Assembly (NCBI RefSeq): GCF_023822065.1
Contig: NZ_CP084931.1
Location: forward strand, 62,001-126,000
Direction: 5' to 3'
Source: Sphingomonas morindae
Lineage (GTDB): Bacteria > Pseudomonadota > Alphaproteobacteria > Sphingomonadales > Sphingomonadaceae
Length of the DNA stretch: 64,000 nt
Position 1 is the stretch's first letter, and every line of letters starts with the position of its first letter. Both the position numbers and the translations under genes were made by a program. Shown here piece after piece: positions 1-64,000 of this stretch. A model generated the notes under the pieces. It was not told the origin of the DNA. It saw only the letters and a program-made list of their open reading frames with translations, and did no database searches.

Positions 1-463
1 AGCTGTCCTCGAGGAAGGAGAGCGAGGAGGGGGCGAAGATCGGCGAGCCGTTCATCTCGACGGTGAGGAAGGGCGCGTCGCCGGTGGAGGGGAAGCCGCG
101 GATGAAGACGTTGGCGCCCACCGAGCCGCCCGATGTCTCGACCCACACGCCCGGCACGATCTTGAGCAGATCGGCGGTGGAAATGGGGGCGACGTCGCGG
201 ATCTGCTGGGCCGAGGCGGTGGAAATGGAATAGCTCGCATCGAGCTTGCGCAGACCCTCGCGATTGGCGTTGCCGGTGACGACGATCTCCTGCGCCTGTT
301 GCGGGCCGGCATCGGCGGCGGGCGCCTCGGCGACGGGCGGCGGGGCGGTGCCGGCGGCCGTGGCGGCATCCGGTGTGGCGGGCGCCTGGGCCAACGCGGC
401 GCCACTGAGCGCGGTGGCCGCCAACAGCGTCGCGGTGGCGAGGGTCAAGGTCGTGCGGGACAT
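1..463 (-). CDS. TonB-dependent receptor, N-terminal part (cut by window edge)
   Basis: Outer-membrane TonB-dependent receptor of which 154 residues are visible; the rest lies beyond position 1. The ATG at 463 is preceded by GGAG at a good distance. A signal peptide (about residues 1-25, ending ALAQ) leads into a linker rich in Ala and Pro, a TonB box (QEIVVTGN) and the start of the plug domain (VPGVWVETSGG, FIRGFPSTGD). No STN domain is present, so it probably does not signal to a FecR protein. The plug closely resembles that of the receptor encoded just upstream at 614-3268, so the two are tandem paralogues and probably share a transcript with the fecI/fecR-like genes. The substrate cannot be told from what is visible; iron chelates or glycans are both possible. 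Confidence 0.9.
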   Translation of the reverse strand, partial: MSRTTLTLATATLLAATALSGAALAQAPATPDAATAAGTAPPPVAEAPAADAGPQQAQEIVVTGNANREGLRKLDASYSISTASAQQIRDVAPISTADLLKIVPGVWVETSGGSVGANVFIRGFPSTGDAPFLTVEMNGSPIFAPSSLSFLEDS

Positions 464-613
464 GGGCTTACTCCAAGGAATGAGGATGATGCATCGGGCA
501 TGCGCGGTCCCGGCCCGGCGCGGCGGTGCCGCGCGGGATCGGGGCAGCGAGGGAAGGGGGCGGCGCCCGCTCAGGGCGGGCTGCGCGGCGGAGGCCTTTG
601 GCTGGTCACGGCA

Positions 614-3268
614 TCAGAACCGGTAGCGGGCGCTGAACTCGGCCGCGCGGCCGAGGATCGGGCGGCCGAAGATCGCGCCGCTCGCCTGCGCGCCGAGCGC
701 GCGCGGGTTGGCCTCGGTCAGCCCGATCGTGTCGAGCAGATTGTCCGCGACGATCTGAAGCCGGAACCGGGCGCTGAGATCCAGCGTCAGCGCCGCGTCC
801 CATTGGATGAAGCGCGGCAGCAGCTGGGCATTCTGCACGTCGGAGAAGCGATCGCCCATGAAGCGGACGGTGGTGGAGAGGCGCGCCTGCACGGATCGGA
901 TCCGGAGATCATAGGCGGGCTCGATCCGCCATTGCCAGCGCGGCTGGCGCTGCACGCGGTTGCCGCTGAGATCGGTCTGACCGGCATCGGTGTAGAAGCG
1001 ATGATAGCGGGCATCGAGCCAGCTGCCCGAGACGTTGATCGACAAGCCGGCGAGCGGACGCGCCACGCCTTCCAGTTCCAGCCCCGTGGCGCGCGCGCCG
1101 CCGATCGAGGCGAGCGGTGCGCCGGCGGTGATGACGGTGGTGGCGAGCCCGTCGAACCGGTTGTGGAACAGGGTGGCGACAAGGCTGAGCGGCGCGGTGG
1201 TGAGCGTCACCCCGCCCTCGATCGTATCGATCCTGGGCGCCACGCGGATGCCGTCGCGCAGATTGTCGAAAAAGGGAAAGCTATGGCCGCGGCTGTAGCG
1301 CACAAAGCCGCCGAGCGCGGCGCTCGCCGCATAATGCGCGCCCGCCGTCCACGACCAGGCGCCTCCGCGATAGCGCACCGGCGTGGTGGTTCCGGTCAGC
1401 CGGGCATCGCCATTGTCGTAGAGGGTGAGCGGATCGCCGTCCGGCCCGGCGGGGCCGCTGGCGCCATTGTCGGCGATGCGGCCATCGACCGCGTGGTGCT
1501 GGTAGCGCAGCCCGCCATCGAGGCGGAGCCGCGTGTCGACGCGGATTTCCTCGACCGCGTAGAAGGCGGCGTCGTCGGCGGTGTAGCGCGCATCGACCAG
1601 GAAGTTGGCGCCGCTGGTAAAGCCGTCCCGCGTCACGATCCGGCCATCGGCGAGCACCATATCGAGCCGGCGCGCCTGGGGCGTGGCGGTCAGCAGCAGC
1701 GTGTTGCCGATCGTCCAGCGATCGCGCGAGCGGCTGCGCGCCGCATAGAGTCCGATCGTCGCCTTGCTCGCGCCCGCCAGCCATTCGAGCGAGGCGTCGT
1801 TGACCAGCGCCGAGATCCGCTTGGAGACCAGCCAGACACCCGCTTCCACCACGGGCTGGCTGAAGGCCACGGGCTGATTGTCGTTGGCGGTGCGCAGCGT
1901 GGCGATCTGCCCGCCCAGCCGCGCGGCGAACGCTTCGGCGCTCTGTGGCGGCTCGGCGGCGGAGACGAGGCCGGTGGTATCGGCATGGCCCGCGAGCAGG
2001 CTGAGCTTGTCGCGCAGCGTCAGCCCCGCGCCGAGCGGCTGGTCCCAATTGCCGCCGAGATGGACGAGCCGCGCGCCTCGACCATCATCGAGATCGTAGC
2101 GCGTCCCGTCGTTGAGCGTGCCGCGTCGCGTATCGGGCCCGGCGAGCGTGCCCGTGCCCGCGCTGAAGCCGGGATAGGCGGTGATGCGCCGGCCCTGCTG
2201 CACCACCGGAATGGGGAGCAGCCACTGGCTGCGATCATCCAGATAGCGCGCGAAGAGCAGCAGCGTGCCGTCGCCGCCCAGGCGCCGGCGCAGATTGCCG
2301 CTGATCTGGCCGCCGCGGTCCACCGTATAGCCGGGCGAGCGGATGCCCGTGCCCGCGCCATAATAGCCGCCCAGCATGAAGCGCGTTTGCGCATCGAGCG
2401 GGCCGCTCACATAGCCGTCCCATTTGCGATCGCCGAAGCTGGTGACCGAAAGCTTGGCATCGCCCGCCAGCGTCGCGCCGCCCTCGCGCTGCACGATGTT
2501 GACCGTCACGCCGGGCTGGCCGGAGGAGAAGAGCGCGCCGGTGCCGCCGCGCACCGCCTCGACCCGCTCGACCGTCTCGTCGATCCGCACGAGCTGCGAA
2601 TTTTCGAGGAAGGAGAGCGTCGCGGGCGGGAAGAAAGGGACGCCCTCCTCCTGGAAGGTGACATATTCCGCGTCGCCACCCGAAGGATAGCCGCGCACGA
2701 AGATGTTGGCGCCATTCTTGCCGCCCGATGTCTCCACCGTCAGGCCGGGCACCAGCGCCAGAATATCCGCCGGGCTGTTGGGCGCGAGCCGGCCGATCCG
2801 GTCCGCGCCGATCCGCGTCACCGCGAAGGCGGCGTCCTGCTGGCGGGCGCCGCCGCCGCCCGGCGTGCCGACGACCACGATATCTTCCATGTCGCGCACC
2901 GTCGGCGGGGCGGGGGGCGGCGCGGGCGGGGCGGCCGGGCGCACCGGCGCCGCCTTAGACGCGGGCATGGCGTCGCGCTCCAGAAGATAGGCGCCGCCCG
3001 CCGCGCGCCGGGCATGGAAGCCCGTCTCGGCGAGCAGCCGGTCCAGCGCGGCGTCGGGCGTCATCCTGCCCGTCACCGGCCGCGCCGTGCGTCCGCGCAC
3101 CTCGGCCGGCGCGAACAGCAGTTGCCGCCCGCTCTGCCGCGCATAGAGGGAGAGCGCATCCGCCAGAGTGAGACGCGGGATCGCGAAGCGCAGCGGCGGT
3201 TCGGCGCGGGCCGGCGGAGTGGTGCAGCAGAGAAGGAGCGCCAGCGTCCACAGACGCGGCGGCGGCAT
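614..3268 (-). CDS. TonB-dependent receptor with STN signalling domain (FecA-like)
   Basis: Outer-membrane receptor of 884 residues. After a signal peptide (about residues 1-22) comes an STN (secretin/TonB N-terminal) domain at about 25-75, the part of FecA-type transducers that contacts the FecR anti-sigma regulator. A TonB box (EDIVVVGTP) follows, then the plug (about 115-230, with VETSGGKNGANIFVRGYPSG) and a beta-barrel ending in the usual aromatic residue (RYRF). Start chosen at the ATG at 3268, about 12 nt after AGGAGG; a GTG 12 nt earlier is less likely because it nearly touches the Shine-Dalgarno. It lies downstream of fecR- and fecI-like genes on the same strand, the standard order for a cell-surface signalling system in which ligand binding releases the sigma factor. 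Ligand unknown. Confidence 0.93.
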   Translation of the reverse strand: MPPPRLWTLALLLCCTTPPARAEPPLRFAIPRLTLADALSLYARQSGRQLLFAPAEVRGRTARPVTGRMTPDAALDRLLAETGFHARRAAGGAYLLERDAMPASKAAPVRPAAPPAPPPAPPTVRDMEDIVVVGTPGGGGARQQDAAFAVTRIGADRIGRLAPNSPADILALVPGLTVETSGGKNGANIFVRGYPSGGDAEYVTFQEEGVPFFPPATLSFLENSQLVRIDETVERVEAVRGGTGALFSSGQPGVTVNIVQREGGATLAGDAKLSVTSFGDRKWDGYVSGPLDAQTRFMLGGYYGAGTGIRSPGYTVDRGGQISGNLRRRLGGDGTLLLFARYLDDRSQWLLPIPVVQQGRRITAYPGFSAGTGTLAGPDTRRGTLNDGTRYDLDDGRGARLVHLGGNWDQPLGAGLTLRDKLSLLAGHADTTGLVSAAEPPQSAEAFAARLGGQIATLRTANDNQPVAFSQPVVEAGVWLVSKRISALVNDASLEWLAGASKATIGLYAARSRSRDRWTIGNTLLLTATPQARRLDMVLADGRIVTRDGFTSGANFLVDARYTADDAAFYAVEEIRVDTRLRLDGGLRYQHHAVDGRIADNGASGPAGPDGDPLTLYDNGDARLTGTTTPVRYRGGAWSWTAGAHYAASAALGGFVRYSRGHSFPFFDNLRDGIRVAPRIDTIEGGVTLTTAPLSLVATLFHNRFDGLATTVITAGAPLASIGGARATGLELEGVARPLAGLSINVSGSWLDARYHRFYTDAGQTDLSGNRVQRQPRWQWRIEPAYDLRIRSVQARLSTTVRFMGDRFSDVQNAQLLPRFIQWDAALTLDLSARFRLQIVADNLLDTIGLTEANPRALGAQASGAIFGRPILGRAAEFSARYRF

Positions 3269-3407
3269 GCGCCATGTCACCCTCCTTCTCCCAGGCGAGC
3301 CCGTCGTGCGCGGACCCTTCAGGGGGAGAGACGCGCCCGCGTCCGAAATCCGAACCTCTCCGTCACATTTTTTTTCGACCAAGGCCCAGCCCCCGCCGCG
3401 CCCCCGC

Positions 3408-4310
3408 CTAGCGCGAGGCGAGGACGATGGCGTCGGGGCTATCCTGTTTCACGCGGACCGGAAAGCCCGCCACGAGCGCATCGACGAAGGCGGGACCTTC
3501 CGCCGTGCGGAACGAGCCCGACAGGCGCAGCCGGGCCGCCGCCGGATCCGCCAGCCGGATCGGTCGATGGCGATAGCGGTTGAACTCGGCCACCGCCTCG
3601 GCAAGCGGCACGTCCTCGAACTGGAGCAGGCCCTGGCGCCAGCCGGTCAGCGGAACGAGGTTGCGCGGCCGCGCCACGATCGCCTCGTCGGCGCGGGTGA
3701 GCAGCATTTGCCCGGTGCCGATCCGCGTGCCGTCGATGGTGAGGCCGCCGTCCACCGCCAGCGCGCGCAATCCGGCGGGATCGGTGCGGATGTCGAACGC
3801 GCCAGGGTCCACGCTCAGCGTGCGGCCGCCGGCCGAGACGATCAAGGGCTCGGCGCCCGGCCGCACCTCGAACCAGCCCTGCCCGTCGAGCGCGACGCTG
3901 CGCCGTCCGCCCTGATAGCGGACCGACAGCCGGCTCGCGGTATCGAGCGTGATGCGCGATCCGTCCGGCAGCGTCACCGCCGCGCGCTCGCCGATGCCGG
4001 TCCGCACGCTGCGGGTGAAGGCGGGCGGCTCGGGCGGGCGCGCGATCCGCTCGATCGTCCAGGCGGCGAGCGGGCCGCCGGCGAGCAGCAACGCCCCGGC
4101 GGCGAGCGCCAGGCGCCGGCGCGGCGGCCGCGCCAGCGCCGCGCGCGCGACCGCCTCGTGGCGGAGCGCGAGCAAAGCCGGCGCCGGCGCGCATTGCTGC
4201 GCCGCCTCGCGGGCCGCCTGGGCGCGCGCAAAGGCTTCGGCATGGGCGGGGCTGGAAGCCCGCCACGCCGCGCAGGCGCGCGCGGTGGCGGCGTGCGGCG
4301 CGTCGCGCAT
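3408..4310 (-). CDS. FecR-family anti-sigma/sigma regulator
   Basis: Inner-membrane regulator that relays a signal from the STN domain of the neighbouring receptor to the ECF sigma factor. The N-terminal cytoplasmic part resembles the DUF4880/FecR_N region (CAAWRASSPAHAEAFARAQ). A membrane segment follows at about residues 68-88 and then the periplasmic FecR domain (SVRTGIGERAAVTLPDGSRI, TASRLSVRY). Its C-terminal part resembles the STN-contacting region (FEDVPLAEAVAEFNRYR). The first ATG is at 4310, but the same frame remains open upstream into the sigma gene and encodes EAAGWVERM, which looks like the true beginning of this domain. No ATG, GTG or TTG is available there; a CTG at 4340 follows GAGG and is a possible start. 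The gene follows the sigma gene immediately. Confidence 0.88.
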   Translation of the reverse strand: MRDAPHAATARACAAWRASSPAHAEAFARAQAAREAAQQCAPAPALLALRHEAVARAALARPPRRRLALAAGALLLAGGPLAAWTIERIARPPEPPAFTRSVRTGIGERAAVTLPDGSRITLDTASRLSVRYQGGRRSVALDGQGWFEVRPGAEPLIVSAGGRTLSVDPGAFDIRTDPAGLRALAVDGGLTIDGTRIGTGQMLLTRADEAIVARPRNLVPLTGWRQGLLQFEDVPLAEAVAEFNRYRHRPIRLADPAAARLRLSGSFRTAEGPAFVDALVAGFPVRVKQDSPDAIVLASR

Positions 4311-4350
4311 CCGCTCGACCCAGCCGGCCGCCTCGATCAGGATGGGATCC

Positions 4351-4911
4351 TCAGCGATGGCGCCACGCCTCCAACGCCTCGGTCACCCGCGCCAGCGCCT
4401 TGGCCTGGTGCTTCTCCGCCGCGCGGGTGGAAATGCCCAGGGCGCGCGCCACGTCCGCCATCTTCATGCCCTCCAGCACGCGCAGGACGAAAATGTCGCG
4501 CGTCCGCTCGGGAAGCGTGCGCAGCACCGCCTCCAGCCGTGCCGCCGCCTCCCTTCCCTCCAAGACGCGATCGGGCGGCAAATCCGAACCGGGCAGCGAA
4601 TCGTCGAGGATCGGATCGTGCAGGCCGACGCCGCGCACCATCTCGCGCCGGGCGCGATCCTTCAGCACATTGGCGGCGGTGACGAAGAGGAAATGCTCCG
4701 GCTTCTCGATCGCGCCCGGGTCCGGCATGCGGCTGAGGCGGAGGAACACATCCTGCACGAGATCGGGCACATCGGCGCCGCGCGCGGTACGACGCTCGAA
4801 GAAGCGGCGCAGCGGCGCGGCATAGGCACGCGCCAGCCCGGCGAGCACGCGCCGCCGTTCCGCCTCTCCCTCCTCCCCCGATGCGTGCGCCTGCACAGCG
4901 GCCATCCCCAT
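4351..4911 (-). CDS. ECF sigma-70 family RNA polymerase sigma factor (FecI-like)
   Basis: Alternative sigma factor of about 186 residues. Region 2 is visible as DVPDLVQDVFLRLSRM followed by FLFVTAANVLKDRARR. Region 4 is visible as LRTLPERTRDIFVLRVLEGM and a helix-turn-helix with DVARALGISTRAAEKHQAKA. The spacing and the Val-Gln-Asp-Val-Phe motif are typical of FecI-like ECF factors. Start uncertain: ATG at 4911 and 4905 are both possible, with no strong Shine-Dalgarno; the frame continues to 4998. It heads the operon sigma, FecR-like, STN receptor, second receptor, and is transcribed away from the glycosyltransferase at 5034. By family rule it should direct transcription of the receptor genes when FecR relays the ligand signal. 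Confidence 0.92.
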   Translation of the reverse strand: MGMAAVQAHASGEEGEAERRRVLAGLARAYAAPLRRFFERRTARGADVPDLVQDVFLRLSRMPDPGAIEKPEHFLFVTAANVLKDRARREMVRGVGLHDPILDDSLPGSDLPPDRVLEGREAAARLEAVLRTLPERTRDIFVLRVLEGMKMADVARALGISTRAAEKHQAKALARVTEALEAWRHR

Positions 4912-5033
4912 TGTCTGCCGAGATGGTAGCGGAGCGGGGGCGGGAAAGGGAAGCCCCGCGGCGGGGGATCGCCGGTCGCACCCTCCGATGCGGATCAAGG
5001 AACGCCTGCAACATAGGATAGTTGGCAGAGGCG

Positions 5034-6059
5034 ATGCTCCACGCCCTGCGCCGCGATCGCGCCATCGCCATCGCCATTCCCGCCATGAACGAGGAGGCGT
5101 GGCTGCCCGCCTGTCTCGCCGCGCTCGATCGGGCGGCGGCGCGGGTGGCGGCGCCGGTCACGCTCTACGTCTTCGCCAATGGATGCACCGATGGCACGGT
5201 GGCGCTGCTGGAGCGCACCCGACTGCGCCATGCGCGGCTGCGCTGGGCGGCGGCGTCGCTGCGGCCGGGCGCGCGCCATGCCGGCTGGGCGCGGCGGCTG
5301 GCGCTGGATGCGGCGGCGGATCTGCTCCAGGCGCCCGGCGATGTGCTCGCCTCCACCGATGCCGATACGATCGTGGCGGAGGATTGGCTGCTCCGCACGC
5401 TCGCCCATTTCGAGGCGGGATGCGATGCGGTGGCCGGCCGCGCCTTCACCCGACGCGCGGAGCGCGCCGCTCTGGGCGCGCAGGCGGCGCACCGGCTGAC
5501 GATGCTGGGCCGCTATGGCACCGCGCTGGATTGGCTGCGCGCGGACCGGGCGCCCGATCCGCGCGATCCCTGGCCGCGCCATTTCTACGAGGGCGGCGCC
5601 AGCATGGCGCTGCACCTCGCCATGTATCGCCGGATCGGCGGCGCGCCGACGCCGCCCGTGGCCGAGGATCGCGCGCTGTTCGCGGCGGTGCGGCGGCAGG
5701 GCGGCCGGATCCGCCATCCGCTGGATGTGCGCGTCTTCACCTCCAGCCGCCCGGTCGGGCGCGCGCGGCACGGCATGGCGGATACGGTGGCGCGCTGGAT
5801 CAGCCAGCCCGCCTATGCGCCGCTCCACGAGACCTATGGCTTTCCGCTGGCGCTGGAGCCGGATCGCGCGCGGCCGGGCGACCGGCTCAGCTTCCGGACC
5901 TTGCCGGCCGCGATCGCGGCGGCGGGGGCGATGATCCGCGCGCGCCGCTCAGCGACGGCGCCACAGGTCGAGCCGATACCGCTCCCGCCGCTCCTGGCGG
6001 AGCACGGCGATGCGCGGCCCGAGCCGGCGGTGGAGGGCGGTGACTGCCTCGTCGCCTGA
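5034..6059 (+). CDS. Family 2 glycosyltransferase
   Basis: Putative nucleotide-sugar glycosyltransferase with a GT-A fold, about 341 residues, cytoplasmic and without membrane segments. Near the N-terminus are AIPAMNEEAWLPACL and ANGCTDGTV, the nucleotide-binding strand and loop, followed by the STDADT metal-binding DxD region at about residue 110. Start: ATG at 5034 after AGAGG; a TTG at 5022 is an alternative. The last 111 nt run opposite the 3' end of the methyltransferase gene on the other strand, so the C-terminal 35 or so residues may be variable. The convergent neighbours (acyl-CoA dehydrogenase, PIG-L deacetylase, methyltransferase) suggest a joint role in making or modifying a sugar-containing compound, but no product can be named. 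Confidence 0.85.
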   Translation: MLHALRRDRAIAIAIPAMNEEAWLPACLAALDRAAARVAAPVTLYVFANGCTDGTVALLERTRLRHARLRWAAASLRPGARHAGWARRLALDAAADLLQAPGDVLASTDADTIVAEDWLLRTLAHFEAGCDAVAGRAFTRRAERAALGAQAAHRLTMLGRYGTALDWLRADRAPDPRDPWPRHFYEGGASMALHLAMYRRIGGAPTPPVAEDRALFAAVRRQGGRIRHPLDVRVFTSSRPVGRARHGMADTVARWISQPAYAPLHETYGFPLALEPDRARPGDRLSFRTLPAAIAAAGAMIRARRSATAPQVEPIPLPPLLAEHGDARPEPAVEGGDCLVA

Positions 6060-6527
6060 TTGCGGATAATCCGTCTCGCCGGTCCAATGGACCAGCAGCA
6101 GCAGCCCGTCGGGCCGCAGCGCCGCGCCGATATAGTCCGCCATCCGCGCGAGATCGGCCGCGTCCCAATAATAGAGCACTTCGGAGAGGAGGATGGCGTC
6201 GAACGCGCCGGGCGGCGGCGCTTCGGGCAGGCGCCGTGCCTCGAGCGTCACCTGCGGCAGGGCGGCGCAGCGGCGCCGCGCGGCGGCGAGCGCGGTCTCC
6301 GAGACATCCACCCCCAGCAGCCGATCGCAGCGCGGCGCCAGCCTCTGGGTCAACACGCCGATCGCACAGCCCACCTCCAGCACCGAACCCAGCCGGGGCG
6401 GGAGAACGGCAAGCGTATGGGCGTATTTGTCATGCTCATAGGCGCTGGTCTCGAACTGCCAGGGATCGCCCTGCTCACGGTACAGCGCCTCGAACCAGCC
6501 GGAGTCGATGGACTGTTCACGACGCAT
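5949..6527 (-). CDS. Class I SAM-dependent methyltransferase (NodS-like)
   Basis: Methyltransferase of 192 residues. Motif I (VLEVGCAIGVLTQRLA, about residues 49-64) binds SAM, an acidic residue follows in LLGVDVSE, and FDAILLSEVLYYW is motif IV-like. The N-terminal stretch (WFEALYREQGDPWQFETS, then YEHDKY) resembles the NodS/NodS-like family. Starts at ATG 6527, overlapping the stop of the upstream PIG-L gene by 11 nt, so the two are probably translationally coupled. Its 3' end overlaps the convergent glycosyltransferase by 111 nt. Acceptor unknown; pairing with a deacetylase is reminiscent of N-deacetylation followed by N-methylation in Nod-factor synthesis, but that is analogy only. Confidence 0.85.
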   Translation of the reverse strand: MRREQSIDSGWFEALYREQGDPWQFETSAYEHDKYAHTLAVLPPRLGSVLEVGCAIGVLTQRLAPRCDRLLGVDVSETALAAARRRCAALPQVTLEARRLPEAPPPGAFDAILLSEVLYYWDAADLARMADYIGAALRPDGLLLLVHWTGETDYPQSGDEAVTALHRRLGPRIAVLRQERRERYRLDLWRRR

Positions 6528-7266
6528 CTCGGGGCTCCAGCAGCAGCGCATAGGGAAGATCGACCAGCGCGCGCATCGTCCGTGGCAGGACGAAGGCCTC
6601 GCGCGCGCCGTGGATTCGGCCACCCAGCTGCGAGCGGTGGCAGGCGAGCGCGCGACGCGCGCGGCCGCGCCAGCGGGCGACGGGCAGAGCCAGCGCGCGC
6701 GTGCGCGCCAGCCGTGCGTCCAGATCGGGGCGGGTCCAGCCCCATACCGCGTAGAAGCGCGGTACGACCCCGAGCGCGGCCGCCACATCCGCGGCGATGC
6801 GGGCCGCCGCCGCATGATCGCAATGGGGATCGCCGCTCCAGCTCGCCACCACCTGGCGGAGGCGCCGCCGCCGGCACAGTGCGACGAGGCGGGCCACCGT
6901 GTTCCGATAGACGTCCGTATCGGGGGCAGGGGGCGCCGCATCGCGCCAGCCGAGCCACAGCGGCGGGACGGCGAGGCCGAGCACGCGCAGCGCCGCGCCC
7001 GCCTCGCCCGCGCGCGCGGCGGCGATACGCGCCGGGCTCCAGCCGGGCGCGCCGACATGGCTGGCCGCGCCATCGGTGAGGAAGGCGGCGGCGACGCGCG
7101 CGCCCGCGTCGCTGAGCGCCGCGATCAGCCCGCCCGCGCCCAGCGTCTCGTCGTCGGGATGCGGCGCGAGGATCAGCCAGCCGCCCGCGCGCGCGGCCTC
7201 AGCGGCGGAGAGCGGCCGCGCGCGGCGCAGCACGCGGCCCCAGGCGGCGCGATCGGGCCTCACCAC
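6517..7266 (-). CDS. PIG-L/LmbE family deacetylase
   Basis: Zinc-dependent deacetylase of 249 residues, of the family that removes N-acetyl groups from GlcNAc-type conjugates. Metal ligands and catalytic residues are visible: HPDDE at residues 36-40 and HCDH at 148-151. Starts at ATG 7266, overlapping the 3' end of the acyl-CoA dehydrogenase gene by 7 nt, and overlaps the following methyltransferase by 11 nt, so the three form one operon. No signal peptide, so cytoplasmic. The substrate is probably a sugar made or transferred by the neighbouring glycosyltransferase; this is inferred from context only. Confidence 0.88.
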   Translation of the reverse strand: MVRPDRAAWGRVLRRARPLSAAEAARAGGWLILAPHPDDETLGAGGLIAALSDAGARVAAAFLTDGAASHVGAPGWSPARIAAARAGEAGAALRVLGLAVPPLWLGWRDAAPPAPDTDVYRNTVARLVALCRRRRLRQVVASWSGDPHCDHAAAARIAADVAAALGVVPRFYAVWGWTRPDLDARLARTRALALPVARWRGRARRALACHRSQLGGRIHGAREAFVLPRTMRALVDLPYALLLEPRDAS

Positions 7267-8318
7267 CAGCCGTCCTCGCCCCAGTTATCCGCCTCCAGCC
7301 ATGCGATGGCGGCGCGGTCGCGCGCCTGATCGGGCACGGGCTGGCGCAGATAGAGGCCGAGATCGCGCGTGATGCGATCGATCCGGCTCGATTCGAAGAA
7401 GGCGGCGGTGCCAACCCCGCGCGCCGCGCCCTCCATCGTCTGAAGCGCAGCCTCCTCGACCAGGCCGCGCGTCATCAGCACATGCGCGATCGCCTCGGGC
7501 CGCGCCGCCTCCGCCAGCATCGCCGCCTGCGCCACCCACAGGCCGGCCGATCGCGTGGCCACCACGGCAGCGGCGAAGCGCCGCCGGTGGAGCGGGTCTT
7601 CCGCCTTGCCGCTGGCGCGCAGATGATCGCGCCAGTGCCGCAGCAGCGCCTCGACCGCGCCGAGCTGGACCGCCGTGAAGCGCCACGCCCCCGCCGAGAA
7701 GCGCGGCTCGCGCTCATAGTCGCCCGGCGCGCCGATCAGCGCCGTATCGTCCAGCACCATGCCCGAGAAGTCGAACAGGCCGCTCTGCGTGCCGCGCATG
7801 CCGCGCACGCGCCAGCCGCTGCTGTCCGCACGCGCCGCCGCGCCGCCGATATCGACCAGGACCAGCTGGCGGCCGCCGTCCGGCCGGCGCGCGGTGATGA
7901 GCGCGCGATCGAGATGGCCGGCGCCGGTGGCGAAGCTTTTGGCGCCCGCCAGCCGCCAGCCGCCGGGCGCGGGCGTGATCGTCACGCCGGGCGCGGGCTC
8001 GGTGTTCCAGATGCCGAAGCCGGCGCCTTGCGCGAGATCCTGCGTCAGCCGTGCGCGCTGGCGCGCGTCGCCATAGGCCTCGATCAGCTGGATGGCGTTG
8101 ACATGGCCCTCGAAAACCCGGCCGAGGCTGAGATCGGCGCCGCCGATCAGTCGCAGCACCGCGCACAGCTGCCGCGTCGCCTCGGCATCGTCCAGCACGC
8201 GGAATGCGTCCCACGCCCCCGCCGCCTCGAGCGCACGCAGCCGCTCGGTCGGGAAGGATTCATCGTCATTGCCCGCATCCCAGCGCGCGGCGAGCGCGCG
8301 GACGCGGGGTATCAGCAT
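7260..8318 (-). CDS. Acyl-CoA dehydrogenase family protein
   Basis: Flavoprotein of about 352 residues related to acyl-CoA dehydrogenases. The central beta-domain pattern is seen as GIWNTEPAPGVTITP and GGWRLAGAKSFATGAG, and a helical C-terminal domain follows. It is somewhat shorter than the usual 380-400 residues and the catalytic base is not obvious, so it may act on a non-fatty-acyl substrate. Start set at ATG 8318; a GTG at 8351 in the same frame is an alternative. First gene of an operon with the PIG-L deacetylase and the methyltransferase, transcribed away from tssB across a 237-nt region. Confidence 0.82.
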   Translation of the reverse strand: MLIPRVRALAARWDAGNDDESFPTERLRALEAAGAWDAFRVLDDAEATRQLCAVLRLIGGADLSLGRVFEGHVNAIQLIEAYGDARQRARLTQDLAQGAGFGIWNTEPAPGVTITPAPGGWRLAGAKSFATGAGHLDRALITARRPDGGRQLVLVDIGGAAARADSSGWRVRGMRGTQSGLFDFSGMVLDDTALIGAPGDYEREPRFSAGAWRFTAVQLGAVEALLRHWRDHLRASGKAEDPLHRRRFAAAVVATRSAGLWVAQAAMLAEAARPEAIAHVLMTRGLVEEAALQTMEGAARGVGTAAFFESSRIDRITRDLGLYLRQPVPDQARDRAAIAWLEADNWGEDGWW

Positions 8319-8431
8319 GGCATCGCCCGATGCCCGCGCCGCCCTATGCACCGGCCAATCTCCCCCTAACATAGGACAGGAGCGCGCGGCCCTCGGCGCT
8401 GGTTCCCGAGGGGAGCGCCGAGACGCGCCGC

Positions 8432-8471
8432 GTGACAATCGTAACCCGGCGCGCCGGGGCTGAAACCATGC
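8432..8471 (+). promoter_or_regulatory. vir-box-like site upstream of tssB, with second half-site 21 bp downstream
   Basis: GTGACAATCGTAAC at 8432-8445 matches the Agrobacterium vir-box consensus RTTDCAWWTGHAAY at 12 of 14 positions. A second half-site, TGAAAC at 8461-8466, lies two helical turns (21 bp) downstream of GTAAC. The whole 40-bp block matches the block at 12704-12743 at 33 of 40 positions. It sits about 90-120 nt before the tssB start in an otherwise gene-free 237-nt region. Probable binding site of the VirG-like regulator encoded at 25238-25990; the DNA match is observed, the regulator assignment is inferred. Confidence 0.6.
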
Positions 8472-8555
8472 TGAAGCCCGGCACCACCACAAGGCCTGCA
8501 CGACCGCAGGCGGACCCCGACCCGGACCGGTTCCGCCCAGGAAAGGGCCAAGCAC

Positions 8556-9086
8556 ATGGTATCGGCGAAAGGCGGACAGCGCTTCATCAAGGAAAATCGG
8601 GCGCCGCGTGTCCATATTGAATATGAGGTGGAAACCTATGGTTCCCGCCAGAAGATCGAGATCCCCTTCGTCATGGGGGTGATGTCGGACCTTTCGGGCA
8701 AGAGCCTGGTCGAGAAGAAGCCGCACGAGGAGCGCGATTTTCTCGAGTTCGACATGGACAATTTCGAGGAGCGGATGGAGCGGATCGCGCCGCGCGCCGC
8801 CTTCACCGTGGAGAACAGCCTGACCGGCGAGGGGCGGCTCGGCATCGATCTGAGCTTCCGCACGCTCGAGGATTTCAACCCCGGCCAGGTGGCGCGCGCG
8901 GTGCCGGCGCTCGCCGCGCTGCTGGACGCGCGCGAGCAGCTCAACGATCTCATGCTCTACATGGACGGCAAGGCCGGCGCGCAGGAATTGCTGGATCGCG
9001 TGCTGAAGGATCCCGCGCTGATGCAGGCGCTCGCCGCCACCCGCCCCGCGTCCGAAACGGATGCGTCCGACCCGGCCGAGCGCTGA
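8556..9086 (+). CDS. tssB: T6SS contractile sheath small subunit TssB (VipA)
   Basis: 176-residue small subunit of the type VI secretion sheath; it assembles with TssC into the contractile tube around Hcp. Typical N-terminus (RVHIEYEVETYGS, IPFVMGVMSDLSG), the conserved block FDMDNFEERM with the preceding RDFLEF, and the C-terminal helix (LDAREQLNDLMLYMDGK) are all present. Length is normal for the family. First gene of the tssB-tssC-hcp unit, with a vir-box-like site upstream; tssC follows after 25 nt. Confidence 0.97.
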   Translation: MVSAKGGQRFIKENRAPRVHIEYEVETYGSRQKIEIPFVMGVMSDLSGKSLVEKKPHEERDFLEFDMDNFEERMERIAPRAAFTVENSLTGEGRLGIDLSFRTLEDFNPGQVARAVPALAALLDAREQLNDLMLYMDGKAGAQELLDRVLKDPALMQALAATRPASETDASDPAER

Positions 9087-9111
9087 CGCGCCCCCGCCCC
9101 GGAGACAGAGA

Positions 9112-10605
9112 ATGGCTCAAGACACTTTCCAGCCCGCGACGGCCGAAACCGCCGCCTCCACGGTCGAGCTGGATGATTTCACGCTGCTGCTCCAGAAGCA
9201 GTTTAAGCCCGGCAGCGAGGCCAAGCGCGCGCGCATCGAACAGGCGGTGCAGACGCTGGCGCATCAGGCGCTCGCCGATGCCGCCGTCATCGGCGAGGAT
9301 GTGTTCCTCACCGTCGACGCGCTCAAGGCCGCGATCGATCGCAAACTCACCGAGCAGATCAACCGCATCATCCACCATCCCGAATTCCAGGCGCTGGAAT
9401 CGGCGTGGCGCGGGCTCTGGTATCTGGTCGGCAACACCTCGACGGGCAAGGATCTAAAGATCCGGGTGCTCAACATCTCCAAGGAGGAGACGCGCCGGCA
9501 GCTGCGCCAGTATCGCGACGCCGCCTGGGATCAGAGCCCCCTGTTCAAGCGCATCTACGAGGCGGAGTTCGGCCAGCTCGGGGGCCAGCCCTATGGCGCC
9601 ATCGTGTGCGACTATTATTTCGATCATAGCGGCCCCGATATCGAGGTGATGAAGGGCCTGGCGAAGATCGGCGCGGCGGCGCACTGCCCGGTGCTCGCCG
9701 CCGCCGGACCGCGCCTGATCGGCATGGACAGCTGGCGCGAGCTTTCCAACCCGCGCGACATCGCCAAGCAGTTCGACGCGACGGACTATATGGCCTGGCG
9801 CTCGTTCCGCGCCTCGAACGACAGCCGCTATCTGGCGCTCACCCTGCCGCGCTTCCTGGGCCGGCCGCTCTATGGCGCGGCGACCGATCCGGTGCCCGAA
9901 TTCGCCTTCGAGGAAGAGGTGGCGGGCGATCACGACCAGTATCTCTGGCTCAACGCCGCCTATGCGCTGGCGGTGCGCATCACCGAGGCCTTCAAGACCT
10001 ATGGCTGGTGCACGCGCATCCGCGGCGTGGAATCGGGCGGCACGGTCGAGGATCTGCCGACCGCGCTCTTCCCCACCGACGAGGGCGGCGTGGACGCCAA
10101 ATGCCCGACCGAGATCGCGATTTCGGATCGTCGCGAGGCGGAGCTGTCCAAGGCGGGGCTGATGGCGCTGGTGCATCGCAAGAACACCGATCACGCCACC
10201 TTCATCGGCGCGCAGACGCTGCACCAGCCCAAGGCCTATGAGGATGCCGACGCGACCGCCAGCGCCAGCCTCTCGGCGCGGCTGCCCTATATCTTCGCCA
10301 GCTGCCGCTTCGCCCATTATCTGAAGTGCATGGTGCGCGACTGGATAGGCTCCTCGCGCGAGGCGCCGCAGCTTCAGGCGGATCTGCAAAGCTGGATCAT
10401 GCAATATGTGGATGTCCAGCCGGACTTCTCGACCGAGGAGACCAAGGCGCGCAAGCCGCTGAAGCAGGCCGCGGTGGAAGTGATCCCCGATCCGGAAAAT
10501 CCCGGCTTCTATCGCGGGCTGTTCCGGATGATCCCCCATTATCAGCTCGAAGGCATGGACGTGTCGCTGAGCATGGTCTCGCGGCTGCCGCGCGCCGAGA
10601 AGTAA
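9112..10605 (+). CDS. tssC: T6SS contractile sheath large subunit TssC (VipB)
   Basis: 497-residue large sheath subunit. Characteristic blocks are seen: ESAWRGLWYLVGN and LKIRVLNISKEE near the N-terminus, YGAIVCDYYFDH, ISDRREAELSKAGLMAL and KCMVRDWIG toward the C-terminus. Start at ATG 9112, a few bases after GGAGACAGAGA; the same frame is open to 9061 but that part encodes only proline/arginine-rich readthrough. With TssB it forms the sheath that contracts to drive the Hcp-VgrG needle and is later disassembled by TssH (ClpV). Full length, no frameshift. Confidence 0.97.
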   Translation: MAQDTFQPATAETAASTVELDDFTLLLQKQFKPGSEAKRARIEQAVQTLAHQALADAAVIGEDVFLTVDALKAAIDRKLTEQINRIIHHPEFQALESAWRGLWYLVGNTSTGKDLKIRVLNISKEETRRQLRQYRDAAWDQSPLFKRIYEAEFGQLGGQPYGAIVCDYYFDHSGPDIEVMKGLAKIGAAAHCPVLAAAGPRLIGMDSWRELSNPRDIAKQFDATDYMAWRSFRASNDSRYLALTLPRFLGRPLYGAATDPVPEFAFEEEVAGDHDQYLWLNAAYALAVRITEAFKTYGWCTRIRGVESGGTVEDLPTALFPTDEGGVDAKCPTEIAISDRREAELSKAGLMALVHRKNTDHATFIGAQTLHQPKAYEDADATASASLSARLPYIFASCRFAHYLKCMVRDWIGSSREAPQLQADLQSWIMQYVDVQPDFSTEETKARKPLKQAAVEVIPDPENPGFYRGLFRMIPHYQLEGMDVSLSMVSRLPRAEK

Positions 10606-10630
10606 TTCAGCCCGTCCTTCCCGAACTTTC

Positions 10631-10649
10631 TATCCTTTGTTGAGCGGAG
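10631..10649 (+). promoter_or_regulatory. hcp leader element shared with the response-regulator leader
   Basis: TATCCTTTGTTG followed by AGCGGAG, 6 nt before the hcp start codon; the last part contains the probable Shine-Dalgarno. The same 12-mer, then three extra bases, then the same AGCGGAG occur on the minus strand at 26026-26005 in the leader of the VirG-like gene. The position in the untranslated leader suggests a common post-transcriptional control, but no regulator is known. Confidence 0.4.
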
Positions 10650-10655
10650 TGCATC

Positions 10656-11144
10656 ATGGCCGTCGATATGTTCCTGAAGCTTGAAGGCGTGAATGGTGAA
10701 TCGGAAGATGCCAAGCACAGCAAAGAAATCGATATCATCGGCTGGAGCTGGGGCATGAGCAACACCGGCACCGCCCATCTCGGCGGCGGCGCCGGCACCG
10801 GCAAGGCCAATTTCCAGGATCTGTCGGTCACCAAGTTCGTCGATCTGGCGAGCACGCCGATCCTGCTGAGCTGCGCCCAGGGCAAGCATTTCTCCACGGC
10901 GACGCTGACGGTGCGCAAGGCCGGCGGCGACAATCCGCTGGAATATCTCGTCATCACCATGACCGAGGTAATGGTGAGCAATGTCCAGCACGGCGGCAGC
11001 AGCGGCGACGAGCGGACCACCGAGGTCGTCTCGCTCAATTTCGAGAAGATCGACGTCAAATATACCGAACAGTCGAAGACCGGCAGCTCGGGCGGCGGCA
11101 GCCCCGATTTCAAGTGGGACATTCTGAAGAACCAGGCGGCCTGA
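10656..11144 (+). CDS. hcp: T6SS inner tube protein Hcp (TssD)
   Basis: 162-residue Hcp, the hexameric ring that stacks into the inner needle tube and is itself secreted. Typical features: MAVDMFLKLEGVNGES at the N-terminus, the IIGWSWGMSN loop, VTKFVDLASTPIL, and FEKIDVKYTEQ near the C-terminus. No C-terminal toxin extension, so it is a structural Hcp and not an evolved one. Third gene of the tssB unit, 50 nt after tssC, and followed by a strong GC hairpin that may terminate part of transcription and keep hcp mRNA abundant. Confidence 0.97.
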   Translation: MAVDMFLKLEGVNGESEDAKHSKEIDIIGWSWGMSNTGTAHLGGGAGTGKANFQDLSVTKFVDLASTPILLSCAQGKHFSTATLTVRKAGGDNPLEYLVITMTEVMVSNVQHGGSSGDERTTEVVSLNFEKIDVKYTEQSKTGSSGGGSPDFKWDILKNQAA

Positions 11145-11157
11145 GCCGCGGCCGCGC

Positions 11158-11191
11158 CCGGCCGCCCCGCCCGCGGGGCGTCGGCGGCCGG
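11158..11191 (+). terminator. GC-rich stem-loop after hcp
   Basis: Inner stem GCCCCGC/GCGGGGC at 11164-11179 with a 2-nt loop, enclosed by an outer stem CCGGCC/GGCCGG after a 6-nt one-sided bulge. No run of T follows, so it may be a partial terminator or an mRNA-stabilising structure separating hcp from the next gene. Confidence 0.45.
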
Positions 11192-11228
11192 CGGCTGACC
11201 CGCGACCCTCATGCCCCGGAGACCGATG

Positions 11229-12707
11229 ATGGCCAGCGCGGTGCCGTTCATCCTGTTCGAAAGCAGCCTGGGTCGGATCGTTCGCAGCATGCAGCCCGAG
11301 GGCCTGCACGCCTCGCTCAACGATATTCCGATCGTCTTCGAGGTCACCATGGCGGCGCCGCTGCGCCAGCGCTTCCGCCAGAGCCCCGTGCTCAACAATG
11401 ATGTCCAGCTGAAGCTCGCCGCCGCCATACGCGACGTGATCCAGCGCGAGATCTTCCCGTTCATCAACGATAACAGCCGCGCCGATCCGGCCCTGCGGGC
11501 GCGTGTGGCAGGCGTGTTCCAGCGCGCCACGCCGCGCCTTCAGGCGATCGTGGTCGAGGCGCTTGGCGGCGCGCTGCGCGGCAGCGCCGCCTGGCGCGAC
11601 TATCGCCTGGACAGCGGCAAGGAAATCGCGCGCATCGGCCTGACGCTCACCTTCGTCGCGGTCGCCGCCGGGCTGGCGCCGCCCACCTCGGGCGTGTCGA
11701 TCGCGTTTCTCATCGTCAGCCTGGTGCGCGGCCTGACCGACGCGACCAAGAAGTTCAGCGAGGCCTATCGCACCGCGGAGGAAAGCCGCGCGCGGCTGCT
11801 GGCCGAGATCCAGCGGCTGCGCGCCGCCTATGCCAAGGGCCAAACGACCGGCCGCGCCGCGCAGCTGGGCGGGGCGCTGGCCCATGCCCTCACGCTCGGC
11901 AAGATGGCGGCCAGCTTCAACAGCGATCCGCTGCCGGGCTTCACGCGGATCAAGACCGAGCTGAACGCTTATAAGGGCAAGCTCGGCCATCTCAACGCGC
12001 GCGCCGAGCAGCTTGGCCGCCGGCTCTACGAACTGCTCGATCTGATCGAGCAATATGAGGCGGAGCAGGGCGACGCGGGCCAGCGGCCGCGCCTCGCCCG
12101 GCTGCGGCGCGATGTCACGGGCCTGCTGGAAGATGGCGTGCGATCGCCCGGCTTTCGCGGCCGCGCCACCATTTCCGGCGCCTGGACCCGCTGCCAGACG
12201 GGGCTGGCCGAGCTGGCCCTTGTGGAAAATCAGTTCAAGGCGCTCAAGGCGCTCGAAACCCGCGAGGGCGCGATCGTCCGGGCCGATCGCGTGGTGACGC
12301 TGCTCACCAATCTCGCGGTCACGCTCGCGGGCTATAACGCGCCGCTCGGGCTTCAGGATCGATCGGGCGCGGCGATCGAGGCGGCGTTGAAGCTGGCGCC
12401 CGGCCATCCCGGCCCGGCGGCGGGCGGCACCGCGCTCGGCTTGGGTTTCATGCGCCAGTTCATGAGCCTGTTCAAGGACAGCCACGCGCTCGCCAAGGAG
12501 CTGGGCCTGGTCGGCAAGAAGCCCGATGCGGCGGACCAGCTGCTGGCCGAGCTGGAAGCGGAGTTCCGCCGCCCGCCCGCGCCCGAGGCGGCGCCGCGCC
12601 TGCCCAATCTCAGCTTTCCCGCCGCGCTCGAGATCGTCGTGCCCGGCGCGCCGCCGATCCGGATGCCGCCGCCCACGCGGCCGCCGCCGCCGGTGCCGAC
12701 TTCATGA
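11229..12707 (+). CDS. Unknown T6SS-linked protein with a membrane-inserting segment (492 aa)
   Basis: I do not recognise this family. Directly downstream of hcp, ending just before the tagJ unit. Start at ATG 11229, 7 nt after GGAG; ATG at 11226 is equally possible. Mostly helical and alanine-rich. One long hydrophobic stretch at about residues 134-165 (IARIGLTLTFVAVAAGLAPP and GVSIAFLIVSLV) looks like a membrane hairpin. A coiled-coil-like region follows (AYRTAEESRARLLAEIQRLR). A third, shorter hydrophobic region lies near 375-400, and the C-terminus is a proline-rich tail. There is no signal peptide, catalytic motif or recognisable immunity gene nearby. It could be a structural accessory, a chaperone-bound effector that inserts into membranes, or a regulator. 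Position after hcp in the main sheath operon favours a T6SS role; this is inference. Confidence 0.75.
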   Translation: MASAVPFILFESSLGRIVRSMQPEGLHASLNDIPIVFEVTMAAPLRQRFRQSPVLNNDVQLKLAAAIRDVIQREIFPFINDNSRADPALRARVAGVFQRATPRLQAIVVEALGGALRGSAAWRDYRLDSGKEIARIGLTLTFVAVAAGLAPPTSGVSIAFLIVSLVRGLTDATKKFSEAYRTAEESRARLLAEIQRLRAAYAKGQTTGRAAQLGGALAHALTLGKMAASFNSDPLPGFTRIKTELNAYKGKLGHLNARAEQLGRRLYELLDLIEQYEAEQGDAGQRPRLARLRRDVTGLLEDGVRSPGFRGRATISGAWTRCQTGLAELALVENQFKALKALETREGAIVRADRVVTLLTNLAVTLAGYNAPLGLQDRSGAAIEAALKLAPGHPGPAAGGTALGLGFMRQFMSLFKDSHALAKELGLVGKKPDAADQLLAELEAEFRRPPAPEAAPRLPNLSFPAALEIVVPGAPPIRMPPPTRPPPPVPTS

Positions 12708-12743
12708 CAATGGTAACGCGCCGCGCCGCTCCTGAAACCATGC
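12704..12743 (+). promoter_or_regulatory. vir-box-like site upstream of tagJ
   Basis: ATGACAATGGTAAC at 12704-12717 matches RTTDCAWWTGHAAY at 12 of 14 positions, with a TGAAAC half-site 21 bp downstream (12733-12738). The arrangement is identical to that at 8432-8471. It overlaps the stop codon of the preceding gene and lies about 70-110 nt before the tagJ start, so it probably drives a second T6SS transcript from tagJ to ppkA. Confidence 0.6.
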
Positions 12744-12813
12744 CGCAGCGGCGCCCGCCTAGGCCGGGGGCGGCGGCGCTTGGCCGCGCGGACAGCGAGA
12801 GGATCAGCCGGGC

Positions 12814-13614
12814 ATGACGATGGTCGACACCGAGGAGACGCGGATCGCGGCCGATCTCGCCGCGGGCGAGATTGCGGAGGCGCGAGCCGGGCTCGTCGCG
12901 ACGCTGCGCGCCCGGCCGGACGATCAGCGCGCGCGCATGGCGCTGTTCCAGCTGCTCTGCGTCGCGGGCGCCTGGGACAAGGCCGAGGCCCAGCTGCGCG
13001 CGCTGGCGGCGCTGTCGCCCGAGGCGCGGATGCTGGAGATGGCCTATGGCCAGGCGCTGGCCGCCGAGGCCGCGCGCGCCCGGGCCTGCGCCGGCGCCGC
13101 GCCCGCGCCGCTGCTGGCCGAGGCGCCCGCCTGGGCCGCGACGCTTGCCGCCACCATCGGGCCCGACGCCGATCCCGCGCGCCGCGCCGAGGCGCTCGAT
13201 GCCTGTCCCGACACCGCCGGGACGCTCAACGGCGCGCCCTTCGCCTATCTCTTCGATGCGGACACGCGCTTCGGCCCGATGCTGGAGGCGATCGTGGCCG
13301 GGCGCTGGGGGCTGCTGCCCTTCGCCGCGCTGGAAGCGATCGACATTGAGGGCCCGCGCGACATGCGCGATCTCGTCTGGCTGCCCGCCTCGCTGCGGCT
13401 GCGCGCGGGCCCGACGCTCGCCGCGCTGCTGCCCGTGCGCTACCCGGGTACCGAGGCCGAGCCGGACGATGCGCTGCGCCTCGCGCGGCGCACGGAATGG
13501 CGCGGCGCGGATGGTCAGGTGCGCGGTGTCGGCCAGCGCAGCTGGACGATCAGCACGGGCGAGGATTTCGGCCTGCTCGACATTCGCCAGATCCGCTTCG
13601 CCGATCCGTCATGA
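12814..13614 (+). CDS. tagJ: T6SS accessory protein TagJ (ImpE/SciE family)
   Basis: 266-residue ImpE-family protein. The tetratricopeptide-like N-terminal half (RMALFQLLCVAGAWDKAEAQ) and the C-terminal SciE domain (RDLVWLPASLRLRAGP, LLPVRYPGTE, EDFGLLDIRQIRF) are typical. In systems that have it, TagJ binds the N-terminus of TssB and helps ClpV act on the sheath; that function is family knowledge. First gene of the second plus-strand unit; its stop overlaps the tssE start as ATGA. Confidence 0.92.
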   Translation: MTMVDTEETRIAADLAAGEIAEARAGLVATLRARPDDQRARMALFQLLCVAGAWDKAEAQLRALAALSPEARMLEMAYGQALAAEAARARACAGAAPAPLLAEAPAWAATLAATIGPDADPARRAEALDACPDTAGTLNGAPFAYLFDADTRFGPMLEAIVAGRWGLLPFAALEAIDIEGPRDMRDLVWLPASLRLRAGPTLAALLPVRYPGTEAEPDDALRLARRTEWRGADGQVRGVGQRSWTISTGEDFGLLDIRQIRFADPS

Positions 13615-14135
13615 GCCGGATCAACCCCAGCCTGTTCGACAAGCTCGTCGCCGATCTGGAGCTTGACGGGCTGCGTGACGACGATGCCGAGATCACCGGG
13701 CTGGACCGCGCGCCGCGCTTCTACACCGTGCCCCGGCTCGAGCGCTTCAGCGAGGCCGCGCTGCGCGCCACGGTTCTGCGCGAGCTGAACTGGCTGTTCA
13801 ACACCACCAGCCTCGCCTCGGCGCAGGATCTGGATCAGGCGCCCGAGGTGGCGCGGTCGGTGCTTAATTATGGCCTCGCCGATCTCACCGGAAAGCTGCT
13901 GACGCGCCAGTCCGTCCAGGCGCGTGCGCGCGACATGCGCGAGGCGATCCTGCGGTTCGAGCCGCGCGTGGAACGCCGCAGCCTCGATGTCGACGTGGAT
14001 GGCGGACACGCGCGCGCCAACAGCATCGCCTTCACCATTCGCGGCGATCTCACCACGGCGGTGCGGGCGCTGCCGGTCGAGTTCCGCACCGATGTCGAGA
14101 TCGACACCGGCGCGGCGACGATCTGGGGCGCCTGA
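13611..14135 (+). CDS. tssE: T6SS baseplate subunit TssE (gp25-like)
   Basis: 174-residue baseplate wedge protein related to phage gp25. Seen: N-terminal SLFDKLV, RELNWLFNTTSL and VLNYGLADLTG (the conserved core), RDMREAILRFEPRV and the C-terminal IRGDL strand. The start ATG overlaps the tagJ stop and the stop overlaps the tssF start (TGATG), so the three are translationally coupled. It joins TssF, TssG and TssK in the baseplate from which the sheath grows. Confidence 0.95.
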   Translation: MSRINPSLFDKLVADLELDGLRDDDAEITGLDRAPRFYTVPRLERFSEAALRATVLRELNWLFNTTSLASAQDLDQAPEVARSVLNYGLADLTGKLLTRQSVQARARDMREAILRFEPRVERRSLDVDVDGGHARANSIAFTIRGDLTTAVRALPVEFRTDVEIDTGAATIWGA

Positions 14136-16003
14136 TGGATCCCCGGCTGCTCCGCTTCTACAATGACGAGCTCGGCTATCTTCGCGAAGCCGCCCGCGAG
14201 TTTGGCGAGGAGCATGAAGCGGTGGCGGGTCGGCTCGGGCTCGGCGCGCCGAGCGAGGTGGATCCCTATGTCGAGCGGCTGCTCGAAGGCGTCGCCTTTC
14301 TCGGCGCGCGCGTGCAGCTCAAGCTGCACGATCAATTTCCCGATTTCACGCAGCATCTGCTGAGCGCCATCCAGCCGCAATATTGCGCGCCCACGCCGTC
14401 CATGTGCGTGGTCGGGTTCGAGCCGCGCGCCGGCGACAGCGCGCTCGCCGAAGGCGTGACGCTACCGCGCCACACGCGCCTGCAGGCGCTCGCCTCCGAT
14501 GCCGACGCGACCCCCGTCACCTTCCTGACGGGGGACAGTGTCACGCTCTGGCCGCTGTCGATCGCCTCGGCCGAATATCTGAGCGGGCGCGCGGCGGTGG
14601 CGCCGTTCGTACCGGCGGGGCTGGCCGGCGACCGGCCGATCGAGGCGGGCCTGCGGCTGCGTCTCCAGACCCACGGCGGGGCGCGGCTGGGCGATCTCCG
14701 GCCCGGCGCGCTGCCGCTCTATCTCGATGGCGCCGAAGCGGTGCCGGGCGAGCTGTATCGCCAGCTGATCGGCGATGCGGTGGCGGCGGTCGCGCGGCCG
14801 GTCGGAAGCCTGACGGCGACGCCGCTGCCGGTGCCGGCGCAGCACGGCCTGGACGAGGCGAGCGCGCTGCTGCCGATTGATCGGCGCGTGCATCGCGGCT
14901 ATCGCCTGCTCGCCGAATATTTCGCCTGCCCCGAACGCTTCCTGTTCGCGCGGCTGGACGGGTTGGACGCAGCCTTCGCCGCTGCCGGCGAGGCCATGGC
15001 GTGCGATATCGTCATCCTGTTCGCGCGGCCGGCGCCGGCGCTGGCCGGGGCGGTATCGCCGGCCAATCTCCGCCTCTTCGCGACGCCGGCCATCAATTTG
15101 TTCGAGAAGCAGGCGGATCGCATCGCGTTGACCGGGTTCGAGCATGAGCGCCAGGTGATCGCGGACCGCACCCGCCCGCTCGGCTTCGAGATCTACCGCC
15201 TGCTGGAGGTGCGGGCGCATGATCGCGCGGGCGGCCCGCCACGCGCGGTCGTGCCGCTCCACGATTTCGCCGGGCTGCTCTACGACTGGACCGACGCGCT
15301 CTTCTATGTGCCGCGGCTGCGCCCGCGTCGCCTCTCCACGCGCGAGCAGCGGGCGCGACGGCGCAGCGACTATGTCGGCACCGAGACCTGGCTGAGCCTC
15401 ACCGCGCCGGGGCGGCCCGAGCGGCTGGAGGATGTGCAGGAACTGTCCGTCCGCGCGCTGGTCACCAACCGCGATCTGCCCGAGCTGGTGCGGACCGGCG
15501 CCGCCGGTGCGCTGCGCGCCGACGACGCGCCGGTGCGGAGCGTGCAGATGCTTCGGCCGCCCACGCCGCCGCGCCCGCCGCTCGGCCTGCATGACGGCGC
15601 CTGGCGCGTGATCGCGCATCTCACGCCCAATTATACCGGCTTCGCGGCCGATCCCGAGGGCGATCCGGCGGCGTTGCGCGCGCATCTGGCGCTGTACGGC
15701 CGGATCGAGGATGCCGCGCTGCGGCGCCAGCTGGACGGGCTGCGCGCGGTGCGCGCCGCCCCCGTCGCGCGGCGGGTGCCGGGGGCCGGGCCGGCCGGCT
15801 TCGTGCGCGGCCAGCAGCTGACGATCACGCTCGATGAGGCGCGGTTCGAAAATGGCCGGCTGTTCCTGTTCGCCGCCGTGCTCGAGCGCTTCCTCGCCGA
15901 ATTCGCCGCGATCAACAGCTTCACCGAATGCGTGTTTGAAACCACCGATCAGCAGAGGTTCGCGTCATGGCCCGCCCGGCTCGGCCAGCGTCCGACCATC
16001 TGA
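14135..16003 (+). CDS. tssF: T6SS baseplate subunit TssF (VasA/ImpG)
   Basis: 622-residue baseplate wedge protein. The signature N-terminus (LLRFYNDELGYLREAAREFG, PYVERLLEGVAFL, FTQHLLSAIQPQYCAPTPSM) and the C-terminal FLAEFAAINSFTEC are clear. Length is normal. Starts inside the tssE stop (TGATG) and overlaps tssG by 37 nt. Binds TssG in a 2:1 wedge in characterised systems. Confidence 0.97.
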   Translation: MDPRLLRFYNDELGYLREAAREFGEEHEAVAGRLGLGAPSEVDPYVERLLEGVAFLGARVQLKLHDQFPDFTQHLLSAIQPQYCAPTPSMCVVGFEPRAGDSALAEGVTLPRHTRLQALASDADATPVTFLTGDSVTLWPLSIASAEYLSGRAAVAPFVPAGLAGDRPIEAGLRLRLQTHGGARLGDLRPGALPLYLDGAEAVPGELYRQLIGDAVAAVARPVGSLTATPLPVPAQHGLDEASALLPIDRRVHRGYRLLAEYFACPERFLFARLDGLDAAFAAAGEAMACDIVILFARPAPALAGAVSPANLRLFATPAINLFEKQADRIALTGFEHERQVIADRTRPLGFEIYRLLEVRAHDRAGGPPRAVVPLHDFAGLLYDWTDALFYVPRLRPRRLSTREQRARRRSDYVGTETWLSLTAPGRPERLEDVQELSVRALVTNRDLPELVRTGAAGALRADDAPVRSVQMLRPPTPPRPPLGLHDGAWRVIAHLTPNYTGFAADPEGDPAALRAHLALYGRIEDAALRRQLDGLRAVRAAPVARRVPGAGPAGFVRGQQLTITLDEARFENGRLFLFAAVLERFLAEFAAINSFTECVFETTDQQRFASWPARLGQRPTI

Positions 16004-17004
16004 CCTATCTCGCCCGCGCGGCCGCGCGCAGCCAGGCGCTGGAGCCGCTCGCGCTGCTGCGCGGGGCGGAAGCACGCGCCCGCGCGCTGCCGCGCATCGG
16101 GGAGGCGCGGCTGCCGGCGCAGGATATCGCCAGCCTCGCCCAGACGCCCGCGCTCGCCTTTCCGGCCGCCACCTTGTCCGCGATCGCGGAGCGGCGCGGG
16201 CGGCCCCGGCTCGAAGGCCATTGGCTCGGCCTGACCGGACCGATGGCGCCGCTGCCGCTCCATCTGTCCGAATTCGCCGCCTATGAGCGGCGCTATTCGC
16301 GCACCCGCCCCTTTGGCGACTGGCTGGACGTGCTGGCGGGCCGCATGCTCCAGCTTTTCTATCGCAGCTGGGCCAATGCCAGCCCCGCCGCCAGCGCCGA
16401 CCGGCCCGAGGCGGACCGCTTCGCCGCCTATGTCGCGGCGCTGACGGGCGCGGGGGAGGGCACGGCCCGCGTCTTCCCGGCGCGCGCGCGGCTGCGCTAT
16501 GCCGGGCTGTTCGTAGGGCCGCGCAGCCCCGCCGCCCTGGCCGACGCGCTGACCGATCTGATGCGGCTGCCCGTGCGCGTGACCGAGTTCGTGCCGCGCT
16601 GGCGGGACATCGCGGGCGCGGAGCGCAGCCGGCTCGGCCGCGCCTATGTGCGGCTCGGCGAGGATGCGGTCAGCGGCGTCCGCCAGCGCAGCGTCGCCGA
16701 TGCCTTCCGCGTCACCCTCGCCATTCCCGACGCCGCGACGCTCGACGAGGCCTTGCCCGGCGGCCGCCGCTTCGCCTTGATCGCCGAAGCGCTCGATGCC
16801 TTCGCGCCGCCGCATCTCGATTGGGACGTGGCGCTCGCCGTCGCGCCCGCCGCGATCCGCTCGGCGCGGCTGGGCGGCGGCGCGCGGCTCGGCTGGAGCG
16901 GCTGGCTCGGCGCCACGCCCGCTTCGGCCAAACCCCGCACCGATACCCGGCTCGGCGCGAGCGCGCGCCGGCTCGCCGCCCGCACAAGGATGCCCACGCC
17001 ATGA
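15967..17004 (+). CDS. tssG: T6SS baseplate subunit TssG (VasB/ImpH)
   Basis: 345-residue baseplate wedge partner of TssF. Recognised by GHWLGLTGPMAPLPLHLSEF-like sequence near residue 85 (variant of the family's GLTGPxGxLPxHxxE), WLDVLAGRMLQLFYRSW, YAGLFVGPRSPAALADALTD and RLGEDAVSGVRQRSVADAF. Starts within the end of tssF and its stop overlaps tssH as ATGA, so translation is coupled along tagJ-tssE-F-G-H. Confidence 0.96.
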   Translation: MARPARPASDHLTYLARAAARSQALEPLALLRGAEARARALPRIGEARLPAQDIASLAQTPALAFPAATLSAIAERRGRPRLEGHWLGLTGPMAPLPLHLSEFAAYERRYSRTRPFGDWLDVLAGRMLQLFYRSWANASPAASADRPEADRFAAYVAALTGAGEGTARVFPARARLRYAGLFVGPRSPAALADALTDLMRLPVRVTEFVPRWRDIAGAERSRLGRAYVRLGEDAVSGVRQRSVADAFRVTLAIPDAATLDEALPGGRRFALIAEALDAFAPPHLDWDVALAVAPAAIRSARLGGGARLGWSGWLGATPASAKPRTDTRLGASARRLAARTRMPTP

Positions 17005-19643
17005 CCGAGATCAGCCGCGCCGCTCTGTTCGGGCGGCTCGCGCCCACCGCGCGCACCGCCATCGAGACCGCGACCGGCTTCTGCCGGCTGCGCGGCAATC
17101 CCTATGTCGAGCTGGCGCACTGGCTCCACATCCTGGCGCAGGATCCGCAAAATGATCTGGCGGCGCTGCGCACCGCCTTCCGGCTCGACGATGCGGTACT
17201 CGCCGCCGATCTTCTCGCGGCGCTGGATCGGCTGCCGCGCGGCGCCACCGCCGTATCGGACTTCTCGCCGCATATCGAGGAGGCGATCGAGAAGGGCTGG
17301 CTCTATGCCTCGCTGCTGTTCGGCGCGCCCCAGGTGCGGACCGGCCACCTCCTCCTCGCCATGCTGAAGACGCCGACGCTGCGCGCGATCCTGTTCGGCA
17401 TCTCGGCGGAATTCCGCAAGCTCGGCGCGGATCGGCTGGGCGAGGCCTTTGCCGATCTGCTCGCGGGCTCGCGCGAGGCGGCGGGGCCGCCGGCGGCGGC
17501 GGCACCCGAGCTGCCGCTCGCCGACCCGGCCGGATCCGCGCTCGCCCGCTATGCGGTGGATCTGACGGCGCGGGCGCGCGCGGGCGAGATCGACCGCATC
17601 GTCGGGCGCGACGCCGAGATCCGGCAGGCGATCGACATCCTGCTCCGACGGCGCCAGAACAACCCGATCCTCACCGGCGAGGCGGGGGTCGGCAAGACCG
17701 CGATCGTCGAGGGGCTGGCGCGCCGCATCGCCGATGGCGACGTGCCGCCGGCGCTGCGCCATGTCTCGCTCCATGCGCTCGATCTCGGACTGCTTCAGGC
17801 GGGCGCGGGGGTGAAGGGCGAGTTCGAGGCGCGGCTGCGGCAGATCATCGACGAGGTGGAAGGCGCGGCGCGCCCGATCATCCTGTTCATCGACGAGGCG
17901 CACACGCTGATCGGCGCCGGCGGCCAGGCCGGCACGGGCGATGCCGCCAATCTGCTCAAGCCGGCGCTGGCGCGCGGCCGGCTGCGCACCATCGCCGCCA
18001 CGACCTGGGCGGAATATCGGCAATATGTGGAGAAGGACCCGGCGCTCACCCGGCGTTTCCAGCCGATCGCCGTGGACGAGCCGGACGCGGAAGGCGCGGT
18101 CGCCATGTTGCGCGCCGTGGCCGGCGTGATCGCCGAGCATCATGGCGTCACCATTCTGGATGCGGCGGTGCAGGCGGCGGTGCGGCTGTCGCAGCGCTAC
18201 GTGCCCGCGCGCCAGCTGCCCGACAAGGCGGTGAGCCTGCTGGATACGGCGGCGGCGCGGGTGGCGGTGTCGCTCCATGCCACGCCGGCGGCGGTGGAGG
18301 ATAAGCGGCGCCGGATCGAGCGGCTGACGCTGGAACTCGAGGTGGCGACGCGCGAGGCCGAGGCGCGGCTCGCGCCCGATCGCCGCGCCCCCCTGGAGGA
18401 GCAGCGCGCCGAGGCGGAGGCGGCCTGCGCCGCGCTGGAGGCGCGCTGGGCGGCGGAGAAGGCGGCGGTGGCGGCGCTGGCCGAGGCACGCGCCGGCGCG
18501 GCCTCGGACGGGGCGGCGCGGGACGCGCGGATCGACGCGGCGCGGGCGCGGCTCGACGCCACGCGCGGCGACCGGCCGATGGTGTTTGCCGAGGTGGATG
18601 CCGACAGCGTCGCCGCCGTGGTGGAGGATTGGACGGGCATTCCCGTGGGCCGGATGGTCAAGGACGAGATCGCCTCGGTGCTGGCGATCGAGGCGCGGCT
18701 GCGGCGGCGGGTGGTCGGCCAGGATCATGCCATGGCGGCGATCGCCAAGCGCATCCGCACCAGCCGCGCGGGGCTGGACAATCCGGTCAAGCCGGTGGGC
18801 GTCTTTCTGCTCTGCGGCCCGTCGGGCGTCGGCAAGACCGAGACGGCGCTGGCGCTGGCGGATCTCCTCTATGCCGGCGGCGACAGCCTCATCACCATCA
18901 ATATGAGCGAGTTCCAGGAGGCGCACACCGTCTCCACGCTCAAGGGCGCGCCGGCCGGCTATGTCGGCTATGGCCAGGGCGGCGTGCTGACCGAGGCGGT
19001 GCGCCGCCGGCCCTATTCGGTGGTGCTGCTCGACGAGATCGAGAAGGCGCATCCCGATGTGCACGAGATGTTCTTCCAGGTGTTCGACAAGGGCTATATG
19101 GAAGACGCCGAGGGGCGCTTCATCGACTTCCGCAACACCCTCATCCTGCTCACCTCCAACGCCGGGACCGAGCGCATCGCCGCGCTCTGCGCCGAGGAGG
19201 AGACGCGCCCCGATCCCGAAGCGCTGGCCGATGCGCTGCGGCCCGATCTGCTCGCGCTCTTCCCGCCAGCGCTGCTGGGGCGGCTGATCGTGCTGCCCTA
19301 CCAGCCTCTGTCGGAGCCGGTGCTGCGCGCGATCGTGCGGCTCCAGCTGGATCGCATCGTCGCGCGCGTGGCCGAGACGCGGGGCGCGACGCTCGTCTAT
19401 GACGAGGCGGTGGTGGCGCTGATCGTGGCGCGCTGCCGCGAGCTGGCCTCGGGCGGCCGCATGATCGACGCCATCCTCACCACCGGCCTGCTGCCCGATA
19501 TTTCCACCGCGATCCTCGAGCGCCAGGCCGCCGGTCGCCGCGTCACGGCGATCGCCATCGGCGTGGATGGCGATGCGTTCGTCTATCGCTACGAGGAGGC
19601 GGACGAGGCCGCGCCGGCGCCGGTGCGCGAGGTGGCCGCGTGA
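17001..19643 (+). CDS. tssH: T6SS sheath-recycling AAA+ ATPase TssH (ClpV)
   Basis: 880-residue Clp/Hsp100-type unfoldase that disassembles contracted TssB/TssC sheaths. Order: Clp N-domain (about 1-155); first AAA module with Walker A GEAGVGKT (226-233) and Walker B FIDEAH; a coiled-coil middle region (about 430-520); second AAA module with Walker [13 protein letters not shown] near 606 and Walker [12 protein letters not shown]; and a C-terminal small domain. Start at ATG 17001, which overlaps the tssG stop; the frame is open further upstream but encodes readthrough of tssG. Followed 13 nt later by ppkA. Confidence 0.97.
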
Positions 19644-19656
19644 GCGGAGCCGGGCG

Positions 19657-21909
19657 ATGATCGCCGACTCCGACGCGCCGCCGCCCGAGGACGGCCGCAC
19701 CGTGATCGCGCCCGAGACCAGCGCCGGCGCCTCGACGCCGCGCCGCGCGCCCCGGCGCGAGATCGGGCTGGAGCCGGGCGATCTGCTCAACGGCATCTAT
19801 CGCGTGGATCGGTTCGTGGCGCGCGGCGGCATGGGCGAGGTGTTCGAGGGCGTCAATATCGAGAGCGACGAGCGCGTCGCGATCAAGGCGATCCGCGGCC
19901 ATCTGGCCGCCGATCCCAAGGTGCGCGCCATGTTCCGCAAGGAAGCGCAGATCCTCACCCGCATCACCCACCCGGCGGTGGTCCAGTATCGCGTGCTCGC
20001 CCGCGATCCCGATCTCGATCTCTATTATATCGTCACCGACTTCATCGATGGCGAGCCGCTCGCCGCGCATCTGGATGGCCGGCGGCCGAGCCCCGCCGCC
20101 GTGCTGCGCTTCGCCCGCCGGCTCGTCGCGGGCCTGGAGGCGGCGCACGATTATGGCGCCATCCATCGCGACATGTCGCCCGACAATATCCTGCTGCCGG
20201 GCGGCGTGCTGGAGCGCGCCAAGATCATCGATTTCGGCATCGCCAAAAGCCTCGAACTGGGCGCCGAGACGGTGGTGGGCGATGGCTTCGCGGGCAAGCT
20301 CGGCTATGTCGCGCCCGAGCAGTTCGGCGACTATGACCGCGCGCTCGGCCCCTGGACCGATGTCTATTCCACCGCGCTGGTGCTGCTCGCCTATGCGCGC
20401 GGCAAGGCGCCCGACATGGGCAAGACCCTGTCCGAGGCGATCGCGCGCCGTCGCGAACCCCCGGACCTCGCCGATCTGCCGCCCGCGCTGGCGCCGCTCT
20501 TCCGGCGCATGCTGGCGCCCGATCCGGCCGAGCGGCTGCGGTCGATGGCGGCGGTGCGGGCCGAGATCGACGCGCTGCCGCCGCTTCCCGAGGCCGCGCC
20601 CGAAACGACCGAGGCCGCGCCGGACGCGCCGCCGACGCTGTTCGCGCCCGCACCGCCCGTTTCGCGTGCGATGCCGGCGCGGCGCGCGACACGCCGCTGG
20701 GCGCCGCTCGCGCTGCTCGTTCCGGCGCTGGCCGCCGGCGGCCTGATGCTGCGGCACGGACGAGGCGATCCGCCCGCGCCGCCGTCGCGCCCGCCCGCCG
20801 CCGCGCCGCTGCGCCCCGCGCCGCCGCCCCGCGCGCCGGCGGCCTCCGGGCCGGCGGCGGCACCGACGCCGGCGCTGCCGGAGGCGCTGGCCGCCATGCC
20901 CTGCGCCTGGCTCGGCGCGCGGACGGGCGGCGGCGCGCTCCGCCTCGCGGGGGCGGCCGGCGATCCGGCGACGCTGGACGCGCAGCTCCGCACCGAGGCG
21001 GCATCGCATGGGCTCGCGCTGCCCCGCGTGATCGCCGCCGATGTGCTGCCGGTGGATACGGGCCGCTGCGCGCTGCTGGAGGCGGGGCGCGCGCTCGATC
21101 GCGCCGACGGGCCGGGCCTGCGCCTGTTCGCGGGCGGCACTCGCATCGCGCTGGCGGCCGCCGCGCCCGGCTGCGGCCCGGGCGCGGCGCGCGCCGATCT
21201 CACGCTGATCGAGGATGATCCGCGCCGCGATCTCGCGCTGCTGGCGCTTGATCCCGATGGCGGCACGCGCCTCGTGGCGGGCAGCCGCGCGGCGCTGAGC
21301 CGGCTCGCGCGAACGCGCCCGGCGCTGGCGCAGGATGGCGGCGATGGCCGGTTCCAGGTCGGCGTCTGTTTCCGCGCGCCGGGTGTGGCGGGGCTGGTGC
21401 TGCTCGATGCGCCGGCGCCGCTCGGCCTCGATCCCGGCGCGGCCCGCTCCGCCTCCGCGCTCGCGGAGCGGCTGTCGGCGGGCGCCGCCGCCGGCTGGCG
21501 CAGCCGCGCCGTGTGGCTGCGCGTGCTGCCGCCGGACCGTGCCGGGACGGCGCCCGCGCCGCCGCTTGCCTCCGTCGCGGCCGCGCCGCCCGCGCCCGCG
21601 CCCGCGCCCGCCGCGCCGCTCACGCCCGCCCCCGCGCTGGCGGCGACCGAATCGCTGCGCCCCGCCTTCAAAAGCCATAGCGGCGCCACCGACTCGGGCG
21701 ATTTCGCGGCGTGCCGGCGCTGGTCCGGCAAGCAGTGGGACGAGCTGGGCTATAGCTCGCGCGCCATTTGCGTCGAGCGGGTGTTCAAGAATCGCTGCGA
21801 GATCGTCAGCGGCCAGTTCGGCGAGACGCCGCTGCGCCGCTATGGCGGGCGGATCGAGATGCAGCGCGGCAGCCGCTGGACCGCGATCGGCACCGCCGAG
21901 GGCTGTTGA
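19657..21909 (+). CDS. ppkA: T6SS-associated transmembrane Ser/Thr kinase (PpkA-like)
   Basis: 750-residue eukaryotic-type kinase. The catalytic domain at about residues 48-310 has the glycine loop ARGGMGEVF, Lys77 (VAIK), Glu96, HRDMSPDN with Asp172 and Asn177, DFG 192-194 and APEQF. A single membrane segment at about 349-365 separates it from a large, presumably periplasmic part. That part is proline/alanine-rich, then folded, and ends in a Cys-containing module (FAACRRWSGKQWDELGYSSR, ending in Cys). Last gene of the tagJ unit. With PppA and the FHA protein TagH it makes the threonine-phosphorylation switch of T6SS assembly. The N-terminus carries GRTVIAPE, similar to a motif in TssL. The stop forms a palindrome with the stop of the convergent kinase gene. 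Confidence 0.9.
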   Translation: MIADSDAPPPEDGRTVIAPETSAGASTPRRAPRREIGLEPGDLLNGIYRVDRFVARGGMGEVFEGVNIESDERVAIKAIRGHLAADPKVRAMFRKEAQILTRITHPAVVQYRVLARDPDLDLYYIVTDFIDGEPLAAHLDGRRPSPAAVLRFARRLVAGLEAAHDYGAIHRDMSPDNILLPGGVLERAKIIDFGIAKSLELGAETVVGDGFAGKLGYVAPEQFGDYDRALGPWTDVYSTALVLLAYARGKAPDMGKTLSEAIARRREPPDLADLPPALAPLFRRMLAPDPAERLRSMAAVRAEIDALPPLPEAAPETTEAAPDAPPTLFAPAPPVSRAMPARRATRRWAPLALLVPALAAGGLMLRHGRGDPPAPPSRPPAAAPLRPAPPPRAPAASGPAAAPTPALPEALAAMPCAWLGARTGGGALRLAGAAGDPATLDAQLRTEAASHGLALPRVIAADVLPVDTGRCALLEAGRALDRADGPGLRLFAGGTRIALAAAAPGCGPGAARADLTLIEDDPRRDLALLALDPDGGTRLVAGSRAALSRLARTRPALAQDGGDGRFQVGVCFRAPGVAGLVLLDAPAPLGLDPGAARSASALAERLSAGAAAGWRSRAVWLRVLPPDRAGTAPAPPLASVAAAPPAPAPAPAAPLTPAPALAATESLRPAFKSHSGATDSGDFAACRRWSGKQWDELGYSSRAICVERVFKNRCEIVSGQFGETPLRRYGGRIEMQRGSRWTAIGTAEGC

Positions 21910-21918
21910 GCCGGCTCA
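21907..21918. other. 12-bp palindrome containing both convergent stop codons
   Basis: TGAGCCGGCTCA is a perfect palindrome: its first three bases are the ppkA stop and its last three are the complement of the stop of the VirA-like gene. Only 6 nt separate the two genes, leaving no room for a conventional terminator. Confidence 0.6.
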
Positions 21919-24312
21919 GCCGGACGCGGGCGCCTTGCGCACCGCCGCCAGCGCGAGCAGCAGTTCATAGGCGCGCAGCGGATAGCGCAGCCCTTCCGCA
22001 TCGTCCGCGAGGCTCGGGGAGGCGGTGAGCCAGGTCTTGCCCCGCGCGCGCGGGCGCAGCGCGGCGGTCGCCTCGGCGCAGAAGCCGCCATCCACCCCGG
22101 CGATGAGGATGGCGTCGCAGGCCTCGATCAGCGGCGCGGCGGCGGCGAGGCTGGTCGCGCCCCAGGGCTCATAGCCGAGCGCCGCGACCAGCTCCTCGTC
22201 GCGCTGCAGCGCCTCGGCATCGGGATTGACGAGCAGGATGGCCTGGCCCTCGCCGCGCTGGGGCGTCGCCTCCGGGCCGGGCTGCTCGGCGTCGGCGATC
22301 GGCAGCCAGACCGAGAAGCGGCTGCCCCGGCCGACCGTGCTGCGCACGTCGATCGATCCGCCATGCTGCTGGACGATGTCCCAGGCGGTGGAGAGGCCGA
22401 GCCCGGTGCCGCCCTGGCGCGTCGTGTAGAAGGGATCGAACAGGCGCGGCAGGATCGCGGGGGCGATGCCATGGCCCTGGTCGGTCACCGCGATGACGAC
22501 ATAATCGCCCGCCCGGATCACGGCGTGGCTGAGCTGGCGCGGATCGCGGGTGCGGACATGCTCGATCTCGCAGCCGATCGTGCCCCCCTCCGGCATCGCC
22601 ACGGCGGCATTGTGGCAGAGATTGAGCAGCACCTGCTGCACCTGCGCGGCATCGGCGAGAAGCGTGATCGGCGGCAGCACCGGCCCCAGCCGCAGCCGCA
22701 CGCCGGCCGGGAGCGAGGCGCCCAGCAGCCGCGCCGTCTCCTCGATAAAGGGGCCGAGCGCCACGCGCTCGTGCGGATGCTCGGCACGGCGGCCGAAGCG
22801 CAGCACCTGATCCACCAGCATGCGCGCGCGCCCCACCGCCGTGCGGATCTCGGCGAGGCTGGCGGCGGCGGGCGAGCGGGCGCCGACATGCAGCTCGGCG
22901 GTTTCGGCAAACCCCGCGATCGCGCCGATGATGTTGTTCACATTATGCGCGATGCCGCTGGCGAAGGCGCCGATCGTCTCCATCCGGCGGCCGCGCGCGG
23001 CCTTGCGTTCAAAGGCGAGCCGCTCGGCTTCGAGGCGATCGCGATGGATCGCCTGCAGGATCGCCACCAGCGCCGTCGAAAGCCCGGCCAGCGTTTCCGG
23101 ACGGAGCCGCAGCGCGCCGCGCACGCGCTCGATGCCCAGCACCACCGCGCCTTCGCTCTCGGGCGCGCGCAGCAGCACGAGCGAGGCGGGCACGGCGCCG
23201 TGCTGGGACACCGCCGCCTTGGGCTCGGCGGCCAGCGCCTGGCGCGGCGCGAGCGCGATATGATCGTCGCGCCAGGCGGCGATATTCGACGCGGCCTCCA
23301 CCATCGCCCGGGCATAGGGCGCGGTCAGCCCGCCGCGACGCGACCAGAGAAAGGCGGGCGCGCGCCCGTCGTCGAGCAGCAGATAGGCGCGGTCGGCGCC
23401 GACATGCGCGGCGACCCGCGCCAGCGCGCGCCTTATGCGGTCGGGCAGGTCGGGGGCGCGCACGTCCATCATCAGGCCGAGAATGGTGGCGTGGAGATGC
23501 TCGAAATCGCCGCGCCGCCGCAGCGACTGGACATGGAGGTGCAGCGAGATGGCGAGCAGCACCAGGATCGCGGCGGTGAGCCCGCTGGCGATCGCCAGCA
23601 CCAGGCGGCGATGCCGCGCCCGCTCGTCCATCCGCGTCGTCGCCGAGGCCAGCGCCGCGCGCGTGGCCGCGATCTCGCGATCGACCGGCGCGTCGAGAAT
23701 GGCGGCGACGATCCGGTCCACTTCGGGGAGCAGCCGCACCAGCAGCCGCGAATGGGCATAGAGCTGGCGCGCCTCGCCGCTATCGCCCTGATGGGCGGCG
23801 CGCTCATAGTCGGCCAGCGCGGCGCGCGCCGCATCCACCGCATTGGGCGTGGTATCGAGCGTGAGCCGCAGGATCTTGGCGGCGAGCAGGCTGGCCGCTT
23901 CCGATACATGCGGCGAGGCCGAGACATGGGCCAGCCGCGCCAGCGAGTTCTGGAGCAGCGCATTGTCCGATTTGAACCGCTCCACCAGCGCCAGCCGCCG
24001 CGCGGCGCCCGCCCCCAGCCGCCGCGCCGCCGCCGTCGCCGCCGGATCCGGCGCGGTGGCGCGGTCGAGCTCGGCCAGCGCGGCGCGCATGTCGGCGCTC
24101 TCCTGGGTGAGCGGGTCATAATTGCGGATCAGCCCGGCGCGCGCCATCAGCACATCGCGTTGCAGCGCGCGATCGGCCATGGTGAAGGCGCCCAGCGCGC
24201 GGGCCCCGCCGGCCAGCCAGTCGCGCTGGCGCGCGCCGGGCCAGAGGATGATCCACAGGGCGGCGCAGGCGATCAGCAGCCCCACCGCGAACAGCGCGCG
24301 CCGGGGCCTCAT
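21916..24312 (-). CDS. VirA-like hybrid sensor histidine kinase
   Basis: 798-residue membrane kinase with the layout of Agrobacterium VirA: membrane segment (about 7-24), all-helical periplasmic domain (about 25-235, DAHL-like), second membrane segment (238-262), a GAF-like linker (about 270-425), HisKA with His456 (FASGIAHNVNN), HATPase with N-box NLCHNAA, DQGHGIA and GGTGLGL, and a C-terminal receiver-like domain. That receiver is degenerate: the acidic pocket reads VNPD, the phospho-acceptor position has no Asp (ILIAGVDGG), and the conserved Lys-Pro is replaced (RYPL), so it may be regulatory only. The gene overlaps the cytochrome gene as ATGA and belongs to the same minus-strand operon as the VirG-like regulator. 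Signal sensed unknown; the partner cytochrome suggests redox or a small periplasmic ligand. Confidence 0.88.
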   Translation of the reverse strand: MRPRRALFAVGLLIACAALWIILWPGARQRDWLAGGARALGAFTMADRALQRDVLMARAGLIRNYDPLTQESADMRAALAELDRATAPDPAATAAARRLGAGAARRLALVERFKSDNALLQNSLARLAHVSASPHVSEAASLLAAKILRLTLDTTPNAVDAARAALADYERAAHQGDSGEARQLYAHSRLLVRLLPEVDRIVAAILDAPVDREIAATRAALASATTRMDERARHRRLVLAIASGLTAAILVLLAISLHLHVQSLRRRGDFEHLHATILGLMMDVRAPDLPDRIRRALARVAAHVGADRAYLLLDDGRAPAFLWSRRGGLTAPYARAMVEAASNIAAWRDDHIALAPRQALAAEPKAAVSQHGAVPASLVLLRAPESEGAVVLGIERVRGALRLRPETLAGLSTALVAILQAIHRDRLEAERLAFERKAARGRRMETIGAFASGIAHNVNNIIGAIAGFAETAELHVGARSPAAASLAEIRTAVGRARMLVDQVLRFGRRAEHPHERVALGPFIEETARLLGASLPAGVRLRLGPVLPPITLLADAAQVQQVLLNLCHNAAVAMPEGGTIGCEIEHVRTRDPRQLSHAVIRAGDYVVIAVTDQGHGIAPAILPRLFDPFYTTRQGGTGLGLSTAWDIVQQHGGSIDVRSTVGRGSRFSVWLPIADAEQPGPEATPQRGEGQAILLVNPDAEALQRDEELVAALGYEPWGATSLAAAAPLIEACDAILIAGVDGGFCAEATAALRPRARGKTWLTASPSLADDAEGLRYPLRAYELLLALAAVRKAPASG

Positions 24313-25241
24313 CGCGCCGCCGGGTGCACCGGCCGGCCCTCATAGTGACCGGTAAGCGTGCCGAGAAAGGCGACGATGTCGCGCACGTCGCGCTCCGAGA
24401 GGGTGATGTCGAGCTGGGCATAGGCCATGGCGCGCACCGCGCCGGCCAGCGTCGGCGCGCTGCCATCATGGAAATAGGGCGCGGTCGCGGCCACGTTGCG
24501 CAGGCTCGGCACGCGCAGCACGGGCGGGCCGCCGGCCGCGAGCGGATGGAAGATGCCGTGCCGCTCGAACAGATTGCCGCCGATATTGGCGCCCTGGTGG
24601 CACGAGACGCAGCCCACCGCCTGAAACATTTCCCAGCCGCGCTGCTCCTGCGCGGTGAGCGCGGCGCGATCGCCGCCGAGCCAGCGATCAAAGCGCGCGC
24701 CGGGGGTGGTGAGCGTGCGGACATAGCGGCTCAGCGCATCGATCAGCACCGCCTCGTCGAGATCGCGGCGATAGGCGGCGCGCGCCTGGAGCAGCAGCGT
24801 GCGATCGGCGCGCAGCCGGCGCAATCCCGGGGCGCTGCCGCCCATGACATGCGGATTGCGCAGGGAGGCCGCCACCACATCGGGCAGGGTGGGCATGCCG
24901 CCCTGCCAGTTGAAGCGGAAATTGAGCGCGCTGTTGAAGACGGTGGGCGTGTTGAACGGCGAGGCCGCGCCATTGTCGCCGGGATCGCGCCGCGCGCCGG
25001 TGGCGCCGTTGCTGGCGAGATCATGGCAGGACTGGCAGCTTATGCGGCCGCTCGCCGACAGGCGCGGATCGCCATAGAGACGCGCGCCGAGCGCCACCCG
25101 GTCGCGCAGCGCGGCAGGCGGCGGCGCCGGCAGCGGCGCGATCGGGCGGCGTCCATCGGCCGGCGGCCGCCCCGGCGGCGCCGCGCCGCCCGCCAGGCCG
25201 GCGGCCAGCAAAGCCGCGCCGAGGGCCGCCCCGCGCCTCAA
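24309..25241 (-). CDS. Di-heme cytochrome c peroxidase/MauG-family protein
   Basis: 310-residue periplasmic cytochrome with a cleavable signal peptide (about residues 1-20) and two c-type heme sites, CQSCH at 69-73 and CVSCH at 211-215. Family hallmarks are present: LYGDPRLSASGRISCQSCH, NTPTVFNSALN and APYFHDGSAPTL. It may act as a peroxidase, as a MauG-type protein-modifying oxidase, or as a sensor accessory. It overlaps both neighbours as ATGA: the VirG-like gene upstream and the VirA-like kinase downstream. Translational coupling between a sensor kinase and a response regulator strongly suggests it takes part in signal input. This is inference. Confidence 0.92.
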   Translation of the reverse strand: MRRGAALGAALLAAGLAGGAAPPGRPPADGRRPIAPLPAPPPAALRDRVALGARLYGDPRLSASGRISCQSCHDLASNGATGARRDPGDNGAASPFNTPTVFNSALNFRFNWQGGMPTLPDVVAASLRNPHVMGGSAPGLRRLRADRTLLLQARAAYRRDLDEAVLIDALSRYVRTLTTPGARFDRWLGGDRAALTAQEQRGWEMFQAVGCVSCHQGANIGGNLFERHGIFHPLAAGGPPVLRVPSLRNVAATAPYFHDGSAPTLAGAVRAMAYAQLDITLSERDVRDIVAFLGTLTGHYEGRPVHPAAR

Positions 25242-25990
25242 CCGATCTGCACGTCGACGTCGAAGATATAGCCGGCGCCGCGCTGGGTGCGGATGAAGCG
25301 GGGCGCGCGCGGATCATCCTCCAGCTTGCGGCGCAGGCGCAGGATCTGCACGTCGATGCTGCGATCGAACACATCCTCGTGCAGCCGCGTCGCCTGGAGC
25401 AGATGCTCGCGGCTCAGCGTGCGCCGGGGCGCCGCGACAAAGGCGCTGAGCAGCGCGAACTCACCCTTGGTGAGCGCCACGGCGTCGCCCGCGGGGCTGG
25501 TGAGCTGGCGGGCGCGCTGGTCGAACAGCCAGCCGTCGAAGCCATAGCGATGCTCGCTGCGGCGCGCCGGCGTGAGGCTGTCCATCGTCCGCCGCCGCAG
25601 CGTCGCCCGGATCCGCGCCAGCAGCTCGCGCATGCCGAACGGCTTGGTGATGTAATCGTCCGCGCCCAGCTCGAGCCCGACGACGCGGTCGATCTCGTCG
25701 CGGCGATGGCCGGTGATGAGGATGACGGGAACGATGCTCTTGCCACGCAGCTCGCGCAGCAGATCGAGCCCGTCATCCTCGCCGAGATGGAGATCGAGCA
25801 GGATCAGATCGGGTTCGCGCACCGCCAGCGTGTGCAGCAGGCCTTTGCGGCCCGATACGGCGCTGGCCCGCATATTCTGTTCGTTGAGATAGGTGACGAT
25901 CATCCGCTGCATCGCCGGCTCGTCGTCCACCACGAGGATGCGGGCCGCGTGTGGTTCGGTGATCGTGTCAAATGCTTCCAGCACGCCCAT
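25238..25990 (-). CDS. VirG-like OmpR-family response regulator
   Basis: 250-residue regulator: receiver domain (ILVVDDEPAMQRMI; acidic pocket Asp22/Asp23, phospho-acceptor Asp66 in LILLDLHLG, Lys116 in DDYITKPF) and a C-terminal winged-helix DNA-binding domain ending RGAGYIFDVDVQIG, very like the end of Agrobacterium VirG. Start at ATG 25990, which has GGAGGAGG about 10 nt upstream; the longer frame to 26113 lacks such a site. Encoded first in an operon with the di-heme cytochrome and the VirA-like kinase, inside the T6SS locus. Four vir-box-like sites at T6SS promoters make it the likely transcriptional activator of the locus, including possibly its own gene through the site at 26218. Confidence 0.93.
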   Translation of the reverse strand: MGVLEAFDTITEPHAARILVVDDEPAMQRMIVTYLNEQNMRASAVSGRKGLLHTLAVREPDLILLDLHLGEDDGLDLLRELRGKSIVPVILITGHRRDEIDRVVGLELGADDYITKPFGMRELLARIRATLRRRTMDSLTPARRSEHRYGFDGWLFDQRARQLTSPAGDAVALTKGEFALLSAFVAAPRRTLSREHLLQATRLHEDVFDRSIDVQILRLRRKLEDDPRAPRFIRTQRGAGYIFDVDVQIG

Positions 25991-26004
25991 GACGGACCCG
26001 CCTC

Positions 26005-26026
26005 CTCCGCTACGCAACAAAGGATA
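26005..26026 (-). promoter_or_regulatory. Leader element of the VirG-like gene, shared with hcp
   Basis: On the minus strand TATCCTTTGTTG, then CGT, then AGCGGAG, ending about 15 nt before the start codon at 25990. The same two blocks are in the hcp leader at 10631-10649. The first bases are also one arm of a perfect inverted repeat AGGATA/TATCCT (26021-26026 and 26033-26038). Confidence 0.4.
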
Positions 26027-26217
26027 CCGCTCTATCCTGTTCGGCGCGCCCGACAACGATGACGGACACTGCGCCGACGCATTGCCACTAGGCTTCGCGA
26101 CGAGGCGAAACAAGGACGCGATCGGCAGAAAAGCAGGCGGGGCGCGACGAGGAACCTCCTGATGGCGGCGATCGCGCCGGCGTGCGCGGCAATCCAGGAT
26201 TCGTATAGAGCGCCTGG

Positions 26218-26231
26218 GTTACAACTGAAAC
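26218..26231. promoter_or_regulatory. vir-box-like site between the VirG-like gene and tssK
   Basis: GTTACAACTGAAAC. Read on the minus strand (GTTTCAGTTGTAAC) it matches RTTDCAWWTGHAAY at 13 of 14 positions, the best of the four sites. It is a near-palindrome (GTTACA against GTTTCA). It lies about 125 nt before tssK and about 230 nt before the regulator gene. Confidence 0.6.
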
Positions 26232-26356
26232 TTGGAAGACCGTGCCCGACATTGGGCTGAAATCTCCGCCACCGCATGGTGCGCCCGATTGGTTTCGGGA
26301 CAGATCGACATGGGCTGGATAATGCTTGCTCTCTTCGCCGGTCCGACTGGCGGTAT

Positions 26357-27703
26357 ATGGTAGGCGATGCGCGCGTCGCGTGGCGCGAGGGGCAGTTCCT
26401 GCGCCAGCAGCATTTCCAGCAGCAGCAGCGCCATGGCGATGCGATGCTGGCGGCGCAGGCGCGCGCCGCCGGTCCGTGGCGCTGGGGCGTGATCGAGCTT
26501 GCGATCAACCAGGATCTGGCGGCGCTCGGCAAGTTCGCGGTCGATCGGCTGGTCGGGATCATGCCCGATGGCCTGGTCTTCGCCATTCCCGGCGACGCGC
26601 CGCCGCCGGCGCCGCTCGACATGGCGGGCGACAGCCGCGACGCGCTGGTGCAGCTGACGCTGCCGGCGATCCAGCCCGGCGCCGTGGAATATCGCGAGCG
26701 CGACGATCCGGGCGCGGCGGCGGTGCGCTATGTGGTGGAGGAGGAAGCGGTGATCGACGGGTTCGCCGAGGAGCGGACCGCCGAGCCGATCGAACTCGCC
26801 CGGCCCAATCTCCGCTTCGGCGTCACCCCGGACCAGACCTATGGCCGCGTCCTGCTGGGCCTGGCCCGCGTGCGCGAGACGCGCAACGGCGCGCTGCTGT
26901 TCGACGAGCGCTATATTCCGCCGGCGCTCGATATCCGCGCCAGCCCGCGGCTGGCGGGCTTCCTCGCCGACATTATCGGCCGCGCCACGCAGCGGATCGA
27001 GGAACTCGCCCGAAGGGCCGTGGAGGCGACCGATGGCGGCGCCGAGAGCTTCGCCAATTTCCTTCTGCTGCAGGCGCTCAACCGCTGGACGCCGCAGCTC
27101 GAGCATCTCGCCCGGCTGCCCATGGTGCATCCCGAGCGGCTGTTCGAGGCGCTGCTCGGCATGGCGGGCGAGCTGGCGACGCTCACCACCGCCGAGCGGC
27201 GGCCGCCGCGCCTGCCGGCCTATGATCATGGCCAGCTGCGCGAAAGCTTCGAGCCGGTGGTGGAGGTGATCCAGGCGGCGCTGTCGGCCGTCTATGATCG
27301 CGCGGCGGTGCAATTGCCGCTGAAGCAGGCGGGGCCGGGCGCCTATACCGCGCGCAACACCGATCCCGCCTTGTACCAGACGGGCTATTTCTATCTCGCC
27401 GTGCGCGCCCGGCTGTCGCTGGACGAGGTGCGCGCGCGCTTTCCGTCCGTCGCGAAGATCGGATCGGTGCAGAAGATGCGGCAGATCGTAGAATCCGCCC
27501 TCGAAGGCGTGCCGCTGCGCCATGTGCCGACGCCGCCGCCGCAGATCCGCAGCCTGCCGGGCCATGTCTATTTCGAGCTGGACCGCGCCGCCGCCGATTG
27601 GGCGGAACTCGCCGCCGCGCCCGCGCTCGGCCTGCATGTCGCGGGCGACTGGCCCGATCTCGCGCTCGAGCTGTGGTGCGTGCGCAAGGCCGGCGGGCGA
27701 TGA
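26357..27703 (+). CDS. tssK: T6SS baseplate-membrane adaptor TssK
   Basis: 448-residue baseplate protein that links the wedge complex to TssL/TssM. The family start (VAWREGQFLRQQHFQQQ, about residues 7-23) fixes ATG 26357 as the start. Other blocks: NRWTPQLEHL in the middle and LPGHVYFELD near the C-terminus. Full length. First gene of tssK-tssL-tssM-tagF-pppA, with the vir-box-like site at 26218 upstream; its stop overlaps tssL as ATGA. Confidence 0.96.
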   Translation: MVGDARVAWREGQFLRQQHFQQQQRHGDAMLAAQARAAGPWRWGVIELAINQDLAALGKFAVDRLVGIMPDGLVFAIPGDAPPPAPLDMAGDSRDALVQLTLPAIQPGAVEYRERDDPGAAAVRYVVEEEAVIDGFAEERTAEPIELARPNLRFGVTPDQTYGRVLLGLARVRETRNGALLFDERYIPPALDIRASPRLAGFLADIIGRATQRIEELARRAVEATDGGAESFANFLLLQALNRWTPQLEHLARLPMVHPERLFEALLGMAGELATLTTAERRPPRLPAYDHGQLRESFEPVVEVIQAALSAVYDRAAVQLPLKQAGPGAYTARNTDPALYQTGYFYLAVRARLSLDEVRARFPSVAKIGSVQKMRQIVESALEGVPLRHVPTPPPQIRSLPGHVYFELDRAAADWAELAAAPALGLHVAGDWPDLALELWCVRKAGGR

Positions 27704-29058
27704 CGGCGGGCCGCGGCGAGGACGCGCTCGGCGACGAGGGCGAGGGCGCGGGCGAGCGGACGATCTTCCAGCCGAGCCCGCTTCAGGAGCGCCGCGCCCG
27801 CGCCGCCGCCGCGCCGCCGCCGCCGCCGCTCGCGCAAAGGGCGCTGATCGATGACGATATGCCCGCGCCGCCGCCGCGCGGCCGCCCGCGCAATCCGTTG
27901 ACCGAGGCGGCGGCGCCGCTGCTCGCGCTGATCGCGGCGGTGCGCGCCGGCCGGCTCTCCATCGCCCTGCCGCAGCTGCACCAGCGCATGACCGCCGCCG
28001 CGATGCGCTTCGACGAGGCGCTGCAAGGCCAGGGGCTGGACGAGGAAACGCGCCGCCGGGCGCGCTATGCGGTGTTCGCGACGATCGACGATGTCGCGCA
28101 GAATCTGCCGGGCCGCGCCGCCGACGGCGCCGAATGGGCGCGGCGCAGCATGGTGGTGCGCGGCTTTGGCGAAACCATCGGCGGCGATCGCTTCTGGGCC
28201 CTGCTGCAGGAGATGCTCGCGCGTCCCGCCGATCATGCCGCGCTGATCGAGCTGTACCATGCCTGCCTTGCCGCCGGCTTCGAGGGGCGGCACCGGATTG
28301 GCGGCGAGGGCGGCGGCCGTCTGCGCCAGATCCTCACCAGCGCCTATGCCGCGCTCCCGCACGCGCGCCAGATCTCGCCGGTGGAGCTGGTGCCGCACTG
28401 GCGCGGCACGCCGCGCGCGGCGGCGCGCGTCTCGCCCTGGGCGCCGCTGACGCTGGCGGCGAGCGGCCTGGCCGCGCTGCTGCTGCTTATCTTTGTCGGG
28501 CTCAGGCTGGCGCTGATCGCCACCGGCGGCCCGGCGCTGACGACGCTGCTGGCGATCAATCCCGATCAGCCGCTGCGGCTCGCGCGCGCCGCCGCGCCGC
28601 CGCCGTCTCCGCCCGACGATGCGCTGCATCGTCGCGTGTCCGCCTTCCTCGCCGATGCGGTGGCGCGCGGGCTGGTGGTGGTGGAGGAGGATCCCAACAG
28701 CCTCCGCGTGCGCACCACGGTCGGCCAGCTCTTCGCCTCGGGGTCGGACCGGCTCGAACCCGGCCGGGCGGCGCTGTTCCAGCGCATCGCCGCCGCGCTC
28801 GAGCGCGAACCCGGCCCGGTCCGGATCGAGGGCCATACCGACAGCGCGCGCATCGCCACCCTCGCCTTCCCGGACAATCTCGCGCTCGCCAGGGCGCGCG
28901 CCGAGACGGTGGCGGCGCTGGTGCGGGCGGGCCTGTCCGATCCCGGCCGGGTCACCGCGATCGGCTTCGGCGCCGCCCAGCCCATCGCCTCCAATGCCAG
29001 TCCGGCCGGCCGCGCGCTCAACCGCCGCGTCGAGATCGTCATCCCCAGGAGCCAATAA
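27700..29058 (+). CDS. tssL: T6SS membrane-complex protein TssL (DotU/ImpK) with C-terminal OmpA domain
   Basis: 452-residue evolved TssL. Cytoplasmic DotU domain at about 65-235 (NPLTEAAAPLLALIAAVR, ARYAVFATIDDVAQN, ELYHACLAAGFEGRHR), one membrane segment at 247-272, and a periplasmic OmpA-type peptidoglycan-binding domain in the last 150 residues (IEGHTDSARI, ALNRRVEIVI). Such fused domains anchor the complex in the wall. The N-terminal tail has ERTIFQPSP (Thr21), a candidate PpkA phosphorylation/FHA docking site by analogy with the N-terminal threonine phosphorylated on Agrobacterium TssL. Overlaps tssK; tssM follows after 3 nt. Confidence 0.96.
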   Translation: MTAGRGEDALGDEGEGAGERTIFQPSPLQERRARAAAAPPPPPLAQRALIDDDMPAPPPRGRPRNPLTEAAAPLLALIAAVRAGRLSIALPQLHQRMTAAAMRFDEALQGQGLDEETRRRARYAVFATIDDVAQNLPGRAADGAEWARRSMVVRGFGETIGGDRFWALLQEMLARPADHAALIELYHACLAAGFEGRHRIGGEGGGRLRQILTSAYAALPHARQISPVELVPHWRGTPRAAARVSPWAPLTLAASGLAALLLLIFVGLRLALIATGGPALTTLLAINPDQPLRLARAAAPPPSPPDDALHRRVSAFLADAVARGLVVVEEDPNSLRVRTTVGQLFASGSDRLEPGRAALFQRIAAALEREPGPVRIEGHTDSARIATLAFPDNLALARARAETVAALVRAGLSDPGRVTAIGFGAAQPIASNASPAGRALNRRVEIVIPRSQ

Positions 29059-29061
29059 GTG

Positions 29062-32000
29062 ATGCAACGGATTGTGCGCGGCTGGTGGACGCTGGCGGGC
29101 ACGAGCGCGATGGTGATGGGGCTGGTGCTCGCGGTCGGCCTGCCGGCGCTGGTGCCCGCCCTGCGCGCGCCCTGGGTGCGGCTGGCGCTGCTGGCGCTGG
29201 TGGCGCTCGGCTTCGCGCTGGCGGCGGGCTATCGCATCTGGACGGCCCGGCGCCGCGCGGCGCGCCTCGCCGACGCGCTGGCCCCGGCCGACACGGGGGA
29301 CGCCGCCGCGGACGAGACGCGCGCGGTGACGGAGCGGATGCGCGCCGCGCTGGCCAGGCTTCGCGCGGACGGCCGCGGACGCGCCTATCTCTATGCCAAG
29401 CCCTGGTATCTGCTGATCGGGCCGCCCGGCGCGGGCAAGACCACGGCGCTGCTCCAGTCCGGGCTGCGCTTTCCCTGGAGCGACGGCGCCGTGCCCGGCC
29501 TGGGCGGCACGCGCGCGCTCGATGTGTGGCTTGGCGAGGATGCGGTGCTGGTCGATACCGCCGGCCGCTACACTACGCAGGATTCGGACGCCGCCGTCGA
29601 TGCCGCCGGATGGCAGGCCTTTCTGCGACTGCTGCGTCGCACGCGCCCGCTCCAGCCGATCAACGGCATCCTCGTCACGCTCGGGATCGACATGCTGACC
29701 GGGGCGAGCCGGGCCGAGCTTGACGCCCATGCCGGCGCGGTGCGCCGCCGGCTCGACGAGCTGCGCCGGACGCTGCGCGTCTCCGCGCCCGTCTACATCC
29801 TCTTCGCCAAGACCGACCTGCTCGCCGGCTTCACCGAATTCTTCGCCGATCTTGACGCGGAGGGGCGGCGCGCCGTGCTGGGCGCGACGCTGCCGCTCGC
29901 CGGCGCGGGCGATCTCGCCTCGGTCATGGCCGGCTTCGACACGATGATCGAGGCGGTGACGGCGCGCAGCGCGCGGCGGCTGCAGGACGAGGCCGACCAG
30001 CGTCGCCGCAGCCTCATCCTCGGCTTTCCGCCGCAGCTGATCGCGCTGCGCGCGCGTGTCGCGCGCTTCGTCGAGGGCGTGCTGCCCGCCACCGCTTCGG
30101 ACGGGCACAGGCTGCGCGGCCTCTATTTCGCCAGCGGCGTGCAGGCCGGCGCGCCGCTGGATCGCGTGCTGAGCGCGATGGCCGAGCTGTACGAGCCCGA
30201 TCGCGGCGCGCCGGCCCCGGGATCGGGCCGCGCCTATTTCCTCAACCGGCTGCTGACCGAACTGGTCATCCCCGAAGCCGGCCTGGCCAGCGCCGATCCG
30301 GCGCTGCGCCGCCGCCGCCGGCTGCAGCTGGGCGGCGGCGTGGCGGCGCTGGCGCTGCTCGGCCTCGCCGTCACCGGGCTGTGGGCGCGCAGCTTCGCCG
30401 CCAACAGCGCATTGCAGACACGCCTGACCGGCCAGGGGCAGGAGGCGATCGCGCTGGATCAGGCGGCGGGGATCGATCTCGCGCGGGTCGGGCCCGGCGA
30501 TCCCGATCTCCAGCCCGCGCTGCCGCTGCTGGAGCGCCTGCGCACGCTGGCGCGCGGCTATGCCGATCAGCAGCAGGGGCCGCCGCCGCGCGCGATGCGC
30601 TTCGGCCTGTTCCAGGCGGGCCATGCCGATGCCGCGCGCCAGGCCTATCTGGATGCGCTCCAGCGTGTCCTGCTGCCCCGGCTGCTCTTGCGGCTGGAAG
30701 CGGTGATGCGCGCCGAGGCGGCGCAGCCCGAACGGCTCTACGAACCGCTCAAGGCCTATCTGATGCTCGGCGGCTATGGCCGGCTGGATCGCGACGCGGT
30801 GCGCGCCTGGGTGGTGGAGGATTGGCGAACCGCCGCGCTGCCGGGCGCCGATCGCGCCGATCTGCGCGACCGGCTGGCGCGGCATCTCGACGCGCTGCTC
30901 GCCGATCCCGATCTCGGCCGGGTCTGGCCGGGGCGGCGCGCGCCGCTCGACGGCCGGCTGATCGCGGACAGCCGCGCGGCGGTGCAGACGCTCTCGCTCG
31001 GCGATCGCGCCTATGCCGTGCTGCGCCAGCGCGCCGCCGCCTCCGGCGCGGCGGACTGGCGCGCCGATCGGCTGCTCGCCTCGGGCGATGCGCGCGCCTT
31101 TGCCAATGGCGCGGCGGTGCTGCAGCTGCGCGTGCCCTGGTTCTTCACGCGGCAAGGCTATGCCCGCGCCTATCGTCCCGGCCTGCTCCATGTCGAGGCC
31201 GAGCTGGACCGCAATCTCTGGGTGCTCGGGCCGGATGCCGAGCGCGCGACGATCCGCGCGCAGCTGCCCGCCATGCGCGCGGCGGTGGCGCAGGATTATG
31301 CGCGCGACTATATGCAGGCGTGGGACGCCGTGGTCGCCACGCCGCAGCCGGGGCGCTATTTCGCGGACCGCGCCGGGCTGGCCGCCCTGGTCCGCACGCC
31401 CTCGCCACTTGCCGCGCTGCTGCGCGAGGTGCGGCGCAACACCCAGCTCGACCAGACCGAGGCGGCGGGCGGGGCGGCGGGCGATGCCCGCGACGCGGCG
31501 GCGCAGATCGCCGCCCATTTCGCCGATCTCGATCGCTTCGCCGGGGCGCCGGTGGACGGGCTGGTCGGCGCGATCCGCCAGGCCGCCGCCGCCACCACCG
31601 CCACCGCCGTGCCGGGCGCGGCGCTGGATGGCGGCGCGGTGCAGGGCCGGCTCGCCGGCGCGCTCGGCGATCTTTCGGCCGCCGGGCTCGACGCCCCCGC
31701 CGCGCTCCAGCCCTTTGTCGCCGGCGCGCTGCGCGGCGGCCAGGGCGCGGCGGCGCGCACCGCCGACGCCACGCTCAACCAGGCCTATGCCGCGACCGTC
31801 CGCCCCGCCTGCCTCGATGCGCGCCGGGGCGGCTATCCCTTTGTGCGCGAGGCGCGGCAGGATGCCGGCCTGGCCGATGTCCAGCGCGTCTGGGGCGCCA
31901 ATGGCGCGGTCGACGGCTTTGTCCGCGATCGGCTGGCGCCGCTGCTGGTGACGGGCACGCGGACCTGGCGCTGGCGCGCGGATGATCCGGTGGCGGCGCG

Positions 32001-32448
32001 CTTCGCCCCGGCCAGCGCTATGGCCTTTCAGAAGGCGGCCGCGCTGCGCGATCTGCTGGCGGGCGGCGTGACGCTGAGCGTCACTTTGGCCGGGCTGGGC
32101 CCTGGCCTCGACGCGGTCGAGCTCGCCTCGGGCGGCACCAGCTATCGGCTCGACCGCAAGGATGCCACGCCGCACGTGCTGATCTGGGCGCCGACCGCGC
32201 TGCCCGAGGCGCATGTCGCGCTGCTCGGCGGCGGCGCGCGGGTGCTGCGGCGCGACGCGGCGACGGGGCCCTGGGCGCTTTTCCACCTGCTCGACGCCGC
32301 CCATCTCCAGCCGGCCGGGCCGGGCGCGATGCTCGCCAGCTTTGGCGAGGGCGATCGCACGGCGCGGCTGCTGCTCCGCCTCTCGGGCCCCGGCGATGCG
32401 CTCGCGCCCGACGGCCCGTTCGCGATCCGCTGTCCGGAGCGGCTATGA
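29062..32448 (+). CDS. tssM: T6SS membrane-complex protein TssM (IcmF/VasK)
   Basis: 1128-residue inner-membrane core protein. Two N-terminal membrane segments (about 12-30 and 37-55), a cytoplasmic GTPase-like domain with intact Walker A GPPGAGKTTAL near residue 119 and DTAGRY, a third membrane segment at about 425-443, then a large periplasmic part ending in the C-terminal TssM domain (FAPASAMAFQKAAALRDL, GPWALFHLLD). Start at ATG 29062 or GTG 29059, both after AGGAG. The stop overlaps tagF as ATGA. No TssJ lipoprotein is encoded here, so how TssM reaches the outer membrane is not evident. Confidence 0.96.
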   Translation: MQRIVRGWWTLAGTSAMVMGLVLAVGLPALVPALRAPWVRLALLALVALGFALAAGYRIWTARRRAARLADALAPADTGDAAADETRAVTERMRAALARLRADGRGRAYLYAKPWYLLIGPPGAGKTTALLQSGLRFPWSDGAVPGLGGTRALDVWLGEDAVLVDTAGRYTTQDSDAAVDAAGWQAFLRLLRRTRPLQPINGILVTLGIDMLTGASRAELDAHAGAVRRRLDELRRTLRVSAPVYILFAKTDLLAGFTEFFADLDAEGRRAVLGATLPLAGAGDLASVMAGFDTMIEAVTARSARRLQDEADQRRRSLILGFPPQLIALRARVARFVEGVLPATASDGHRLRGLYFASGVQAGAPLDRVLSAMAELYEPDRGAPAPGSGRAYFLNRLLTELVIPEAGLASADPALRRRRRLQLGGGVAALALLGLAVTGLWARSFAANSALQTRLTGQGQEAIALDQAAGIDLARVGPGDPDLQPALPLLERLRTLARGYADQQQGPPPRAMRFGLFQAGHADAARQAYLDALQRVLLPRLLLRLEAVMRAEAAQPERLYEPLKAYLMLGGYGRLDRDAVRAWVVEDWRTAALPGADRADLRDRLARHLDALLADPDLGRVWPGRRAPLDGRLIADSRAAVQTLSLGDRAYAVLRQRAAASGAADWRADRLLASGDARAFANGAAVLQLRVPWFFTRQGYARAYRPGLLHVEAELDRNLWVLGPDAERATIRAQLPAMRAAVAQDYARDYMQAWDAVVATPQPGRYFADRAGLAALVRTPSPLAALLREVRRNTQLDQTEAAGGAAGDARDAAAQIAAHFADLDRFAGAPVDGLVGAIRQAAAATTATAVPGAALDGGAVQGRLAGALGDLSAAGLDAPAALQPFVAGALRGGQGAAARTADATLNQAYAATVRPACLDARRGGYPFVREARQDAGLADVQRVWGANGAVDGFVRDRLAPLLVTGTRTWRWRADDPVAARFAPASAMAFQKAAALRDLLAGGVTLSVTLAGLGPGLDAVELASGGTSYRLDRKDATPHVLIWAPTALPEAHVALLGGGARVLRRDAATGPWALFHLLDAAHLQPAGPGAMLASFGEGDRTARLLLRLSGPGDALAPDGPFAIRCPERL

Positions 32449-32954
32449 CCGGCGCGCACGCCTTTCTCGGCGGCAAGCTCCCCGCTCATGGCGACTTTGT
32501 GTGGCGGATGCCGCCCGGCCAGCGCCGCGCCTGGGAGGCGCGCTGCCTCGCCACGATGGAGCGGGCGGCAGCGGCGGGTGCCGCAGGCGCGGCCTGGCTC
32601 TCGGCCCAGCCCGCGCAGGGCTTTCTGCTCGCGCCCGGCCTGGACGAGCCCTTCTGGCAGGCGGGGGCGGCGGCACCCTCGCAGGATCGCGCCGGACGGC
32701 TCTTCCCGCTCGTGCTGGGCTGGCGGCGAGCGGCGCTGTGGGACGAGGCGACGGCGCTAGCGCTGGCGGAGCGCGCGCTTCAGGGGCTGCGCCACGCGAT
32801 CGTGGCGGGCGGCGCGGCGGACGCGGTGCTCGCCGCGCTGGACGCGGAAGCGGCGACGACGCCCGAACGGATTGAAGGACTTCTTGTCCGCGACTGGGAC
32901 GCCGCGTGGCGCCCGCCGGCCGCGGCGACCAGACTATGCGGAAGGACGCGCTGA
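32445..32954 (+). CDS. tagF: T6SS post-translational repressor TagF (ImpM family)
   Basis: 169-residue single-domain TagF/DUF2094 protein, recognised by FLGGKLPAHGDFVWRMPPG at the N-terminus and WLSAQPAQGFLLAPGL. In Pseudomonas and Agrobacterium TagF restrains secretion independently of or together with the threonine-phosphorylation pathway, binding Fha in the latter (family knowledge). Here it is a stand-alone protein, not fused to PppA as in some relatives, but the next gene is pppA and overlaps it as TGATG. Confidence 0.92.
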   Translation: MTGAHAFLGGKLPAHGDFVWRMPPGQRRAWEARCLATMERAAAAGAAGAAWLSAQPAQGFLLAPGLDEPFWQAGAAAPSQDRAGRLFPLVLGWRRAALWDEATALALAERALQGLRHAIVAGGAADAVLAALDAEAATTPERIEGLLVRDWDAAWRPPAAATRLCGRTR

Positions 32955-33739
32955 TGGGACTGATGCTTCGCTACGAGCAGGGCGTGCGCACGCATGTCGG
33001 CCGGGTGCGCAAGATCAACGAGGATTCGGTGCTCGCCCGGCCGCGCGACGGCCTGTGGGCGATCGCCGATGGCATGGGCGGCCATGCGCGCGGCCAATGG
33101 GCGTCGGCGACGATCGTCCGCGCGCTCGACGGCGTCGTCCTGCCCGATGCGTTCGACGACGCGGTCGCGGCGGTGACGGCGACGCTCGAGGCCGCCAATG
33201 CGGAGATCTGCCGCGCGGGCCATGAGGCGGGCGGGGCGATCGGCTCGACCGTGGTCGCGCTGCTGATCCGCGACGACCGCTACGCCGTGCTCTGGGCCGG
33301 AGATAGCCGCGCCTATCGCTGCCGCGACCGGCTGCTGGCCGGGCTCACCACCGATCATTCGCAGGTGGAGCAGATGGTCGCGTCCGGCCTGCTCGAGCGC
33401 GACGAGGCGGACAATCATCCCATGGCCCATGTGCTGTCGCGCGCGGTCGGCGTGCGCGAGACGCTGCTGCTGGACCGGATCGAGGGCGATGTCGCGGCCG
33501 GCGACGTCTTCCTGCTGTGCAGCGACGGGCTGAGCCGGCTCGTCTCTCCGCTCGAGATCGAGACCCGGCTCATCGATACGCCGCCCGCCATTGTGGCGGG
33601 CGCGCTGATCGCCTGCGCGCTCGAGCGCGGCGCGCCGGACAATGTCAGCGTCGCCGTGATCGGATGCGACGCGACCACGCTGGTCGAGCTCGGCCAGCGG
33701 CCGGCGGGCGAGGGCAAAGGCGAACGCGCCACATGGTAG
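32954..33739 (+). CDS. pppA: PP2C-type Ser/Thr phosphatase PppA
   Basis: 261-residue PPM/PP2C phosphatase that reverses PpkA phosphorylation. Metal-binding and catalytic motifs: RKINEDSVL, IADGMGGHARG, GSTVVALL, WAGDSRAYR, LCSDGLSRLV and APDNVSVAVI. Start ATG 32954, 9 nt after GGAAGG and overlapping the tagF stop; an earlier ATG at 32936 is less favoured. Last gene of the tssK unit, followed by a hairpin before the convergent tagH gene. Confidence 0.95.
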   Translation: MGLMLRYEQGVRTHVGRVRKINEDSVLARPRDGLWAIADGMGGHARGQWASATIVRALDGVVLPDAFDDAVAAVTATLEAANAEICRAGHEAGGAIGSTVVALLIRDDRYAVLWAGDSRAYRCRDRLLAGLTTDHSQVEQMVASGLLERDEADNHPMAHVLSRAVGVRETLLLDRIEGDVAAGDVFLLCSDGLSRLVSPLEIETRLIDTPPAIVAGALIACALERGAPDNVSVAVIGCDATTLVELGQRPAGEGKGERATW

Positions 33740-33788
33740 CGCGACCGGACCGACCGTCCGCGTCGGGCGCGATCGTCCGCACCCGCTC

Positions 33789-33807
33789 GCCGCCTTATGC
33801 CGGCGGC
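33789..33807. terminator. Hairpin between convergent pppA and tagH
   Basis: GCCGCC/GGCGGC with a 7-nt loop in the 90-nt gap between the two convergent stop codons. No T-run; probably a bidirectional terminator. Confidence 0.45.
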
Positions 33808-33829
33808 CTGTATCTGGCGGAGTGAGCGC

Positions 33830-35128
33830 TCAGCCCGGCGGCGGGCGGCGGCCCTTCATCTCGGCCACCTGATCCTCATAGGCGCGGCGGAACTCGCGGG
33901 CGAACAGATCCATGAACGCCTCGTCCGCACCGCGCACCACGCCCTCGAACTCGGCTTCATAGGCGCGCCACAAGGCGGCGTCGGCCGCGCCGGGCCGCAG
34001 CCGCGCGCGCCAGCCGCCGGCCGGCTGGCGCGCGCGGATCGCGGCCGGAGAGAACCGCGCCAGCGTCTCCGCCAGCGCGCCGCGCATCGCGCCGAGCGTC
34101 GCCATCTGGTGCGCCTGGAGATCCTGGAACGCATCCTCCACCGCGCGCGCGGCGGGCATGAAGCCGGGTTCGGCCGGGGCGAGCAGCTGCCGCAAAGCGC
34201 GCTCGGGCGCGCGCACGAACTTCAGCGGATTATTGCCCTCCAGTTCGAGGCTGGTGCCCTGCAGGCCGAGCTGCGCCTTGGCGCGCGCGCGGGCATCCAC
34301 CATCAGCACCAGGCCGGACACGAGCTGGCGCAGCAGCGCGCCGGCGGTGGCGAGCAGCGGTGCCGGTGGCGTGTCCAGCGCCTCCGGCGTCAGGCCCAGC
34401 CCGGCGACGAACTGCGCCCAGCCGCCCTCCGGCGGCGCAGCGGCGGCGGGGGAAGCGGCGGGGGCGGCCGGACGCGGCGCGGCCGGCGCTTCGGGTGCGA
34501 GCGGCCGGTCGGCGGCGAGGGCTGCCGGCGGCGCGCTGAAACCGCCTTGCGACCAGTCGATGTCGCTCTCGCGGGCAAGCTGGCCCCAGAGATCGACGGC
34601 CGAAGGCGGCGCCGCGGCGGCGGGCGCGCTCGACCAGGCCGAGGGCAGCGCGAGCGGCGCCGGCGTATCCCAGCCGCCTCCATCCGCGACCGGCGGGGTG
34701 AGCGGCGGCGCCGCCGCGGGCGAGGTCGGCGTGTCCGGCCACGCGCTCCAGGCGGCGGGCGCCGGCTCCGCTTCCGATCCCGCTTCCGGAGGCGCGGTCG
34801 CGGCGGCATCCGGCGCCGACAGGCTGGCGTGGATCGCATAGGCGCCGATGTCCAGCCGATCGCCGTCGCGGATCGGATGCGGCGCGGTCAGCCGCGTCTC
34901 GGCGCCGTTGACGAAGGTGCCGTTGGTGCTGCGATCCACCAGCAGATAGGTTCCGTCGCGATAGCTGATCTCGCAATGCCGCGCCGAAACATGGTTGCGC
35001 GGATCGGGCAGGCACCAATCGGCATGGGTGGAGCGTCCGATCAGCGCGCCGTGGCGATCGAGCCGGAAGCAGGCGGGCTGGCCATTGTCGAGCGTGTCGC
35101 GGCCGGCGATGGTGAGCGTGAGGGTCAT
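33830..35128 (-). CDS. tagH: T6SS FHA-domain protein TagH (Fha)
   Basis: 432-residue scaffold protein. FHA domain at about residues 5-100 with the phosphothreonine-binding set GRS (31-33), Ser48, Arg50-His51 and NGT..N (69-74). A long Ala/Pro-rich linker (about 105-240) follows, and then the C-terminal T6SS Fha domain, ending with FMDLFAREFRRAYEDQV. Binds threonine-phosphorylated partners made by PpkA and licenses secretion. ATG 35128 overlaps the stop of the preceding small gene; third gene of the vgrG operon. Confidence 0.93.
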   Translation of the reverse strand: MTLTLTIAGRDTLDNGQPACFRLDRHGALIGRSTHADWCLPDPRNHVSARHCEISYRDGTYLLVDRSTNGTFVNGAETRLTAPHPIRDGDRLDIGAYAIHASLSAPDAAATAPPEAGSEAEPAPAAWSAWPDTPTSPAAAPPLTPPVADGGGWDTPAPLALPSAWSSAPAAAAPPSAVDLWGQLARESDIDWSQGGFSAPPAALAADRPLAPEAPAAPRPAAPAASPAAAAPPEGGWAQFVAGLGLTPEALDTPPAPLLATAGALLRQLVSGLVLMVDARARAKAQLGLQGTSLELEGNNPLKFVRAPERALRQLLAPAEPGFMPAARAVEDAFQDLQAHQMATLGAMRGALAETLARFSPAAIRARQPAGGWRARLRPGAADAALWRAYEAEFEGVVRGADEAFMDLFAREFRRAYEDQVAEMKGRRPPPG

Positions 35129-35664
35129 GGCTGATGTCCCTGGCGGGCGAGGAGAAGACCGGCGTCGAGCGCGGCCGCCCGCGCGGCCGGCGGATCGGCC
35201 TGTTCGGCGGCGGCGGCGAGCACCGCGCCAGCCACGAAACGTCCGGCGGTGGCGCGCGGCGCGGCGAAGGGGGGCGCCCCGTCCGGCGCCAGCGAGCCGC
35301 CGGCGGTGAAGGCGGCGAAGGCGCACAGGCGCGCGGGGCTGGCGGCGGGGCGCGCCGCCGCCACCGCGCCGGCGGCGCGGCGATGGGCTTCCGATGGATC
35401 GCGCAGCCACGCGGTCACCGCCGCCAGCAGCGCCGGATCGGGGGCGCGGCCCTGTGACGCCACCATGCGCGCGGCCCAGGCGACCGCCTCGAACCGGGGC
35501 AGCGCCTGGGCGAGAAAGCGGATCGCGTCGCGATCACGCCCCGCCGCGCGCAGCGCCTCGAAGAAGCGGGGCGGCGGCGCCCGCTCGTCCGGCTGGGGCG
35601 GCCAGCCGAGCAGCGCCGTGATCTGGCCGGCCTCGGTCCAGATGGTGGCGGGCCAGTCGCTCAC
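35125..35664 (-). CDS. Small T6SS-associated protein, DUF6931-like
   Basis: 179-residue protein between vgrG and tagH, overlapping both as ATGA. Visible pattern: FFEALRAAGRDRDAIRFLAQ then ALPRFEAVAWAARMV, like the 'ALPRREAVWWA' type found in small T6SS-linked proteins assigned to DUF6931. Two helical halves, alanine-rich, no signal peptide or membrane segment. Function unknown; the conserved position next to vgrG or fha suggests a VgrG loading or Fha-related role. The family call is from memory of the motif and should be treated as moderate. Confidence 0.65.
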   Translation of the reverse strand: MSDWPATIWTEAGQITALLGWPPQPDERAPPPRFFEALRAAGRDRDAIRFLAQALPRFEAVAWAARMVASQGRAPDPALLAAVTAWLRDPSEAHRRAAGAVAAARPAASPARLCAFAAFTAGGSLAPDGAPPFAAPRATAGRFVAGAVLAAAAEQADPPAARAAALDAGLLLARQGHQP

Positions 35665-37559
35665 AGGATGGTCAGCGCGCCGCCGAGCAGGTTCAGCATC
35701 GCCTCCCCCGCCAGCGTGGCGACGCTGCCGTTCAGCGTCATCACCGTCTCGGCCTCGGCGGTGATGGTGAGGCCGTTCATCGCCAGCCCCATCTCGGTGA
35801 GCGAAATCACCGAAGGCCCGACCGTGAGCGTGATGCCGAGCGGCGTGATGGTGAGGCTGTTGGGGCCGACACGCAGGCTGATGCTCTTCGCCGCCTCAAT
35901 CGTGGCGGCGCCCTGCGCCACCGTCAGCCGATGATCGCCGGTGGTGACGCGGGTCTCGTCGTCGCGGTGCACCGTGGCGGTGCGGTCGCGTCCGATGCGC
36001 GCGGCATCGTCGAGCAGCACCTCCACCAGCCGATCGCGCTGGGCGCGCAGATAGACCTGCTCGGCGCCACCGCGATCCTCGAACATCAGCTCGTTATAGC
36101 CCGGTCCGGCGGGGGTGGCGGCGGCGCCGGCATAGCTGCCCGAGGCGCCGATGCTGCGCGAGCGGAACAGCGCACGGGTGCGGTGCGCGGGCAGATCATA
36201 GGGGTGGAGATGCTCCGAATTATAGACGCGGCCGGTGACGATCGGGCGATCCGGATTGCCATCGAGAAAGGAGACGATCACCTCCTGCCCGGTGCGCGGC
36301 AGCGCGACATGGCCGAAGCCCGATCCCGCCGAGCCCTGGGCGACGCGCAGCCAGCAGGATCGCGCCGCGAGCGGCGCCTCGTCGGGCCGGCCCCAGAGAA
36401 AGCGCACGCGGACCCGGCCGAGCGGATCGGCCGCGCCGTCATCGGCGCCGCCCGCCATGATGATCGCCGTCTCCGGCCCGGCGCTGGGGCGCGGCGTGCG
36501 GTGCGGCGCGCGCCACTTGGTTTCGGCGGGCACCGCCTCGATCGCGACGCGCCGCGCCTCGGCGGGATTGCCCGAGCGATAGGGTTCGGCGTCGAGGCTG
36601 TAGCGGAGCGACGTGATCAGAAACGTCTCGCCCCGGCCGAAGGCGGCATCCGAATCGAGCCGGAAACGGCCGCCGCAGTGCAGCCCGATGGCATCGCCGG
36701 CGCCGCTGTAGCGGCGCTGCTCGGCACGCGCCGCCTCCAGCCGCACCCGCGCCCAGTGCGCCGCCAGCGCCTCGTCCACGAAATCGCCGCTATACTCGTG
36801 ATCGTCCTGGCCGTCGGCGGCGTTGCGCGCGGCGCTCTCGGCGGTGCCGTGGCGCGTCTCGCTGGTCTGATAGTCGAAGCTCTGGAGCAGGACGCGCGTC
36901 TCGCCGCCACTCGTCACCGCTTCCTGCCATGTCCACAGGCTCTCGGCGAGGCCGCCGCTGCGGCCCGACCAGTCCGGACGGAGCTTGATCGTCTCATAGC
37001 CGGGCGCGGGCTGGTGCGCGCCGGGGCCATCGGCCAGCACCAGCACATGCTCGTCCCGCTCATGGCGGAAATAATAGTAAATGCCTTCGCGCTCCATCAA
37101 TCGGGAGAGGAAGGCGAAGTCGCTTTCACGATATTGGGTGCAATAAGGCCAGGGCTGATAGCTGTTCTGGAGCTTGCCATAGTCAACCCGGCGGCTTTGC
37201 CCTTCCAGCACGACGCGCGCAATTTCGACCACGGTCTTCTGCTCGAATATCCGATAGGCACGATTATGCTCCAGCAGATGCAGCCAGGGCCGCAGGATGA
37301 GGCGGTAGTGGAAGCCCTGGTCTTCCTGCCGCAGATAGAGCGCTTCGATCAGCAGCGCGTGGAAGAAGCGCACCGAGCGCTCCAGCTCGAACACCTCGAT
37401 CGAAGCGGGCTTGCCGAGATGGGGCAGGAAATCCACCCGGTCCTCCAGCACGACCTCGGCCTCGATCGTGAACAGGCCGCTCAGCCTTTCGGTCGCCTCG
37501 AAGTGGATCAGCCGGATCGGGGCGCCGGCGTCGAGCGTGATTTCGGCCTGGCGCTTCAC
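35661..37559 (-). CDS. vgrG: T6SS spike protein VgrG (TssI)
   Basis: 632-residue needle-tip trimer subunit. N-terminal gp27-like part (LSGLFTIEAEVVLE, LRPWLHLLEHNRAYRIFEQ, YRESDFAFLSRLMEREGIYY), gp5 OB-fold (GRVRVRFLWGRPDE, WLRVAQGSAGSGFG, GQEVIVSFLDGNPDRPIVTG) and a C-terminal beta-helix that simply ends (no toxin extension). Start is GTG 37559 with GGGAGGG 8 nt upstream; no ATG fits. It begins the minus-strand operon vgrG, DUF6931-like, tagH. No PAAR or adaptor gene is adjacent. The vir-box-like site at 37580-37593 lies only 20 nt before the start codon. Confidence 0.96.
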   Translation of the reverse strand: MKRQAEITLDAGAPIRLIHFEATERLSGLFTIEAEVVLEDRVDFLPHLGKPASIEVFELERSVRFFHALLIEALYLRQEDQGFHYRLILRPWLHLLEHNRAYRIFEQKTVVEIARVVLEGQSRRVDYGKLQNSYQPWPYCTQYRESDFAFLSRLMEREGIYYYFRHERDEHVLVLADGPGAHQPAPGYETIKLRPDWSGRSGGLAESLWTWQEAVTSGGETRVLLQSFDYQTSETRHGTAESAARNAADGQDDHEYSGDFVDEALAAHWARVRLEAARAEQRRYSGAGDAIGLHCGGRFRLDSDAAFGRGETFLITSLRYSLDAEPYRSGNPAEARRVAIEAVPAETKWRAPHRTPRPSAGPETAIIMAGGADDGAADPLGRVRVRFLWGRPDEAPLAARSCWLRVAQGSAGSGFGHVALPRTGQEVIVSFLDGNPDRPIVTGRVYNSEHLHPYDLPAHRTRALFRSRSIGASGSYAGAAATPAGPGYNELMFEDRGGAEQVYLRAQRDRLVEVLLDDAARIGRDRTATVHRDDETRVTTGDHRLTVAQGAATIEAAKSISLRVGPNSLTITPLGITLTVGPSVISLTEMGLAMNGLTITAEAETVMTLNGSVATLAGEAMLNLLGGALTIL

Positions 37560-37579
37560 GCGGCGCGCCCTCCCGCCGG

Positions 37580-37593
37580 GTTACATTTGTCGC
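37580..37593. promoter_or_regulatory. vir-box-like site between vgrG and tssA
   Basis: GTTACATTTGTCGC; on the minus strand GCGACAAATGTAAC matches RTTDCAWWTGHAAY at 12 of 14 positions. It shares GTTAC-N-W-TTGTC-R-Y with the sites at 8432 and 12704 (read on their minus strand). It is 77 nt before tssA and 20 nt before the vgrG start, so it may activate one gene and block or activate the other. Confidence 0.55.
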
Positions 37594-37669
37594 GATTGCG
37601 TCGATTGAAGGCGGGGCGGACCCGATTAAAGCGGGGCGCATCCGCACTCAGCCCAGAAGGGAGCAGGGC

Positions 37670-38683
37670 ATGACGCCCGATCTCGAGACGCTTCTCGCGC
37701 CCGTGCCCGGCGACGATCCCGCCGGCCCCGATCTCGCCTATGATCCTCAGCGCCACCTCATCGAACAGGCGTTCGACACGCCGGTTTCGATCGATGCCTC
37801 GGGGCAGGCGGCCGATGCGCCGGACCTTGACTGGCGCACCATCATCGCCGCGATCGTCGCGCAGAGCGCGCGCACCAAGGATGTGTGGCTGCCCGTCTAT
37901 CTCTGCCGCGCGGGGGCGCGGGCGGGCGATCTCGCGACGGTGGCCTGCGGCGCGCAGGCGCTGGCGGGTCTGCTGGAACGCTATTGGGAGACGGCGCATC
38001 CAAGGCTGGAAGACTATGGCTTCGCCGCCCGGCGCGGCGCCTGCGACACGCTCACCAGCTATCGCGAGTTCCTCGCCCCGCTGGAACGGCTCGTGCTGGT
38101 GGATCATGCCCGGCTGGGCCGCTTCACCGCCGCCGATCTGATCCGGCTCGCGCGCGGTGGCGAGACCGAGCCGGGCTATGGTCCGTTCCGCGCCGCGCTG
38201 GACGAAGCCGGCCTCGCCCCGCTGACCGACGCCATGGCCCACCTGATCGCGCTGCGCGAGGCGCTGCGGGCCACCGATCGGCTGCTCATGGCGCATGCGG
38301 GCAGCGATACGGGCACCAATTTCGCCGCGCTCTACGCCTGGCTGGATTCGCTCGAGGCGGCGCTGCGCCACGTCCTGCCCCAAGACGAGCCGGAGGCCAC
38401 CGATGCCGGGACCGAAGACGCGGAGGCCGATCCGGCAGTCCCGGCCGGCGCCGGTGCTGCCGCCGCCCGGCCGGGGCGCATCGGCTCGCGCGAGGATGTC
38501 GTCCGCGCGCTCGATGCGGTGATCGGCTATTATCGGGCGCAGGAACCCGGCAGCCCGGTGCCGCTCCTGCTGGAACGCGCCAAACACTGGGTCGCGCTCG
38601 ATTTCATGGCCGTTCTGGAGGATATCGCGCCGGCCGCGCTCGCCGATGCCGGCGCGCTGCTCCAGTCGCGCCTCGGGGCTTGA
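37670..38683 (+). CDS. tssA: T6SS protein TssA (ImpA)
   Basis: 337-residue ImpA-family protein that guides baseplate and sheath assembly. The N-terminal ImpA_N domain (LLAPVPGDDPAGPDLAYDP, DLDWRTIIAAI, KDVWLPVYL, LERYWETAHP) and the C-terminal block (SREDVVRALDAVIGYY, EPGSPVPLLLERAKHWV, DFMAVLEDIAP) are both clear. It is a short-form TssA of normal length. Stands alone on the plus strand, divergent from vgrG; start ATG 37670 after GGGAGCAGGG. Confidence 0.95.
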   Translation: MTPDLETLLAPVPGDDPAGPDLAYDPQRHLIEQAFDTPVSIDASGQAADAPDLDWRTIIAAIVAQSARTKDVWLPVYLCRAGARAGDLATVACGAQALAGLLERYWETAHPRLEDYGFAARRGACDTLTSYREFLAPLERLVLVDHARLGRFTAADLIRLARGGETEPGYGPFRAALDEAGLAPLTDAMAHLIALREALRATDRLLMAHAGSDTGTNFAALYAWLDSLEAALRHVLPQDEPEATDAGTEDAEADPAVPAGAGAAAARPGRIGSREDVVRALDAVIGYYRAQEPGSPVPLLLERAKHWVALDFMAVLEDIAPAALADAGALLQSRLGA

Positions 38684-38756
38684 TCCATGGCCCATGCCGA
38701 TCTCCTGTCCCGCGCCTGCTGATCGCGCGAGCCATAGAACCGCGACGCGCCGGACC

Positions 38757-38773
38757 GGAACCGCTAAGCGGTT
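38757..38773 (+). terminator. Short inverted repeat after tssA
   Basis: AACCGCT, one base, AGCGGTT followed by TT, in the 140-nt gap between the tssA stop and the convergent MFS gene. As RNA it can form a 5-bp stem with a 5-nt loop; weak terminator or end marker. Confidence 0.35.
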
Positions 38774-38823
38774 TCACCTGAAACCCGGGCCGCGCCGCTT
38801 GGCCGATGGTCGCCGGCGGCGTG

Positions 38824-40002
38824 TCAGCCCGCGGTCGGGGGCGCCGGCGCCAGCCGGGGCACGCACAGCTGCACCAGGGCCAGGCCGATCAGATAGGAGC
38901 CGCCCGTCGCGATCAGCAGCGGGGCATAGCCATGGCCCCGATCGAGCGACCAGCCGGCCGCCTCGATCATCGCCATGCCCGCGAGATTGCCGGCAAAGGC
39001 GGCGATGCCGATGGCGCGGCCGACCAGATCGGGCGCGAACAGATCGGTCGCGAGCGCGAAGACGTTGGTGGAAAAGCCCTGATGCGCGAACAGCGCGAGG
39101 CCGAGCAGCGCCGCGCCCGCCCAGGGGCTGGCGGTGAGCAGCACCGCCGGCGCGGCGAGGATCAGCAGCGCGCAGGCGAGCATCGGCGCCTTGCGCGCGC
39201 GATCGAGGCTGACACCTCGCGCGCGCAGCCGGGCCGGGAACCATCCGCCCGCCAGCGCGCCCAGCGCGGCCATGGCATAGACCAGCGCCACCGGCGCGCC
39301 GAGCGCGCCCTGCGACAGGCCGAAGCGGCGGTGGAACAGATCGGGCGTGAAGAAGAGCAGGAACCACCAGACATTGTCCGAGAACATCTTGGCGGCGATC
39401 AGCGCGGCGAGGCGCCGGTCCGCTCGCAGCGCGGGGCGGCGGGCCGTCTCGGCCGGCGGCCGCGCCACGGGCGCCGGCGCCGGCACGGCCAGCCACGCCG
39501 TCACCCAGACCAGCCCCAGCCCGCCCGCGAGCAGAAAGGCCGCCCGCCAGCCAAAGGCCAGCGCCAGCGGCGGGATCGCCAGCGGCGCCGCCACCGCGCC
39601 GAGATTCGACGCCATGTTGCCGATGCCGAGCATCAGCGTTCGTTGCCGCTCGGGAAAATAGGTGGCGGCGGTCTTGACCTGGGCGGGCGTGCCGATCGCC
39701 TCGGCGGCGCCCAGCAGCGCGCGCACCCCGATAAAGCCGGCCACGCTGGCGACCAGGGCATGCGCCATCGCCGCCAGGCTCCATGTGGCCACGCCCAGCG
39801 CGAAGCCGCGACGCAGCCCGAGCCGGTCGATCAGCCAGCCCGCGCCGAGAAAGGCCAGCGCGGAGGCGAACTGGAAGGCGGAGGCCATATGGCCATAGGC
39901 GCGCTCGCTCCAGCCGAACTCCGCCTGGAGGCTGGGCTTGAGCAGCGCCAGCATCTGGCGGTCGACATAATTGAGGATGATCGCGGCGAAGGCGAGCGCC
40001 AC
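38824..40002 (-). CDS. MFS transporter, anion:cation symporter type
   Basis: Inner-membrane carrier of about 392 residues with 12 predicted helices, of the ACS group (hexuronate/phthalate-type): LNYVDRQMLALLKPSL after helix 1, WLIDRLGLRRGF in the 2-3 loop, GAAEAIGTPAQVKTAATYFP in helix 4-5. The only standard start in frame is GTG 40002, but the frame is open to the end of the receptor gene and encodes ADPRLGARQWAIVA, so translation may begin upstream at a CTG (40026 or 40053). Downstream of the TonB receptor and probably co-transcribed; the pair faces the monooxygenase and sulfoquinovosidase genes, so sulfoquinovose or its glycoside is a likely cargo (inference). Confidence 0.88.
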   Translation of the reverse strand: MALAFAAIILNYVDRQMLALLKPSLQAEFGWSERAYGHMASAFQFASALAFLGAGWLIDRLGLRRGFALGVATWSLAAMAHALVASVAGFIGVRALLGAAEAIGTPAQVKTAATYFPERQRTLMLGIGNMASNLGAVAAPLAIPPLALAFGWRAAFLLAGGLGLVWVTAWLAVPAPAPVARPPAETARRPALRADRRLAALIAAKMFSDNVWWFLLFFTPDLFHRRFGLSQGALGAPVALVYAMAALGALAGGWFPARLRARGVSLDRARKAPMLACALLILAAPAVLLTASPWAGAALLGLALFAHQGFSTNVFALATDLFAPDLVGRAIGIAAFAGNLAGMAMIEAAGWSLDRGHGYAPLLIATGGSYLIGLALVQLCVPRLAPAPPTAG

Positions 40003-40049
40003 GATCGCCCATTGGCGCGCGCCCAGCCGCGGATCGGCGCCGCCCCCGC

Positions 40050-42383
<2,334 letters not shown>

Positions 42384-42449
42384 GATCCGCTCCCCTTTGT
42401 CGCCCGCCCTCGCTGCCCGAGCGAACGAAGCCCGTGTAGCGCAATGCTT

Positions 42450-42465
42450 CTTGGCCCGGCCCAAG
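42450..42465. promoter_or_regulatory. Near-palindrome in the divergent receptor/monooxygenase promoter region
   Basis: CTTGGCCCGGCCCAAG is a 16-bp imperfect palindrome (arms CTTGG/CCAAG) in the 204-nt region between the TonB receptor and the flavin monooxygenase. It is a candidate operator for a LacI- or GntR-type repressor, but no regulator gene is adjacent in the window. Confidence 0.35.
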
Positions 42466-42587
42466 CTTATCTTGAGCGCCCGGCTAGGCTTTGCTGCTAG
42501 GCGTGCGGCCGCTGGCATCGGTCGCGCGTCGGGCGCATAACGCGGCGAGCCCGCGTCCGGGGCCAAGCGGCAGCAGGTGGAGGATTG

Positions 42588-43664
42588 ATGAGCGCGATGC
42601 AGGGCGAGTGCGAGGTGAGCTGGTTTTCCGCTTTGTGCGACGATGATTACGAGTTTCTCGGCGTCAGCGATCCGCGGCTGCGCTCCAGCTTCGCCCACTG
42701 CCGCGATATCGCGCTTCAGGCGGAGAGCGGCGGCTATGACAATCTGCTGCTTCCCTCAGGCTATGCGCTCGGCATCGATACCACCGCCTTTGCCGCCGCC
42801 ATGGCGCCGCTGCTGCGCCGGCTGCAGCTGCTGATGGCGGTGCGCGTGGGCGAGCTGTGGCCGCCCCAGCTCGCGCGCCAGATCGCCACCATCGACCAGA
42901 TGCTGCAAGGCCGGCTGACGGTGAACATCATCTCGTCCGATCTCCCGGGCGAGCGGCTCGACTCGGCGCCGCGCTACCGCCGGACGCTGGAGGCGATGAC
43001 GATCCTGCGCGCGCTGCTCGGCGGCGAGGCGCTCGATCATCGCGGCGAGTTCTGGCAGTTCGCGGTCGAGCCGCCGCGCGTCGCGCCGGTGGCGGGGCGC
43101 TGCCCGCCGCTCTATTTCGGCGGCCTGTCGGAGGATGCGCGCGAAGCGGCGGCGCAGGGTTGCGACGTGTATCTGATGTGGCCCGACCGCGAGGCGGCGG
43201 TGCGCGACCTGATCGCCGATATGCGCGCGCGCGCCGCGCGCCATGGCCGCACGCTGCGCTTCGGCTATCGCGTTCATGTCGTGGTCCGCGAGACCGAGGA
43301 GGCCGCGCGGCGCGCCGCCGACCGGCTGCTCTCGCGGCTCGACGATGCCACCGGCGCGGCGATCCGCGCGCGGTCGCTCGATAGCCAGTCGGCCGGCGTG
43401 GCCGCGCAGGCGGCGCTGCGCGACGGCGCCGCCGAGGATGGCTATGCCGAGCCCCAGCTCTGGACCGGCATCGGCCGCGCGCGCTCGGGCTGCGGCGCCG
43501 CCATCGTCGGCGATCCCGATCAGGTGCTCGCCAAGCTCGAGGCCTATCGCGCCATGGGCATCGAGGCCTTCATCCTGTCGGGCTATCCGCATGCTTCGGA
43601 AGCCGATCTCTTCGCGCGCCACGTATTGCCCCGGCTGCCGCACGCGCCGCTGAGCCGCGCGTGA
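42588..43664 (+). CDS. SsuD-like flavin-dependent sulfonate monooxygenase, putative sulfoquinovose monooxygenase
   Basis: 358-residue LLM-class (bacterial luciferase-like) monooxygenase, cytoplasmic, needing reduced FMN from a reductase not seen nearby. Alkanesulfonate-monooxygenase features: MAVRVGELWPPQLARQIATI, then GRLTVNIISSD, LYFGGLSEDAREAAA and the C-terminal FILSGYPHASEADLF, which matches the SsuD 'LSGYPHLEEA' pattern. Start ATG 42588 follows GGAGG closely. Its stop overlaps the start of the GH31 gene (ATGA), tying it to sulfoquinovose. In Agrobacterium the SmoC enzyme of this family removes sulfite from sulfoquinovose to give 6-oxo-glucose; I infer the same here. A different alkanesulfonate cannot be excluded. 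Confidence 0.8.
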   Translation: MSAMQGECEVSWFSALCDDDYEFLGVSDPRLRSSFAHCRDIALQAESGGYDNLLLPSGYALGIDTTAFAAAMAPLLRRLQLLMAVRVGELWPPQLARQIATIDQMLQGRLTVNIISSDLPGERLDSAPRYRRTLEAMTILRALLGGEALDHRGEFWQFAVEPPRVAPVAGRCPPLYFGGLSEDAREAAAQGCDVYLMWPDREAAVRDLIADMRARAARHGRTLRFGYRVHVVVRETEEAARRAADRLLSRLDDATGAAIRARSLDSQSAGVAAQAALRDGAAEDGYAEPQLWTGIGRARSGCGAAIVGDPDQVLAKLEAYRAMGIEAFILSGYPHASEADLFARHVLPRLPHAPLSRA

Positions 43665-45706
43665 GCGCGCCATCGGCGGCGGCGCCGCGGCTGCACTGGT
43701 CGGCCGAGGGCGTCACGCTCTGGCTGGCGGACCGGATGATCCTGCGCCACGCGGCGGATCGGCCGGCGCTGTTCGTCGGGCGCGGCGCGGCGCGGGTGCG
43801 CATGGATCGCGGCAATTTCGCGCTGGCGGATCGGCTGGAGGAGCGGATCGCGCTCCGCCACGCTACGCCGCTGCAAGAGGGCGGCGACGGGGCCGGGCTG
43901 CTGCTCGCGCCCGCGCCGGGGGCGGCGCCGCTGCTCCGCGTGCGGCTCGAGGCCGACGGGCTGGCGCTGGAGCCGCTCGATCCCGCGCTCAACCGCTTCT
44001 GGCTGCGCCTCGTCGCGGAGCCCGGCGAGCGGCTCTGGGGCGGCGGCGAGCAAATGTCCTATGTCGATATGGCGGGGCGCCGCTTCCCTTTCTGGACGTC
44101 CGAGCCCGGAATCGGCCGCGACAAGGCCAGCCCCGTCACCTTCGAGGCGGATCGCGAGGGCGGCGCCGGCGGCGATTACTGGACCACCAACTATCCCCAG
44201 CCGACGCTGCTCTCCTCGCGCCGCTACGCGCTGCATGTCGAGACGAGCGCCTATAGCTGCTTCGATTTCACCGATCCCACCGGCCACGAGATCGAGGCCT
44301 GGGCGATCCCCGCGCGGATCCGGCTGGCCGCCGCGCCGCGCTTCGCCGGGCTGGTGACGATCCTGTCCGACTGGTTCGGCCGGCCGCCGCGGCTGCCGCG
44401 CTGGGCCTATGAAGGCGCGATCATCGGCCTCAAGGATGGCGCGGCGAGCTTCGCGCGGCTGGAGACGATCCTCGCCGCCGGCGCCGCCGTGTCGGGCCTG
44501 TGGTGCGAGGATTGGGTGGGAGTGCGGCAGACCAGCTTCGGCCGCCGCCTCTTCTGGGATTGGCGCGCCAACGCCGCGCGCTACCCCGATCTGCCCGCGC
44601 GCATCGCCGCGCTGGCCGCGCGCGGCATCCGGTTCCTCGGCTATGTGAACCCCTATCTGGCGGTGGACGGCGCGCTGTATGGCGAAGCGCAGGCCGCCGG
44701 CCTGCTCGCGCTTCGGCTGGACGCGGACGCGCCCTATCATGTCGATTTCGGCGAGTTCGAGGCGGCGATCGTCGATTTCACCCGGCCCGAGGCGATCGAC
44801 TGGTTCGCCGAGCGGGTGATCGGGCGCGAACTGCTCGACGCCGGCCTGTCCGGCTGGATGGCCGATTTCGGCGAATATCTGCCGGTCGATCTGCGGCTGG
44901 CCGATGGCAGCGATCCGCTGCTTGCGCATAATCGCTGGCCGCTGCTCTGGGCCGAGGTCAACCGCCGCGGCATTGCGGGGCGGGGGCGGACCGGGGACGC
45001 GCTGTTCTTCATGCGCGCCGGCTTTTCGGGCCTGTCGGGCCTCTGTCCGCTGCTTTGGGCGGGGGACCAGCTGGTCGATTTCTCGCGCCATGACGGGATC
45101 GGCACCGTCGTGCGTGCCGCGCTCTCGGCGGGGCTGGTGGGCAATGCCTATCACCATGGCGATCTCGGCGGCTATACCAGCCTCTATGGCGTGCGGCGCA
45201 CGCCCGAGCTGCTGATGCGCTGGAGCGAACTCGCCGCCTTCACGCCCGTGATGCGCAGCCATGAGGGCAATCGGCCCGAGGAGAATCTTCAGCTGGATCA
45301 GGATGCGACGGTGCTAGCCCATTTCGCGCGGATGAGCCGCGTCCATGCCGCGCTCGCGCCCTATGTGGCGCGGCTGTGCGAGGAAGCTGTCGCCACCGGC
45401 CTGCCGCTGCAGCGCCCGCTGTTTCTGGATCATGAGGATGATCCCGCATGCTGGGGCATCGAGACGGCCTATGGCTATGGCCGCGATCTGATCGTGGCGC
45501 CGGTGCTGGAGGCGGGGATGGCGCGCGCGCGCCCCTATCTGCCGGCGGGGCGGTGCTGGATCCATCTGTGGACGGGCGCGTGCCACGCCGGCGGCGCCGC
45601 GGCGGACGTGCCGGCGCCGCTCGGCGCGCCGCCCGTCTTCTATGCGGAGGACAGCCCCTTCGCCCCGCTGTTCGGCGCCATCGGCCGCGATTTCGCGCTG
45701 GCCTGA
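43661..45706 (+). CDS. GH31 sulfoquinovosidase
   Basis: 681-residue glycoside hydrolase of family 31, close to E. coli YihQ. Shared blocks: GGGEQMSYVDMAGRRFPFWT, SEPGIGRDKASPVTFEAD, NYPQPTLLSSRRYALHVETS. Catalytic nucleophile Asp402 (GWMADFGEYLP) and acid/base Asp469 (WAGDQLVDF) are 67 apart as in YihQ. Sulfonate-recognition residues line up with the Agrobacterium variant KERWY: Lys258, Glu283, Arg296, Trp299, Tyr505 (spacings 25, 13, 3). These residues separate sulfoquinovosidases from ordinary alpha-glucosidases. It cleaves alpha-sulfoquinovosyl glycerol and related glycosides from plant sulfolipid. No signal peptide, so cytoplasmic. Coupled by ATGA overlap to the monooxygenase gene. Confidence 0.9.
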   Translation: MSAPSAAAPRLHWSAEGVTLWLADRMILRHAADRPALFVGRGAARVRMDRGNFALADRLEERIALRHATPLQEGGDGAGLLLAPAPGAAPLLRVRLEADGLALEPLDPALNRFWLRLVAEPGERLWGGGEQMSYVDMAGRRFPFWTSEPGIGRDKASPVTFEADREGGAGGDYWTTNYPQPTLLSSRRYALHVETSAYSCFDFTDPTGHEIEAWAIPARIRLAAAPRFAGLVTILSDWFGRPPRLPRWAYEGAIIGLKDGAASFARLETILAAGAAVSGLWCEDWVGVRQTSFGRRLFWDWRANAARYPDLPARIAALAARGIRFLGYVNPYLAVDGALYGEAQAAGLLALRLDADAPYHVDFGEFEAAIVDFTRPEAIDWFAERVIGRELLDAGLSGWMADFGEYLPVDLRLADGSDPLLAHNRWPLLWAEVNRRGIAGRGRTGDALFFMRAGFSGLSGLCPLLWAGDQLVDFSRHDGIGTVVRAALSAGLVGNAYHHGDLGGYTSLYGVRRTPELLMRWSELAAFTPVMRSHEGNRPEENLQLDQDATVLAHFARMSRVHAALAPYVARLCEEAVATGLPLQRPLFLDHEDDPACWGIETAYGYGRDLIVAPVLEAGMARARPYLPAGRCWIHLWTGACHAGGAAADVPAPLGAPPVFYAEDSPFAPLFGAIGRDFALA

Positions 45707-45848
45707 CGCGGCGGCGCGGCGCGCGCGGCGCGCGCAGGCCGTGGCGAAAGCGGTGGACTTCGCGCCGGCCTCTGCCTATCGGCTCCCGGTTCACGTCGCC
45801 GCCGCCGCGCGGCGGGGCCACGGCCGGGCCGTGCGCCGGGAAGAAGCC

Positions 45849-47468
45849 ATGATACGTCTCACCGGATTGAAGCTGCCGCTCGGCCACGCGGCCGACGCCC
45901 TCCTCCCCGCGATCCGCGCCCGGCTGGGCCTCGCCGAGGATGCGCCGCTCGGCTACACCATCGCCCGCCGGGGCAATGACGCGCGCCGGAAAAGCGCGAT
46001 CCAGATGGTCTATACCGTCGATGTCGAGGTGGCGGACGAAGAAGAGCTGCTCGCCCGGCTGGCGCGCGATCCCGATGTGCGGCCGACGCCCGACACGCGC
46101 TATCATTTCGTCGCCCAGGCGCCGGCACACCGCGCCGGGCCGCGTCCGCTGGTGATCGGCGCCGGGCCCTGCGGCCTGTTCGCGGGGCTGATCCTCGCGC
46201 AGATGGGGTTCCGCCCGATCATCCTCGATCGCGGCAAGATGGTACGCGAACGGACCAAGGACACCTGGGGCCTGTGGCGGCGCGGGCAGCTCGATCCCGA
46301 AAGCAATGTCCAGTTCGGGGAGGGCGGCGCGGGCACCTTTTCCGATGGCAAGCTGTGGAGCCAGATCAAGGATCCCCGGCATCTCGGGCGCAAGGTGCTG
46401 ACCGAGTTCGTCGCCGCCGGCGCGCCGCCCGAAATTCTCACCGAGGCGCATCCGCATATCGGCACCTTCCGCCTCGTCACCATGGTCGAGGCGATGCGGC
46501 GCACGATCGAATCGCTCGGCGGCGAATATCGCTGGCGCCACATGGTGGAGGATCTGCTGCTCGAACCCGGCGCCGATGGCCGCGCGCGCGTGCGCGGCGT
46601 GGTGCTGGCCGATGGCGGCGTGATCGAGGCGGATGCGGTGGTGCTGGCGATCGGCCACAGCGCCCGGCCCAGCTTCGCCATGCTGCACGCGCGGGGCGTG
46701 CATATGGAGGCCAAGCCCTTCTCGCTCGGGGTGCGGATCGAGCATCCGCAATCCTGGATCGATCAGGCGCGCTTCGGCGCCTGCGCGCGCCATCCCGATC
46801 TCGGCGCGGCCGCCTATACGCTGGCGCATCACTGCGCCAACGGGCGCACCGTCTACAGTTTCTGCATGTGTCCGGGCGGCCGCGTGGTGGCGGCGACCTC
46901 GGAACCGGGCCGCGTCGTCACCAACGGCATGAGCCAATATTCGCGCGCCGAGTTCAACGCCAATTCGGGCCTCGTCGTCGGGATCGATCCGGCCCGGGAC
47001 TATCCGGGCGGCCCGCTCGCCGGGATCGACCTGCAGCGCCACTGGGAGGAGCGCGCCTTCGTGGCGGGCGGCGGCGATTATTCCGCGCCGGTGCAGCGCG
47101 TGGGCGACCTGCTCGCGGGACGCGCCTCGACCGCGCTCGGGGCGGTCACCCCGTCCTACAAGCCCGGCGTGCGCCCCACCGATCTCGCCGCGTGCCTGCC
47201 GCCTTTCGTGATCGAGGCCTTTCGCGAGGCGCTGCCCGTGTTCGGCCGCCAGATCGCCCGCTATGACGATCCCGACGCGGTGCTGACAGGCGTGGAGACG
47301 CGCACAAGCTCGCCGGTGCGGATCACGCGCGGCCGCGACTATCAGAGCCTCTCCACCGCCGGCCTGTTCCCGGCGGGCGAGGGGGCGGGCTATGCCGGCG
47401 GCATCCTCTCCGCCGCGATCGACGGCATCAAGGTGGCCGAAGCGGTCGCGCTCGCGCTGACCGGGTGA
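45849..47468 (+). CDS. FAD-dependent dehydrogenase (COG2509-like)
   Basis: 539-residue flavoprotein of unknown substrate. An N-terminal domain of about 100 residues precedes the dinucleotide-binding motif VIGAGPCGLFAGLIL (about 103-117). Conserved family blocks follow: ESNVQFGEGGAGTFSDGKLW, the CMCPGG cysteine pair, and FPAGEGAGYAGGILSAAIDG near the C-terminus. Start at ATG 45849 after GGGAAGAAG. It follows the sulfoquinovosidase by 141 nt on the same strand, so it may be read through, but the family is widespread and no link to sulfoquinovose is known. Confidence 0.88.
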   Translation: MIRLTGLKLPLGHAADALLPAIRARLGLAEDAPLGYTIARRGNDARRKSAIQMVYTVDVEVADEEELLARLARDPDVRPTPDTRYHFVAQAPAHRAGPRPLVIGAGPCGLFAGLILAQMGFRPIILDRGKMVRERTKDTWGLWRRGQLDPESNVQFGEGGAGTFSDGKLWSQIKDPRHLGRKVLTEFVAAGAPPEILTEAHPHIGTFRLVTMVEAMRRTIESLGGEYRWRHMVEDLLLEPGADGRARVRGVVLADGGVIEADAVVLAIGHSARPSFAMLHARGVHMEAKPFSLGVRIEHPQSWIDQARFGACARHPDLGAAAYTLAHHCANGRTVYSFCMCPGGRVVAATSEPGRVVTNGMSQYSRAEFNANSGLVVGIDPARDYPGGPLAGIDLQRHWEERAFVAGGGDYSAPVQRVGDLLAGRASTALGAVTPSYKPGVRPTDLAACLPPFVIEAFREALPVFGRQIARYDDPDAVLTGVETRTSSPVRITRGRDYQSLSTAGLFPAGEGAGYAGGILSAAIDGIKVAEAVALALTG

Positions 47469-47520
47469 GGCGCCGACCTGGCCGGCGGGACGCGACGCGC
47501 GCGCCCGGCCGGGGCGGGGG

Positions 47521-48573
47521 CTAGGCCGCGAGCGTGGCGCTGTCGATCACGAAGCGATATTTGACGTCGCTGCGCTGCATGCGGTCATAGGCGGTCTCGA
47601 TATCCTGGATCGCGATCATCTCGATATCGGCGACGATCCCGTGCTCGGCGCAGAAGTCGAGCATCTCCTGCGTCTCCGCGATGCCGCCGATCAGCGAACC
47701 GGCGATCGAACGACGCTTGAAGATCAGCGCCGAGACATCGGGAGCGGGGTGGGGATGCTCGGGCACGCCGACCAGCGTCAGCGTGCCGTCGCGCTTGAGC
47801 AGCCTGGTCAGCGCATCGAGATCATGGCTGGCCGCCACCGTGTCGAGGATGAAGTCGAAGCTGTTGGCATGGGCCTGCATCTCCGCCTCGTTGCGCGAGA
47901 CCACCACCTCGTCGGCGCCGAGCGCCAGCGCATCGTCGCGCTTGGCCTCCGAGGTGGTGAAGGCGACGACATGCGCGCCCATGGCATGGGCTATCTTCAC
48001 CCCCATATGGCCGAGCCCGCCAATGCCGACGATGCCCACCTTCTGGCCCGGTCCCACGGCCCAGTGGCGCAGCGGCGAATAGGTGGTGATGCCCGCGCAC
48101 AGCAGCGGCGCCACCGCCGCCAGCTGTTCGGCGGGATGGCGGATGGTGAGCACGAACTTGTCGCTGACGACGATCCGCTGCGAATAGCCGCCCAGCGTGT
48201 GGCCGGGCGCATCGGGAGTCGGGCCGTTATAGGTGCCGACAAAGCCGTTCTCGCAATATTGCTCCAGCCCTTCGCCGCAGGAGGGGCAATGCTGGCAGCT
48301 GTCCACCATGCAGCCCACGCCCACCACGTCGCCCGGCTTGAAGTCGGTCACGTCGTCGCCCACCGCCGAGACGGTGCCGACGATCTCGTGCCCCGGCACG
48401 CAGGGATAGAGCGTGCCCGCCCATTCGGAACGGACGGTGTGGAGATCCGAGTGGCACACGCCGCAATAGGCGATCTCGATCTGCACGTCGTGCGCGCCGG
48501 GGGTGCGGCGCTCGATCGCGATCGGCTCCAGCGGCGTGTCGGCGGCGTGCGCGCCATAGGCTTGGACGGCCAT
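47521..48573 (-). CDS. Zinc-dependent NAD(P) alcohol dehydrogenase (YahK/cinnamyl-type)
   Basis: 350-residue medium-chain dehydrogenase. Catalytic zinc ligands Cys37 (CGVCHSD) and His62-Glu63 (PGHE), four structural-zinc cysteines at 93, 96, 99 and 107, and the nucleotide fold GIGGLGHMGVKIA. Resembles E. coli YahK, which reduces aldehydes with NADPH. ATG 48573 with AAGGA 7 nt upstream. It follows paoC by 41 nt and is probably the last gene of the paoABC operon, so alcohol/aldehyde interconversion and aldehyde oxidation are co-expressed. Confidence 0.93.
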   Translation of the reverse strand: MAVQAYGAHAADTPLEPIAIERRTPGAHDVQIEIAYCGVCHSDLHTVRSEWAGTLYPCVPGHEIVGTVSAVGDDVTDFKPGDVVGVGCMVDSCQHCPSCGEGLEQYCENGFVGTYNGPTPDAPGHTLGGYSQRIVVSDKFVLTIRHPAEQLAAVAPLLCAGITTYSPLRHWAVGPGQKVGIVGIGGLGHMGVKIAHAMGAHVVAFTTSEAKRDDALALGADEVVVSRNEAEMQAHANSFDFILDTVAASHDLDALTRLLKRDGTLTLVGVPEHPHPAPDVSALIFKRRSIAGSLIGGIAETQEMLDFCAEHGIVADIEMIAIQDIETAYDRMQRSDVKYRFVIDSATLAA

Positions 48574-48614
48574 GTTCAGTCCTTCAACATCGGGGGGAAA
48601 AATCGGGCGGGCGC

Positions 48615-50834
48615 TCAGACCAGCGCCGGCAGATGCGCGAGATGCTTGTCGAGCGTGATCGGATAGTCGCGCACGCGCACGCCGGTGGCGTTGTAGATGG
48701 CGTTCGCCACCGCCGCGCCGACGCCGCACAGGCCCAGCTCGCCCACGCCCTTGGCCTTCATAGGATTGGCGCGCGGATCGCTTTCCTCGAGGAAGACCAC
48801 TTCCTGGTGCGGGATGTCGGCGTGGACGGGCACTTCGTAACCGGCGAGATCATGGTTGACGAACAGGCCGAAGCGCGGATCGACATCCAGCCGCTCCATC
48901 AGCGCGGCGCCGACCCCCATCGTCATCGCGCCGATCACCTGGCTGCGCGCCGCCTTGGGGTTGAGGATGCGGCCGGCGGCGCACACCGCCAGCATCCGCC
49001 GCACGCGCGTGACGCCGGTATAGCGGTCGACGCCGACCTCGACGAAATGGGCGCCGAAGGTGGACATCTGCCACGTCTTGTCGAGATCGCCATAGTCGAT
49101 CCGATCCTCGGCGGTGAGCGGACCGGCGGCGGCGGCGTCGGCGAGCGCGGCGCTGCGGCCGCCCACGCGCACCTGGCCGTCGCTGAACTCGGCCGCCTCG
49201 GGATCGAGGCCGAGCCGGTCCGCGACCGCGCGGCGCAGCGCCACGCACGCCGCATAGACGCCGGCGGTGGCATTGGCCGCGCCGAACTGCCCGCCCGATC
49301 CCGCCGATACGGGGAAGGCGCTGTCGCCCAGCCGCACCGTCACGGCCTCGAGCGGAAGCCCCATCATCTCGGCCGCGGTCTGCGCGATGATGGTGTAGCT
49401 GCCGGTGCCGATATCGGTCATGTCGGTTTCCACCGTCACCCGGCCGCCCCGCTCCAGCCGCACCCGCGCGCCCGACGCCATGTTGATATGGTTGCGAAAG
49501 GCCGAGGCGACGCCAAGCCCGACAAGCCAGCGCCCATCCTGGTGGCGGCCCGGCCGGGGATCGCGACGCGACCAGTCGAACAGCGCCGCGCCCTCGGTGA
49601 GGCAGCGCGCCAGCTGGCGCTGCGAAAAGCGCCGCTGCGGCTTTTCGGGATCGACCTGCGTGTCGTTCTTGATGCGGAAGGCGATCGGATCCATGCCGAG
49701 CTTCTCGGCCATCTCGTCCATCGCGATCTCCAGCGCCATCATCCCCGGCGCCTCGCCGGGCGCGCGCATGGCGTTGCCCTCGGGCAGATCGAGCACCGCC
49801 AGCTTCATCGCGATCCGGCGATTGGCGCCGGCATAGAGGAGCTTGGTCTGGTTGACGGCGGTTTCCGGGCTGCCATCGGGCTGATCGCCCGATCCGCTCT
49901 CGTGCGCGAGCGCGGTGATGATGCCGTCCCGCGTGGCGCCGATCTGGATGTGCTGGCGGGTGGCGGGGCGATGGGTGGTGTTGTTGGCGATCAGCGGCCG
50001 CTGCAGCGCCACCTTGACCGGCCGGCCGACGGCGCGCGCGCCCAGCGCCGCGAGCAGCGCGTCCGCGCGCAGGAAGAGCTTGCCGCCAAAGCCGCCGCCG
50101 ACATAGGGCGCGATCAGCCGCACCTTCTCCTTGGGCAGGCCCAGCGTCTTGGCGAGATCGCCGCGCCCCCAGTCGATCATCTGGTTGGAGGTGTAGACGG
50201 TGAGCTGGTCGCCCGTCCACCAGGCGGTGGAAGCGTGCGGCTCCATCATCGCGTGGCTGTGATCGGGCGTGGCATAATGCGCGTCGAGCCGCACCGGGGC
50301 GGCGGCGAAGGCCTGTTCGAACTGGCCGACGCGATCGATCGGCGGCGCGCCGGAGCCCTCCTTGCTGTCGCCGCCGGTATAGGGCGCGGCCGGCAGCGCG
50401 GCATCGAGATCAAACCGCCCGGGGGCGCGCGCATAATCGATCCGGATCAGCCCGGCGGCGGCGCGCGCCTGCTCGAAACTGTCCGCCACCACCAGCGCCA
50501 CCGCCTGGTGATAATGATCCACCACCGGGCCGCCGAGCAGCTTGACCGTGTTGAACTTGCCCTTGGCGAGCGGGCCGGCATTGGCGGCGGTGACGATCGC
50601 CAGCACCCCCGGCGCGGCGCGCGCCGCCTCCAGATGCATGGCCGCGATCCGCCCCTTGGCGATCGCCGCGCCGACCACATAGCCATAGGCGGCATGGGCG
50701 ATGTCCGCGTTATGCTCATAGGCATAGGGCGCGGTGCCGCTGGTCTTGAAGGGGCCGTCGATCCGGTCCTGCGGGCGGCCGATCAGCCGCTGCCGATCGA
50801 TGGGATTGGGGCCGGCGGGGCTGTCGAACTTCAT
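48615..50834 (-). CDS. paoC: Aldehyde oxidoreductase molybdenum-binding subunit (PaoC-like)
   Basis: 739-residue large subunit of a xanthine-oxidase-family enzyme carrying the molybdopterin cytosine dinucleotide cofactor. Seen: substrate-channel N-terminal domain ([20 protein letters not shown]), [34 protein letters not shown], and the catalytic glutamate in [10 protein letters not shown] near the C-terminus. Starts at ATG 50834, overlapping the FAD subunit gene. Sits with PaoA and PaoB genes in the order A-B-C; the complex is carried to the periplasm by the Tat signal of PaoA. Oxidises aldehydes, probably aromatic ones as in E. coli. Confidence 0.92.
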
Positions 50835-51784
50835 GCGGTCCTCGTCTGCGCGATCACGCCGGCGAGCGCGCGCTCGGCCAGCACCAGCTTGAAGCCATTG
50901 TCCCTGGTCGGCCGCGCGCCCGCGAAGAGCTGCGCCGCCACCGCATGCGCGCCCTGCGGCAGGGCGGCATCGGCCGCCGCGACGCGCCACGGCTTGTGCG
51001 CCACGCCGCCCAGCGCCACCCGGCCGCTGCCATCGGGCTGGATCACTGTCGCCACGCTCACGAGCGCGAACGCATAGGAGGCGCGATCGCGCACCTTCTC
51101 ATAGCCCTGCACGCCGCCGATCGGCTTGGGCAGGGTCACGGCGGTGATCAGCTCGCCCGGGGTCAGCACGGTTTCGATGTGCGGCGTGTCGCCCGGCAGG
51201 CGATGGAAATCGGCGATCGGAATGGCGCGCGTGCGGCCCTCGGCGTTCACCGTCTCGACGGTCGCATCGAGCAGCCGCATCGCCACCGCCATGTCGGAGG
51301 GATGGGTGGCGATGCAGGCGTCGCTCGATCCGATCACCGCCAGCCCGCGCGACACGCCGCCCAGCGCCGCGCAGCCCGCGCCGGGCGTGCGCTTGTTGCA
51401 GGGCATGTTGGTGTCGTAGAAATAGGGGCAGCGGGTCCGCTGGAGCAAATTGCCGGCGGTGGTCGCCTTGTTGCGCAGCTGGCCCGAGGCGCCCGCCACG
51501 ATCGCGCGGGTGAGCGCGCCATAATCGCGGCGCACGCGCGGATCGGCGGCGAGCGCGGTGTTGGTGACAAGCGCGCCGATGCGCAGCCCGCCCCCGTCCG
51601 TGGCCGTGATCGTATCGAGGCCGATATCCTGCACGTCGACCAGATGCACCGGCGTCTCCACCTCGATCTTCATCAGATCGAGCAGATTGGTGCCGCCGGC
51701 GAGGAATTTGGCGCCCGGCCGCGCCGCCACCGCGCGCGCCGCCGCGACCGGATCGGCCGCGCGCTCATAGGTGAAGGCCCTCAT
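50831..51784 (-). CDS. paoB: Aldehyde oxidoreductase FAD-binding subunit (PaoB-like)
   Basis: 317-residue FAD subunit: [19 protein letters not shown] start, [14 protein letters not shown] (FAD binding), [15 protein letters not shown], and a cysteine-containing insert ([21 protein letters not shown]) typical of PaoB, which holds an extra [4Fe-4S] cluster. Overlaps paoA and paoC as ATGA. Passes electrons from the iron-sulfur subunit to an acceptor. Confidence 0.92.
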
Positions 51785-52431
51785 GCCGAACGGCCTCCCT
51801 GCGCGACCTCGGCCATGGCCTCGGCGATGTTGGAATAGGCGCCGCAGCGGCAGATGTTGCCGCTCATCCGCTCGCGCATCTCGAGCGGGCTCGCCTGCGG
51901 CGCGGCGGTGATATCCGCCTGGACATGGCTGGGAATGCCCTGCCGTATCTCGTCCAGCACCGCCACCGCCGAGCAGATCTGCCCGGGCGTGCAATAGCCG
52001 CACTGATAGCCGTCATGCTTGACGAAGGCGGCCTGCATCGGGTGGAGCGCGGCCGGCGTGCCGAGCCCCTCGATCGTCGTCACCCGATCGCCCTGGTGCT
52101 GGAGCGCGAGGCTGAGGCAGGCATTGATCCGCGCGCCGTTGACGATCACCGTGCACGCGCCGCACTGGCCGTGATCACACCCTTTCTTGGTGCCGGTGAG
52201 ATGAAGATGCTCGCGCAGCGCATCGAGCAGGCTGGTGCGCGTGTCGAGCGTGAGATCGTGGCGCTGCCCGTTCACCTCGAGCGAGACGGGCATGATCGAC
52301 GGCGCCGGCCCGGCGCGCGGGGCCGGGGTGGTGGGCGCGGCCGCGGCCGGCGCGGCGACGATCACCGCCGTCGCGGCGCCGCCGGCGAGAAGTCCGCGCC
52401 GCGACAATTCAGTTTCGGACGTGTCCGCCAT
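51781..52431 (-). CDS. paoA: Aldehyde oxidoreductase [2Fe-2S] subunit with Tat signal (PaoA-like)
   Basis: 216-residue iron-sulfur subunit. A twin-arginine signal ([11 protein letters not shown]) sends the assembled enzyme to the periplasm. First [2Fe-2S] site [12 protein letters not shown] plus NAC, second site CGYCTPGQ and CRCGAY. Start at ATG 52431; a longer frame to 52455 exists. First gene of the paoA-paoB-paoC-alcohol dehydrogenase operon. The MCD-inserting chaperone PaoD/XdhC is not in the window. Confidence 0.93.
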
Positions 52432-52538
52432 GCCATCCCTTTCCGCCCGATCCACAGGATCGAGCCCGGCTTACCCCCTTAACCCCTTCGTCCCGCAAAC
52501 GAAGCATAAGCATCGCTCATCGCGGCGATGAGCCGGGC

Positions 52539-53237
52539 TCATGCGTCGCGGCTGACCGCGTAGCGCAGCCACAGCAGACCGCCGGGCAGCTGGTCCTGAT
52601 GGGTGAGCGCGATCCGGCCGATCGGCGGCGCGGCGTGATCGGATCCTGCGGGCGCGTCGAACAGCGACGGCGCGTCGCCCGATCCATCCACGGCGGGGAC
52701 AAGGACGAGGCTGATCTCGTCCACCAGCCCGGCGCGGAGAAAGGCGCCGTTGACGGTGCCGCCGCCTTCCAGCAGCAGGCGATCGAGCCCCAGCTCGGCT
52801 TCCAGCGTGGCGAGCGCGGCGGCGAGATCGAGCCTGTCTTGGCCGGCGAAGATATAGCCCACGCCATCCGCGCGAAGGCCGGCGAGATGCGCGTCCGTCA
52901 CCGCCTCGGTCAGCACCACGACGATCGCGTCGCCGCCGATATCGGCGCGGCCCCAGGCGATCTTGCCTTCGGCGTCGAGCACGATGCCATAGGCGTCCGC
53001 GTCGCGGCGGGGCAGCCAGGGGGTGCGGGGCAGGGCGGCCGCGTCCGTGTCCGGATAGGCCTCGCCGCGCGCGAATTCGGCGCCGGTGACGCGCCCCACC
53101 AGCCAGCTTCCGCCCCCCAGCCTTTCATGCACCGCCTCGAACACGTCGTCGCCGAAGGCGTCCTTGGGCGTCCAGCGATCGGACAGGATGCGTCCGTCGA
53201 GGCTGGTGGCCATGTGGCAGGTGATCCGGATGGTCAT
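52539..53237 (-). CDS. Dihydrofolate reductase/RibD C-terminal family protein
   Basis: 232-residue reductase-like protein of the RibD C-terminal fold: [12 protein letters not shown] at the N-terminus, [20 protein letters not shown] and [11 protein letters not shown] toward the C-terminus. These stand-alone proteins use NAD(P)H, but their substrates are mostly unknown. ATG 53237 has GGAG 9 nt upstream. Separated from the pao operon by 107 nt on the same strand. Confidence 0.88.
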
Positions 53238-53345
53238 GCGGCGCCGCTCCCTCAAGTGCCACCACTCAACGCATCAGCCGCGGAATCGATGAACCCGCGC
53301 GGCGTTGGGCGGTTGGGCGGCCATCCAGCTGCGGAGCCTTGCGCC

Positions 53346-54212
53346 ATGCCCGATCCCGACGCGCGTCCATCCGGCCAGTTCGCCCTTGGCGGCGACCTCC
53401 CCGTCACCCGGCTCGGCTTCGGGGCGATGCGCATCACCGGGCCGGGTGTCTGGGGCGAGCCCGAGGACCGCGACGCGGCGCTGCGCGTGCTGCGCCGCCT
53501 GCCCGAACTGGGCGTCGACCTGATCGACACCGCCGACAGCTATGGGCCTTATGTGAGCGAGACGCTGATCGGCGAGACGCTCGCGCCCTATGACGGGCTC
53601 ACCATCGCCACCAAGGGCGGGCTGGTGCGCTATCCGAACAACCCAAGCCCCTGGCCGCAGATCGGCGACCCGCATTATCTGCGCCAGTGCGTGCATATGA
53701 GCCTGAGGCGGCTGAAGCTGGAGCGGCTCGATCTATGGCAGCTCCACCGCATCGATCCCAAGGTGCCGCAGGACGAGCAGTTCGGCGCGATCCGCGCCTT
53801 TCTCGACGAGGGGCTGATCCGTCATGCCGGGCTCAGCCAGGTGTCGGTGGAGACGATCGAGGCGGCGCGCCGCATCTTCCCCGTCGCGACGGTGCAGAAC
53901 CGCTATAACCTCGCCGATCGCGCCGACGAGGATGTGCTGGACTATTGCGAGGCGCACGGCATCGGCTTCATCCCCTGGTTCCCGCTCGCGGCGGGCGATC
54001 TCGCCAAGCCCGGCGGGGCGGTGGATCGCATCGCCCAGGCGCATGGCGCCACGCCGGGGCAGATCGCGCTCGCCTGGCTGCTGCGCCGCAGCCCGGTGAT
54101 GCTGCCCATCCCCGGCACCGGCAATGTCGCGCATCTCGAGGAGAATGTCGCGGCGGCGTCGATCCGGCTCAGCGACGAGGACTTCGCCACGCTCGACAAA
54201 GCCGCCGCCTGA
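53346..54212 (+). CDS. Aldo/keto reductase
   Basis: 288-residue NADPH-dependent reductase. Catalytic tetrad visible: Asp61, Tyr66 (DTADSYG), Lys90 (IATKGG), His134 (LWQLHRID). The C-terminal nucleotide-binding part has [14 protein letters not shown]. Divergent from the RibD-like gene. Agrobacterium SmoB, which reduces 6-oxo-glucose, belongs to this superfamily, but this gene lies 8 kb from the sulfoquinovosidase, so such a role is speculative. Confidence 0.92.
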
Positions 54213-54227
54213 CGCACGATCGGCGAC

Positions 54228-54250
54228 GCCCGCCCTTGCGCCGGGCGGGC
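54228..54250 (+). terminator. Hairpin after the aldo/keto reductase gene
   Basis: GCCCGCCC/GGGCGGGC, an 8-bp perfect stem with a 7-nt loop, extended by CGA/TCG after one mismatch, 15 nt after the stop codon. No T-run follows. Confidence 0.6.
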
Positions 54251-54461
54251 ATCGCGGCGATACTGGCGGCACCGCGTCCCCGGCTCGAGCATGGCGCGGC
54301 TGAGAGATGATATGCGCTCCCGCTTGGCCCCCATGAGGCGCGTCACGGAGAGCAATGGCGATCGCGATGCCCCGAAGCTTTCCCGAACGATCGGGCACGC
54401 CGCGCCGCCGCGCGGCGGCCTCCGCGCCGTGCCCGCGCGCCTCTTGCCGAAGGAATTGCTC

Positions 54462-54683
54462 ATGACCACCATCACCTCCGCAGCCACGCTGCCGGGCGAG
54501 GCCGGCTTTTGCCGCACCCAGGCCGATCGCGAACAGCGCGAGGCGGACATGGCGACGCTCGCCAATGTCCGCGAGAAGCATCAGCGCGCCGCCGATCGCT
54601 GGACGGCGCTGGCGGATCGCGCCGCCGGCCGCGCCGCCAGCCGCGATGCGCGCGCGGCGCCCGCCACGCCGGTGCCGCAATGA
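54462..54683 (+). CDS. Small protein of unknown function (73 aa)
   Basis: Not recognised as a known family. Charged and helical (READMATLANVREKHQRAAD), no signal peptide, no cysteines in pairs. AAGGA lies 7 nt before ATG 54462, a good ribosome site, which supports translation. The stop overlaps the next small gene as ATGA. The 249 nt before it hold the terminator hairpin of the aldo/keto reductase gene and nothing else recognised. Confidence 0.65.
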   Translation: MTTITSAATLPGEAGFCRTQADREQREADMATLANVREKHQRAADRWTALADRAAGRAASRDARAAPATPVPQ

Positions 54684-54916
54684 CCGCCGTCGAACCCATC
54701 GAGGCGCGGCTGATGCGGCTGGATCCGGGCGCGCCGGGCCGGCCCCGCGCGCCCTTCGGCCGCCCGCGCGAGATCGCGCGGGGCGCGCTGCCGGCGCTGA
54801 TCGCGCTGGTGCGCGAGGAGGATTGCGAGGAATGGTGGCGCTACACCATCCTCAGCGACGATGCCGCACCGCTGCGCGGCGCTGATCTGCGGGCGCGGCT
54901 GCGCGAGCCGGGCTGA
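54680..54916 (+). CDS. Small protein of unknown function (78 aa)
   Basis: Overlaps the preceding small gene as ATGA and is probably made from the same mRNA. The sequence has FGRPREIARGALPALIALVR followed by an acidic, tryptophan-rich stretch (EEDCEEWWRYTILSDD). No known domain recognised. Confidence 0.6.
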   Translation: MTAVEPIEARLMRLDPGAPGRPRAPFGRPREIARGALPALIALVREEDCEEWWRYTILSDDAAPLRGADLRARLREPG

Positions 54917-55022
54917 ACGCAAGCCCCTCTTGCCAGCGCGGCCCGAACCTGCGCAGGGAGGCGGCCTCTTCCCGATTGCGGCCCGCCCCGGCGGCGTGCG
55001 CTTTACTCCCCGACAGGAAAAG

Positions 55023-55838
55023 ATGATGAGGCGCCTGCGCACGGCCAACCGGCGGCACCGCCGGGCGGTGAGATTCAACGCCGGGATGGTCGCCGCCAAT
55101 GACGGCCTCGCCTGGCTGCGCGCGGCGCCCGACCTCGCCGCCGTACCGCCCCCCGCGGCGCCGTCGCCCCGGCCGCCGGTGCGGATCGTCGGCACCGCCG
55201 AGATCCCAGGCGGCGGGGTGCTGCACCTCGCCGAATGCGGGGGCGACTTTTCGATCCAGTTCGATGCCGACGAGCTGATGGGCAGCCACGACCATGTGTC
55301 CGAAGAAGCCTTCGCCACGCTCGCCCGCGCCGCCCTGCCGGATGGCGCGGGGCCAGTGCTGATCGGCGGGCTGGGCATGGGCTTCACGCTGCGCGCGGCG
55401 CGCGGCGCCTGGCCGGCGCCGGCCGAGATCATCGTGGCGGAGCTGGTGCCCGGCGTGGTGGAGTGGGCGCGCGGCCCGCTCGCCCATCTGTTCGGCGACA
55501 GCCTCGACGATCCGCGCGTGCGCATCGCCATGGGCGATGTCCATGCCCTGCTGGACGCGAGCGAGGGCGCCTATCAGGCGATCCTGCTCGATGTGGACAA
55601 TGGCCCGGACGGGTTCATGCGGCCGGAAAATGATCGCATCTATTGCGACTGGGGGCTGCGCTCGGCGCATCGCGCGCTGCGGCCCGGCGGCGTGCTCGGC
55701 ATCTGGTCGGCCTATCCCGATCCCGACTTCCGCGCGCGCTTCGGCGCCTGCGGCTTCGCGGTGGAGGAGCATGTCGTGCCCGCCTTCGCCGGCAGCACCG
55801 AGGATCATCACCTGCTCTGGTTCGGCCGCCGGGACTGA
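55023..55838 (+). CDS. Spermidine synthase-like SAM-binding protein
   Basis: 271-residue protein of the spermidine-synthase/methyltransferase fold. A basic N-terminal extension precedes the core; VLIGGLGMGFTLRAA (motif I), IIVAELVPGVVEWARG, and the acidic motif ILLDVDNGPDGF are visible, as are LRPGGVLGIWSAYPD and the C-terminal strand. The family aminopropyl-transferase signature is incomplete, so it may be a methyltransferase of unknown target. Two ATGs (55023, 55026) follow AGGA. Convergent with the YeiH-like gene. Confidence 0.82.
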   Translation: MMRRLRTANRRHRRAVRFNAGMVAANDGLAWLRAAPDLAAVPPPAAPSPRPPVRIVGTAEIPGGGVLHLAECGGDFSIQFDADELMGSHDHVSEEAFATLARAALPDGAGPVLIGGLGMGFTLRAARGAWPAPAEIIVAELVPGVVEWARGPLAHLFGDSLDDPRVRIAMGDVHALLDASEGAYQAILLDVDNGPDGFMRPENDRIYCDWGLRSAHRALRPGGVLGIWSAYPDPDFRARFGACGFAVEEHVVPAFAGSTEDHHLLWFGRRD

Positions 55839-55850
55839 CCACCGCCGCCG

Positions 55851-56963
55851 TCAGGCAGGCGGCAGCAGCCGGATCAGCGCCAGGGCGAGGCCGATCAGCA
55901 CCGCGAGCGAGAGCGCGACGGCCAGCGTCACCCGGCCGCCGGCGCCCGTCACGGCGCGCAGATCGACTCCCAGGCCGAGCCCCGCCATCGAGACGGTGGT
56001 CAGCAGCGTCGCGCTCCGCGCGATCGGCGCCAGCGCGGTATGCGGCACCAGATCCGCCGAGCGCAGCCCGAGCAGCAGCAGGAAGCCGAGGATGAACCAG
56101 GGCACGAGCTGACCGAGCCGGGGGCGTGGGCCCGGGTTCGCGCCCGTCGCGCCCAGCCTTGGCGCCAGCAGCGCCAGCAGGAGGCAGACCGGCCCCAGCA
56201 TGAGCACGCGGACCAGCTTGACCAGCGTGCCCGCCTGCACCGCCGTCGCGCCCAGCGGCGCGGCCGCCGCGATCACCTGCGGCACCGCATAGACGGTGAG
56301 CCCCGCCAGCATGCCATAGCGCATGCCGGCGAGGCCGAGCATCGCGCCGAGCAGCGGCAGGCCCAGCACCACGCCCACGCCGAGCACGGCGGTGAAGCCG
56401 ATCGAGGCGGCGACATCCTCTCCCTCGGCGCCGATCACGGGCGCCACCGCCGCGATCGCGCTGTTGCCGCAGATCGCATTGCCGCAGGCGACGAGCAGCG
56501 CCATGCGCGGCGCGAGCCCGAGCAGCCGCCCCAGGACGAAGCTGGCGAGGATCGCCACCGCCACCAGCGCCGCGATGCCGAGCAACAGCGCCGGCCCCGC
56601 CGCGACGAGGCTCGCCACGCTCGCCGAGGCGCCGAGCAGCACCACCGCCACCTCCAGCAGGATCTTCGCGCTGAAGCCGATACCGGCCGAGAAGCGCGCG
56701 TCGGGCGCCCAGCCGGTGCGGATCAGCGTGCCGAGCAGGATCGCCAGCACCAGCGCCTCGAGCCAGGCGCGGCCGAACAGCCACTGCTCGGCCGCGGCGA
56801 GGCCATAAGCGAACAGGGTGACGATCAGGCAGAGCAGCAGGCCGGGCAGGAGAGCGCGCAGCGCCGACAGCGGGGCGGGCCGCGCGTCCGATCGCACCGG
56901 CGCCGCAGGCCGGGGCGCGGCAAGCGGAGTGGTGGTGCGGGTGGGGAAAAAGGGTGCGGTCAT
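55851..56963 (-). CDS. YeiH/UPF0324 family membrane transporter
   Basis: 370-residue integral membrane protein with about ten hydrophobic segments. Family signature ACGNAICGNSAIAAVAPVIG and VLLGASASVASLVAAGP are present. Members are described as putative sulfate or sulfite exporters and are often controlled by a LysR regulator (YeiE). An inverted repeat of LysR type lies upstream at 57033-57059, but no LysR gene is in the window. It could relieve sulfite stress from the sulfoquinovose monooxygenase encoded 12 kb away; this is only a suggestion. Confidence 0.9.
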   Translation of the reverse strand: MTAPFFPTRTTTPLAAPRPAAPVRSDARPAPLSALRALLPGLLLCLIVTLFAYGLAAAEQWLFGRAWLEALVLAILLGTLIRTGWAPDARFSAGIGFSAKILLEVAVVLLGASASVASLVAAGPALLLGIAALVAVAILASFVLGRLLGLAPRMALLVACGNAICGNSAIAAVAPVIGAEGEDVAASIGFTAVLGVGVVLGLPLLGAMLGLAGMRYGMLAGLTVYAVPQVIAAAAPLGATAVQAGTLVKLVRVLMLGPVCLLLALLAPRLGATGANPGPRPRLGQLVPWFILGFLLLLGLRSADLVPHTALAPIARSATLLTTVSMAGLGLGVDLRAVTGAGGRVTLAVALSLAVLIGLALALIRLLPPA

Positions 56964-57270
56964 GCTCAGGCCTTTCTACAGGCCGGCACCTTGACGCTGG
57001 CAGAAGATCGCTTCCAACGATTGCTTATGCTTGTTCCAATCGCCTCGTGCGATTGAAACACAGGCAGTCCAATTGCCTCTCGTCGCGTGGCGACGGCGCG
57101 ATGACCATTTTCAACGCGCAGAGGCCGGCAAGGCGACGGGCGGCGCCTCGCTGCGCGATCGTCTCGCGTGATCGGAACAATCGCCGCCGCAGATGACGGC
57201 CGATCCGGCAGCCTCTTGCAAAAGCACAGCATTGCTGCATATCTAGGCGATCGGTTTCTGCGAGGCGATC
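56964..57270. other. Divergent region between the YeiH-like and SnoaL-like genes
   Basis: About 307 nt, less GC-rich than its surroundings, no gene seen. It contains the inverted repeat described at 57033-57059. Confidence 0.55.
57033..57059. promoter_or_regulatory. Inverted repeat, LysR-type operator candidate
   Basis: GTTCCAATCG, 7-nt spacer, CGATTGAAAC: arms match at 9 of 10 positions. The core CAATCG-N7-CGATTG has the size and symmetry of a LysR-family site. About 70 nt upstream of the YeiH-like start. Confidence 0.45.
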
Positions 57271-57735
57271 ATGGACAGGCTGGCGGCGAACAAGGCGGTG
57301 GTGCGGCGCTTCAACACGGCGGTGATCGAGCAGGGCGATCGCGCGGCCTTCGAGGCGCTGGTCGATCCCGGCTTCCACAACCGTACCGCCCCGCCCGGCG
57401 CGCCGGCGGATCGCGAGGCGCTATGGGCGAGCTTCGCCACCCTCTTGCGACCGGCGCTCGGGCCGCTCGCGGTGACGGTGCACGCGCAGATCGCGGAGGG
57501 GGATCTGGTCGTCACCCGCAAGACGATCCGGGGCACGCATCGGGGCGCGCTGCTCGGCCATGCGGCGACCGGCGCGGCGGTGACGATCGAGGTGATCGAC
57601 ATAGTGCGCCTCGCAGAGGGTCGCTATATCGAGCATTGGGGCCTCAACAGCCTCGCCACCGCGCTCGCCGGCCTCGCCGCCGCGACGACGGGCGCGGGCG
57701 CCGCATCGACGCTCAGCCCTCCGGCGCGGCGCTGA
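57271..57735 (+). CDS. SnoaL-like ester cyclase family protein
   Basis: 154-residue protein of the SnoaL/NTF2-like fold: ANKAVVRRFNTAVIEQGD, then FEALVDPGFHNRTAPPG, ending with VIDIVRLAEGRYIEHWGLNS. These small barrels act on diverse substrates and no reaction can be assigned. Its last 23 nt overlap the end of the convergent MarR gene. Confidence 0.85.
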   Translation: MDRLAANKAVVRRFNTAVIEQGDRAAFEALVDPGFHNRTAPPGAPADREALWASFATLLRPALGPLAVTVHAQIAEGDLVVTRKTIRGTHRGALLGHAATGAAVTIEVIDIVRLAEGRYIEHWGLNSLATALAGLAAATTGAGAASTLSPPARR

Positions 57736-58165
57736 GCCGCTCGAGCAGGGCGATCGCTTCGGCGAGCCGCGCCTCTTCCTCCGGCGCGAGGCTGGCCTCG
57801 ATCAGTGCGGCGATCCGGGCCGCGCGCCCCGCGCGGTCGCGCGCGACGCGGGCGGCGCCGATGTCGGAAAGCGCGAGCAGCCGGCTCCGCCGATCGGCCG
57901 GGTCGGGCCGCCGCTCGACCAGCCCGGCGGCCACCAGCGCCTCGACGACGCGCTGCATCGTCTGATGCGTGACCCCGCGCCGCTCCGCCAGCGCCGCCAC
58001 GTTCATCGGCCCCGCGCGGGCGAGCAGCGCCAGCGCCTCGCCCTGGGCATCGGTGCTGGTGGCGGCGGGTGCCCGCACCCGGCGCACGAAATCGCCCGTC
58101 GCCCGGCGCAGCGCCTCGGCGAGCTGGAGGCGCGCCGTCCGCGCCGCGTCGCGATCCTCGTCCAT
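57713..58165 (-). CDS. MarR-family transcriptional regulator
   Basis: 150-residue winged-helix regulator: LALLARAGPMNVAALAERRG, VTHQTMQRVVEALVAAGLVE (recognition helix) and the wing RRPDPADRRSRLLALSDIGA. Start at ATG 58165 after GAGGG; ATG 58210 is possible. It lies downstream of the VOC gene on the same strand. Target unknown, but the flanking SnoaL and VOC genes are natural candidates. Confidence 0.92.
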   Translation of the reverse strand: MDEDRDAARTARLQLAEALRRATGDFVRRVRAPAATSTDAQGEALALLARAGPMNVAALAERRGVTHQTMQRVVEALVAAGLVERRPDPADRRSRLLALSDIGAARVARDRAGRAARIAALIEASLAPEEEARLAEAIALLERLSAAPEG

Positions 58166-58230
58166 GCCGCCCTCGTGCCGAAGCGCCGCCCGCTCCGCCG
58201 GCGCGGGCATAGGCGGTGGGCCCGCGCCGC

Positions 58231-58617
58231 TCAAGCCTCGGCCGGCGGTTCCCAAAGCTCGATTGGATTGCCCTCGGGATCGTGGAGCCGGGCGAAGCGC
58301 CCGACGCCGAGCGCATCCCATTCGTCGCGGGTTTCGACCGCGATGCCGGCCGCGCCCAGCCGCGCGCGGAGCGCCGCCAGGTCCGAGACCCGGAAATTGA
58401 GCATGAAGCCCTTGTCCGCCGGCAGCATGTCCGTGTCGCGCGCGAGCGGGGCGAACATCAGCGGCCCGGCCCCGGCCTGCCAGCAATGCGGATCGGGCGC
58501 CAAGGCCGGATCGCCGACGCAGCCGGCGCCGACACCGAGATGGGTGGCGTACCAGGCCTTCAGCCCCTCCGGATCGGTGGCGCGAAACAGAAAGCCACCC
58601 ACGCCCAGCACCGCCAT
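58231..58617 (-). CDS. VOC (glyoxalase/bleomycin-resistance) family protein
   Basis: 128-residue vicinal-oxygen-chelate protein: GGFLFRATDPEGLKAWYATH at the N-terminus and LHDPEGNPIELWEPP at the C-terminus, the latter carrying the usual metal-binding Glu. ATG 58617 has GGGGAGG about 6 nt upstream. Precedes the MarR gene by 65 nt and is probably co-transcribed with it. Substrate unknown. Confidence 0.92.
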   Translation of the reverse strand: MAVLGVGGFLFRATDPEGLKAWYATHLGVGAGCVGDPALAPDPHCWQAGAGPLMFAPLARDTDMLPADKGFMLNFRVSDLAALRARLGAAGIAVETRDEWDALGVGRFARLHDPEGNPIELWEPPAEA

Positions 58618-58768
58618 CGCCGGCCTCCCCGCGCCTCTATCGCCCGAAGAATGCCGTGCGCCGCGCCGCGTGGCAAGGCGGCGGCCGCCGTCGCGCGGCC
58701 CGCGCGACCGCCTTGCGCCGCGCGGCCCGCGCGTCCAGGAGGAGGCGGCAGAAGCGCGAGGGAAAGCC

Positions 58769-59158
58769 GTGACGCCGCCCGCCGAGATCGCCATCCGCCT
58801 TGCGCGGGCCGCCTTCAACCGCGCGCTCGCGGACGCCGATGCGACCGCCATCGCGCCGCTGCTCGCGCCGGCCGCGCTGCTCGTCGCCGGCACGGACAGC
58901 GCGGTGATCAGCGGCAGCGCGGCGCAGCTCCGCGCCTGGCGCCGCGAGTTCGCGGCGCCCGACCGCACCCTCTATGTACGCACGCCGGCGCGCGTGATCG
59001 TCTCGTCGGTGGAACCGATCGCCTTCGAGCACGGCCATTGGCAGGGCCGCGCCTTGGGCGACGGAACGGTGCGCGCCGAGGGCGATTATACCGCCAAGTG
59101 GCGCGAAGCGGGTGGACGCTGGCGGATCGAGGCGGAGCTTTACCTGACGCTCGGCTGA
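58769..59158 (+). CDS. NTF2-like/DUF4440-type small protein
   Basis: 129-residue protein with the NTF2-like pattern: FNRALADADATAIAPLLAPA, then VLVAG-like strand, GHWQGRALGDGTVRAEGDYT and a C-terminal KWREAGGRWRIEAELYLTLG strand. Starts at GTG 58769 with GAGGGA about 6 nt upstream; no ATG is available at a sensible place. Function unknown. Confidence 0.8.
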   Translation: MTPPAEIAIRLARAAFNRALADADATAIAPLLAPAALLVAGTDSAVISGSAAQLRAWRREFAAPDRTLYVRTPARVIVSSVEPIAFEHGHWQGRALGDGTVRAEGDYTAKWREAGGRWRIEAELYLTLG

Positions 59159-59240
59159 TCCGGCGGCTGCGGCTCGCCAAGGCCTGCCACCACGGCTATG
59201 GCCGGCTCTTGTATCTCCAGCGTAGCGTACCGGCGGGCGA

Positions 59241-62200
59241 ATGACGGACAGAAGGGCGGAGCAGGCGATCAGGGCGACGGGCGAAGCGGCGCGGCTGATC
59301 AACGCCTTCGACTGGACCGCCACGGGCCTGGGCCCGATCGCGCGCTGGCCGGCCACGCTGCGCAGCACGGTGGAGCTGATCCTCGCCTCGCCGGTACCGA
59401 TCGTCACGCTGTGGGGCGTCGACGGCATCATGATCTACAATGACGCCTATTCGGTCTTCGCCGGCGCGCGCCATCCCCGGCTGCTCGGCTCCAAGGTGCG
59501 CGAGGGCTGGGCGGAGATCGCGGACTTCAACGATAATGTGATGCGTGTCGGCCTTGCCGGCGGAACGCTGCAATATCGTGACCAGGCGCTCACCCTGGAT
59601 CGCGGCGGCGCGCCCGAGCCGGTGTGGATGGACCTGGACTATTCGCCGATCCACGGTCCGGACGGCACGCCGATCGGCGTGATCGCGATCGTCGTCGAGA
59701 CGACCGGCAAGGTCCGCGCCGAGCGCGCGCTGCGCGACAGCGAGGAACGCTATCGCATCCTCACCGAAGTCAGCCCCCAGGTCGTGTGGATGGCCGATGC
59801 CGCGGGCGCGCTCACCTACTGCAACGCCTATTGGTACGCCTATAGCGGGATGAGCGAGGCCGAGACGCGCGGCCAGGGCTGGCTCGACGCGGTGCATCCC
59901 GATCATCGCGCGGCGGCGCAGCAGGGCTGGCGGGCGGCGGTGGCCGAGCGCGACCGCTGGTCGATGGAGCTGCCGCTGCGGCGGCGCGACGGCGCCTATC
60001 GCTGGCATGTCACCGCCGGCCAGCCGCTGCTCGACGGCACCGGGCGCTGCCTCTCCTGGTCCGGCATCGCGCTCGACATCCACGATCGGCGCACCGCCGA
60101 GGAAGAGCTGCGCGACACCGGCAGCCGGCTGGATGCCGTGCTCGCCAATACCAGCATGGCCATCTTCGTCATCGATCTGAGCCAGGCCTGCGTCTTCATG
60201 AACCGCGCCGCCGAGCGGCTGACCGGATGGCGGCTGGAGGATATTCGCGGCCGCCGCCTGCATGACGTGATCCACCACAGCCATGCCGATGGCAGCCCCT
60301 ATCCGCCCGAAGACTGCCCGATCGAGCGCGCCTTTCCCACCGGCGCGGGCTTTAGCGGCGAAGAGACGTTCGTGCGCCGCGACGGTCGCTTCATCCCCGT
60401 CGCGCTCACCGCCTCGCCGGTGGTCGATCCGCGCGGCGGCACGATGGGCACGATCATCGAGGCGCGCGACATCAGCGCCGATCGCGCCGCCCAGGCCGTG
60501 ATCGCGCGCCGCGGCGATCAGCTGCGCGGCCTGGCCGACGCGGCGCTCGCCATCTCGCTCGCGCCCAATCCCACCGCGCGGCTGGACGAGGTGGCGCGCG
60601 CCGCCCGCCGCATCGTCGGCGCCGAACAGGCCGTGGTCAGCCTGACGCGCGGCGCGGACTGGGCGCAGGCGATCACCGCGATCGAGCTTTCGCCGCGCTA
60701 TGAGGCGTGGCGCGACTATGACCGGCCGCCCAGCGGGGGCGGCATCTACGCCCTGGTCTGCGAACAGAATCGTCCGCTGCGCCTCACCCAGGCGGAGCTG
60801 GAACGCCATCCGCGCTGGCGCGGCTTCAGCGCGGAGGCCAGTGCCCATCCGCCGATGCGGGGCTGGCTGGCGGTGCCGCTGGTGGCGCGCGACGGAAGCA
60901 ATCTCGGCCTGGTCCAGCTCAGCGACAAAAGCGACGGCGGCGATTTCGACGAGGCGGACGAAGCGATGCTCGTCCAGCTCGCCCAGCTCGCCGCCGCCGC
61001 GATCGAGCAGAGCGAGACCGACGCCGCGTTGCGCCGCAGCGAGGAACGCTATCGCGCGATCACCGATTCGGTCGATCAGATGATCTGGGCGACGCGCGCC
61101 GACGGCTATCACGACTTCTTCAACCAGCGCTGGTACGATTATACGGGCGTGCCCGTCGGCTCCACCGAAGGCGAGGCGTGGCGCGGCCTCTTCCATCCCG
61201 AGGATCAGGCGCGGATCGAGGCGGTGTGGGGCGCGAGCCTGACGACCGGCCGGCCCTATCATATCGAATATCGGCTGCGGCACCGCTCCGGCCTCTACCG
61301 CTGGGTGATCGGCCGTGCCCAGCCGGTGCGCGACGGCGAGGGCCGGATCACCCGCTGGTATGGCAGCTGCACCGATATCCATGATCTCAAGGAGGCGGAG
61401 GCGGCGCTGCGCGATCTCACCGCGCGGCTGGAGGAGCGGGTGCGCGAGGAGGTGGCCGAGCGCGCCAAGGCCGAGGAGGCGCTGCGCCAGACCCAGAAGA
61501 TGGAGGCGGTGGGCCAGCTCACGGGCGGAATCGCGCATGATTTCAACAATCTGCTGACGGTCGTCACGGGCAATATCGATATGGCGGGGCGCGCGCTCGA
61601 TGCCGCCGGCGCGCCCGATCCGCGCGCCCGGCGTGCGCTCGACAACGCCATGAAGGGCGCCGACCGCGCCGCCGCGCTCACCCAGCGCCTGCTCGCCTTC
61701 GCGCGGCGCCAGCCGCTCGCCCCCAAGCCGATAGATGTCGACCGGCTGGTCGCGGGCATGTCCGATCTGCTCAACCGCGCGCTCGGCGAGACGGTGCGGC
61801 TGGAGGTCGTCACCACCCCCGGCCTGTGGCGGGTGGAGGCCGATCCCAACCAGCTCGAAAGCGCGATCCTCAATCTCGCCGTAAACGCCCGCGACGCCAT
61901 GCCCGCCGGCGGCACGCTCGCCATCGAGACGGCCAATGCGATGCTCGACCAGGCTTATGCCGGCGCCCACGCGGAAGTGGCGCCCGGCCCCTATGTGCTG
62001 ATCTCGGTGTCCGACACCGGCATGGGCATTCCGCGCGAGGCGATGGAGCGGGTGTTCGAGCCCTTCTACACCACCAAGGAGGTGGGGCGCGGCACCGGGC
62101 TCGGCCTCTCGATGGTCTATGGCTTCGTCAAACAGTCGGGCGGCCATGTGAAGCTCTATTCGGAGGAAGGGCGCGGCACGACGGTGAAGATCTATCTGCC

Positions 62201-63011
62201 CCGCCTGCTCGGCAGCCTGCCCGAACCGATCGAGGAGGGTGAAGGCGCCACCGGCATCGAGCGGAGCCAGCGCGCCGAGACGATCCTCGTCGTCGAGGAT
62301 GATGACGATGTCCGCGCCTATACGGTCGAGATCCTGCGCGAGCTCGGCTATCGCGTGCTCGAGGCGCACGATGGCATGTCCGGGCTGCGGCTGTTCGAGC
62401 GGCAGGAGGCGCCGATCGATCTGCTCTTCACCGATGTGGTGATGCCGGGCATGACGGGGGCGGCGCTGGCCGAACAGGCGCGCGCGCTCCAGCCGGGGCT
62501 GCGCGTGCTCTATACGTCAGGCTATACGCGCAACGCGATCGTCCATGGCGGCCGGCTCGACGCGGGGGTGGAGATGATCTCCAAGCCCTTCACCTTCCGC
62601 GCGCTCGCCGCCAAGGTGCGCGACATGCTCGAGATCGGCCGCACCGGGCGGCTGCTGCTGGTGGAGGCCGAGCCGACCATCCGCGCGCTCACCGCCGAGG
62701 CGCTGGCGGCGATCGGCTATGCCGTCGATCAGGCCGCCACCGCCACCGAGGCGCTCGCCCGGCTGCGCGCCGCCCAGGGCCGCTACGACGCGGCGCTGAT
62801 CGATGCCGATCTGCCGGACCAGGCCGCCGCCGCCTTGCTGGTGGAGCTGCGCGCGCGCCACGCGGCCATGCCGGTGCTGCTCGCCGGCGATCTCCCCGGC
62901 CCGGCCGAAGCGGCGCCGGATCCGCTGGTCGCCGCGCTCCCCAAGCCCTTCACCGCCGCCATGGTGGAAGACCGGCTGCGCGCGCTTGGCGTGGGCGACC
63001 CGCCGGGCTGA
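59241..63011 (+). CDS. Multi-PAS/GAF hybrid sensor histidine kinase with two receiver domains
   Basis: 1256-residue soluble sensor. A PAS-like domain (about 20-155), PAS with PAC (170-290), PAS (295-410), GAF (about 430-595), PAS/PAC (600-725), then HisKA with His766 (GGIAHDFNNLL), HATPase with NLAVNARDAMP, DTGMGIP and GTGLGLSM. Two receiver domains follow. REC1 has the acidic pocket VEDDDD, Asp1065 (FTDVVMPGM) and SKPF; REC2 is weaker (VEAEP, IDADLPD, LPKPF) but keeps Asp and Lys. No membrane segments, so it senses cytoplasmic signals, possibly light or redox. The blue-light LOV cysteine motif is not seen. No partner regulator is adjacent except the diguanylate cyclase gene on the other strand. 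Confidence 0.93.
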   Translation: MTDRRAEQAIRATGEAARLINAFDWTATGLGPIARWPATLRSTVELILASPVPIVTLWGVDGIMIYNDAYSVFAGARHPRLLGSKVREGWAEIADFNDNVMRVGLAGGTLQYRDQALTLDRGGAPEPVWMDLDYSPIHGPDGTPIGVIAIVVETTGKVRAERALRDSEERYRILTEVSPQVVWMADAAGALTYCNAYWYAYSGMSEAETRGQGWLDAVHPDHRAAAQQGWRAAVAERDRWSMELPLRRRDGAYRWHVTAGQPLLDGTGRCLSWSGIALDIHDRRTAEEELRDTGSRLDAVLANTSMAIFVIDLSQACVFMNRAAERLTGWRLEDIRGRRLHDVIHHSHADGSPYPPEDCPIERAFPTGAGFSGEETFVRRDGRFIPVALTASPVVDPRGGTMGTIIEARDISADRAAQAVIARRGDQLRGLADAALAISLAPNPTARLDEVARAARRIVGAEQAVVSLTRGADWAQAITAIELSPRYEAWRDYDRPPSGGGIYALVCEQNRPLRLTQAELERHPRWRGFSAEASAHPPMRGWLAVPLVARDGSNLGLVQLSDKSDGGDFDEADEAMLVQLAQLAAAAIEQSETDAALRRSEERYRAITDSVDQMIWATRADGYHDFFNQRWYDYTGVPVGSTEGEAWRGLFHPEDQARIEAVWGASLTTGRPYHIEYRLRHRSGLYRWVIGRAQPVRDGEGRITRWYGSCTDIHDLKEAEAALRDLTARLEERVREEVAERAKAEEALRQTQKMEAVGQLTGGIAHDFNNLLTVVTGNIDMAGRALDAAGAPDPRARRALDNAMKGADRAAALTQRLLAFARRQPLAPKPIDVDRLVAGMSDLLNRALGETVRLEVVTTPGLWRVEADPNQLESAILNLAVNARDAMPAGGTLAIETANAMLDQAYAGAHAEVAPGPYVLISVSDTGMGIPREAMERVFEPFYTTKEVGRGTGLGLSMVYGFVKQSGGHVKLYSEEGRGTTVKIYLPRLLGSLPEPIEEGEGATGIERSQRAETILVVEDDDDVRAYTVEILRELGYRVLEAHDGMSGLRLFERQEAPIDLLFTDVVMPGMTGAALAEQARALQPGLRVLYTSGYTRNAIVHGGRLDAGVEMISKPFTFRALAAKVRDMLEIGRTGRLLLVEAEPTIRALTAEALAAIGYAVDQAATATEALARLRAAQGRYDAALIDADLPDQAAAALLVELRARHAAMPVLLAGDLPGPAEAAPDPLVAALPKPFTAAMVEDRLRALGVGDPPG

Positions 63012-63057
63012 CAGGCCGCCGCGCGCCGCGCGGGCGCCGGGCGCGGGCCGTCGCCGG

Positions 63058-64000
63058 TCAGGCGGCGAGCTGGCCCGCGATCACCATCCGGTTCCGGCCC
63101 GCGCGCTTGGCGCGGTACAGCGCTTCGTCCGCCGCCTGAAGCAGGCCCGATCCCTCGCCCTGGGTTTCGCCCGCATGGGCCGCCACGCCGAACGACATGC
63201 TGGTCGGCCCCAGCGACTGGCCGCCATGACGGAGGCTCAGCTTCGAGATGGCGAGCCGCAGCTTCTCGATCCGAGTGGCGAGGATCTCGGGGGTTACCCC
63301 GGGGGCGATGATGGTGAACTCCTCGCCGCCATAGCGGCAGAGAATATCGCCGTCGCGGAAATGCGCGCGCATCTGCTCGGCCACCATGCGCAGCACATGA
63401 TCGCCCGCCTCATGGCCGAACTCGTCGTTGAAGCGCTTGAAATGATCCACGTCGCACATCACCACGGTGAGCGGGGTGCGGGCGCGCGCCGCGCGCGCGA
63501 TCTCGATCGCCAGCGCCTCTTCCAGATAGCGGCGGTTGAACAGGCCGGTCATCGCGTCGCGGATCGTCTGCTCGCGCAGATTGCGTTGCAGACGATAGTT
63601 CATCAGCGCGGACGACAGCGTCTCGCTGAGCGCCTGCAGCCGATATTCGTCGGCGCCGTCGACCTCGCCGGCGATGTGGAGGATGCCGATCAGCTCGCCG
63701 CCCGCGAGCAGGGGCTCGCAATGATAGGCCTCGCGTCCCTCGGCATGCGCGCAATCGACATCGGGCGCGAAGGGCGATTGCGCGTGGCTCTGCCCGAGGC
63801 GCATCGCCCAGCAGGCATCGGGCGCGATCGTATCGGGCAGATCGCTGGCGCTGCCCCAGGCGGCGGCCCGCACCAGCTGGTTGCGCGAATTATTATGCGT
63901 ATAGACCGCGCCGGTCGTATCGGGCAGCGCGAGCGGCACGAAACGCTCGATCACCTTGGCGAATTCGGCATCCGATCGGCTCGCCTGGAGGCGGCGCATC
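63058..64000 (-). CDS. GAF-GGDEF diguanylate cyclase (cut by window edge)
   Basis: At least 313 residues of a cyclic-di-GMP synthase; the 5' end probably lies beyond the window because the GAF-like domain begins right at the edge. GAF region with CEPLLAGGELIGILHIAGEV, then a GGDEF domain starting DAMTGLFNRRYLEEAL, with VVMCDVDHFKRFND, the active-site loop RYGGEEF and C-terminal ADEALYRAKRAGRN. The GGEEF loop is intact, so it should be active. No I-site RxxD four residues before the loop is visible. Convergent with the hybrid kinase gene. Confidence 0.92.
   Translation of the reverse strand, partial: MRRLQASRSDAEFAKVIERFVPLALPDTTGAVYTHNNSRNQLVRAAAWGSASDLPDTIAPDACWAMRLGQSHAQSPFAPDVDCAHAEGREAYHCEPLLAGGELIGILHIAGEVDGADEYRLQALSETLSSALMNYRLQRNLREQTIRDAMTGLFNRRYLEEALAIEIARAARARTPLTVVMCDVDHFKRFNDEFGHEAGDHVLRMVAEQMRAHFRDGDILCRYGGEEFTIIAPGVTPEILATRIEKLRLAISKLSLRHGGQSLGPTSMSFGVAAHAGETQGEGSGLLQAADEALYRAKRAGRNRMVIAGQLAA

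What the first reader, a model, noticed from the sequence alone, without database searches (positions are those of the whole stretch)
8432..37593. Four vir-box-like sites mark the T6SS promoters and point to a VirG-like regulon
Near-palindromic 14-mers occur at 8432, 12704, 26218 and 37580. Three share GTTAC-N-W-TTGTC-R-Y and all four fit the Agrobacterium vir-box consensus RTTDCAWWTGHAAY at 12-13 of 14 positions. Each sits ahead of a different T6SS unit (tssB, tagJ, tssK/regulator, vgrG/tssA). A VirG-like regulator with a VirA-like kinase is encoded in the middle of the locus. A T6SS run as a self-contained VirA/VirG-type regulon would be new to me.
Basis: partly seen in the sequence, partly recalled or inferred. 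Interest (0 to 1): 0.78.

Follow-up and report, generated by a model that had tools for sequence, protein, structure and literature searches.

The report
T6SS locus with VirG-type control boxes
In an alphaproteobacterium a bacterial "spear gun" (type VI secretion system) appears to be switched as a unit by its own built-in relative of the VirA/VirG sensor-regulator pair that Agrobacterium uses to start gene transfer to plants, through matching DNA boxes in front of the gun's operons.

Summary
Four 14-bp near-palindromes (8432, 12704, 26218, 37580) lie in the four control regions of the T6SS locus and fit the vir box at 12-13 of 14. A matrix trained on two congeners ranks these four first (21-23 bits; next 12.4; best of 400 kb sampled from the same genome 15.0). 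They are conserved islands in diverged upstream regions, recur in most held-out T6SS loci that carry the VirG-like regulator, and no site of 17 bits or more occurs in 14 T6SS loci without it. Eight VirG/VirA-like cassettes with no T6SS in the stretch read also hold such sites (6 at 17 bits or more; 0.46 expected), so the motif follows the regulator. The regulator lies in the VirG clade; the kinase is VirA-like (DAHL). A MauG/CCP-type di-heme peroxidase gene, not mentioned in the finding, sits between them. Best reading: a dedicated VirG-type regulator controls the whole T6SS and, in this genus, itself. It is not canonical VirA/VirG (curated cut-offs missed); binding and signal are untested. 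RR+ T6SSs are one clade, so that correlation alone is a single event. New variant of a known kind.

The parts
8432..8445 (+). Box 1 GTGACAATCGTAAC, 110 nt before tssB
   Evidence: 24.5 bits; a counterpart at 98-117 nt in all 11 RR+ loci, scores 7-11 of 11; congener alignment
8461..8477 (+). Second conserved element TGAAACCATGCTGAAGC, 21 and 32 bp after GTAAC: TGAAAC/TGAAGC repeats in helical phase
   Evidence: conserved in G000, G123, G043; 34-mer spanning both elements exact at only two places in the genome, here and at 12705
12704..12717 (+). Box 2 ATGACAATGGTAAC, 96 nt before tagJ; overlaps the stop codon of the upstream ORF
   Evidence: 23.8 bits; conserved in G123 and G043, 0 of 6 held-out loci; G057 has a 21.8-bit box 96 nt before tssE instead
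12733..12738 (+). Second element TGAAAC at the same 21-bp spacing
26218..26231 (.). Box 3 GTTACAACTGAAAC, between the divergent regulator operon and tssK operon: 104 nt before the longest rr ORF (26113), 227 nt before its ATG at 25990, 128 nt before the conserved TssK start at 26360
   Evidence: 22.6 bits; 13/14 vir box; 14/14 in G123 and 13/14 in G043
26247..26263 (+). Second conserved element CGACATTGGGCTGAAAT, about 32 bp (three turns) from box 3
   Evidence: alignment
37580..37593 (-). Box 4 GCGACAAATGTAAC (read on minus), between divergent vgrG (20 nt) and tssA (76 nt)
   Evidence: 22.2 bits; upstream of tssA in 7 of 7 held-out loci at shuffle p<=0.02
38771..38784 (.). Fifth conserved palindrome GTTTCACCTGAAAC, between the 3' ends of tssA and an MFS gene; role unclear (operator or terminator-like)
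   Evidence: only 10.5 bits with the matrix
25241..25990 (-). rr: OmpR-family, VirG-clade response regulator (longest ORF extends to 26113)
   Evidence: Pfam; NCBIfam VirG best hit 265 bits, cut-off 344; tree
24309..25241 (-). MauG/CCP-type di-heme cytochrome c peroxidase with two CxxCH motifs
   Evidence: Pfam PF03150; translation; same trio elsewhere
21916..24312 (-). hk: VirA-like sensor kinase with DAHL domain
   Evidence: Pfam DAHL, HisKA, HATPase_c; NCBIfam VirA-like 606.7 bits, cut-off 647
8556..11144 (+). tssB, tssC, hcp
   Evidence: hcp by Pfam; tssB/tssC by alignment with annotated tssB/tssC
12814..21909 (+). tagJ, tssE, tssF, tssG, tssH and Ser/Thr kinase genes
   Evidence: Pfam
26276..33739 (+). 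tssK, tssL, tssM, tagF, PP2C phosphatase genes
   Evidence: Pfam
33830..37559 (-). vgrG, DUF6931 gene, tagH (FHA) genes
   Evidence: Pfam
37670..38683 (+). tssA
   Evidence: Pfam ImpA_N

Best explanation
The T6SS locus is a locus-centred regulon of its own two-component system. The VirA-like kinase senses a periplasmic or membrane cue with its DAHL and linker domains, perhaps together with the co-encoded di-heme peroxidase (inferred), and phosphorylates the VirG-clade response regulator (inferred from family). The regulator binds vir-box-like sites (RYKWCAnnnGTAAC, in three of the regions with further TGAAAC-type repeats 2-3 helical turns away) roughly 75-135 nt upstream of tssB, tagJ, tssK, tssA and, in this genus, farther upstream of its own gene, and most likely activates them, so that the T6SS operons are switched together. 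Shown here: genes, sites, conservation, distances, co-occurrence with the regulator family. Inferred: operons, binding, activation, signal.
For: Genome-wide concentration. Conserved islands in congeners whose upstream regions are 32-44% identical overall. Held-out test: matrix from three congeners, seven RR+ loci of other genera versus 14 RR- loci (7 for tssK): Mann-Whitney p 8.6e-6 (tssB), 1.7e-5 (tssA), 1.1e-3 (tssK), 2.8e-3 (vgrG); 0.12-0.97 for the internal genes tssH, hcp, stpk, tssM, pp2c. The best tssB-upstream match lies at 98-117 nt in 11 of 11 RR+ loci and in 0 of 33 others (3 of the 33, G286, G360 and G190, were not tested for the regulator). Motif follows the regulator: 8 VirG/VirA-like cassettes with no T6SS hit in the stretch read, 107 kb, 6 sites >=17 bits (0.46 expected) and 5 >=19 (0.14), against 1 and 0 in 36 loci of other OmpR-family regulators (518 kb; 3.0 and 1.0 expected) and 0 and 0 in 14 RR- T6SS loci (592 kb). 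VirG clade 100/97. In genus g91 the regulator (70-76% identical) is in the 7 of 44 tested T6SS genomes that have the closest TssC; the other 37 have no match above 47% at E<=1e-55.
Against: No binding or expression data. RR+ T6SSs are one clade in the TssC tree (100/100), so regulator and boxes may have come as one event. The tagJ box is seen only in the three congeners (0 of 6 held-out loci); an rr box in 3 of 7 (p<=0.02); tssK boxes differ in orientation between loci and G057's is 26 nt from the start. Four of 11 RR+ tssB sites (G335, G890, G1021, G1054) score 7-8 of 11, inside the RR- range of 6-8. The vgrG box lies only 14-20 nt before the start codon, awkward for an activator of vgrG. G890's locus-proximal regulator copy has no peroxidase or kinase hit beside it and G900 shows no peroxidase. 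Of the 8 T6SS-free cassettes two (the 6-kb G639 contig and G732) have no site >=15. In three cassettes near distant T6SSs the T6SS units mostly lack boxes.
Confidence: 0.8

Rival explanations
1. The boxes are bound by a different DNA-binding protein (another OmpR-family regulator or an alternative sigma factor) that controls this T6SS clade; the co-located VirG-like regulator has another target.
For: The association of boxes and regulator within T6SSs is phylogenetically a single event; GTAAC-N16-GAAAC has a two-block look; distant T6SSs near such a cassette mostly lack boxes.
Against: The same motif is enriched beside VirG-clade cassettes without T6SS and not beside other OmpR-family regulators; repeats spaced 21 and 32 bp suit a helix-phased operator; the block spacing is not kept in the tssK and vgrG regions.
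Confidence: 0.12
2. The regulator binds the boxes but represses, or mainly autoregulates; vgrG is repressed through its start-proximal box.
For: Box 14-20 nt before the vgrG start in six of seven held-out loci.
Against: Other distances (mostly 76-135 nt) suit upstream activation; VirG activates through vir boxes upstream of the transcription start (PMC4086400, passages).
Confidence: 0.1
3. Chance AT-rich patches in a 72% G+C sequence, kept by shared ancestry.
For: The vir-box consensus alone gives 64 sites at >=12/14 in the genome.
Against: Exact form only in this locus; flanks diverged, boxes kept; no 17-bit site in 400 kb of the same genome.
Confidence: 0.02

Closest known systems
VirA/VirG-vir box regulon of Agrobacterium Ti/Ri plasmids (type IV secretion)
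   Same: Response regulator in the same clade, DAHL-type VirA-like kinase, boxes fitting the vir-box pattern, boxes in front of several units of one secretion system.
   Different: Serves a T6SS, not a T4SS; di-heme peroxidase gene between regulator and kinase; below the curated VirG and VirA-like cut-offs; three boxes have the form RYGACA..GTAAC; signal unknown.
VirA/VirG control of symbiotic T4SS in Mesorhizobium loti
   Same: VirA/VirG homologues with putative vir boxes upstream of virG/virB1 and virD4 (PMC4070662, passages).
   Different: T4SS again; flavonoid/NodD input proposed.
VirAG control of Burkholderia T6SS-1 / T6SS-5
   Same: A two-component system encoded within a T6SS cluster activates it (PMC6335564, PMC3795662, PMC4650826; passages).
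   Different: Whether that VirG belongs to the Agrobacterium VirG clade was not tested; from recall it is of another regulator family. No vir box was mentioned in the passages read.
ChvG/ChvI control of the Agrobacterium T6SS
   Same: Two-component control of an alphaproteobacterial T6SS by a regulator binding its promoters (PMC12077199, PMC4086400; passages).
   Different: Different pair, with a broader acid and cell-wall-stress response (PMC9731437, passages).
VirG-like / cytochrome c peroxidase / VirA-like cassettes on alphaproteobacterial plasmids (Bradyrhizobium, Skermanella, Indioceanicola, Sinorhizobium, Rhizobium sullae)
   Same: Same three genes and the same box type in most.
   Different: Beside oxidoreductase, P450 or transport genes.

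Membership tests
VirG response regulators | OmpR-type receiver plus winged-helix domain | tested here: met
   PF00072 and PF00486
VirG response regulators | Groups with Ti/Ri VirG apart from other OmpR-family regulators | tested here: met
   Clade of 24 of 57 rows including pRi1724 and pTiS4 VirG, support 100/97; canonical VirG is in another sub-branch of it
VirG response regulators | Passes the NCBIfam VirG equivalog cut-off | tested here: not met
   265 bits, cut-off 344, but best of 93 families (next OmpR 195); hence VirG-like, not VirG
VirG response regulators | Binds vir boxes when phosphorylated | not testable with these tools
   Only sequence evidence for sites
VirA sensor kinases | DAHL sensor domain with HisKA and HATPase | tested here: met
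VirA sensor kinases | Passes NCBIfam VirA-like cut-off including C-terminal receiver | tested here: not met
   606.7 bits, cut-off 647; model positions 750-828 unmatched
VirA sensor kinases | Responds to plant phenolics and sugars | not testable with these tools
   none
Type VI secretion system | Core genes tssA, B, C, E, F, G, H, K, L, M, hcp, vgrG | tested here: met
   12 of 13 core genes; tssJ was not specifically searched for
Vir-box regulon | Sites in front of the regulated units, rare elsewhere, conserved in orthologues | tested here: met
   genome outside the window scanned by exact patterns and by matrix only in a 400-kb sample; tagJ and rr boxes not conserved beyond the genus in most loci

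The most novel reading that the evidence does not exclude
A three-part sensor module (VirG-type regulator, MauG/CCP-type di-heme peroxidase, VirA-type DAHL kinase), broader than Agrobacterium virulence, has been captured by T6SSs more than once, most fully by a sphingomonad T6SS; the peroxidase makes or reads the signal (an oxidised phenolic or peroxide), so the weapon is made in response to oxidant or plant/lignin-type phenolics.
Probability: 0.3. Interest if true: 0.78.

Novelty: new variant of a known kind. Interest (0 to 1): 0.62.

Why it matters
It gives a concrete, testable control circuit for a T6SS in (probable) sphingomonads, and shows the VirA/VirG family as a portable module that may command different secretion machines. 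The recurrent peroxidase partner gene could explain what such kinases sense.

Tried and rejected
Vir-box consensus as sole evidence: rejected, 64 sites genome-wide. Loose GTTAC..TTGTC matches: rejected, fewer than the reversed control. Expectation that every VirG-like cassette has a box within 300 nt upstream of the regulator gene: not borne out (strong ones only in L137 and, for a VirG-like gene beside virB genes, L140; several generic loci also had 12-13/14); replaced by a neighbourhood test. My first reading of the 11 cassettes as 'without T6SS' was wrong: a recheck showed distant-type T6SS genes near three (G747, R. sullae, Skermanella); the count was redone on the other eight and held. 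In those three, of the T6SS genes tested only tssH had a box upstream, in G747 (17.2 bits, 82 nt, p 0.015) and Skermanella (15.7 bits, 64 nt, p 0.01). Fifth palindrome 38771 as an operator: unproven. Rfam (gathering threshold) and tRNA search of the window: nothing. The + strand ORF 33797-35134 was first used as a gene; Pfam shows tagH on the minus strand. A first regulator alignment had one row on the wrong strand and was redone. Paper searches for VirA-like/VirG-like systems or the peroxidase link listed nothing; one for VirG, T6SS, promoter, response regulator and alphaproteobacteria listed two papers, one read in passages. Rows dropped before counts: G987 from the held-out test (TssC identical to G900's); control loci under 55% G+C, under 15 kb, or with N runs, and L152; two short rows from the regulator tree.
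Full report
OBSERVATION. The four 14-mers are present and fit the vir-box pattern at 12, 12, 13 and 12 of 14. The exact form shared by three of them occurs three times in the 4,237,930-base genome, all in this locus. YGWCAWNNGTAAC occurs four times in the genome with three in the T6SS locus; likewise 3 of 4 in congeners G043 and G123, 1 of 5 in G057, 0 of 4 in G335; in seven T6SS genomes whose T6SS stretch lacks the regulator there were 28 matches, none inside that stretch, and in four congeners without the T6SS 5, 0, 1 and 1 matches (with coordinates). The plain vir-box consensus is much less specific: 64 sites at >=12/14 genome-wide, five in the locus.

ANATOMY. Pfam, NCBIfam and alignment place tssB-tssC-hcp, tagJ-tssEFGH-Ser/Thr kinase, tssKLM-tagF-PP2C, vgrG-DUF6931-tagH (minus) and tssA around a minus-strand run of an OmpR-family regulator, a MauG/CCP-type di-heme peroxidase and a DAHL-domain kinase; operons are inferred from spacing and strand. 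NCBIfam ranks VirG first for the regulator (265 bits against 195 for OmpR; cut-off 344) and VirA-like first for the kinase (606.7; cut-off 647). The four boxes fall in the four control regions that together serve these units: before tssB, before tagJ, between rr and tssK, and between vgrG and tssA. The upstream regions of the internal genes tssH, hcp, stpk, tssM and pp2c carry none in this genome.

CONSERVATION. In the three congeners with the T6SS (3 of 10 genomes of the genus) the upstream regions are 32% (tssB), 34% (tagJ), 44% (tssA, which includes the start of vgrG) and 33% (tssK) identical by column, but the boxes and a second TGAAAC-type element stand out as conserved islands. The TGAAAC elements lie 21 bp (tssB, tagJ) or about 32 bp (tssK) from the box, i.e. 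in helical phase; in tssB a TGAAGC follows 11 bp later.

HELD-OUT TEST. A matrix from 12 sites of the three congeners was applied to seven loci of other genera with the regulator and 14 without (G987 left out as its TssC equals G900's). Upstream of tssB: RR+ median 14.9 bits, RR- 5.5, p 8.6e-6; six of seven had shuffle p<=0.035 and G335 0.065. tssA: 16.5 against 0.1, p 1.7e-5, seven of seven p<=0.02, at 81-135 nt. tssK: 14.0 against 2.8 (n 7 and 7), p 1.1e-3, seven of seven p<=0.015, at 114-135 nt except G057 (26 nt), orientation mixed. vgrG: six of seven p 0.005, G057 none. In G057 a 21.8-bit box lies 96 nt before tssE. Against the reading: tagJ 0 of 6; rr 3 of 7 at p<=0.02, at distances from extrapolated starts; among RR- loci single low p values occur (tagJ G038, tssE G394 and G943, tssA G084, stpk G134, tssM G338), and in RR+ loci stpk of G942 and G890. 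In a separate scan the best match before tssB lay 98-117 nt upstream in all 11 RR+ loci and in 0 of 33 others (three of them, G286, G360, G190, not tested for the regulator); four RR+ sites (G335 and G890 with 8, G1021 and G1054 with 7 of 11) are no stronger than the 6-8 found in the others, so position carries the signal there. By the vir-box pattern G335 and G890 have a better site at 177 nt.

THE MOTIF FOLLOWS THE REGULATOR. The same three genes occur together on plasmids of Bradyrhizobium barranii, Skermanella rosea, Indioceanicola profundi and Sinorhizobium sp. B11 and in other genomes. In 11 such cassettes the T6SS-trained matrix finds 13, 9 and 6 sites at >=15, 17 and 19 bits (expected 1.55, 0.55, 0.0), against 5, 1, 0 in 36 loci of other OmpR-family regulators (expected 8.75, 3.0, 1.0) and 6, 0, 0 in 14 RR- T6SS loci (expected 3.5, 0.5, 0.25). 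With the plain vir-box pattern at >=13/14: 6 observed, 0.48 expected; controls 0 and 2.8. A recheck showed that three of the 11 (G747, Rhizobium sullae, Skermanella) have distant-type T6SS genes 1-10 kb away. The eight without any T6SS hit in the stretch read still give 9, 6 and 5 sites (expected 1.48, 0.46, 0.14) and 5 vir boxes at >=13/14 (0.27); two of the eight (the 6-kb G639 contig and G732) have no site >=15. This is what separates a regulator site from a promoter habit of one T6SS clade. In the three cassettes near a T6SS, the T6SS units mostly lack boxes; tssH has one in G747 (17.2 bits, p 0.015) and Skermanella (15.7 bits, p 0.01), among 34 T6SS-gene upstream regions tested there, so this is a lead only.

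EVOLUTION. In a 57-row tree five T6SS regulators fall in a 24-row clade (100/97) with VirG of pRi1724 and pTiS4 and the cassette regulators, apart from most other OmpR-family members; four T6SS regulators form one group (100/99) and G057's lies elsewhere with weak support. TssC of all 11 RR+ loci forms one clade (100/100), so within these T6SSs regulator and boxes may be one acquisition. T6SSs with a TssC of this kind are found in 21 of 397 family genomes sampled and 51 of 295 genomes of genus g91; of 44 of those 51 tested, 7 have the close regulator. The family is probably Sphingomonadaceae: tssBC DNA is 76% identical to a Sphingomonas parapaucimobilis plasmid T6SS, where no regulator of this kind is annotated in the 42 kb read (tssK-M not included).

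MECHANISM. Best supported: the regulator binds these boxes and co-ordinates the T6SS units, most likely as activator; the kinase gives the input. Shown: sites, conservation, association. Inferred: phosphotransfer, binding, activation, role of the peroxidase. Awkward: the vgrG box 14-20 nt before the start codon, which suits control of the divergent tssA better than of vgrG.

KNOWN SYSTEMS. VirG binds a vir box upstream of vir genes (PMC4086400, passages); vir boxes with VirA/VirG are proposed to serve a T4SS in Mesorhizobium (PMC4070662, passages). The Agrobacterium T6SS is under ChvG/ChvI (PMC12077199, passages). Burkholderia VirAG, encoded in the T6SS cluster, controls that T6SS (PMC6335564, PMC3795662, PMC4650826, passages); its relation to the Agrobacterium VirG clade was not tested here. 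In the listings (searches listed nothing) no title or abstract start shown names a T6SS under VirG-clade control with vir boxes; the papers themselves were read only in the passages cited, and most subscription papers are not in that library.

VERDICT. Real, well supported by comparison, mechanistically unproven: a VirG-like, not canonical VirG, regulon. New variant of a known kind.

Noticed in passing
24309-25241: A MauG/CCP-type di-heme peroxidase gene sits between regulator and kinase, and the trio recurs on plasmids of several orders; its role in signalling is unknown.
   Followed up: partly
L126 (G747), L314 (R. sullae), L315 (Skermanella): Three of 11 VirG-like/peroxidase/VirA-like cassettes found without regard to T6SS lie 1-10 kb from a distant-type T6SS cluster; two of these have a box upstream of tssH.
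   Followed up: partly
38771-38784: Fifth conserved palindrome GTTTCACCTGAAAC near the 3' end of tssA in three congeners, facing different neighbours.
   Followed up: partly
11211-12707: 498-aa ORF between hcp and tagJ without Pfam or NCBIfam match; 66% identical in G043, no hit in the G123 stretch; possible cargo gene.
   Followed up: no
window = G000:C2:62001-126000: The locus lies on a 552-kb contig separate from the 3.49-Mb contig C1, possibly a megaplasmid or second replicon.
   Followed up: no
L265, L278 (G890): Two copies of the VirG-like regulator on one contig: one about 14 kb from tssK without peroxidase or kinase hit beside it, one with the full trio about 265 kb from the first.
   Followed up: partly
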